This document shows, in pieces, positions 1-37,768 of a stretch of 37,768 nucleotides of DNA. Source of the stretch: Candidatus Cryptobacteroides merdipullorum (GTDB taxonomy: Bacteria > Bacteroidota > Bacteroidia > Bacteroidales > UBA932); assembly GCA_018715685.1 (NCBI GenBank), contig DVLC01000033.1, positions 1-37,768 on the forward strand. Reading direction: 5' to 3'. The number at the start of each line of letters is the position of its first letter. Positions within the stretch are counted from its first letter, which is position 1. A program made the translations under genes and the position numbers. The notes under the pieces are model-generated. The model ran no database searches, was not told the origin of the DNA, and saw only the letters and a list, made by a program, of their open reading frames with translations.

Positions 1-255
1 GGGTTCAGCCGAGAGAAGAGGACGAAATACGACGCGGACATGATAACGGAAAGGGACTATCAGAACATACTCGCCACGGCGAGGGAGCAGGGACTTGCGG
101 AAGGCGAGGCCAGAGGAATTGAGCGGGGCCGTGCCGCCGGCCTTGCCGAAGGAAAGGCGGAGGTTGCCAGAAAGCTACTTGCCTCCGGGATGCCGGAAGC
201 TCAGGTAGCGGAGTTCACCGGACTGACGGCGGAGCAACTGGAGGAGCTGAAATAG
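1..255 (+). CDS. C-terminal part of a probable Rpn-family recombination-promoting nuclease / putative transposase (5' end outside window)
   Basis: Frame of ORF 40..255 is open back to base 1 (GFSREKRTKYDADMITERDYQ...). Alternating EG/RG/AG helix (EGEARGIERGRAAGLAEGKAEVARKLLASGMPEAQVAEFTGLTAEQL) is typical of the C-terminus of Rpn/PD-(D/E)XK transposase-like proteins. Confidence 0.65.
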   Translation, partial: GFSREKRTKYDADMITERDYQNILATAREQGLAEGEARGIERGRAAGLAEGKAEVARKLLASGMPEAQVAEFTGLTAEQLEELK

Positions 256-496
256 AGTGTAGAGTAGCGGCGCGTAAAGACGACGGATGCTCGTATGGTT
301 CTGCGATCCAGCTGCGCGGGCAATCGGCTTCCGTCTTGGCAAATTTGTAATCTGACTGCTGCCGCCATGCCTGATCTACATCCGCTTGTTGTGGATTTTC
401 CGTCCCGCCAGATTTGCAATAAGCCGGCTTCCGTGTAGCAGGGTTTGCAGTCGTATCGTACAGTCATGGAATTTTCTCTCCGGCTGAGTTTCGAAG

Positions 497-646
497 TTCT
501 GCAATCCACCTGGGCGGCCCGAACGACATTCGAGCGTGTAGAGGGCCGATCAGTGTCGAAGGTGGACACATTTTCCTTCCACCTTCGACACCTGCCGGCC
601 TTCTATGCGTCTGCACGGCATCTTGCCTGCGCAGGTGGATTGCAGA
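497..646. repeat. Nested inverted repeats (outer CTGCAATCCACCTG 499-512 / CAGGTGGATTGCAG 632-645; inner GTGTCGAAGGTGGA 553-566 / TCCACCTTCGACAC 578-591)
   Basis: Both arm pairs are perfect 14-bp reverse complements by direct reading. Confidence 0.7.
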
Positions 647-721
647 GCCGAAAGTGAAAGTCTCCGTCTGAATCGGGACTCGTGATGGGTGATACGTTCG
701 TTCGGATTAACAATGTGGACG

Positions 722-760
722 AAATAAAAGCCGCTCCGGAGTTGGAACCGGGGCGGCTTT
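722..760 (-). terminator. Probable Rho-independent terminator downstream of the BACON lipoprotein gene
   Basis: Stem AAAGCCGCTCCGG (727-739) / CCGGGGCGGCTTT (748-760), one G-T pair; on the minus strand followed by TTTTATTTC. Confidence 0.75.
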
Positions 761-812
761 CGTGGATGGTTATGGACTGGCGGACTGTAAATTCGCTAGG
801 ATGGGATAAAGA

Positions 813-2870
813 CTATTCTTCCCAGGTAATTTCAATACTATTAATATACATGGCTCCGGAATTTGATCTAAATCCGATGTATGAATAATCTCCTTCTATT
901 TCAAATGAGGCGTTCAATCCATCGATCTTCGCAATTTCTGCAATACGCTCGCCCTTGCCATTATTGTATAACTCTGTTGCTGACGTGAAGGGTTCATTGC
1001 TGCCATATACCCACAGAACTCTCGCGTTGGAAGTTTCAGAATGCCAGTCGATAACAACTTTTCTTGCTTTTCCATTTGATGAAGTGGTTACTATACCGCA
1101 GTCGGAACCACTCGATCTCATCTGAATAGCATTGTCATTGTCTGTAGACATTGCAGTTTTTCCTGCGTATACGGCACTTGAGGATACGGATACACCTGAA
1201 AATTCAGTGTATGTTGTTCCGGTTGCTTTAAACAGATTCGCAGTCAAAACATCGGTTATTTCAACAGTGGTCTGTGTTGCAGACCGCTGGGTAAGGGTTA
1301 CAGTATTCTCGATTCCAGAGTCACTCAGAACAGTGAAGCTTACTTCAACGGGTTCTTCACTTTCGTTTGCAGGGTAGGTGACCGTGATGGTCGCGTTGCC
1401 AGTTCCTTCTTCGGGAGATACCGTGTAAGCCGGATTATTGGATTCGATCATCCAATATTCATTGGAAGAGATGTTGAATGTAGTTGTGCCGGCCTCTGCT
1501 GGAACATTCAGCTTACTCGGTGTAACATCGCAATATACGGCTTTCACGAGGTTGGGTAATATTCCTCTATTATCTGAATATGCACCGAAAGAGTCATATT
1601 CGGAATCGTACTGCATAGTTTTGTTCTTCAGAACATTGACTATAGAGTATTCGTTCTCTCCTGTCTGTTCGATTGACCATACATTGCCTTCCTGTGAAGC
1701 ATTTGTGGTCACATTGAAACTATTGAAGTTTTCAGTCATGTAATAGTATTTGCCGGAGGCATCCTGAATAGTGTATCCTCCGTCAACGGCAGCTATGGTG
1801 AAGACATTGGCGGCTGTACTTACGGGTGTTCCGTCCTCGCCGACAGTCGTATCGTCGACATAAAGAAATCCATATCTACCGCTAATAGGCTTTGCGGCTT
1901 TCCATCCCGTATCTGTATTTGCCATAATCCAGTATTCACCAGCTTCAAATTCTGGCATGGGGGTAATAGTTTCTTCAGTCGCTCCGGTCATGTCGAACGG
2001 GAAGATGTTGAGGTAGTTCTCCATGAGAGCAACGTCCTTTGTCGCAGTCAGGGTCTTGGTATAGATCTTGGTGGCGGATTCGGCTCTGACGGTGATGGCT
2101 TCTCCTGTCTTTACGTTGACATTCCATGAGGTGAACCAGACATCGTTCTCGCCGTTGCCGGCCTTGAGGGGAGTTGCGTAGTTGACAGTTACAACATTGG
2201 TCGGTTCGTGGTAGATTTCTCCGGCTTCTCCCGTAGCGAGGTTGTAGTATCTGCGGCCTGCGGCCTGCTGTCCTTCGGGGAATGTAACGGTTACTGACTT
2301 GATTTCGTCAGTGATTCCGGAAAGAGTCATGCAGTTGAGGGCTGTTGCGCGTTTGTAGTAGGCTGTCCACTCGTTGTTTTCGAGGGGAAGGCTCTCCGGA
2401 CGGGTAATCATCACATAAGCGGCGGGGTCATATGACGTGGCGCTCGCATTCTGTGAGGCTGGCAAATTTATTTTGTATGCGAATGCATCTGTGTTGTCGT
2501 TGTTGACACTTGCCGACGAAGGGTATACACCGGCAATTGTCGTGTTTTTGTTCGTTGTGTTTATGGTAACCGTAAACTTGCCTGTGGCATTTCCTGTATC
2601 GGGAGTGAATGAATCTGACTTGAAGCTCGTGGGGTTCTTTCCGTCTGCGCTGAATGTGACGAGCCTCATTTCTTCGGTATCATCCCAAAGCACCTGTGTT
2701 CCGTCAATGTGGGTCTTGGTGGCGTTTGCTACGTCCTCGACATTGGCATGGACGGTAATGGTTACGGTTTCTCCATCGCCTGCAGGATTGAAGTTCTCCT
2801 TCTGGCAGGAGGTCAGCGACATCGCGGCGACTGCTGCGACGAAGCATAATGGTCTGTAAAGCTTTTTCAT
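813..2870 (-). CDS. Lipoprotein with fimbrillin-like N-terminal region and BACON-like domain
   Basis: MKKLYRPLCFVAAVAAMSLTSCQKE lipobox signal (start chosen at 2870 rather than 2894); BACON-like stretch KLNVPAEAGTTTFNISSNEYWMIES...ITVTYPANESEEPVEVSFTV...TLTQRSA. Confidence 0.75.
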   Translation of the reverse strand: MKKLYRPLCFVAAVAAMSLTSCQKENFNPAGDGETVTITVHANVEDVANATKTHIDGTQVLWDDTEEMRLVTFSADGKNPTSFKSDSFTPDTGNATGKFTVTINTTNKNTTIAGVYPSSASVNNDNTDAFAYKINLPASQNASATSYDPAAYVMITRPESLPLENNEWTAYYKRATALNCMTLSGITDEIKSVTVTFPEGQQAAGRRYYNLATGEAGEIYHEPTNVVTVNYATPLKAGNGENDVWFTSWNVNVKTGEAITVRAESATKIYTKTLTATKDVALMENYLNIFPFDMTGATEETITPMPEFEAGEYWIMANTDTGWKAAKPISGRYGFLYVDDTTVGEDGTPVSTAANVFTIAAVDGGYTIQDASGKYYYMTENFNSFNVTTNASQEGNVWSIEQTGENEYSIVNVLKNKTMQYDSEYDSFGAYSDNRGILPNLVKAVYCDVTPSKLNVPAEAGTTTFNISSNEYWMIESNNPAYTVSPEEGTGNATITVTYPANESEEPVEVSFTVLSDSGIENTVTLTQRSATQTTVEITDVLTANLFKATGTTYTEFSGVSVSSSAVYAGKTAMSTDNDNAIQMRSSGSDCGIVTTSSNGKARKVVIDWHSETSNARVLWVYGSNEPFTSATELYNNGKGERIAEIAKIDGLNASFEIEGDYSYIGFRSNSGAMYINSIEITWEE

Positions 2871-2884
2871 GATTCTACGACAGA

Positions 2885-3061
2885 TTAAAACCAACCTCCG
2901 AGAGTGTTTGTTGCGTCATCATAGTTTCCGGCACCGCCTTCCTGATATTCCTGATTTGATTCGGGCATGCAGATGGTTCCTTCCGGCACGATTTCGTGCA
3001 TTTCGCACTTGGGGGCGTTGTAGTGCTCCTTGGTGCTGAGTGTGTTGTTGAGCTTGTTCAT
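2885..3061 (-). CDS. Small 58-aa protein of unknown function (not in the ORF track)
   Basis: Read from reverse complement: MNKLNNTLSTKEHYNAPKCEMHEIVPEGTICMPESNQEYQEGGAGNYDDATNTLGGWF*, located between nuclease and lipoprotein genes in the same orientation. Confidence 0.7.
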   Translation of the reverse strand: MNKLNNTLSTKEHYNAPKCEMHEIVPEGTICMPESNQEYQEGGAGNYDDATNTLGGWF

Positions 3062-3082
3062 GGTGTTATGAGTTTTTAAGTG

Positions 3083-5488
3083 TTAAAAGTTTCTGAATGT
3101 GGTCCAGCTGGTGTTGGTTTCGGCCTTGGCTTCGACTGTGTCGGGCAGGTTCACGAAGAGGTCGAGGCCTGTCTTGCGCTCGATTTCGTCGACGCTGACT
3201 GCGTATTTCTCGTAGCTGTCGCTGTATTGCCTGTGCTCGAACCAGAAGCCTACGGCCGAGGCGTCGGTGACCTTGCCTCCGCTGCGCTTCACCTTGAGCA
3301 CGGCTTTCCAGTAGTAGTTGGGTACGGGGGCCTTCTTGCTGTCGTGCGCGGGCTCTATCCATTTCACGTCCTCATTGCCGCCCACGGTCTGGAATACGGG
3401 GCCGGTGACTACATATACGGTGTCACGGCCGCCCGCAAGATCCTGTATGGCGTTCTCGAGCTTGTTCCATATTCCTCCGTTGAAATTGTCCTGGATCTGA
3501 GGGGTGCTGTTGGTCGCGTAGAAGGTCTGGCGCTGCATGGAGCTGTTGCCGTTGCGGTCGCCGTTGGCTATCTGGTGGCCGCGGGAGTAGATGGTGCTGC
3601 CGTAGTTGACCCCGTAGCTGCCGTTCCAGACGTTTATCTGCTCCCTTTCGGGGATGTCGGGGTTCGGCGCCCAGTTGTCGGAGCGACCGGAGCCCATAGC
3701 GTCGGCGTACAGCGGATATGCCACCCACATCGAAGTGTACCAGTCGGTGTCGTAGCCGTAGCTGTAGTTGCGCTCGCTCCCGGCATAGAAGGTCTTCACA
3801 TATTCCTCGGTCCCGAGGGGATTGGGAAGTTCGAGCCAGCCGCTCTCGATTTCTCCGCCGCCTTCACCTCCGCCTTCACCCGGTTTACCGAGCTGGGTGA
3901 TTCGTGCGTCGGCCGAGACTCCGTCGGCGTACAGGGTGATCACGGCCTGTCTCTGTTCTTCGGAGCCGTTCTGGCTGAGGCTTACGCGCAGGATGCCAGA
4001 GGCGGTGCTGTGGGTGACGACCATGCCGTCAGGATCATCCACTGAAGTATTTACGGAGGAGCTCAGCCCCGCCGTCGTATATCTGAAGCTGACCGAAGTC
4101 GCGTCGGCTGCAACGGTCTGCGAAGGCTCGTCGATGACGATCATCGGCCGCGTCTCGCCGTCCCAGGGAATCAGGCTTACGAGGGGCAGGCTTGAGCCGG
4201 TGGAGGTGTAGGTCGTGAAACGTGGTGCGCTCACATTGTATCTGAGGGTGCCCCAGCCGGAATTGCCCGGGCTGCTGATGGTCACGCTGCCGTCGGAGTT
4301 CCTGACCATGTCCAGTTCGACCGGGGAGGTGGCTTCGCGGACCTTCTTTTCGCCGTAAATTTCAAGATATCCTTCGTTGGCGTTCCGGAGGCTGTAGCCG
4401 TCGCCGCAGGGGGCTATGGTCCATACGCAGTCTTCGATTCCGGGTTCGCCTTCGAAATTGCCGCCGCCGAGGCTCCAGACGTCGCCGGTGACATCGGTCT
4501 GAAGCTCGTCGAAGTGCTGGCCGTCAATCGTCGAAGTCATGAGCACCCATCTTCCGTCGCCGTCCTGCGCTCCCACGAGCCAGCGGCCGGCGAGTTCGTC
4601 CTCTACGGGCGGAACGACTTCGCCGCCGGATTCGAACTCGGCGGTCAGCCGGTTGACGCTGCCCTCAACGAGATGCAGCCCGTCCTCGCCGGCGGAGACC
4701 ACGGTGCCGGTGCTGCCGTTGACGGTCACGCTGATTTCGGCCCCGGCGGGTATCTCCGCGCCCCATGAGCAGAACCAGATGTTGGCGCTGCCTTCGGAAG
4801 CGATGGTGGGTGAGTAGTTGAGGGTTATGCGGTTGGAGCCTTCGGTGATTTCTCCGGTGGTTCCGGAGAACAGGTCGACTCCGCTTTCGCCTGCGAGGCT
4901 GACATTGGCGGGAGCGGTAATCTCAACCTTGCTGATCTCTCCGTTGAATCCGTTGAGAATCAGGTGATTGACGGCTACGAGCCTGCGGAAGTCAGCGTTC
5001 CACCCGGCGCTTTCGGCGTTCTTGTCGAGCGTCAGGCTGCCGCGGGCCGCGGCGAAAAGCTCGGCCGCGGGATCCCAGCTCCATTCGCCGGGATTCTGCT
5101 CGGCGGGGAGGGTGACTCTGTAGTCTTCGGGATTGCCGTTGTCTCCGGCGACCGCCGCGGAAGCGGGGTAGAATGCCCCGAGAGTCAGCTTCTTGCCTGA
5201 AAATCCGGAGGGAAGCTCAAAAACGAAACTGCCGTCTTCGCCGGCGCCGTTCAGAATACTGTCATCCGAAGAGTCGCTGGCAAGAAGGACCATCTGCTCC
5301 TGTCCCCCCCATTTTATTTCAGAGGAGGGCTCGCCATCGAGCGGCTCGACGGAGGCTCTGACGGTCAGGACGACTGTCTTTCCGTCGTCGGGGTCCGGAG
5401 GCGTCACGGGCTTTTCGCAGGAGCCGACCGCAACGGAGGCTGCGGCAGCGAGTGAGATAAGACTTATATAAATATTCCTTGTCCTCAT
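3083..5488 (-). CDS. Lipoprotein DNA/RNA non-specific endonuclease (DRGH/NucA-like) with N-terminal fimbrillin-like and BACON-like regions
   Basis: Signal/lipobox MRTRNIYISLISLAAAASVAVGSCEKP; catalytic-like SRGHQIANGDRNGNSSMQRQTFYATNSTPQIQDNFNGGIWNKLE near C-terminus; BACON-like PMIVIDEPSQTVAADATSVSFRYTT...ARITQLGKPG. Confidence 0.85.
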   Translation of the reverse strand: MRTRNIYISLISLAAAASVAVGSCEKPVTPPDPDDGKTVVLTVRASVEPLDGEPSSEIKWGGQEQMVLLASDSSDDSILNGAGEDGSFVFELPSGFSGKKLTLGAFYPASAAVAGDNGNPEDYRVTLPAEQNPGEWSWDPAAELFAAARGSLTLDKNAESAGWNADFRRLVAVNHLILNGFNGEISKVEITAPANVSLAGESGVDLFSGTTGEITEGSNRITLNYSPTIASEGSANIWFCSWGAEIPAGAEISVTVNGSTGTVVSAGEDGLHLVEGSVNRLTAEFESGGEVVPPVEDELAGRWLVGAQDGDGRWVLMTSTIDGQHFDELQTDVTGDVWSLGGGNFEGEPGIEDCVWTIAPCGDGYSLRNANEGYLEIYGEKKVREATSPVELDMVRNSDGSVTISSPGNSGWGTLRYNVSAPRFTTYTSTGSSLPLVSLIPWDGETRPMIVIDEPSQTVAADATSVSFRYTTAGLSSSVNTSVDDPDGMVVTHSTASGILRVSLSQNGSEEQRQAVITLYADGVSADARITQLGKPGEGGGEGGGEIESGWLELPNPLGTEEYVKTFYAGSERNYSYGYDTDWYTSMWVAYPLYADAMGSGRSDNWAPNPDIPEREQINVWNGSYGVNYGSTIYSRGHQIANGDRNGNSSMQRQTFYATNSTPQIQDNFNGGIWNKLENAIQDLAGGRDTVYVVTGPVFQTVGGNEDVKWIEPAHDSKKAPVPNYYWKAVLKVKRSGGKVTDASAVGFWFEHRQYSDSYEKYAVSVDEIERKTGLDLFVNLPDTVEAKAETNTSWTTFRNF

Positions 5489-5591
5489 GATAAAAACCTC
5501 GATCCGCTCTCTGCCGTACTTCTGCTGCGTGCGGGGAAAGGAGCGAATCTTTTTATGCTGCTTGCGTCAGTTTTTAAAATTTTTTAACCCT

Positions 5592-5622
5592 CAAAGTTAC
5601 TAATTTTAAATATCATTGGCAA
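5592..5622 (-). promoter_or_regulatory. Predicted Bacteroidetes-type promoter for the nuclease unit
   Basis: Minus strand TTG (5622-5620), 20-nt spacer, TAACTTTG (5599-5592), matching TTG-N19-21-TAnnTTTG. Confidence 0.6.
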
Positions 5623-5668
5623 TCTTTTGTGGGTTTCAAAATTGTTAAAAATATTTGACGGCTTCTTG

Positions 5669-6787
5669 TCATTTCCCAGTGAAAATCCTTCTGACGCCGT
5701 CGGCGAGGTACCAGGGCAGGTAGGAGAGGACTTCGCGGGGCAGCAGGCGGAAGAGTTCGGACTGCTGGTGCACCACCTTCATGCCGTTCCGGGCTTTTCT
5801 CTGCAGGAAACCGGAGTCCGCGGAGGCGCGGCGGACGGGGTCGTAGTGGCCGAAATTGCCCTGGCGCAGGATGATCTGCAGGCATCCGAGGGCCTTTTTC
5901 CGGCTTTCGGGGGAGTAGAAGGGCATTTCTTCCACTGGCAGCCCGAGACGGTTCACGGCGATCCAGCCGAGAATCCGCCAGGTGTTCATGAGCCCGAGCA
6001 TGCGCAGGTCGCGCTCGAGGCGGGCGTGGTCGATCTCGGCGCGGTGGACATGGAGATGGCGGCACCAGTCGCAGAGCTGGCGCAGGCCTATGCCGCCCCA
6101 GAGCAGGTGCTCGGAGAGGTGCAGCAGAATAAACACGGAATCGAACGCTACCGGAGGCAGGTTCACGCGCACGCCGCCGATTTCGATGCCGCGCAGTGCG
6201 GACGGGTTTCCGAGCAGGGAGCCCGCCCAGCGCTGAAGCCGCCTGTTCCTGAAGGGGTCGGGGGAGACGGCGACATGGCGGTGGATTTCTATAGTGCAGC
6301 CCTTATATGTCAGATGGAAGTGTTTCTCGCAGTCCTCCTCTCCGTTTTCGCAGCCGTCCATGCCCAGGATCAGACTTACGCTGCGTTCATAGTCGCTGCC
6401 GGTGTAGAAGTCTATGTCCCCGCACATGCGGTGGTGCGGCTCCGGGTAGTCGCGGGCGAGCCCCTGTCCCTTGAGCAGTATGCCCTCGATGCCGTGGGAG
6501 CGCAGCAGGGTCACGAGTTCGGCGAGCACCGATTCGAGCCTGAGATTGGCGCGGCGAGTGCCCTCGAGAGTCACGAAGAGCTGGCGGGCGATGTCCGGAG
6601 AGGGAGTCAGGCCGGACGGCAGCGTATCGGCCCCGTCGGCGAAGATGCCGTTCAGCGACTGCATGGACGCGATGCGGAGCAGGGCTTTCCAGTCGGCTCC
6701 GTCTCTGAACATCTCAGGGTCGGCAGGACGCTCCCAGAGTCCCGAGCGTATGAGTTCGAAGAATTGTTCTATGGTGTTCCTGTCCAT
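5669..6787 (-). CDS. Nucleotidyltransferase family protein (NTP_transf_5-like)
   Basis: HGIEGILLKGQGLARDYPEPHHRMCGDIDFYTG... (ILLKG...R..GDID pattern) and a cysteine/leucine-rich helical C-terminal region typical of the family; adjacent to PqqD/ABC genes. Confidence 0.75.
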   Translation of the reverse strand: MDRNTIEQFFELIRSGLWERPADPEMFRDGADWKALLRIASMQSLNGIFADGADTLPSGLTPSPDIARQLFVTLEGTRRANLRLESVLAELVTLLRSHGIEGILLKGQGLARDYPEPHHRMCGDIDFYTGSDYERSVSLILGMDGCENGEEDCEKHFHLTYKGCTIEIHRHVAVSPDPFRNRRLQRWAGSLLGNPSALRGIEIGGVRVNLPPVAFDSVFILLHLSEHLLWGGIGLRQLCDWCRHLHVHRAEIDHARLERDLRMLGLMNTWRILGWIAVNRLGLPVEEMPFYSPESRKKALGCLQIILRQGNFGHYDPVRRASADSGFLQRKARNGMKVVHQQSELFRLLPREVLSYLPWYLADGVRRIFTGK

Positions 6788-6796
6788 CGTGGTTCT

Positions 6797-8536
6797 CTAT
6801 GCGCTATTCGTTGCCGGGCCGTCCGCAAGGCCGCCGCGTTCCTGCCGCCTGTCCGCCGCCTGCAGTTCGATTGTCTCGTCGCAGTATTCGGTGATCTTGC
6901 GCCTGTGGGTGATGAATATCATCGTGCGGCCGGGCAGGGCGCCGTTCAGGTTCTCCATGAGCCGCGTCTCGGTGTCGGGGTCGAGCGAGGAACTGAATTC
7001 GTCGAGCAGAAGGATGCTTCCGCGCCGCAGCAGGGCTCTCGCTATCGCGATTCTCTGGGCCTGGCCTTCGCTGAGACCGCCTCCGCTTTCGGAACAGGGG
7101 GTGTCGAGGCCTTCCGGCAGTTCGTGCACGAATTCCGCCGCGGCGATGCGCAGGGCTTCGTTCATGCGGGCCTCGTCGGCCTCGGGATCGCCGAGCAGCA
7201 GATTGTCGCGTATGCTGCCGCTGAGCAGGGAGTTGCCCTGGGGCACGTAGGTGAGGTTGCAGCGTGTGGCGGCGGATGCGGTGGCGCAGGTCGCGCCGTC
7301 GTAGAGGATGACGCTGCCTTTCTGCGGTTTCAGCAGCGCGAGCATCAGGCGTATGAGCGTGCTCTTGCCGGCTCCGGTCTCCCCGACTATCGCGGTGCGA
7401 CTGCCGGGGCGGAAGTCGTGGCTGAAGTTGTCGAGAACGAGTCTGTCGCCGTCGGGGTAGCGGAACGAGACATTGTCCATTCTTATGCCGGCGGGGGATT
7501 CAAGGTGTATCGGATCCGCCTGCGTCTGTGATTCTCCGTCTTCAAGTTCGACGAGGCGGTCGACGGACGCGGCGGCATGCACCATCGAGGGGATGTAGCT
7601 GCTGAGGTCGAGCACGGGGCGCTGTATCTGACCAACGAGCTGCAGGAATGCGGTCATGCTGCCGAAGCTCACCGCGCCCGCCATGAGTCCGTTCACTCCC
7701 CAGAGGAAGGCTGTGGCGTAGCCGGCCGCGAACGCCAGGCTGATGATCGTGCGCGAGACTACGGTGAAGCGGGTGCGGCGCATCACATCGTCGTAGAGAC
7801 CCGACTGCAGACGGTAGAGGCCGGACGACGCGCGGTCCTCCTGTTCGAGAGTCTGGATCAGGGTGGAGTGCTGGAGGTTTTCCTGGAGGTGCGACTGCAC
7901 CCGGCTGTCGGTGTCGCGTATGTCGCGGGTGAGCCGTCGCAGCCGACGGAAGAAGATCTTGCTGAGGATGACGGCGACAGGCATGATGCCCACTACGGCC
8001 CATGCGAGGCTGCCACCCAGCGCCAGCAGGAAGAAGAAGGCGGCGATGAATTTCAGGCAGGCTGCCAACAGGGCGGGAAGCACGTTGCTGATGCAGTCGG
8101 AGATCACGCGCACGTCCTCTTCGAGGCGGTTGGTGATGTCGCCGCTGTGCCTTTCGCCTCGTCCTCCCTGGTAGACGCAGATGAGGCGCGAGAAGAGCCG
8201 CAGACGCAGGCTGTTCTTGACCCGGATGTCGGTCTGCGCGGAGAGACGGGTGCGCAGCAGGGAGGCTCCGGTCTGCGCGGCCATGGTGCACAATAGAATC
8301 AGCGACCACGGAAGCAGGCCCCGTCCGGAGTCGCCGGTGGCTATGTCGATCAGGGTTTTGCAGACATATACGAAAAAGAGCGAGAGGGCGACTCCGGCGA
8401 GGTTCGTCAGCATGCTTGCAAGCAGGGCGAGTCTCTGTCCGGCGGTCGCGTGCCAGAACCAATGGAGATATGCCGCCGCTCCGGAACGCCTCCGGGCTTC
8501 CGTGCCGTCTTTGGTGTTTCGTTTTCCCGCTGTCAT
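6797..8536 (-). CDS. ABC transporter ATP-binding/permease protein
   Basis: N-terminal TM region; Walker A GETGAGKST, signature LSEGQAQRIAIARAL, Walker B ILLLDEFSSSLD, H-loop FITHR. Confidence 0.93.
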   Translation of the reverse strand: MTAGKRNTKDGTEARRRSGAAAYLHWFWHATAGQRLALLASMLTNLAGVALSLFFVYVCKTLIDIATGDSGRGLLPWSLILLCTMAAQTGASLLRTRLSAQTDIRVKNSLRLRLFSRLICVYQGGRGERHSGDITNRLEEDVRVISDCISNVLPALLAACLKFIAAFFFLLALGGSLAWAVVGIMPVAVILSKIFFRRLRRLTRDIRDTDSRVQSHLQENLQHSTLIQTLEQEDRASSGLYRLQSGLYDDVMRRTRFTVVSRTIISLAFAAGYATAFLWGVNGLMAGAVSFGSMTAFLQLVGQIQRPVLDLSSYIPSMVHAAASVDRLVELEDGESQTQADPIHLESPAGIRMDNVSFRYPDGDRLVLDNFSHDFRPGSRTAIVGETGAGKSTLIRLMLALLKPQKGSVILYDGATCATASAATRCNLTYVPQGNSLLSGSIRDNLLLGDPEADEARMNEALRIAAAEFVHELPEGLDTPCSESGGGLSEGQAQRIAIARALLRRGSILLLDEFSSSLDPDTETRLMENLNGALPGRTMIFITHRRKITEYCDETIELQAADRRQERGGLADGPATNSA

Positions 8537-8542
8537 CCCGGC

Positions 8543-8809
8543 CTATTCGAGCAGTCCGGCCTCCTGCCATGTGGCGAGGAGCTTCCGGGCGTCTGCAGCG
8601 GCGGTCCGGCGCTCCACGTCGTATTTCTCCAGCAGCAGCCCGGTCAGGGTGTCCGCGTCGAAGTCCTTGCCGGACACCGCTTCCCAGAGCCAGGCGGCGG
8701 AGTCGTTGAGGCTTATGACCTTGTTGAAGTCGAAGTTGTCGATGCCCTCGGCGGAAACTATGTGCTCTCCGCACATCTCCCTGAGGACGAATCCTTTTCT
8801 GATTTTCAT
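8543..8809 (-). CDS. PqqD family (RRE-type) protein
   Basis: MKIRKGFVLREMCGEHIVSAEGIDNFDFNKVISLNDSAAWLWEAVSGKDFDADTLTGLLLEKYDVERRTAAADARKLLATWQEAGLLE; start at 8809 preferred over 8863. Confidence 0.85.
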   Translation of the reverse strand: MKIRKGFVLREMCGEHIVSAEGIDNFDFNKVISLNDSAAWLWEAVSGKDFDADTLTGLLLEKYDVERRTAAADARKLLATWQEAGLLE

Positions 8810-8832
8810 GAATCGTCTGGTTCTTGTCCTGA

Positions 8833-8864
8833 CAAAGTTAGCACCCGCAGCAGTCATTTGCAAA
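8833..8864 (-). promoter_or_regulatory. Predicted promoter for PqqD-ABC-nucleotidyltransferase unit
   Basis: Minus strand TTTG (8864-8861), 20-nt spacer, TAACTTTG (8840-8833). Confidence 0.6.
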
Positions 8865-8867
8865 TAT

Positions 8868-8897
8868 TTGCTTTTGTTTATTAATTAGTTAACTTTG
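8868..8897 (+). promoter_or_regulatory. Predicted promoter for toxin-antitoxin module, adjoining palindrome ATTTGCAAAT (8856-8865)
   Basis: TTG (8868-8870), 19-nt spacer, TAACTTTG (8890-8897). Confidence 0.6.
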
Positions 8898-8914
8898 CAA
8901 AAAAGACTTAAGCT

Positions 8915-9274
8915 ATGGGAGGAAACTATCGGAGGCATGTTGTTGCCTATGCCGATTATTTTAAAGATTTCAAACGATCACTGGATAAGGCTTCGGTGGC
9001 AAGAATCTATCAGACTTTTCTGTATGTAATGACTTTTGACAAGATTCCTGCAAAGTTCTTCAGGTCAATTACGTCAGTGAAAGGTCTCTATGAGATTCGG
9101 GTCGAATATGAAAGCAATATATATAGAATTTTCTGTTGCATTGACGGAGATTTGATAGTTTTATTGAACGGGTTCCATAAGAAGTCTCAGAAAACTCCGT
9201 CCGAACAGATTGCGAGGGCGAAGAAAATAATGGATGAATATTATCTGGCGAAAATGGGAGAAAAACATGATTGA
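8915..9274 (+). CDS. RelE/HigB-superfamily toxin (phage-derived Gp49-like)
   Basis: YADYFKDFKRSLDKASVARIYQTFLYVMTFDKIPAKFFRSITSVKGLYEIRVEYESNIYRIFCCIDGDLIVLLNGFHKKSQKTPSEQIARAKKIMDEY: characteristic LYEIR..., RIFC..., LLNGFHKKSQKTP motifs. Confidence 0.92.
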   Translation: MGGNYRRHVVAYADYFKDFKRSLDKASVARIYQTFLYVMTFDKIPAKFFRSITSVKGLYEIRVEYESNIYRIFCCIDGDLIVLLNGFHKKSQKTPSEQIARAKKIMDEYYLAKMGEKHD

Positions 9275-9575
9275 CAAACAACTGAAAAATATGGGATTGT
9301 CTTCTCTTGAAGAGATGATTGCCGAGGATTTCGGCCCACAGGGTTCTGTAGAGCGTGAGGCCTTCGACAGGGATACTGAAACTTTCATTCTGGCCGAGCG
9401 TCTTAAGGAAGAACGCCTCAAGGCCGGTCTGACCCAGGAACAGCTTGCAGAAAAAATCGGGACGAAGAAGTCGTATATATCCAGGTTGGAGAATGGTAAG
9501 GCGGATGTGCAGCTTTCTACATTGTTCAGGATTTTCGAAGGGCTTGGACGGCGTATCCGGCTGACAATTCTTTGA
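9267..9575 (+). CDS. XRE-family HTH antitoxin (HigA-like)
   Basis: LKAGLTQEQLAEKIGTKKSYISRLENGKADVQLSTLFRIFEGLGRRIRLTIL; ATG at 9267 overlaps the toxin stop by 8 nt. Confidence 0.92.
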   Translation: MIDKQLKNMGLSSLEEMIAEDFGPQGSVEREAFDRDTETFILAERLKEERLKAGLTQEQLAEKIGTKKSYISRLENGKADVQLSTLFRIFEGLGRRIRLTIL

Positions 9576-9579
9576 TGTT

Positions 9580-10104
9580 TCAGCGAGAGCGGTGAGTGCG
9601 GCGCCAGACGGCGAGAAGGATGCGGCGGACCGGCAGCAGGCGGCGCCAGATGCGGGCCTTGCGGAGTTCGGAGCGGCTGCAGCAGTTGACCACGGAGCCG
9701 TCAGGGCGAAGGATTGCGATTGCGCGGGCAATGACTTCGGAGGGGGTGCAGCTCTCGGTGCCGTGGAGATTGCCGTCGCCCATGAGAATCAGTCGTCCGC
9801 TGTCGAAGCCGATAAGCCGGTGCAGTACGAAGCGTCCCGGTGCGACTTCGCAGAGCAGGATGTCTCCCGGGGAGAACGCGGAGCTGCCGCCGGGGTCCGC
9901 GGTATTCGGTTCGGCGGCCTGTCCGGTGCCGTCCGCGTTTTCTCCGGAGCCGCATGCCGGAGCCAGCAGCACCTTGTCCACGCCGTCGCGGATGAAAGGC
10001 AGCATGCTGCTTCCGCGGGCGAGGATGGTCACATCCCGTCCTTCCGCCATCAGCCTGCGCACCTCGGAAAAGAGCTCGACATTCGGAATCGGAATCTGCT
10101 TCAT
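9580..10104 (-). CDS. S24/S26 signal-peptidase-like family protein
   Basis: GRDVTILARGSSMLPFIRDGVDKVLLAPA (S-M-x-P motif), GDILLCEVAPGRFVLHRLIGFDSGRLILMGDGN. Confidence 0.85.
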   Translation of the reverse strand: MKQIPIPNVELFSEVRRLMAEGRDVTILARGSSMLPFIRDGVDKVLLAPACGSGENADGTGQAAEPNTADPGGSSAFSPGDILLCEVAPGRFVLHRLIGFDSGRLILMGDGNLHGTESCTPSEVIARAIAILRPDGSVVNCCSRSELRKARIWRRLLPVRRILLAVWRRTHRSR

Positions 10105-10110
10105 GACTCG

Positions 10111-11001
10111 TCAGATTTTGCCGGCAGGCGCTGTCTCCCTGCGGCAGAGCAAGGCCGCGTCGCGGTCGGGGAGGCAGTAGAGGTTGTAGAAACCGCAGAG
10201 GGAGAGCAGTTTTCCGACGCTGGCGTTCACGCCGTCGGCGACCTTCCTGTCCCATTTCATACAGGAGCAGGAGGTGATGAACGAGGCGTAGGCCTGTATG
10301 CCCGAGAGCCTTTCGATGCGGTTCTCCGGGGCCTGGAATATGTGCACCACGGCCTGCAAGGGGGCGCGGGCGTTCTTCCAGCACGGCGTCTTTCCGCTCC
10401 ATGGCGAGCCGTAGATTACGGCCTGTCCGTCGGCGATGCGTATCACAGGGTTGTCGTCGTTCAGCAGCTCCGTGTCGTCCATATTGTTGAGCCACAGCCG
10501 GCTGTGCGTGCTCTTGCCGCTTCCGCTGCGTCCGGTGAAGGCGTAGCCGCGGCCTTCGAGAACTATGGTGGAGGCGTGGATCAGCAGGGTGTCGAGAGTG
10601 GAGGTGCACAGCATGTACATCAGCATCGCCGAGTTGCCGAGAGCGAACGGGAGCATGGCGCCGGGAGCGCCGGCAGGCAGTTCGATGCGCCCGACGCGGA
10701 AGTCGGGGCTGACCCTGAGCATGAAGTCAGGCTTCTCGCGGGTGAGAGAAAAGCCGAAGGTCAGAGGATCCTTGCCGTCGTAGATCCACATATACGGCGC
10801 CTCGTCGTTGAAGCAGCCTATGAGTTCGCCGGAACCGCGCCCGCTCCGTCCGTTCTCGACGCCGAGCATGAAAAGAGGCTCCACGGAGTCGTCGGTCTCG
10901 AAGGGAAGGTAGGGCCTGAGAACCCGGTCCTCGTCGGCACCGTCCGGCAGGATCAGGCCGAAACGGTGTCCTGCGACATTGAAGATTCTTGCAGAGTTCA
11001 T
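10111..11001 (-). CDS. HPr kinase-like (HprK-related) P-loop protein
   Basis: YAFTGRSGSGKSTHSRLWLNN P-loop, LLNDDNPVIRIADGQAVIYGSPWSGKTP, LLIHASTIVLEGRGYAFTG; context with PqqD/S24. Confidence 0.82.
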   Translation of the reverse strand: MNSARIFNVAGHRFGLILPDGADEDRVLRPYLPFETDDSVEPLFMLGVENGRSGRGSGELIGCFNDEAPYMWIYDGKDPLTFGFSLTREKPDFMLRVSPDFRVGRIELPAGAPGAMLPFALGNSAMLMYMLCTSTLDTLLIHASTIVLEGRGYAFTGRSGSGKSTHSRLWLNNMDDTELLNDDNPVIRIADGQAVIYGSPWSGKTPCWKNARAPLQAVVHIFQAPENRIERLSGIQAYASFITSCSCMKWDRKVADGVNASVGKLLSLCGFYNLYCLPDRDAALLCRRETAPAGKI

Positions 11002-12269
11002 GATTTGCGGGTCTTGTATCTGTAGATCAGGAGAGCCGCCAGCACCACGGTCAGCATCGCGGAGCCGGTGACCCTGAAGCCGACCACGACGGAATCGTAG
11101 GGGATGGCCTCCTGCAGCAGGCAGCAGGTGTCGTAGATGGTCGAGGCCATGGTCAGGCAGGTCATGAAGAACAGCAGGCTGTTCATGCGGTTGTCCGCCT
11201 TCTTCTCGCTTTCGCTCTCCTCCTGGGCTATCATGTGGTAGAGCTCGTTCTTTTCCTTCTCTATTTTAAGCCCTCCGGCCGTGCATGCGCTGAACTCTTC
11301 GGGCAGGAAGTTGTAGGAGATGCGGTGGAAGGAGCAGCTGCGCTCGAAGTCCACCGATTCGCGCTCCAGCCCGCCGGCGTTCTCCCTTTCGTAGCGGAAG
11401 CGGCGCGTCAGGCGGTAGAGGTAGTTCCTGCGGAACAGCTGCCAGATGTAGATGAGGCCGAAATAGTCGTTCTTCCAGTTCGCGACCAGCCAGTCGGGGC
11501 AGTCGGAACAGAGTATCGTAAGGGTGTCGGACAGCGACAGGCATTTCCAGTTGTTGTAGATCGAGAGCGAGTTCTCGCTGAGGATTTTCCTGAAATAGTC
11601 TTCGGAGGGGGAGTCGAGCGACTTTGCGTCATAGGAGCCCACCGGGGCGACTGTCGCCAGTTCGAACAGCAGCTTGTCGGCTCCGCCGTCCTGCCAGCTC
11701 TCCCTGCCTGTGCGGGCTATCTGGAAGAGGTTGAACTTGTTGCCGTCTTCGACCAGGCGCACATGTTCGGCCGAGGCTCCGCCGGCTGCCGCCAGGGAGA
11801 GCGTCTTCCATACTTCCATCAGCGGTTCGACCGCCTCCCTGTGGAACTCTTCGAGTCCCGGGGCGCCGAGTCTCGAGAGGTTGCGCAGCAGCGCTGCGGC
11901 CGCGGTGATGTCGTTCCCGTCGTCGCTCCGCATCTCGATATGCACGGCGAACATGGCTATGCGGAACGGAAGCAGATATAGCTTGAGCTCGGGGATGCTG
12001 ACGTTCAGGTCGGATTCCGTGTGCGCCAGTTCCGCCGGAAGAGTCACGACGGCATCCCTGCGCATCGTGTACCTGCGCATCGACAGCTCCTCCCCGGCTT
12101 CAGGGCAGAGGCAGAACCTCACGAAGTCCGGAAGATAGTAGAGTTCGTAGTTTCGGATCTGTTCCGTGGTATAACGGTCCTGTTCCCAGCCCGAGGGCAG
12201 TCTGGCCGCGGATTCGTCCCTGCCGGACGCGAGCGAGAAGCCCCCGCAGAGATAAGCTATATATTCCAT
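10998..12269 (-). CDS. Unknown protein with C-terminal transmembrane helices
   Basis: C-terminal hydrophobic segments NSLLFFMTCLTMASTIYDTCCLL and VVVGFRVTGSAMLTVVLAALLIYRY; overlaps neighbours on both sides (13 nt with GDPD, 4 nt with HprK-like). Confidence 0.7.
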   Translation of the reverse strand: MEYIAYLCGGFSLASGRDESAARLPSGWEQDRYTTEQIRNYELYYLPDFVRFCLCPEAGEELSMRRYTMRRDAVVTLPAELAHTESDLNVSIPELKLYLLPFRIAMFAVHIEMRSDDGNDITAAAALLRNLSRLGAPGLEEFHREAVEPLMEVWKTLSLAAAGGASAEHVRLVEDGNKFNLFQIARTGRESWQDGGADKLLFELATVAPVGSYDAKSLDSPSEDYFRKILSENSLSIYNNWKCLSLSDTLTILCSDCPDWLVANWKNDYFGLIYIWQLFRRNYLYRLTRRFRYERENAGGLERESVDFERSCSFHRISYNFLPEEFSACTAGGLKIEKEKNELYHMIAQEESESEKKADNRMNSLLFFMTCLTMASTIYDTCCLLQEAIPYDSVVVGFRVTGSAMLTVVLAALLIYRYKTRKS

Positions 12270-13108
12270 GTCCTCGGAGTCTTTATGAACAGTCTCGGGT
12301 CGTTGGTGATCACTCCGTCCACAAGTTCCACGAGCCCGGCGTCGTACTTGTCGAGGGTCCAGACCTTGACTTCCTTGCCATGGGCGTGCGCCTTCTCCAC
12401 GAAGGAGCGCGTGGCGGCGAGATAATATACATTGAAGGAGGCCACATAGTCGTATTTCCCGAAGTCGAAGCTCGAGAAGCCTCCGTCGAACTCGAAGCCC
12501 AGGCCGGTGGCGGCGAAGAAGAGCAGCTTCTCCAGGCGTATCTCGGGGGCGATTCCGTGCACGGTCTCGAGCACCTCGTCGTCGAACGACTGGATGGTCA
12601 CGTATCCGGCGGCTCCGTTCCTGCGTATGCAGTCCACGCAGGCCTGCTCGATTCCCGGCAGAGAGTGCCGCGAATGCTTGATCTCCAGCAGCAGGCCGGC
12701 CCTGCCTTCTATGAGGCGGAGTACCTCGTCAAGGGTCGGAAGGTGTCCGTCGGTCGGATTGCCGGCGTGATCCAGAAGCCTCAGTTTCCTGAGTTCGGAG
12801 TAGTTCATTTCGCTGATATAGCCGCTTCCGTCGGTCGTCCGGTCCACAGAGGGGTCGTGGCAGACCACGATCTCGCCGTCGGCGGAGAGGTGTACGTCGA
12901 CTTCTATCCATTTGGCGCCGACCGCGATCCCCTTTTCCATGCATTCGAGGGAGTTTTCCGGGCCGAGCGCTGCGCCGCCGCGATGGGCGACCACCGTAAG
13001 TTCCTTTTCCGTGTCCATAGATTCGTTGCCGGCTTCTCCTGCACGGCAGCTGATGCCGAGGAGCAGCGCGGAGACAAAAATAGCCGTTGTTTTGATAATA
13101 TGCATCAT
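12257..13108 (-). CDS. Glycerophosphodiester phosphodiesterase family protein (exported)
   Basis: VVAHRGGAALGPENSLECMEKGIAVGAKWIEVDVHLSADGEIVVCHDPSVDRTTDGSG; N-terminal signal with possible lipobox LLLGISC. Confidence 0.93.
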   Translation of the reverse strand: MMHIIKTTAIFVSALLLGISCRAGEAGNESMDTEKELTVVAHRGGAALGPENSLECMEKGIAVGAKWIEVDVHLSADGEIVVCHDPSVDRTTDGSGYISEMNYSELRKLRLLDHAGNPTDGHLPTLDEVLRLIEGRAGLLLEIKHSRHSLPGIEQACVDCIRRNGAAGYVTIQSFDDEVLETVHGIAPEIRLEKLLFFAATGLGFEFDGGFSSFDFGKYDYVASFNVYYLAATRSFVEKAHAHGKEVKVWTLDKYDAGLVELVDGVITNDPRLFIKTPRTWNI

Positions 13109-16100
13109 ATTTTAACTCCGAATATAGTCCTGAAGCCCTCGCGTATGACCATGTCGTACCATTCGAAGCAGTCGGATGCCTGTGCGGACATGCCGACCAC
13201 CCTCGCGGCGAACTCCTTGAAGGGGTCGAGGTTGACGAGCGACCATATCACGAAATTGCCGAAGCTGTGGGTGAAGAGATCCGAGAGCGTCTCGCCGCCG
13301 GGACTGTAGTTGAGCACCTCGTCGCGGTATCTGGACACTCCAGGGAAGGCCACTCCGGCGAGCTCCCGCCTCAGGAAGGCGTCGACCTCCTCCGGAAAGT
13401 AGTTCTTCGCGGTCGAGAGCACGTTGCCGACGGCCTGGACGAGGGTCTGCGGGGCGTTTTCGTTGAGCCCGCCGTCCATTGCGTCGAACGCGGCGACCGA
13501 CTCCGCGTCGGGGAAGAGGTGCATCACATGCAGCAGCAGGTCCAGAGCCGTGAGCACGTAGCCGTTGTCGGAGACGAGCTCCGAGATGTTCGAGAGCAGA
13601 TGGTAGAGCAGGGGCTTGTCCTTCGTCCGCACGGCTTCCTCTATCAGTTCGTGGAAGACCGGAGCCGCCGCCGTGTCGCCGTCGTGGGGCACGTTGTCGC
13701 CGCTGTGGGTGCAGTAGACATCGCAGTACCAGTTCATCACGTTGCGCTTGTAGAGCCCGGTGGTGTTGGCCTTGTGGCTGTTGCGCCCGCGGAAGAAGCC
13801 CTTGCAGCGCCGGGTCCAGTCCGCGGCCTCGCGGGAATATATCTCCATGAGCTCCGGGTTGTAGGCGGCCGACTTCTTCTGCACCTGGTAGAGCACATAG
13901 AGCATCGACATCTGCGAGTAGTCGAACCATTCGCCGCCGCGGTAGCCGTCGGTGAAGAACTGCCGCACCACGGGAGCGATGTTCTCCCATCCGGCGATTC
14001 CGGCGACGGCGAGCAGGCGCTCCAGTATGAAGTAGGAGAAACTGTCGCCGCTCATATAGGCCTTGAGAATCTTCGGATGTTCGCGGCTGAAGCCGCTGAA
14101 ACCGTCCCCCGGGCCGCTCACGAACCACGATGCCAGTTCGGCCGCGTACTTCCTGCACCATCGGCCCTCTCCGCCGTCGTCCGCCGGCACCACCGAGTCG
14201 TCCCAGAAGGTCTGGTATTCGACCGCGTTGTTCACATAGGACGACTGGAAGGTGATCTGCCGCCTCAATATCATGCTGAAGAAGGGCATCACGAGCCGGA
14301 CGAGCCTGAATTTCCATGTCAGCCAGGACACGAGCCCGCGTATGTCGCGCATCATTTCCGCCGCCCTGTCCGAAGCGCCCGTCCGTCCGGAGAGCATGTC
14401 GTCGATAATCAGCATCACCGCGAGCCGGGCGCCCGTCTCTACGAAGGAGACCGCCCGGGCGCGCAGTTTCGCGTCGGAGACGGTGGCTGCGAGCCCTCTG
14501 GACTGCACTGTCGCGAACATTCTTCGCACTATCGCGGCGCTGATGTTCTCGCGCAGCGGGGTGAATTCGAGGGTGTGGCGCTTGTTGTGCAGATAGTAGA
14601 TATACATGCACGCGTCGTTGCCGATGTCGAGCAGAGGGTTGCCCACGAGTTTCCAGAGCAGCTCGTAGGGGTCCTGTCGGTAGAGCCCTCCGACGAACCA
14701 GTCGGACAGGAACATACCGTTGATCACGCTCACCGTGACGGTCTGCCCGAGATGCAGCACCGGCCCGAGTTCTTTCTTGAGGGATTTGTGGCGGGCTATC
14801 ACGAACTCGTCGGCCTTGTTTCCCTGTATCTTGCGCGTGAGTTCGTTGAACTGCCTCGTGAGTTCGTCGCGTCCTGGCAGGGGCTCGTCGAGCATGCGCC
14901 GCATCAGCGCGAAGAGGCGGTCCTCGTAGTTCTCGCGTATAAGCACGTTGAGCACTTCGCCTGTCAGAAGGGAGATTTCGTAGTCGTCGCCGTAGTCGCG
15001 CACGAGCGAGATCAGGGTGCCGTCGTCGCCGGTGTCGCACCAGTCCATGATCAATGCGTTGCGCAGGGCGCCCATGTAGACCACGGAGCCGCTCTCCTCC
15101 TCAAGGGCGCGTATGTAGGCCTCGGCAGGTATGGCGGAACCGTCGCGGCGGTTGCGGCGTATGAACTCCACGGCCATCAGGTATTCGAGGTAGCGTTCGT
15201 AGATGAACTGTATCTCGGCTCGTCCGTCCGGCGTCTCGATGTATCGCAGGATGGGACGTTCCGGCTTGTTGAGGAGCTCGGTGTAGGCGACGGTGAGTCC
15301 TCCCTGCTTGTAGATCAGCCGCGAAAGCTTGTGCAGCGCCGCGGACGGGTCGTCCCAGGCGCGCCGGAGTTCGGCCCTGTCGATGCGGTCGGAAGGCCGT
15401 CCCTGTTCGTATTCACCGAGTATGTAGCCGGCTATCGTGAGCATGATCTCGTGCTGCTGGCGGCCGGCGTAAGAGTGCGCTATCCTGTCGGTCATGTCGG
15501 CGAACAGGGCGATGGAGCTGTAGTCCTGAAGCTCCTGCGGCAGCGCGGTCCCCACATGGTTGGTGCAGGCGATCTTGAGTATCAGCGGATCCTTCAGCCT
15601 GACGAGCGAGACCTTCGAGAGTTCGTCGAAGCCGCCGCTCATCTGGTAGAGGTTCTGGTATATGTCCCAGGCCGTCCTGAGCTCCTCGTCGCTGAAGCCG
15701 TGCACTTCGGAGTCCTGCCCGCGGTCGCGTCCGAACATCAGCGTGGCATCGCGCTTCATCTGGAGCTGGAACAGCGTCTTCCAGGAGTAGCTGCGGCAGG
15801 TGAAAAGCAGTTTGAAGCGCGGGTATTCCGGGCGTATGAACAGTTCCCTGAACGCTTCGTAGAGCGCGGCCGGGCCGTTGAGCTCGTCGGCGGGCGCGTC
15901 CTTGTAGCGCAGGCACTCGTTGACTGCGTCGAAGAATATGTAGACCGTGCGCCCCTCCTCTCCGGCTCTCTTGTGCAGTTCGCGGACGATTTTGGCGGCG
16001 TCCTTTCTCGGAGAGCTGCGGAAGATGCGCCGCAACGCGTCAGGAAGGCTCTCTCCCGCGAAGTCGGAACTGCTGAAGATGAGCACGGCGTCGTCGCCTT

Positions 16101-17151
16101 TCGAGATTTCCTCGGTCCACCAGCAGAGCTGGTTGGTCTTGCCCTGTCCGGCCTCTCCGAGCAGGGGGAAGAGGGTCAGGGGGCTTGCGCTGAATTCGCC
16201 GAGCAGCCGGCTGAGGGCCTTTCTCTCGACGAAGAGTTCGCGGTTGTATTTCTTCTCGCGGTAGACCCGTCCGAGGAAGCGGGCGGATTCGGCGTTCAGC
16301 AGTGCGCGCATCTCGGTCCAGTTCATCTCCTTCGCGATGTCGAACGAACGGCTGCTGCGCTGGAGCAGGCGGTCGAAGGCTGCGTTGCGGCTGTCGTCGA
16401 TCAGGGTCACCGCCTCCTCGTCGGAGGAGATGTAGGAGATATCCTCGTCCTTGAGAGACTGGAACACATAGACATAGCCTTTCTCGTTGCGGAACACGAG
16501 CGGGTACAGGTCGGCTTCCGTCCCGTCGGGCGAGCGGAACAGGCTGCCGCCGCCGTCGGAGAAATTGAAGCTGAACTCCTGCAGGGGCTCCACGGCCTTG
16601 AGCATCGCGAGAATCTGAGGTTCCAGGGTGAACACCACGCCGCGGTAGATTTCGTTGGACAGGGTGGTGCTGTGGCCCTTGTATTCGTTGCGTATCCTGA
16701 CCACGCTGGGTTCGGTCTTCGTGCCGAGAAGCCGGTTTGCGCCCCTTACGAACAGCGCGGCGTTCAGGGAGCGCACGAGAGGGTTGTCGGGAAGTTCCTT
16801 GAGCGCGGCCCTGACCGCAGGGTTGAAGATGTCGTTCACCCAGTCGCCGAAGGAGAGCGCGCGCTTGCTGTCGATCTTGTCGACAATGGCCTTCATCGCC
16901 TTCGCATCCTCGGGAAGCTCCTTCTCGGCGTCCTGCAGCAGCACGAACAGGCAGCAGCTCACGAACTGGACGCTGATTTCGAGGAAGTCGAGGGCGTAGT
17001 TCATGCCGGCGGAGAAATTCCCCTTCTCCACCTCGCGCATCAGCGACGCGACGGGTTTGGAGAGGGTCGGGGGCAGCCGCGAGACGCTCCGCTCCGCGAG
17101 CTCCCGGAATTCCTCCTCCTGTGCAGTGCCGTAGCTTCGTAGGAATGTCAT
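13105..17151 (-). CDS. Large STAND/NACHT-like P-loop NTPase
   Basis: Walker A PLLGEAGQGKTNQL, Walker B-like TVYIFFDAVNECL, FTCRSYSW sensor-like motif, long helical C-terminal region; 1348 aa. Confidence 0.75.
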   Translation of the reverse strand: MTFLRSYGTAQEEEFRELAERSVSRLPPTLSKPVASLMREVEKGNFSAGMNYALDFLEISVQFVSCCLFVLLQDAEKELPEDAKAMKAIVDKIDSKRALSFGDWVNDIFNPAVRAALKELPDNPLVRSLNAALFVRGANRLLGTKTEPSVVRIRNEYKGHSTTLSNEIYRGVVFTLEPQILAMLKAVEPLQEFSFNFSDGGGSLFRSPDGTEADLYPLVFRNEKGYVYVFQSLKDEDISYISSDEEAVTLIDDSRNAAFDRLLQRSSRSFDIAKEMNWTEMRALLNAESARFLGRVYREKKYNRELFVERKALSRLLGEFSASPLTLFPLLGEAGQGKTNQLCWWTEEISKGDDAVLIFSSSDFAGESLPDALRRIFRSSPRKDAAKIVRELHKRAGEEGRTVYIFFDAVNECLRYKDAPADELNGPAALYEAFRELFIRPEYPRFKLLFTCRSYSWKTLFQLQMKRDATLMFGRDRGQDSEVHGFSDEELRTAWDIYQNLYQMSGGFDELSKVSLVRLKDPLILKIACTNHVGTALPQELQDYSSIALFADMTDRIAHSYAGRQQHEIMLTIAGYILGEYEQGRPSDRIDRAELRRAWDDPSAALHKLSRLIYKQGGLTVAYTELLNKPERPILRYIETPDGRAEIQFIYERYLEYLMAVEFIRRNRRDGSAIPAEAYIRALEEESGSVVYMGALRNALIMDWCDTGDDGTLISLVRDYGDDYEISLLTGEVLNVLIRENYEDRLFALMRRMLDEPLPGRDELTRQFNELTRKIQGNKADEFVIARHKSLKKELGPVLHLGQTVTVSVINGMFLSDWFVGGLYRQDPYELLWKLVGNPLLDIGNDACMYIYYLHNKRHTLEFTPLRENISAAIVRRMFATVQSRGLAATVSDAKLRARAVSFVETGARLAVMLIIDDMLSGRTGASDRAAEMMRDIRGLVSWLTWKFRLVRLVMPFFSMILRRQITFQSSYVNNAVEYQTFWDDSVVPADDGGEGRWCRKYAAELASWFVSGPGDGFSGFSREHPKILKAYMSGDSFSYFILERLLAVAGIAGWENIAPVVRQFFTDGYRGGEWFDYSQMSMLYVLYQVQKKSAAYNPELMEIYSREAADWTRRCKGFFRGRNSHKANTTGLYKRNVMNWYCDVYCTHSGDNVPHDGDTAAAPVFHELIEEAVRTKDKPLLYHLLSNISELVSDNGYVLTALDLLLHVMHLFPDAESVAAFDAMDGGLNENAPQTLVQAVGNVLSTAKNYFPEEVDAFLRRELAGVAFPGVSRYRDEVLNYSPGGETLSDLFTHSFGNFVIWSLVNLDPFKEFAARVVGMSAQASDCFEWYDMVIREGFRTIFGVKI

Positions 17152-17157
17152 CGTGCG

Positions 17158-19173
17158 TCAGTTGAGTATCTTGTCGTTGATGGGCACGGGAATCTCCGCT
17201 GCGACTTCCGACTCCATGCGCCGGCGTATCTCCTCGTGCTTTTCGAGCATGGCCTTGCCCACGGTGGGCTTCCAGTTGTCTATGGCCTGCATGAGCATGG
17301 CCTGCGAGATCTTCGTCCTCGCGTAGGCGGCGTTGATGGCCGCGTCGTTGACTATGCCGCAGATGTCGCTGGTCACATAGCCTTCGGTTCTCGCCGCCAG
17401 CAGCTTGTAGTTGATGTCTCCGCTGTGCGGACGCTTCTCCACGCAGAGGCGGAACACGGCCCTGCGCGCCTGCGAGTCGGGTGCCGGGATGTAGACGCAG
17501 CGGTCGATACGGCCGGAGCGCAGCATCGCGGGGTCTATGATTTCGGGGTTGTTGGTCGTGGCTATCACGAACACCCTGTCCCTGCCGCAGTTGTTGAGCT
17601 GGCTCAGGAATTCGTTGACCTCGCCGGCGAGATTGGCGTTGGTCAGGGTCTCCCTTTTCGGCGCGAAGGCGTCGAACTCGTCGAGACAGATGATGCAGGG
17701 GCTCTTGGCCCTGGCCTCCTTGAAGAGCATTCCTATCTTGCCCTGTCCGCCGTGCACCCAGGTCGAGCCGAGGTCGGAGGCCTTGACGAGCGCGTAGTTG
17801 AATCCGCTCTCCTCGGCCAGTTTCTCGGCGAAGAAGGTCTTGCCGCAGCCGGGAGGGCCGTAGAGCAGCATGCCGTTGGGCAGGTCTATCTTGTACTGGC
17901 TGGCCAGGGCGGGGTTCCTGAGGAAGTAGAGCAGCTTCTTCTGCATCTGCTCCTTGAGTCTTTCCATGCCGGCCACGTCCTTGAAGCCTCCCGCTCCGGG
18001 GACATGCATCCTCACGAGAGGGGTGTAGCCGAGCTCGGCGTTGGTGAACTCAGAGTCGTCGGCGGACGAACTTTCAATCTTCTGCGCCGCCGGGGCTTCC
18101 TCCTCTTCCGTCCTGTCGGGCGTCTCCCCGGCGTTCTGGAGAGAGGCCTCGTCTCCGTAGAGCCCGGCGCGTTCGGGCGAGATTATGTATCCGAGCGTCC
18201 TCGTGTAGGCCGAAACCACGTCTTCGGAGGGCTCTGCGGTCAGAATCGCGGTCTTCGCCGCCATGAGCATCTGCCAGGTCTCGAGCAGCAGAGGGCGGAG
18301 CTCCTCGGTGAATTCCTGCTCGTCATAGTCAAAGGTGGTCATCTTCTCCGCGAGGGCGCTGATCAGCGGCCCCCATCTGTCGTCCTCCTTGTCCTGCTCC
18401 CGGAAGTCGCTGTTCCTGTAGCACATCATCGCCCCCATCCTTCCGGGCAGGTCGAGCTTCGCAATGCGCTTTTCGTCCATCTTCCAGGGGTAGCTGCCGT
18501 AGTAGCACTGGTAGAGGATCACCCCGAGGGAATATACGTCGGAGTTGCGCTTCACGCCCTCCCTGCAGAAGGCTTCGGGGGCAGTGTAGCGCAGGTCGAC
18601 ATCTTCCCACCAGTTCTCCGGGACGCTCTTCCCGTCGAGATGCAGTATGTGGTCATTGTCGATCAGATGGGCGTGAAGGTCGCCGTTCTCGTCGCGCCCG
18701 AACATGATGTTGTCGGGGCAGATGTCGCAGTGCGCGAAGTTGCCGCCTTTGGGCGAGCGCAGGTTCAGCAGTATGCCCGCTATGTCAAGACATACGCCCA
18801 CGGCCTCCAGCGCGCTCATCGGGCCGTCGGTGAGCAGTCTGTCGGAAAGCAGTCCTCGCTCGAAATAGTCGGAGATCACATAGGGGAACAGTTTCCCGTC
18901 ATCCGAGCGGAATTCGCCCCATGAGATTATTGACAGCATGCCGGAGATGCCGGAGGTGTTGAGGTAGGATATCAGCCTCGGCTCCCTGCCGAACTTGAGG
19001 GTGTCGGGCATGCTGTCGGTCAGATAGACCTTCATCAGGAAAGGCCTGCCGTCCTTCCTGCGGGTCAGACGGTAGGTCTCCGAATAGTCCCTCTTCGCGA
19101 TGGGGTTTGCCACCGCGTAGTCTTCGGTGCTGAAGACCTCGAATCCTTTGCTGAACAGGAACTTCTCCGCCAT
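17158..19173 (-). CDS. Protein kinase-like domain fused to C-terminal AAA+ ATPase
   Basis: Kinase-like FLMKVYL, FAHCDICPDNIMF, LIDNDH, DVDLRYTAPEAF, DVYSLGVILYQCYYG; AAA+ GMLLYGPPGCGKTFFAEKLA, CIICLDEFDAFAPKR, IATTNNPEIIDPAMLRSGRIDRCVYIPAPD. Confidence 0.92.
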   Translation of the reverse strand: MAEKFLFSKGFEVFSTEDYAVANPIAKRDYSETYRLTRRKDGRPFLMKVYLTDSMPDTLKFGREPRLISYLNTSGISGMLSIISWGEFRSDDGKLFPYVISDYFERGLLSDRLLTDGPMSALEAVGVCLDIAGILLNLRSPKGGNFAHCDICPDNIMFGRDENGDLHAHLIDNDHILHLDGKSVPENWWEDVDLRYTAPEAFCREGVKRNSDVYSLGVILYQCYYGSYPWKMDEKRIAKLDLPGRMGAMMCYRNSDFREQDKEDDRWGPLISALAEKMTTFDYDEQEFTEELRPLLLETWQMLMAAKTAILTAEPSEDVVSAYTRTLGYIISPERAGLYGDEASLQNAGETPDRTEEEEAPAAQKIESSSADDSEFTNAELGYTPLVRMHVPGAGGFKDVAGMERLKEQMQKKLLYFLRNPALASQYKIDLPNGMLLYGPPGCGKTFFAEKLAEESGFNYALVKASDLGSTWVHGGQGKIGMLFKEARAKSPCIICLDEFDAFAPKRETLTNANLAGEVNEFLSQLNNCGRDRVFVIATTNNPEIIDPAMLRSGRIDRCVYIPAPDSQARRAVFRLCVEKRPHSGDINYKLLAARTEGYVTSDICGIVNDAAINAAYARTKISQAMLMQAIDNWKPTVGKAMLEKHEEIRRRMESEVAAEIPVPINDKILN

Positions 19174-19176
19174 GGG

Positions 19177-20436
19177 CTAGCCGATCGAGAGCAGTGAGGG
19201 GTTGAAGTTGGCCTGGATCGCGGCGGCGAAGTGCTGGGCGATCTCTTGTTCGCTGAAGCCGAGACTCTGCGTGCCGACGCTGAATACGAAGTTCACCTCG
19301 TCCTCGTTGATCTCGTTGTTGGTCATCACGAGACTCACTGCATATTTCAGGAGTTCCACGCGCATCTCCGGGTGGGACTCCAGTATGTTGGACACGCTCT
19401 TCGCGCAGATTTCATAGAGCTGCTCCTGCTTCATCTTGGCGTACTCGGACAGAATGTCCAAAGGGAAGAGATGCACCTTGGAGATGAAGTTGAGTATCAT
19501 GGATACTTCCTTGTCGTCGACCTGACCGTCGATCTGGCCGAGAATCAGGCCCATCGTGGCGGCGTAGTTCGCTATGTCGTATTCGAATTCGTTGTCGCTG
19601 AGCCTGCCGAGCAGGTTCACGAGGGGCAGCATCCTGGAATTCAGCTCGTCGGGGCTCAGGCCTCCGCTCTCGTGGAAGGCCCCGCACTCGGAGAAGGCCT
19701 TGAGGGCCTCTATCCTTATCAGGTTGTTGGGGTGGGTGGCGAGGTTCAGGCCGCCGGACTCGCTGAAGGTCTTGAGCTTGCGTCCGTTGTCCTCGATGAA
19801 GCTCTCGAAGTTGAGCCCCATCTTCTCGAAGTCGAGACCCGAGGACATCTTGAAGAAGGCCGACACGCAGGCCCTGAGGTCACGGCAGGCGATGAAGCCG
19901 CAGCGGTCGGCGGAAATTTCGGCGAGCTGCTGCCATACCCTTATCTTGTTGACCAGGGCCAGCGGCGTCACCGTGCCTTCCGGGTAGATGAAGGAAATCA
20001 GCTCCTTGGTCTTGCGGGAGGAGTCGATCAGGTGGCCGAATTCGTGGCCTATCACGAAGCGGAGCTCGTCGTCGCTCATGATGTTGACGAGGCCGCTGTT
20101 GATGTTGAGTATGTGGCTGCGCCCTTCCTTTTCGGAGGGTATGCAGAACGCGTTGATCGTCGCGTCGCCGGTGATGTAGAAGTCGATGTCCTCGTTGAAG
20201 CCGGTGGTCTGCCTGACTTCCTGGAAGATGTTCCAGTAGTTGGCGAGAGTTTCCGGGCCGACCTTGAAGCTGTGGCCGTCGAGCAGGTTCTTGTAGTAGT
20301 TGCTGTTCTGGATTATGTTGGCTTTCTTGATCAGCGTCTCCACTATCTTGCCCTGCAGGGCGTTGTAGATCTGCTGTCCGAGATCCTGGCCCCAGGGAAG
20401 GGTGATCAGGATTCTTGTCATTTCGAGATTGTCCAT
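19177..20436 (-). CDS. M48-type metalloprotease with C-terminal TerB-like helical region
   Basis: FVIGHEFGHLID zinc motif with downstream EISADRCGFIACRDL; C-terminal helices with acidic GQIDGQVDDKEVSMILNFISKV...NNEINEDEVNFVFSVG similar to TerB-like modules. Confidence 0.82.
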   Translation of the reverse strand: MDNLEMTRILITLPWGQDLGQQIYNALQGKIVETLIKKANIIQNSNYYKNLLDGHSFKVGPETLANYWNIFQEVRQTTGFNEDIDFYITGDATINAFCIPSEKEGRSHILNINSGLVNIMSDDELRFVIGHEFGHLIDSSRKTKELISFIYPEGTVTPLALVNKIRVWQQLAEISADRCGFIACRDLRACVSAFFKMSSGLDFEKMGLNFESFIEDNGRKLKTFSESGGLNLATHPNNLIRIEALKAFSECGAFHESGGLSPDELNSRMLPLVNLLGRLSDNEFEYDIANYAATMGLILGQIDGQVDDKEVSMILNFISKVHLFPLDILSEYAKMKQEQLYEICAKSVSNILESHPEMRVELLKYAVSLVMTNNEINEDEVNFVFSVGTQSLGFSEQEIAQHFAAAIQANFNPSLLSIG

Positions 20437-20463
20437 GGCTGTATTGTCTGGTGTTGTTGATGA

Positions 20464-21429
20464 TTATTGGCAGTTGTCGCAGGATTCGGAGATTTCGGGC
20501 AGTCCGGTGCCGCTCTCGTCAGGGATTTCCTCCATCTTCGAGGAAGGTTCCGTGCGTCCGGCTCCGTCCGGTCCGTCGGGAGAGGGGAGCAGCTCGGGTT
20601 CCGAAGCGACGGCGCAAGCTGGTCCGCCTTCCGCCGGAAGAGCGGCTGCGGCCTGCCTCGTCACGCCGGCTTCAGGCTCGTCTTCAAGTATGTCGGCCAC
20701 TATCACGCTCACGTTGTCCAGTCCTCCCGCCGCTTTCGCGTGTTCGACGAGCAGGCTCCCGGCATGGGAAGGCTGCCCTTCGGCGAGGAATACTTCGATG
20801 TCCTCCTCGCTGACCATGTCGGTGAGTCCGTCGGAACAGATGAGCAGCCTGTCGCCCGGGAGCAGGCGGCTCCCATAGTCCTCGATCACGGTTTCCGGAC
20901 TGATGCCGCCGCCGATGCAGCTGTAGATGGCTTTCCCCTGGGGGAAGGGTACCATGTCCCTTTCGTGTATGGTCTGGTCGACCGTGAGCCTGCGCAGCAT
21001 TCCGCCGCGAAGCCTGTAGCTGCGGCTGTCGCCGACGTTCACGAGCAGAATCTTTCCTCCCGCGAACACGAATCCGGTCAGGGTGCAGCCCATAGGCTTG
21101 TCGAGCTGCATTCCGGCCGACTTGAGATTGAGTTCGGTGCTTATCTTCAGGATTTCCTCGGTGAGAACCTGTTCCGCATTGTTCCAGTTGCGGCTGCCGT
21201 CGAAAATCAGGGCCCGCAGCTCCTCGAGAGTGTAGCTGCTGGCCATTTCGCCGTGCTGGTGGCCGCCCATGCCGTCGGCGATCAGCAGGAAGTAGTTTTT
21301 CCCGTCGCCGAGTCCGTGCATGAAGCTGGTCTGACCGTCGCGTATCAGGTGCAGGCCGGCTCCGGCCATGTCCTGGTTGCCGCTGCGTACGCAACCCTTG
21401 TCGGAGAGGCAGAAGATGTCGAGTCTCAT
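20464..21429 (-). CDS. PP2C family Ser/Thr protein phosphatase
   Basis: SDKGCVRSGNQD, LLIADGMGGHQHGEMAS, LLVNVGDSRSYRLR, LLICSDGLTDMV, GLDNVSVIV; start at 21429 (MRLDIFCLSDKG) preferred over 21501. Confidence 0.93.
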   Translation of the reverse strand: MRLDIFCLSDKGCVRSGNQDMAGAGLHLIRDGQTSFMHGLGDGKNYFLLIADGMGGHQHGEMASSYTLEELRALIFDGSRNWNNAEQVLTEEILKISTELNLKSAGMQLDKPMGCTLTGFVFAGGKILLVNVGDSRSYRLRGGMLRRLTVDQTIHERDMVPFPQGKAIYSCIGGGISPETVIEDYGSRLLPGDRLLICSDGLTDMVSEEDIEVFLAEGQPSHAGSLLVEHAKAAGGLDNVSVIVADILEDEPEAGVTRQAAAALPAEGGPACAVASEPELLPSPDGPDGAGRTEPSSKMEEIPDESGTGLPEISESCDNCQ

Positions 21430-21431
21430 GG

Positions 21432-22055
21432 CTATGCTTGTTCTACGGTGAAGTCGAGAGTGGCTATGCGCAGACGGTTTCCGGCCTTGAGGACGTACCA
21501 TTTGTCCCTCTCAAGCCGGGTGCCGCCTATGAAGGTGCCGTTGGTGGAGCCGCAGTCCCTGATTCCCCAGCAGTTTTCGTTGGGGAAGAACTTGAGCTCT
21601 CCGTGGGTTCCGGACACATAGCCGCAGCTTGCGAGTTCCGGGAAGATTCCGCCCTTGCGTCCGAAGACGCCTTCGCGGACAGAGAGGCGCATGCCGCTTC
21701 CTGAAAGCGTGAGTCCGGGCAGTGCGGGGGAGCTTCCTGCGGCTGCCGGTCCCGGTGCTGGCCGGGGTGCAGGGGAAGCTTGCGGGGCCGGTGCGGGTTG
21801 GGGCGCCGTCTGCGGAGCGGGTGCAGGTGCGGCTGCAGGGCTGGCTTGGGCTTGTCCGGCCGGAGCCGCCTGCTGTCCGTCCGGAAGTCCGGCTCCGAAG
21901 AACTGGTCCCCGCTCACGAGCATCTCTCCGCAGGCGGGGCAGGAGTTGCCCTTGCGTGGCGCGCGGCAGGACGGGCAGAACTTCAGCTCCTGTCCGCACT
22001 GGTCGCACCAGCGGCTGTCATCCTCGATTATGCTTTGGCAAAACGGGCATTTCAT
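21432..22055 (-). CDS. Zinc-ribbon and FHA domain protein
   Basis: MKCPFCQSIIEDDSRWCDQCGQELKFCPSCRAPRKGNSCPACGEML zinc ribbons; Pro/Ala linker; FHA signature GYVSGTHGELKFFPNENCWGIRDCGSTNGTFIGGTRL. Confidence 0.93.
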   Translation of the reverse strand: MKCPFCQSIIEDDSRWCDQCGQELKFCPSCRAPRKGNSCPACGEMLVSGDQFFGAGLPDGQQAAPAGQAQASPAAAPAPAPQTAPQPAPAPQASPAPRPAPGPAAAGSSPALPGLTLSGSGMRLSVREGVFGRKGGIFPELASCGYVSGTHGELKFFPNENCWGIRDCGSTNGTFIGGTRLERDKWYVLKAGNRLRIATLDFTVEQA

Positions 22056-22175
22056 ATTATGTCTTCTTTTGTTATTTTCAAGCCGGATGGAAATCCGTCC
22101 ATCATGTTCGTGCCGACGGCATTATCGGACGGGGCGCCCGACATGCAGCGCGAGTGCATTTCATTTCCTGAAGAG

Positions 22176-22739
22176 CTACTCCGGTTCGGAAGGCGTGGAG
22201 TCCTCGAACATCAGTATCCTTCCGATACGCGTCTGCAGGCCGGGGAGCGAGTCCAGGAAGCGCTTCATTTCATCGGGATAGCCTGAGAGTATGCAGACGA
22301 ATTCTCCCCTGCGGACCTCCATGAGCATGAGCAGAGTGTCCAGCGCCTCCCGTCCGAACAAGTCGTTGTCGCTCTGCCCGAGCGTGTACGCCTCATCGAT
22401 GAAAAGTATTCCTCCGAGTGCCTTTTCGACGGCCTGGCGGGTCTTCTGCTCCGAAGCTCCTAAATAGCTGCCGACAAGGTCCGCCCGGGTCACGGTCACG
22501 ACCTGCCCTCCTGACAGGACACTGATGTCCTTGAGTATCCTGCCGAAGATTCCGGCCACGGTGCTTTTCCCTGTGCCGGGATTGCCTATGAACGCATAGT
22601 TCCTTGTCGCCGGAGCTGCCGGAATTGTCCCTGCCTGCTTCCGGAGCAGGATTTCTTTTACGTCCGCATGTATTTCATGCTTGACGTTATGGAGCCCTAT
22701 GAGGGAATCCAGCTCCTTGAAAATGTCCTGGTTGTTCAT
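22176..22739 (-). CDS. Truncated CbbX/SpoVK-like AAA+ ATPase (lacks C-terminal lid)
   Basis: FIGNPGTGKSTVAGIFGRIL, GGILFIDEAYTLGQSDNDLFGREALDTLLMLME; ends FEDSTPSEPE* where sister domains continue FEDYTPEELTEIFRRNC. Confidence 0.85.
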   Translation of the reverse strand: MNNQDIFKELDSLIGLHNVKHEIHADVKEILLRKQAGTIPAAPATRNYAFIGNPGTGKSTVAGIFGRILKDISVLSGGQVVTVTRADLVGSYLGASEQKTRQAVEKALGGILFIDEAYTLGQSDNDLFGREALDTLLMLMEVRRGEFVCILSGYPDEMKRFLDSLPGLQTRIGRILMFEDSTPSEPE

Positions 22740-25700
22740 TGTATGTCCTCCTTGATTATGAGTTTGGGTTGTGCCTGCCTGTAGGCTTCGGTCTTGTCCA
22801 TGCCTCCCGCCACGAGTTCGGCCATGCGGGCGTTGGCTCTCCTGGCGGCGGCGGACTTGACCTCGCGGAATATGTTGCGCACTTCGCGGGCGTTGCCGAA
22901 GTCGAAGCTGCGGTTCGCATAGATGTCGGAGAATTTCCGGACGAGCAGCTGCTCGGCCTCCGGATCAAGGGTGTAGCCGCCTTTGCGGCAGTTGAGCCGG
23001 AAGATGTCCATGAGCTGCTCGGCGTTGTAGTCCTCGAAGTTGATGACCTTGTTGAAGCGCGACTTGAGTCCGGAGTTGGAGTCGAGGAACTGCTGCATCT
23101 CGCGGGTGTAGCCGGCGGCGATGCAGACGAACTTGCCCTTGCGGTCCTCGAGCAGCTTCAGAAGCTCGCTCACGCACTCGGTTCCGAAGTTGTCGTGCGG
23201 CCCCTGAATCAGCGAGTAGGCCTCGTCGATGAAGAGTATGGCACCCATGGCCTTGTTGACGACTTCGCGCGTCTTGGGCGCGGTCTGGCCGCTGTATCCG
23301 GCGACAAGGTCGCTGCGTGAGACTTCGATGACGTCGGGTCTCGGCAGCACGCCGAGCGAGTGGAGCATGCCTCCCATGAGACGGGCCACAGTGGTCTTTC
23401 CGGTGCCGGGATTGCCGAGGAAGAGGTAGTGGTCGCCGCTGATTCCCTTGAAGTCGGTGCCGTTGATTTCGGCTTCGAGTTTCTGCTGGCGGAGCTCCTC
23501 CATCATCAGGCGTATCTCCTCCTTGACTCCGTCGAGTCCGATGAGCGAGTTGAGTTCGGCCATGCACTCCTCCTCGCTGACCACCTTCGGCTCCTCGTAG
23601 GGGATGTCCTCGGGCAGTATGGTGAAGAAGCTTTCGCGCGTGACCTCGGCATCGGGCAGGGCGTTGACCCTCGTGCCCAGCATGCCGAGACACTGGTCGA
23701 GCATGTTGCGGGCCTCCCGGGCGTTGCCGAACGACTTGCCGGACTTCTCGGAGATGATCTTGCGGAAGGCGCTCAGGGCCTTCTCGAGCACGCCGTCGGC
23801 GAGCGTGTAGCCCTGGCTCTCGCAGTTGCGCCTGAATATCTCGGTAAGCTCTTCGGGGGTGTAGTCGTCGATGTTGATGCTGTGGGTGAAGCGGCTCTGG
23901 AAGCCCGGGTTGGCCTTCATCAGGTTGCCCATCTCGGCCTTGTAGCCCGCGCAGACGAGCACGAACTTGCCCCTGTCGTTCTCCATTCGGGTCATCAGGC
24001 GCTCAAGGGCCTTGAGACCTTCGCTGTCGTTGCACTGCCCCATGTCGTCGAAGGGCGCCAGGGTGTAGGCTTCGTCGAGGAAGAGCACTCCGCCCATGGC
24101 CTCGTTGACGGCCTTGTCCATCTCCTTGTCGGATTCGTTGGCGTAGCGGCCCACTATGTCCTTGCGGCTCTTCTCGATGACCCTGTCGGTGGAGCAGATG
24201 CCCATGGCCTTGAACAATTTGCCGAGCACTCTGGCGACCGAGGTCTTTCCGGTTCCGGGGTTGCCGGTCAGGATTATGTTCACGGGGCGTATCGTCGCCT
24301 TGCCGCCGAACTCCATGCGCCTGCGCTGGAAGCGCATCTCCTCGGCGAGGCTCCTGATGGCCGCCTTGACCGAACCCATGCCAACGAATTGGTCGAGCTC
24401 CTTCATGACCTGCTCCACGCTGATGTCCTCGCTCTCCTCGTCGCCAACTATGTCCCTCCATATCAGCAGGTTCTTCTGCTTCTCGTATTCGTCGCCGCGG
24501 AGGTCGGCTATCCTGTCGCCCTGTCTGGTGACGCAGCTGTCGAAAGTGTTGCGCACGGCCCTGGCGTTGCCGAAGGTGTCGGTGCGGGAGAGATACATGC
24601 GCTCGAAGTACTTGTCTATCTTGGACTCGCTCTCCTCGTCGAGCTGAAGCTTGTTCTTCTCGACCATGTTCATGAATATGGTCTTGAGCTCCTTGCCGTT
24701 GTAGTCCTTGAACTCTATCTTGCGCTTGAAGCGGGAGTCGAGGCCGGAGTTGGAGCGCAGGAAGCCGGTCATCTCGCGGGTGTAGCCGGCGATGATGCAG
24801 ATGAAGTCCCCGATTCTGTTCTCGAGGAAGGGGAGCAGGGTGTCTATGGCCTCCTGCCCGTACTTGTCGTCGTCGCTCTGCTTGAGCGAATAGGCCTCGT
24901 CGATGAAGAGTATGCCTCCCATCGCCTGGTTTATCACCTGCTCGGTCTTCTGGGCCGTGTCGCCCACATACTGCGACACGAGATCCTTACGGGTGACCTC
25001 CACGAGGTGGCCGCAGGGCAGCACCTGGAGGCTGTTGAGGATTTCGGCGAAGAGGCGGGCGATGGTGGTCTTTCCGGTGCCCGGGCCGCCGAGGAACACG
25101 AAATGCGACTTGAGCTTGACCTTGGCGACGGGGTTTTCGCGCTTCTCCCTCTTTATCTTGTTGATTATCGAGCGGATTTCGTCCTTGACCTCCTGAAGGC
25201 CCACGAAGGAGTCGAGCTTTGCGAATATCTCCTCCTCGGTGAGCTCCTTGAACGCTTCGTCGGGTATGTCGGCTTCTTCAAGCGGCCCGTTCTTGCCGCA
25301 GCGTTCGATTTTGTTGAGGGTGTAGGCTTCGGCGAGCCTGCATGCGAGCTTACCGTTCTCTCCGGACTCTCCGTCGCGGAATTTCTTCTTGAGCACGAGG
25401 CCGAGCTTCTTCTCCGCCCCGGGCGAGATGGCCGTCCTGAACTTGTCGGTGATGATGGAGGTGCAGAGCCGGGTGAGCTGGACATCGTTGAAGGGCAGCA
25501 GTCCGAAATTGAATTCGAAGAGCGACGACACATGCTTGTTGGCCCGGATATAGCCTCCGAAACCGTCTTCGAGGCCGCAGAGTATGACCACGGGCATCTC
25601 CTTGTCCTGACGCATCCTCGCGAACAGTTTGTCGAGGCCGTTCTTTCCGTCGCCCACGAGATCCTGGCAGTTCGTGACGAGCAGCACGCCTTTCTTGATT

Positions 25701-26104
25701 TTCGCGAGATTCTTGTCCAGGTCGCCGTTGAATCCGTCCCAGTCGGCCGCGTCGATCTGCTTGGGCGCGCGTCCGTCGGAAATCTTGTAGCGGAAGAGCA
25801 GCGAGCACAATTGGTCGGCCAGGTAGACCTTTCCCGTGCCGGCGGTGCCGGTGATCACGCAGTCGAGTCCCGGCCTCGTGGTGCCGCCGGAAAGCTGCAT
25901 GAATTCGGAGGCATGTTCGCAGCGCGCCGCGAAGCTTCTGAAGATGGGCAGAATGTTGTCCTTGGCTATGAAATCCGAGGCTTCGGGCAGGGAGGCTCCG
26001 TCAGGGGCGCCGTCCTGCGGGGCGGCTGCGAGCAGAGTGCCGCACCATTTGCAGTATTTTGCCTCGTTCCTGTTCGGCTTGTGGCAGTTCTGGCAGTCTT
26101 TCAT
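22736..26104 (-). CDS. Zinc-ribbon protein with one degenerate and three canonical CbbX/SpoVK-like AAA+ domains
   Basis: MKDCQNCHKPNRNEAKYCKWCGTLL ribbon; P-loops GTAGTGKVYLA, GGPGTGKTTIA, GNPGTGKTSVA, GNPGTGKTTVA; Walker B GGILFIDEAYSL, GGVLFLDEAYTL, GAILFIDEAYSL. Confidence 0.93.
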   Translation of the reverse strand: MKDCQNCHKPNRNEAKYCKWCGTLLAAAPQDGAPDGASLPEASDFIAKDNILPIFRSFAARCEHASEFMQLSGGTTRPGLDCVITGTAGTGKVYLADQLCSLLFRYKISDGRAPKQIDAADWDGFNGDLDKNLAKIKKGVLLVTNCQDLVGDGKNGLDKLFARMRQDKEMPVVILCGLEDGFGGYIRANKHVSSLFEFNFGLLPFNDVQLTRLCTSIITDKFRTAISPGAEKKLGLVLKKKFRDGESGENGKLACRLAEAYTLNKIERCGKNGPLEEADIPDEAFKELTEEEIFAKLDSFVGLQEVKDEIRSIINKIKREKRENPVAKVKLKSHFVFLGGPGTGKTTIARLFAEILNSLQVLPCGHLVEVTRKDLVSQYVGDTAQKTEQVINQAMGGILFIDEAYSLKQSDDDKYGQEAIDTLLPFLENRIGDFICIIAGYTREMTGFLRSNSGLDSRFKRKIEFKDYNGKELKTIFMNMVEKNKLQLDEESESKIDKYFERMYLSRTDTFGNARAVRNTFDSCVTRQGDRIADLRGDEYEKQKNLLIWRDIVGDEESEDISVEQVMKELDQFVGMGSVKAAIRSLAEEMRFQRRRMEFGGKATIRPVNIILTGNPGTGKTSVARVLGKLFKAMGICSTDRVIEKSRKDIVGRYANESDKEMDKAVNEAMGGVLFLDEAYTLAPFDDMGQCNDSEGLKALERLMTRMENDRGKFVLVCAGYKAEMGNLMKANPGFQSRFTHSINIDDYTPEELTEIFRRNCESQGYTLADGVLEKALSAFRKIISEKSGKSFGNAREARNMLDQCLGMLGTRVNALPDAEVTRESFFTILPEDIPYEEPKVVSEEECMAELNSLIGLDGVKEEIRLMMEELRQQKLEAEINGTDFKGISGDHYLFLGNPGTGKTTVARLMGGMLHSLGVLPRPDVIEVSRSDLVAGYSGQTAPKTREVVNKAMGAILFIDEAYSLIQGPHDNFGTECVSELLKLLEDRKGKFVCIAAGYTREMQQFLDSNSGLKSRFNKVINFEDYNAEQLMDIFRLNCRKGGYTLDPEAEQLLVRKFSDIYANRSFDFGNAREVRNIFREVKSAAARRANARMAELVAGGMDKTEAYRQAQPKLIIKEDIQ

Positions 26105-29100
26105 CTGGATATTGTTTTAGGAACCGGAATGTCACTGAACATTATGTATCCCGCCTTCGTGCCTCCTTCGAGGCCTCTGGCAGGTATGGTGAGCAGTTCG
26201 AGTCGGCTCGCGTCGGGGCCCACATTGGAAAGCGTCACCGAGCATTCGGCGGTCTCTCCGGAGGGCAGAGCGAAGAATCCGCTCTTGCTGGAACTGTCTA
26301 TGGTGACGTCGGGTGCGCTTACCGAGATCTCTCCGTCCCTGAAACGATAGATTCTGCCTGCGTCATCCTCGGCTTCGATGCGGCCGGCGGTCTTCTGCAG
26401 GAGTATGGACGCCTTTATGTCGGGGGCTATCTCATGTTCCCCTCCGTTGGTGAGCCGGAAACGCACGAGCAGACTGTCCTCCGCTGTCCTGCGGCTGCTC
26501 AGGAATTCCACATGGAGATCCTTTGCCGAGCAGGTGGCCATGACTTCGTATTCATTGCCGTCGACGGTGACGGCCCTGGTGGTGACGGAAACGGACTCGG
26601 CTTCTTTCTCCGCCCGTTCTTTCTCCACAAGACCATAGGCCGCGGCGCCGTTGCCCATCAGGATGAAACCTGTGATGCATCCGAGTATGACCGGCCTGAT
26701 CTTCTCCTTGAGCGAATCCTTGTACTGCTCCTTGTAGAAGTCTTCGTTGGCGGCGACGGACGACTGGAAAGCTGACGCCGGGCTCTTGAACGCGTAGTGC
26801 AGGGGTTCGAGAATCAGCAGATCCTGGTCCGGTGTGCCGAGCGACCTGAGGCCCGAGGCTCCTTCGTTCGGCTGGAAGAGCCGGCTCAGGAAGTACCAGG
26901 CGAACAAGCCTGTGGCCGCGAGCGAGATGTAGGGCACGAGCCTATAGATGAACCATCGGCTCACGAAATACAGTATCAGCATGAAGAAGAAATAGGCAAA
27001 TATCGAGTAGAAGAACCCGAACACCCTGTCTTCGCTGAAGAACTGGCAGAGCAGCAGGCAGAAGACTATGGGGCCGAAGAGTATGAACACTTCCTTCTTG
27101 AGTCCGTAGTCCAGCCAGGGCATCTGGATGATTCCCAGCACCTGGGAGGCGATGCTGACGAAGAAGAACAGGGTGCAGATCACCGTGAAGATGTTCTGTA
27201 TGGTGCCCAGCGCGAGTATGGGCTGGGCTTTTCCGTCCTTCCTTATCGAGTTGCGGGCCTCGTTCCAGCGGCTGTACTCCCGGTTGTCGGGGTCGTAGCG
27301 GCCGAGTGTCTCCAGATATTGCTGGGTGAGTTTCTCGTAGGCGTACTTCGGCTTGAGGTCGGCGTGCGGGTTCTCCTGGTACTGTACGGCGACCCATGCG
27401 TGCAGGCTGCGGCTCCTGACGGCCTGCCTGATTTCGCTCTTCCAATCCTTGCCTTCCTTGCCCGAGCCGGAGAGGGACTTGAGTCCCGAGATGCCGCTCA
27501 CGGTCTCGGCACTGTTCCTGAAGCGGTACTCCGGGGTGAAGCCGAAGCCGGCGACGGTCTTCATTATCGCTATCTGAACGTCGTAGGGCCCGTATTTCTT
27601 GCTGTTGTCAGTGCTCTTGTAGTCGGTGCAGTACGCTGCCCACCTGTCCTGGGCGTCGAACCTGTTCCCCTTTGTCCTGAACGACTTCTGGACGTATGAG
27701 TCCTTCCAGGAGCCTCTGAACGACATTATTATGAGATCCACGAGGGATGCCTGGCAGATGTCCCTGTAGGGGTTGGTGCCGGAGGTCCAGTCGTTGTAGA
27801 GCCTGTCCCTGTCGCCTTCGAACTGCACGTAATAGGCGTTGAAGGCCATGTTGATGAGCTTGCCGAGTCCCTTGCCGGTCATCGCGTACCACGGATTCTT
27901 CGGGTCGGCGCAGAGGTTGAGGTCGGCGGCCGGGTTCAGTGTCTGGATTATATAGCGGTACAGCCTCTGGAAACCTTCGGACGAGTTCTGCTGCCTGAGT
28001 TTCTCCACCTTGGCGGCGTCGTCCGGCGAGAATGTGCGGAGCATCTCCACGAACGCGAGGGAGCAGATCCATTTCTTGTCTTCGTCGGAGACTATGCGGT
28101 GGTCCGAGAAGAATTTCAGCACCTCCGCCGGATTCTGGCAGCGGACCTCGGTGAACTTCGCTTCGTCCGCGCTCTTCTTGCCGTAGAAGGATCTGGTTAT
28201 ATCGGAGTCATGGACGGCCCATATCAGGGTGCTTCTAGCCTGGCCGAACTGGTCGGCGGCGGCAGCCTTGACCCTCTGGAAGATCCGGTCGGCCGCCTGC
28301 TTCCCCTCGCTGTGCCTGAGGTAGATGTAGACCGGATTGTCCGGGTCGGTGAGGTTGTTGTTGAAACTGTCCTCCGCGTTCAGCAGGGGGATTATGGTGT
28401 CGTGGGTCTTGCCCTTGCGGTCGTAGTACGGAAGATTGGGGTCGAGCACCAGCGCGGCGGCGTAGAGGCCGGCAGTCTGGTTCTTCGGGTATCTGGTCTC
28501 GATGATGTCGTTGAGCCTGATTTCGACTTCGGGCATCGACTTGCGCAGCCATTCGCAGACGCGCCCCTTGTAGAGGTAGGAGATTCCGAGCTCCTGGTCC
28601 TCCATCATGAATTTCGCGAGGTCGGCGGTGCTGCGCGCTATCTTGTTCTTGCTCGAATCGAAGACTATGTTCAGGGTGCCGAGGCTCTCTCCCACGGGCA
28701 CGTCCTCTCCGGAGAGCTTGCGCTGGATCTCGTCGAAACCCCAGCGGCTCTCCACGTCGTTGAGCAGCAGGCCGCGGACTATGGTGCGGAGCGGTTCGGG
28801 CATGGCCTTGGGCACGTCTATCTTGCCCTCCAGTTTGAGCTTCACGAGCTCGGTCTCCTTGCGCTTGAACGCGTCGGCGCCCACCCAGAGGGCCAGAGCC
28901 GTCATTCCGAGGGCGTAGTAGTCATAGGCGCGGGTCATTATCGCGTAGGTGGCGCCTCCGATTATCGACGCCTTGGTGTAGATTTCCGGAGCCGCGTAGA
29001 TAGGAGTGCGGTCCTGAAGGCTGTTCACGCTGCCGTCGGCGCCGAGTATGTCGGAGATGCCGAAGTCGGAGAGCAGCAGGAGGCAGTTGCTCTTGTCGGT

Positions 29101-29811
29101 GAACAGCAGGTTCTCGGGCTTTGTGTCCTTGTGGAGCACGCCCACCTTGTGGAGCTCGTTGAGGTTGCGGGCGGTCAGCGTGACTATCTGGAGTATCGCG
29201 TCGCCGTTGCCCTTGAAGTCCCAGGATGCCGTGGAGCCGTCCTCGCAGTATTCCATCAGCGTGAAGCTGCGCTTTTCCGAACCGATGGTGATGTTTCCGT
29301 AGCCGTAGATGTCGGTGACCGCCGCCTTCCCGCGCAGCTTCGTGAGCCTGCCTATGAGATCCTTGTTGAACTGATGCACCCCTCGGTAGAGTTTGAGAGC
29401 GTATTTCCGGCCTTCGCAGACCAGCACATAGACCTCGGCCTCGCCGCCGTTGCCTATGAGCTTGTCGATTTCGTAGGTCTTGCCGTGTATGGTGAGGGTC
29501 TTGCGCCGGGTGAGGTCGAAGGTGGCCTGTGGTGCCGGTCCGGACGCTGCCGGAGCCTGGGACGCCACGGCGGTCGCGCTCGCAACGGCCGTCATTCCGG
29601 CAACGCTGCCGTTCATGACCGCCGTCCCCTGTACATTGCCCGCGGTGACGGTTCCGCCAGGAGAGACGCCGGAAGCTATGGTGCCTCCGGAGCCGGGCGT
29701 GGGTGCGGTTATGGTTCCGCCTGTGTTGCCGCCGCTCTGCTGCGGCGTCGCGACCGTGCCTCCGGATGCCGGCGTGGAGCCGGCAGGGACCGTGTTGCTC
29801 GTATCTGTCAT
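26101..29811 (-). CDS. Ser/Thr protein kinase with C-terminal transmembrane and extracytoplasmic-type region
   Basis: LIGNGGEAEVYVLVCEGRKYALKLYRG, VGVLHKDTKPENLLF, LLLSDFGISD, PIYAAPEIYT; multiple hydrophobic helices around residues 850-1000 and GCITGFILMGNGAAAYGLV; Gly/Thr/Pro-rich N-terminus. Confidence 0.9.
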   Translation of the reverse strand: MTDTSNTVPAGSTPASGGTVATPQQSGGNTGGTITAPTPGSGGTIASGVSPGGTVTAGNVQGTAVMNGSVAGMTAVASATAVASQAPAASGPAPQATFDLTRRKTLTIHGKTYEIDKLIGNGGEAEVYVLVCEGRKYALKLYRGVHQFNKDLIGRLTKLRGKAAVTDIYGYGNITIGSEKRSFTLMEYCEDGSTASWDFKGNGDAILQIVTLTARNLNELHKVGVLHKDTKPENLLFTDKSNCLLLLSDFGISDILGADGSVNSLQDRTPIYAAPEIYTKASIIGGATYAIMTRAYDYYALGMTALALWVGADAFKRKETELVKLKLEGKIDVPKAMPEPLRTIVRGLLLNDVESRWGFDEIQRKLSGEDVPVGESLGTLNIVFDSSKNKIARSTADLAKFMMEDQELGISYLYKGRVCEWLRKSMPEVEIRLNDIIETRYPKNQTAGLYAAALVLDPNLPYYDRKGKTHDTIIPLLNAEDSFNNNLTDPDNPVYIYLRHSEGKQAADRIFQRVKAAAADQFGQARSTLIWAVHDSDITRSFYGKKSADEAKFTEVRCQNPAEVLKFFSDHRIVSDEDKKWICSLAFVEMLRTFSPDDAAKVEKLRQQNSSEGFQRLYRYIIQTLNPAADLNLCADPKNPWYAMTGKGLGKLINMAFNAYYVQFEGDRDRLYNDWTSGTNPYRDICQASLVDLIIMSFRGSWKDSYVQKSFRTKGNRFDAQDRWAAYCTDYKSTDNSKKYGPYDVQIAIMKTVAGFGFTPEYRFRNSAETVSGISGLKSLSGSGKEGKDWKSEIRQAVRSRSLHAWVAVQYQENPHADLKPKYAYEKLTQQYLETLGRYDPDNREYSRWNEARNSIRKDGKAQPILALGTIQNIFTVICTLFFFVSIASQVLGIIQMPWLDYGLKKEVFILFGPIVFCLLLCQFFSEDRVFGFFYSIFAYFFFMLILYFVSRWFIYRLVPYISLAATGLFAWYFLSRLFQPNEGASGLRSLGTPDQDLLILEPLHYAFKSPASAFQSSVAANEDFYKEQYKDSLKEKIRPVILGCITGFILMGNGAAAYGLVEKERAEKEAESVSVTTRAVTVDGNEYEVMATCSAKDLHVEFLSSRRTAEDSLLVRFRLTNGGEHEIAPDIKASILLQKTAGRIEAEDDAGRIYRFRDGEISVSAPDVTIDSSSKSGFFALPSGETAECSVTLSNVGPDASRLELLTIPARGLEGGTKAGYIMFSDIPVPKTISR

Positions 29812-30692
29812 AGTTCTTTAGTTACAGTGATTGTTTTGTCTTCATATATCCATGTCCCGCCGTGCCAGGGTTCGCAGCACTCGCTCGGCTTGTTGTGCCA
29901 GCAGCCGCAGTAGTTGCAGACCCATGCGACGGGGTTGTTGCTCTTGACTTTCTGTATCACGGAGATCCTGCGGGCCGAATAGTAGTTGCGCTGCTCCTGC
30001 GGCGTCGATCCTGCGGGAGGCACCATGTGTTCGAGCGTGGAGTTGAGTTCGGCCTTCATCTTCTCGTATTCGGCCTGAAGCTCCGCCTTCGACTTGCGCT
30101 TCGACCTGGTCTTCGCGGGTGCGGCCTGCTGCTTCGGCGCGGGGTCAGGCCGCGCGGGTGCCGGGCCTCCGGATTGTACGGAAGCCAGCATCTCCTTGAG
30201 CCTCAATATGTCGGGAGGAAGCTCCCTTGCGGGTTTCGGTGATTCGCTCCCGTCGCCTCCGATGTCGATCAGTCCGCCTTCGGGTGTGTCGTCCATCAAT
30301 TGCTGGAGCTCGGCCATCCTGACTGCGAGTTCGGCGGCCTTGAGATAGACCGGATCCTTCTTCGCCCTTTCGACCTCCTTGCGGGCGGCCGGTGTCAGCG
30401 GTTCGTTGCAATTGCGGCAGTAGGCTCTCGCGTTTATGGTGCCGCAGCGCGGGCATACGACTCCTGCGCGGCTCATGCCGCATTCAGGGCAGAATTCTTC
30501 TCCGGGAGGTACTTCGGCGCCGCAGAAAGTGCAGTACGGGGCGAGCGGACGGCCGCAGTGGGGGCAGAACTCCTCGGTTCCCTTTATGATTTTTCCGCAG
30601 TACGGGCAGGCGTCGGACACCTGACGGACAAGTTCTTTCCCGGCGGTTCGTACCTGGGTCTTCTCTTTCTGTTTGAATAATTCCTGGGCCAT
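29808..30692 (-). CDS. Multi zinc-ribbon protein
   Basis: CPYCGKIIKGTEEFCPHCGRPLAPYCTFCGAEVPPGEEFCPECGMSRAGVVCPRCGTINARAYCRNCNEPL and C-terminal VCNYCGCWHNKPSECCEPWHGG; start at 30692 (MAQELFKQK) preferred over 30794. Confidence 0.82.
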   Translation of the reverse strand: MAQELFKQKEKTQVRTAGKELVRQVSDACPYCGKIIKGTEEFCPHCGRPLAPYCTFCGAEVPPGEEFCPECGMSRAGVVCPRCGTINARAYCRNCNEPLTPAARKEVERAKKDPVYLKAAELAVRMAELQQLMDDTPEGGLIDIGGDGSESPKPARELPPDILRLKEMLASVQSGGPAPARPDPAPKQQAAPAKTRSKRKSKAELQAEYEKMKAELNSTLEHMVPPAGSTPQEQRNYYSARRISVIQKVKSNNPVAWVCNYCGCWHNKPSECCEPWHGGTWIYEDKTITVTKEL

Positions 30693-30822
30693 CGCTTCGG
30701 TGTGTCTGTGGTCATGAATCGGCCCCGGCCCTGCAGGCCGGAACAAAACAGAAGGCCGCTGCGTTTTTGTAAAAATCGGGCCGCCTTCGTGCATCTATCG
30801 TTCGCAATATACGAATTATTTC

Positions 30823-30830
30823 TAAATTTG
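30823..30830 (+). promoter_or_regulatory. Predicted -7 element for glnS
   Basis: TAAATTTG matching TAnnTTTG, 26 nt upstream of ATG at 30857; no clear -33 TTG. Confidence 0.45.
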
Positions 30831-30856
30831 CCACGCTTAACGAGTTGTCAATACAA

Positions 30857-32509
<1,653 letters not shown>

Positions 32510-32525
32510 TTTCGCGGCTATATAT

Positions 32526-32593
32526 CAGAAGGCGGTTGTCTCCCGGCAGGCGGTGAATCTTGGAAAAGCCTGCCGGGAGACATCCGCCTTCTG
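32526..32593. terminator. Long hairpin downstream of glnS (26-bp stem with one mismatch, 16-nt loop)
   Basis: CAGAAGGCGGTTGTCTCCCGGCAGGC (32526-32551) / GCCTGCCGGGAGACATCCGCCTTCTG (32568-32593); no strong T-run follows. Confidence 0.6.
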
Positions 32594-32620
32594 CCGCTTC
32601 AAAATCATTATTTATTGTGA

Positions 32621-32652
32621 TTGACGCGAACGATCCCCCCGATATATCTTTG
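32621..32652 (+). promoter_or_regulatory. Predicted promoter for TonB-dependent receptor operon
   Basis: TTG (32621-32623), 21-nt spacer, TATCTTTG (32645-32652). Confidence 0.65.
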
Positions 32653-32671
32653 CACTCCTGTAGTGTAAGGC

Positions 32672-35485
32672 ATGAACAGATTCATTTCAATCCTATTCTG
32701 CGCGGTTTCCGCTTTCGTGTACGGTTTGACGCCGGTATCGGCCGGTGAGACGGACGGAGCGATTTCGGGAAGGGTCGTCTCGGCGGAAGACGGGCGGCCG
32801 ATAGAATTCGCGGTCATAAGTCTGCTTCCGTCCAAAATATATACGACGACTGATGTCGACGGCAACTACCGCATTGAAAACATTTCGATTGGCGAGGTGA
32901 CGGTCGAGGCGTCGTTCTTCGGCATGAGTACGGAATCGAAGAAGCTTGTTATTACGGGCGGAAAGGATTATGTGCTCGATTTCACTCTGTCCGAAATCAG
33001 TTTCCGCATGCAGGAGGTCACGGTGACGGCTACCCGCGACGAAGCGGGCAAGGCTACGGCCTCGATGATCTCGCGTCAGGCCATGGATCATCTTCAGGCT
33101 TCTTCCCTGAATGACGTGATGTCTCTGCTGCCCGGCGTCGCGATTTCAAATTCAAGCATCAGCGGGGTTCAGAACCTGACCCTCAGGGGGCCTGGATACG
33201 GTGACGCCTCGATGAACAGTCTTGGGACGGCTGTCATCGTGGACGGAGCCCCTCTGTCCAACAACGCCAATCTTCAAGTGCTTTCGCCGGCGCTCAATTC
33301 CGGCAATCTCTCGACTTCAAACAATATGACGGGAGGAGGAGCTTCACCGGCGGCCGGAGTCGACATACGCAACATCTCCACAGACAATATCGAATCGGTC
33401 GAGGTCATACGCGGAATAGCGTCCGTGCAGTACGGAGACATGACTTCGGGAGCGGTGATAGTGAAGTCCCGCGCAGGCGCTTCGCCCTATATCGTCAGGG
33501 TGCGTACGAATCCCAGCATCTGGCAGCTTTCGGCCAGCAAGGGGTTCCAGACGCAGAAGGCCGGAAGCTTCAATTTCAGCGTTGACTACGCATACAGTAC
33601 GGAAAAGCTCACCGCAGCATACGAATCGTACCGCAGATTGAACGGCAAGCTCCTGTGGAGCAAGAATTTCGGCCCGCTCAACACAAATACCTCCATTGAT
33701 TTCAACTACAGCAACGACTTCCAGGGCGACAATCCCGACATGGAGGAGAGGAATGTCATGACCGGGGCCTCCGGCATCGGAGCAAGGTTCTCGACCAACG
33801 GACATCTGAACTTTCAGAATGCCGGATGGCTCAAGTCGCTGGACTACAATATAGCTGGCAGCTATACCGACAAGCATTCCTTCCGGGAGCAGGAGGAGGC
33901 GAACTCCATGCAGCTCTACACCACGGCTCTCGGAAATTCCATAGTCAGCAACATTCCCGGAGCTGTCATCAGAGACGAGTACGGAGAGACCATAACCTCC
34001 TTTGCTCCCGGAGACGAGCATGCGTCCGCCACGGTGACGCCTTCCAATTATGTGGCACGATACGACATATACGGCAAGGAGATCAATGCCTACGGTAAAC
34101 TGGTGGCCAATTTCTATGCGCGTATCGGAGAACATGCGGACAACGGCATAGTCGCGGGGGCCGACTTCAGAACCGATGGCAATCTCGGAGACGGACTGGT
34201 GAATACGGGAGGAGAGTATCCTCTGGAGCCACGGGTGAGGCACAGGAGATACGGCGACATACCCTTTGTCAGCCAGCTTGGCATATTCGCCGAAGACAAT
34301 CTGGTATGGAAGATTGCCGGAAGAAAGCTCGACATAGTCGCAGGAGCCCGTTTCGACATGATAAACGGGAAGACGGTGTGGGAACCGCGGACGAACCTGT
34401 CGTTCGAGGTCATTCCGCAGGTGTTCAGCATACGCGGCGGATGGGGAATCAGCGCCAAGGCCCCCACTGCTATCTATCTGTATCCTGACAAATATTACTA
34501 TGACGCCGTTCTCTACAGCAACATGCTCTCGGGCCTGGAGTCTTCGGAGGAACTTGTGATAGGGCGGACCTTCGTGTTCGACACCGAGAATCCGGATCTT
34601 GAAATCGCAACCAACCGCAAGGCGGAGATAGGATTCGACCTGAAGCTGGCCGGAAGGTACAGGCTTTCGGTGACCGCATACGACGAGTTCATGGACAACG
34701 GCTATCTTTTCGGAAAGGATTTGAGCTGCTGGCGGCTGATCTCGTTCACCCAGTACGTCCAGGCCTCCAAGGAGGACGGAGAACGTCCGGTCCTGACTCC
34801 CGGAAGAACCTACAACACATTCGCAAGCTGGTACAAGCCGTTGAACAACGATGTGAACCATAGCCGCGGAGTCGAATTCGAGCTTGACCTCGGGCGTTTC
34901 GACGCCATCAGGACATCGTTCTATATGAACGGCGCATTCGCGGAAAGCAGTTCGTACAACAAGGGCAACACTTTTTCCGCAAGGGCGAGTTCGGAGTCCA
35001 CTCTCGAATATAACATAGGAATCTATGAACCTGCTGTCGCAACCGACCGCTGGCAGAACCTCCTCACCACTTTCAGGGCGGTGCACAACATTCCCGAGCT
35101 CGGTTTCGTGGTCAGTCTCACGGCACAGGTCAACTGGTTCGAACGTTGGTGGACTGAATATGGTGATGACGAGATGTTCGTGTCCTATATCTCGTGGAAA
35201 GACGGAAAGGTGTATGACTTCGACCCTGCTATGAAGGATGACCCGGAGTTCTCGTATATGTTCACCACACGTTCCGCATACAGGAAAGAAGTCGAGATGA
35301 CCCGGCCCTACCTGCTCCTGAACCTGAACATCTCCAAGGAGATAGGAGACTGGCTTACGGCGTCTTTCTATGTCAATAACCTGCTGAACAACAGGCCTCT
35401 CTATGAATCCAGGAGGAACCCCGGCACCTTCGACGAGCTCGGAATCCCCATCTTCTTCGGTTTTGAAATGAAAATAACGATATAA
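32672..35485 (+). CDS. TonB-dependent receptor with N-terminal carboxypeptidase-regulatory-like domain
   Basis: Signal peptide; GAISGRVVSAEDGRPIEFAVISLLPSKIYTTTDVDGNYRIENI; plug domain LNDVMSLLPGVAISNSSISGVQNLTLRG, IESVEVIRGIASVQYGDMTSGAVIVKSR; C-terminal ...GFEMKITI. Confidence 0.95.
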   Translation: MNRFISILFCAVSAFVYGLTPVSAGETDGAISGRVVSAEDGRPIEFAVISLLPSKIYTTTDVDGNYRIENISIGEVTVEASFFGMSTESKKLVITGGKDYVLDFTLSEISFRMQEVTVTATRDEAGKATASMISRQAMDHLQASSLNDVMSLLPGVAISNSSISGVQNLTLRGPGYGDASMNSLGTAVIVDGAPLSNNANLQVLSPALNSGNLSTSNNMTGGGASPAAGVDIRNISTDNIESVEVIRGIASVQYGDMTSGAVIVKSRAGASPYIVRVRTNPSIWQLSASKGFQTQKAGSFNFSVDYAYSTEKLTAAYESYRRLNGKLLWSKNFGPLNTNTSIDFNYSNDFQGDNPDMEERNVMTGASGIGARFSTNGHLNFQNAGWLKSLDYNIAGSYTDKHSFREQEEANSMQLYTTALGNSIVSNIPGAVIRDEYGETITSFAPGDEHASATVTPSNYVARYDIYGKEINAYGKLVANFYARIGEHADNGIVAGADFRTDGNLGDGLVNTGGEYPLEPRVRHRRYGDIPFVSQLGIFAEDNLVWKIAGRKLDIVAGARFDMINGKTVWEPRTNLSFEVIPQVFSIRGGWGISAKAPTAIYLYPDKYYYDAVLYSNMLSGLESSEELVIGRTFVFDTENPDLEIATNRKAEIGFDLKLAGRYRLSVTAYDEFMDNGYLFGKDLSCWRLISFTQYVQASKEDGERPVLTPGRTYNTFASWYKPLNNDVNHSRGVEFELDLGRFDAIRTSFYMNGAFAESSSYNKGNTFSARASSESTLEYNIGIYEPAVATDRWQNLLTTFRAVHNIPELGFVVSLTAQVNWFERWWTEYGDDEMFVSYISWKDGKVYDFDPAMKDDPEFSYMFTTRSAYRKEVEMTRPYLLLNLNISKEIGDWLTASFYVNNLLNNRPLYESRRNPGTFDELGIPIFFGFEMKITI

Positions 35486-35498
35486 TAACCCCGTTTTT

Positions 35499-36701
35499 AT
35501 GAAAAAGACAATATTGCTTTCTGTCGCGGCGCTTGGAATGGCCGCTCTGGCGGTCTCCTGCCAGAAAGAAGAGGTGGTGCCTGTCGCCGTCTCCGTAGTC
35601 GTGGATGAATCCGCTCTCGTGGATGTCCCTTCCCCCGAATCATATACCGTGAGCCTCACGAATCTCTCCACCGCGGAGGTCATGACCGCGGAAACCGAAA
35701 ACTCCACGGCAAGCTTCATGTCCGTGGTCCCCGGTCTTTATGGAGTGAGCGTCCTGGCGACGGCTTCCGATGGCGGCAAGTCGTACAATTATTCCGGCTC
35801 GGTCTCTTCCGTGGAGATATCGGCCGAGGGTCAGACAATCAAGGTCCCAGTGACCGTGGCTGAATCTTCGGCACTGGTGCTCAAGGAAATCTACTACGCC
35901 TGCTCCGGAGACTATTACATCCGCGAACAGTTCTACGAGGTCTACAACAACTCCGACGCCACGGTCTATCTTGACGGCCTGTGCATCGCCGAAGTCGATT
36001 ACTACAACCAGGTCGACAAGGCTCCCTATAACTTCCAGATAGAGAATCCGCAGAACTATGTATTCGCCGGAGATGTATGGCAGATTCCCGGCGACGGCAC
36101 GAGCTATCCCCTGCAGCCCGGCGAGAGTGCGGTGATAGCCCAGTGGGCGACTGACCACTCCATGGAGTCTCTGAATCCCGGTTCTGCCATCGGCGACCTG
36201 AGCAGCGCGGAATTCGAGGCTCTGACCGGTGAGACCACGGTCGGCACTACCGTGATCACGGACAATGCGGCAATCAACATGGAGCACCCCGTAATGGCCT
36301 ATTCGCTGGCTCAATGGCTCACTTCCACGGGAGGGGCGACCATGGTGATATTCTATCCCGAGCATGAGCTCAACTCGGAAAACATGATTGCGGCCGAGGG
36401 CCTCTACGGAGGAGCGCGCGAGATTCCTGTCGAGTGGATCCTCGACGGAGTGAACGCGGTTCCGGACGAGACCATGATCCAGTATAAGGGCCTGCCTGAC
36501 AACATCGATGCGGGCGCCGTCTGGACCGGCGAGGCCTACTGCGGCAAGAGCATAGCCCGCAAGATTTCCGAAACCCGCGATGACGGAAGGATAGTCTACA
36601 TGGATACGAACAACAGCTCCAATGACTTCGAGGTCATGGACAAGCCGGAGATACGTCGCAACGGCGCCAAGATTCCTTCATGGAACACCTGGGCTGAATA
36701 A
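35499..36701 (+). CDS. DUF4876-like lipoprotein
   Basis: Lipobox MKKTILLSVAALGMAALAVSCQKE; VLKEIYYACSGDYYIREQFYEVYNNSDATVYLDGLCIAEVD resembles DUF4876 proteins found downstream of TonB receptors. Confidence 0.75.
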   Translation: MKKTILLSVAALGMAALAVSCQKEEVVPVAVSVVVDESALVDVPSPESYTVSLTNLSTAEVMTAETENSTASFMSVVPGLYGVSVLATASDGGKSYNYSGSVSSVEISAEGQTIKVPVTVAESSALVLKEIYYACSGDYYIREQFYEVYNNSDATVYLDGLCIAEVDYYNQVDKAPYNFQIENPQNYVFAGDVWQIPGDGTSYPLQPGESAVIAQWATDHSMESLNPGSAIGDLSSAEFEALTGETTVGTTVITDNAAINMEHPVMAYSLAQWLTSTGGATMVIFYPEHELNSENMIAAEGLYGGAREIPVEWILDGVNAVPDETMIQYKGLPDNIDAGAVWTGEAYCGKSIARKISETRDDGRIVYMDTNNSSNDFEVMDKPEIRRNGAKIPSWNTWAE

Positions 36702-37768
36702 TGAAGCGTACTGAAGTGACAAGAACGGCTCTCGCAGGAACTATGCTGCTGTGCCTCTGCCTTGCGGCGGGGGCGCAGGAGCGTGCTGTTCCGGCAACGA
36801 GGGAAACTGCTGTCGGCTCCAGCTTGTGGCTCAGAAGTTCCAACAGCGCCGGTCTCGCCCTGGACTCGCTCGGAGTGATGTCCGATCTGTCGCTCGGCTT
36901 CTCCTTCGAACAGGGAGGACTCAAGTCGGTCTGGGCAGGTGAAAGGGAGACAGATGCGGGAGTAGAGGCGAAAGGCGTGGCAAAGGTTGCGGGAATGACT
37001 TTGTACGGAGATTTCTCTTACGACTATTCCGACATCTCCGGAGCCCGGTACAACGCCTCCGTGTATGAGCCGGCATACGACCAGCCGTATTATGTTGCGG
37101 ACTATTCCGTTTCGGGCTGGAAGAAGCAGGCCTATGACATGGGGTTCCGCGGCGCGACTCCTCTTTTCTGGAGAGACAGGGCGGCATTCGGCTTCGAAGC
37201 CCGCTACAAGGCCATGGTCGGAGCCAAGCAGACCGACCCGAGGACGGAGACCTTCAGATACGACCTGCTTCTCGCCCCGTCCTTCACCTTCAGCTTCGGC
37301 GGCGCCGGAACATTAGGGCTGAAGCTGGAGTACATGCACGGCTTCGAGAGAAGTACGCCGTCGGTCGAGAACGACTGGGAGACGCCGAGGGTCGCGATCA
37401 TGCGCGGCCTTGGCTTCTACACCGCGGGTACTGCCGGCGGGAATCTCGGCTTCGACATATTCTATTACAAGACGAACCGCTTTGGCGGATCATTGCAGTA
37501 CGCCTTCAGTTCGACTTCCGCCGACCTGCTCGTGGATGTGGGATCGTATGTCTCCACGACATTGGTGAGCGAGAATCCCGAATTTCCCAGAATGAGGGGC
37601 CGGACTGAAAAAATCGGTCTGACTCTCGACGCCATGGCGAATCTCGGCAGGCGGAAGAATCATCGCGTCATGCTCCGCGCGGACTGGGGTTCGACTTCCG
37701 GATATGAGTATAATCAGCAGCTCGGCACTTCGCAGGGAGTTTCGCACTGGATTACTATAAACAATCCT
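36701..37768 (+). CDS. Outer-membrane beta-barrel protein, DUF6850-like (3' end outside window; not in ORF track)
   Basis: ATG at 36701 overlaps the preceding TAA by 1 nt; frame MKRTEVTRTALAGTMLLCLCLAAGAQERAVPATRETAVGSSLWLRSSNSAGLALDSLGVMSDLSLGFSFEQGGLKSVWAGERE... with signal peptide; no stop seen in the portion translated. Confidence 0.75.
   Translation, partial: MKRTEVTRTALAGTMLLCLCLAAGAQERAVPATRETAVGSSLWLRSSNSAGLALDSLGVMSDLSLGFSFEQGGLKSVWAGERETDAGVEAKGVAKVAGMTLYGDFSYDYSDISGARYNASVYEPAYDQPYYVADYSVSGWKKQAYDMGFRGATPLFWRDRAAFGFEARYKAMVGAKQTDPRTETFRYDLLLAPSFTFSFGGAGTLGLKLEYMHGFERSTPSVENDWETPRVAIMRGLGFYTAGTAGGNLGFDIFYYKTNRFGGSLQYAFSSTSADLLVDVGSYVSTTLVSENPEFPRMRGRTEKIGLTLDAMANLGRRKNHRVMLRADWGSTSGYEYNQQLGTSQGVSHWITINNP

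Follow-up and report, generated by a model that had tools for sequence, protein, structure and literature searches.

A recurrent five-gene Ser/Thr phospho-signalling cassette with a probable CbbX-type chaperone output in a Bacteroidales genome

The window analysed here, a stretch of 37,768 nt from Candidatus Cryptobacteroides merdipullorum (contig DVLC01000033.1), contains a 21-kb block (9580–30692) in which genes for protein kinases, a PP2C phosphatase, an FHA protein, several AAA+ ATPases and a zinc peptidase follow one another closely, and the question it raises is whether they belong to one pathway. For most bacterial Ser/Thr kinases the output has yet to be found, and we know of no chaperone of the CbbX/SpoVK/EccA type that is switched by phosphorylation; in Bacteroidota, eukaryote-like kinase signalling has been little studied. 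An initial annotation, made from the sequence alone, had proposed a self-contained phospho-signalling and AAA+ module with proteolysis as its output. Its account of the layout was borne out by the gene calls: every gene from 30692 down to 9580 lies on the minus strand, with 4-nt overlaps at 29808–29811, 26101–26104, 22736–22739, 13105–13108 and 10998–11001, a 13-nt overlap at 12257–12269 and a single sizeable gap of 120 nt (22056–22175). The start at 30692 is backed by relatives, in which the first conserved Met corresponds to Met35 of the longer ORF, and the PP2C gene has its most likely start at 21429, 2 nt past the end of the FHA gene. Pfam profile searches likewise recovered the proposed domains (double zinc ribbons, two Pkinase domains, CbbX-type AAA, FHA, PP2C, M48 and classical AAA). 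A promoter and terminator scan of 8400–28300 gave no excess over shuffles, which leaves internal promoters neither demonstrated nor excluded. The features are as follows.

29808–30692, minus strand: ZnR1, zinc-ribbon protein (Pfam DZR; alignments)
26101–29811, minus strand: Kin1, transmembrane Ser/Thr kinase (Pfam Pkinase; motifs; hydropathy)
29494–29811, minus strand: Kin1 N-terminal tail, aa 1–106, with five GGT[VI]-type repeats (counts against shuffles)
22736–26104, minus strand: CbbX4, with a zinc ribbon at the N-terminus, a divergent AAA (Walker A present) and three CbbX/SpoVK/EccA-type AAA+ domains
22176–22739, minus strand: CbbX1, single CbbX-type AAA (Pfam)
21432–22055, minus strand: ZnRFHA, double zinc ribbon, Pro/Ala linker and FHA domain (Pfam; alignment)
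20464–21429, minus strand: PP2C phosphatase, Stp1-like (Pfam; NCBIfam Stp1_PP2C, E = 6e-39, sub-cutoff)
19177–20436, minus strand: accessory zinc peptidase of M48 type (HEFGH), TerB-like domain at the C-terminus (Pfam)
17158–19173, minus strand: KinAAA, accessory protein joining a kinase domain to an AAA+ domain of the classical type, CDC48/FtsH-like (Pfam, NCBIfam)
13105–17151, minus strand: STAND/NACHT-like NTPase, separate unit (Pfam)
12257–13108, minus strand: GDPD phosphodiesterase, STAND partner (Pfam; synteny)
10998–12269, minus strand: HP423, third protein of the STAND unit, hydrophobic at its C-terminus and without a known family (Pfam, synteny)
5669–11001, minus strand: RiPP-type cassette, unrelated to the five-gene cassette, comprising the next five genes
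10111–11001, minus strand: HprK-like
9580–10104, minus strand: S24/S26-like
8543–8863, minus strand: PqqD (1.2e-14)
6797–8536, minus strand: ABC (Pfam)
5669–6787, minus strand: nucleotidyltransferase (NTP_transf_5; Pfam)

We read the 21-kb block as a chain of four separable units, because relatives carry these units apart. The first (20464–30692) encodes a zinc-ribbon protein, a transmembrane Ser/Thr kinase, a multi-AAA+ protein of the CbbX/SpoVK/EccA type, a zinc-ribbon-FHA protein and a PP2C phosphatase. Shared gene direction is by itself ordinary; what goes beyond chance is that ZnR1-Kin1-CbbX-FHA-PP2C recur in this order, all on one strand, at 12 loci, other Bacteroidota classes included (the window, L015/G441, G021, G237, G296, G334, G557, G657, G511, G703, G832 and G862). 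Identity among these loci falls to about 25–45%, and partial cassettes occur in G012, G507 and L016. The distances of the five proteins correlate with r = 0.64–0.88, equalled in at most 7 of 2000 permutations (Mantel test, shared species tree uncorrected), although neither these distances nor the motif counts given below are independent, because related loci share descent. The expectation that the genes travel together holds for the five cassette genes, while the M48, KinAAA, STAND and RiPP units proved separable.

Judged by alignments, ZnR1 can be taken as the family marker of the cassette, with a conserved C-terminal motif W.CN..GC.H..PSEC..P..GG.W. Kin1 consists of an N-terminal tail with Thr repeats, a kinase domain (113–363), an alpha-rich central region, for which a fold search (pLDDT 75) returned no significant match, and a variable C-terminal tail; its hydrophobic segments lie at about 877–1059, with a topology drawn from hydropathy alone and segment counts that differ among relatives. 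The catalytic motifs K, HxD, DFG and APE are all intact and, together with the PP2C and FHA partners, mark the cassette as a predicted Hanks-type kinase circuit. CbbX4 is assigned to the CbbX/SpoVK/EccA AAA+ clade by its match to TIGR02881 (E = 2e-200, summed over domains), with TIGR02880 and TIGR03922 also above cut-off, and by an AGYxxEM (GY) sensor-1 signature in three of its domains. A gene similar to the extra CbbX1 occupies the same place in G021. Apart from the PP2C, FHA and both Ser/Thr-kinase genes of the window, no gene of these kinds was detected in the draft genome; as this is 82.6% complete, others may be absent from the assembly. In this host the cassette seems to make up the entire Ser/Thr-kinase circuit, and its removal should therefore be clean to interpret. 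In this sense the proposal of a self-contained module stands for the conserved five-gene cassette with the sole detected genes of these kinds, but not for the whole of 13105–30692 or the 21-kb block.

The Kin1 N-terminal tails of relatives carry tandem [DE]-x-T-[IVLM]-[RK] repeats, to which GGT[VI] corresponds in the window. The motif [DEN]xT[IVLM][RK] was found 31 times in the tails of seven loci and once elsewhere in Kin1, and four times at FHA C-termini (G557, G657, G511 and G703; absent in the ZnRFHA of the window) against 10 times in 226 other ORFs. Kin1 tails exceed composition shuffles, the GGT[VI] repeats of the window being seen five times where 0.54 were expected. The tails vary: the window has GGT[VI] and not [DE]KT[IV]R, G237 and G296 also differ, and copies are few in G832 and G862. 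Since the Thr motif is found both on kinase tails and at the ends of four FHA proteins, it is likely to be an FHA ligand.

We consider it probable that the five genes form a cassette for Ser/Thr phospho-signalling whose task is to control a dedicated CbbX-type AAA+ chaperone. A signal at the variable C-terminal domain of Kin1, the membrane kinase, would lead it to autophosphorylate on its cytosolic N-terminal tail. The ZnRFHA adaptor would dock on the resulting pThr array, and shared zinc ribbons would recruit ZnR1 together with the multi-AAA+ CbbX protein; the latter would remodel or activate a client near the membrane, and PP2C would reset the Kin1 tail. In some lineages the pThr tail of the FHA protein itself may switch or polymerise the adaptor, as in GarA/OdhI, and the lineage of the window would have gained a peptidase and a kinase-AAA+ fusion besides. 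A literature search found no paper with the five-gene set, and we give even chances to the broader view of an undescribed receptor-kinase pathway, patchy in Bacteroidota and with swappable ectodomains and accessory genes, in which a tandem pThr kinase tail recruits a zinc-ribbon-FHA adaptor and so turns on the multi-AAA+ CbbX-type chaperone encoded alongside. With a receptor kinase, a probable phospho-docking tail, a reader, an eraser and a chaperone in one unit, the cassette offers a testable case of both kinase output and chaperone switching.

The PASTA kinase/Stp systems of Actinobacteria with their GarA/OdhI FHA switch also combine a membrane Hanks kinase, a PP2C and an FHA adaptor, and have a pThr motif in a tail that an FHA domain reads. 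The cassette shares the three components and differs in having no PASTA domain, in its tandem pThr-like repeats on the kinase tail, in the zinc ribbons of the adaptor and in the multi-AAA+ CbbX chaperone in the operon. Proteolysis is unsupported as the output of the conserved part, because characterised members of the CbbX/SpoVK/EccA clade are dedicated chaperones without peptidase partners (PMC10659427); it may still apply to the lineage-specific pair of M48 peptidase and kinase-AAA fusion. The word kinase is absent from the text of that paper, though operons with zinc-binding domains appear in its figure. Compared with the clade as described there, CbbX4 joins three or four AAA+ domains, a divergent one and a zinc ribbon in a single chain, and its gene sits with those for a kinase, an FHA protein and a PP2C. 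In common with KKP (PMC11341870), the window has a PP2C and two Hanks kinases; unlike KKP, it shows no CSD fusion (no cold-shock domain in Pfam), no PP2C-kinase-kinase triplet in gene order and no prophage sign, and it has a receptor kinase and extra FHA, zinc-ribbon and AAA genes, so that membership was rejected. Some NTP-dependent conflict systems of Kaur et al. 2020 (PMC7159879) contain kinase, PP2C and zinc-ribbon elements, whereas the cassette is without a MoxR, vWA, VMAP or GAP1 component; VMAP/MoxR-vWA ternary systems were set aside, as MoxR ATPase, vWA and VMAP domains were all missing in Pfam.

The cassette could alternatively be an anti-phage or inter-bacterial conflict system with a KKP-like logic, its kinase held by PP2C and released on infection. 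We regard this as unlikely, although its presence is patchy (a few percent of genomes or less), STAND and GDPD genes adjoin it, transposase-like genes flank it on both sides in G862, and SUKH and DUF1963 proteins, of families that include immunity proteins, are its neighbours at four loci. PADLOC gave no specific defence family, only generic kinase/AAA similarity, ZnR1 was found in neither the viral contigs nor the plasmids searched, and several distant copies sit amid housekeeping genes. A search of plasmids with CbbX4 at E 1e-100 yielded a single half-length match from Streptomyces, and 250 Bacillota genomes gave generic zinc-ribbon matches only. An empty-site comparison within the genus, with GlnRS as one flank, found the other flank not conserved.

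A slightly poorer prospect is that the whole of 13105–30692 is one stress or conflict pathway, with AAA+ remodelling, M48 proteolysis and a STAND switch all under the control of phosphorylation. The tight co-directional spacing and the order FHA-PP2C-M48-KinAAA-STAND, kept in L015 and L016, are consistent with it; against it, distant cassettes have no M48, KinAAA or STAND, both STAND-GDPD-HP423 and the M48-TerB protein are found cassette-free in other genomes, the latter on its own, and the block closes with genes of a RiPP-type cassette, so that a single pathway across the block is unsupported. A secretion-system regulator (T6SS PpkA-PppA-Fha, or T7SS with an EccA-like ATPase) is very improbable: CbbX4 scores against EccA and the FHA protein weakly against TagH, and the T6SS threonine phosphorylation pathway also has a membrane kinase, PP2C and FHA, but the AAA matches are common to the whole clade, a CbbX chaperone stands in place of ClpV, no secretion structural gene was noticed in the neighbourhoods compared, and Pfam scans of the window genes found none, T6SS genes included, as initially stated.

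The preferred reading, a five-gene cassette acting on its chaperone, leaves the remaining units as neighbours. The second (17158–20436) is joined to the cassette in close relatives only. The statement that no TerY/VWA or TerD-type gene is present agrees with the Pfam scans, which found none, and TerY-P/Ter systems were rejected; as a statement on Ter genes in general it is not quite right, because the M48 protein has a TerB-like domain, albeit sub-threshold (E = 0.002). KinAAA resembles IetA (1.9e-28 in PADLOC, 90 bits against a cut-off of 510), and IetAS was also discarded, the score being under the cut-off and the partner an M48 peptidase and not a subtilase. STAND-GDPD-HP423 (10998–17151) is, on its occurrence elsewhere, best taken as an independent neighbour. 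Its NACHT-like match reaches 22.7 bits, under the 26.7 cut-off, and the N-terminal domain has an invariant RNxYxGH, for which HEPN is only a suggestion because a fold search (pLDDT 83) returned no significant match.

The region 5669–11001 is a predicted PqqD/HprK/ABC RiPP-type cassette with PqqD and ABC exporter genes. The gene at the end of the block, initially called an S24-like peptidase, has no Pfam match and belongs to this cassette. Past it lie the PqqD gene (8543–8863) and a RelE/HTH toxin-antitoxin pair on the plus strand (8915–9575).

All minus-strand genes and junctions that the initial annotation had named across 9580-30692 were borne out by ORF listing and translation; comparison with relatives gave the same start, 30692, for the first gene, ZnR1, and refined that of PP2C to 21429. 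Parts of the block were assigned via Pfam, NCBIfam and PADLOC, the last of which matched no defence family specifically in the block and returned generic kinase and AAA similarity. The annotation had read these 21 kb as a single self-contained stress- or conflict-sensing pathway. This single-pathway reading is partly supported. A five-gene cassette is indeed kept in order, but distant neighbourhoods set the M48-TerB-like peptidase and the STAND unit apart from it and the end is RiPP-type, so that the block comprises four or more successive units:

20464-30692, minus strand: cassette of ZnR1 (zinc ribbon), Kin1 (transmembrane Ser/Thr kinase), CbbX4 (multi-AAA+ protein), ZnRFHA (zinc ribbon and FHA) and PP2C
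17158-20436, minus strand: M48-TerB-like peptidase (19177-20436) and KinAAA, a kinase fused to a classical AAA+ domain (17158-19173)
10998-17151, minus strand: STAND/NACHT-like NTPase, GDPD phosphodiesterase and HP423 (hydrophobic C-terminus, no known family)
5669-11001: RiPP-type cassette, with HprK-like kinase and S24/S26-like genes at the block end and PqqD, ABC exporter and NTP_transf_5 beyond the RelE/HTH pair
8915-9575, plus strand: RelE/HTH toxin-antitoxin pair, dividing the RiPP-type cassette on the opposite strand

The peptidase, KinAAA and STAND genes follow the cassette only in L015 (genome G441) and L016 among the relatives compared, both close relatives from a related-locus search. 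M48-TerB-like proteins (approximately 420 aa, TerB-like domain C-terminal) stand alone in five Bacteroidales (L101-L105). STAND-GDPD-HP423 is a recurring unit of its own, found without the cassette in G433 (L056), G379 (L058) and G199 (L107), with HP423 divergent in the first two and an N-terminal STAND extension resembling a SAM domain in the third. The N-terminal STAND domain, with its invariant RNxYxGH motif, could be HEPN-like. In L015, a second GDPD gene (18197-18967) lies between HP423 and the HprK-like gene.

With the non-catalytic part of Kin1 as query, 295 genomes of the order yielded the cassette in G021, G237 and, in part, G012; among 150 family genomes it occurred in G296, G334 and the source genome. 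A ZnR1 profile added six cassette genomes from a 396-genome phylum sample, five of them outside the class; most of the six (G557, G657, G511, G703 and G832) carry the full set in order, and the G507 cassette is interrupted at a contig end. The same profile detected a further case, G862; there (L133, G862:C1:305000-324999) transposase-like genes lie at either side and the kinase gene is split into two ORFs (549 and 418 aa). The cassette is patchy (~1–3% of genomes sampled), and the order ZnR1, Kin1, CbbX, ZnRFHA, PP2C on a single strand holds in 12 of 12 complete cases. Pairwise distances of the five proteins are correlated (r 0.64–0.88), as expected under joint inheritance, with a contribution from the shared species tree. 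Downstream of PP2C, relatives have different genes, DUF1963 (G021, G296) or SUKH (G557), and in G511 a SUKH gene is inserted between ZnR1 and Kin1. The four loci with such genes beside or within the cassette are L010:931-1575, L060:15949-16659, L074:10445-10966 and L078:9288-10082; both families include polymorphic-toxin immunity proteins. In G334, a gene for an extra CbbX-like protein with an uncharacterised N-terminal region adjoins the cassette in divergent orientation (L062:18126-19934).

Full-text literature searches retrieved no system with this gene set. KKP, T6SS, Ter and VMAP systems each share some parts with the cassette, but it lacks the defining features of each. The neighbourhood may already have been drawn, unnamed, in the SpoVK paper, where a figure depicts operons with zinc-binding domains (PMC10659427). 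In the source genome (2.0 Mb, 82.6% complete), the one PP2C, one FHA and two Pkinase matches all fall within the window, counts that refer to the assembled part, as the unassembled part may hold a further gene.

In the window, CbbX4 has a zinc ribbon at its N-terminus, a divergent AAA domain that contains Walker A, and three domains of the CbbX/SpoVK/EccA type; some relatives have four of the latter and G296 has two. The single-domain CbbX1 follows CbbX4 here and in G021. Those members of the clade that have been characterised activate or assemble dedicated clients without peptidase partners (CbbX, Rubisco; SpoVK, MurG; EccA, T7SS substrates; PMC10659427). Client remodelling or activation is therefore a likelier output of the conserved cassette than degradation, the client being located perhaps in the envelope.

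The valuable part of the block is the cassette, for which there is a phospho-docking hypothesis that is concrete and can be tested. The catalytic Lys, HxD and DFG are retained in every Kin1 kinase domain aligned, along with a recognisable APE-type motif, and the region N-terminal to the kinase domain is of low complexity with tandem threonine motifs. The Kin1 tail motifs are as follows:

G507, G557, G657, G511, G703: DKTIR/EKTVR
G334: EKT[MIV]RP
G021: DKTLKP
G237: SGTQRP
G296: QKTAV
Window: GGT[VI]

In the main groups, motif counts were rarely or never equalled by shuffles of the tail's own composition; the window tail has five GGT[VI]/KT[VI] matches vs 0.54 expected, with 0 of 2000 shuffles as high. 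The strict motif is almost restricted to Kin1 tails and the C-termini of four ZnRFHA proteins (EKTVRI, DATVRV, EKTIRV, DKTVRI). Its presence on both the kinase tail and the FHA partner is what would be expected of a phosphorylated ligand that the FHA domain recognises; in GarA/OdhI, the FHA domain binds a phosphothreonine in the protein's own tail. After the hydrophobic segments, the C-terminal tail of Kin1 varies by locus from 22 to >300 residues and in G237 contains an SH3b domain; from hydropathy we infer that it is non-cytoplasmic, and its variability resembles that of receptors whose sensors are exchangeable.

Beyond the RiPP-type cassette, the gene at 3083-5488 probably encodes a secreted lipoprotein; the protein combines a BACON-like domain with a DNA/RNA non-specific endonuclease domain at its C-terminus.
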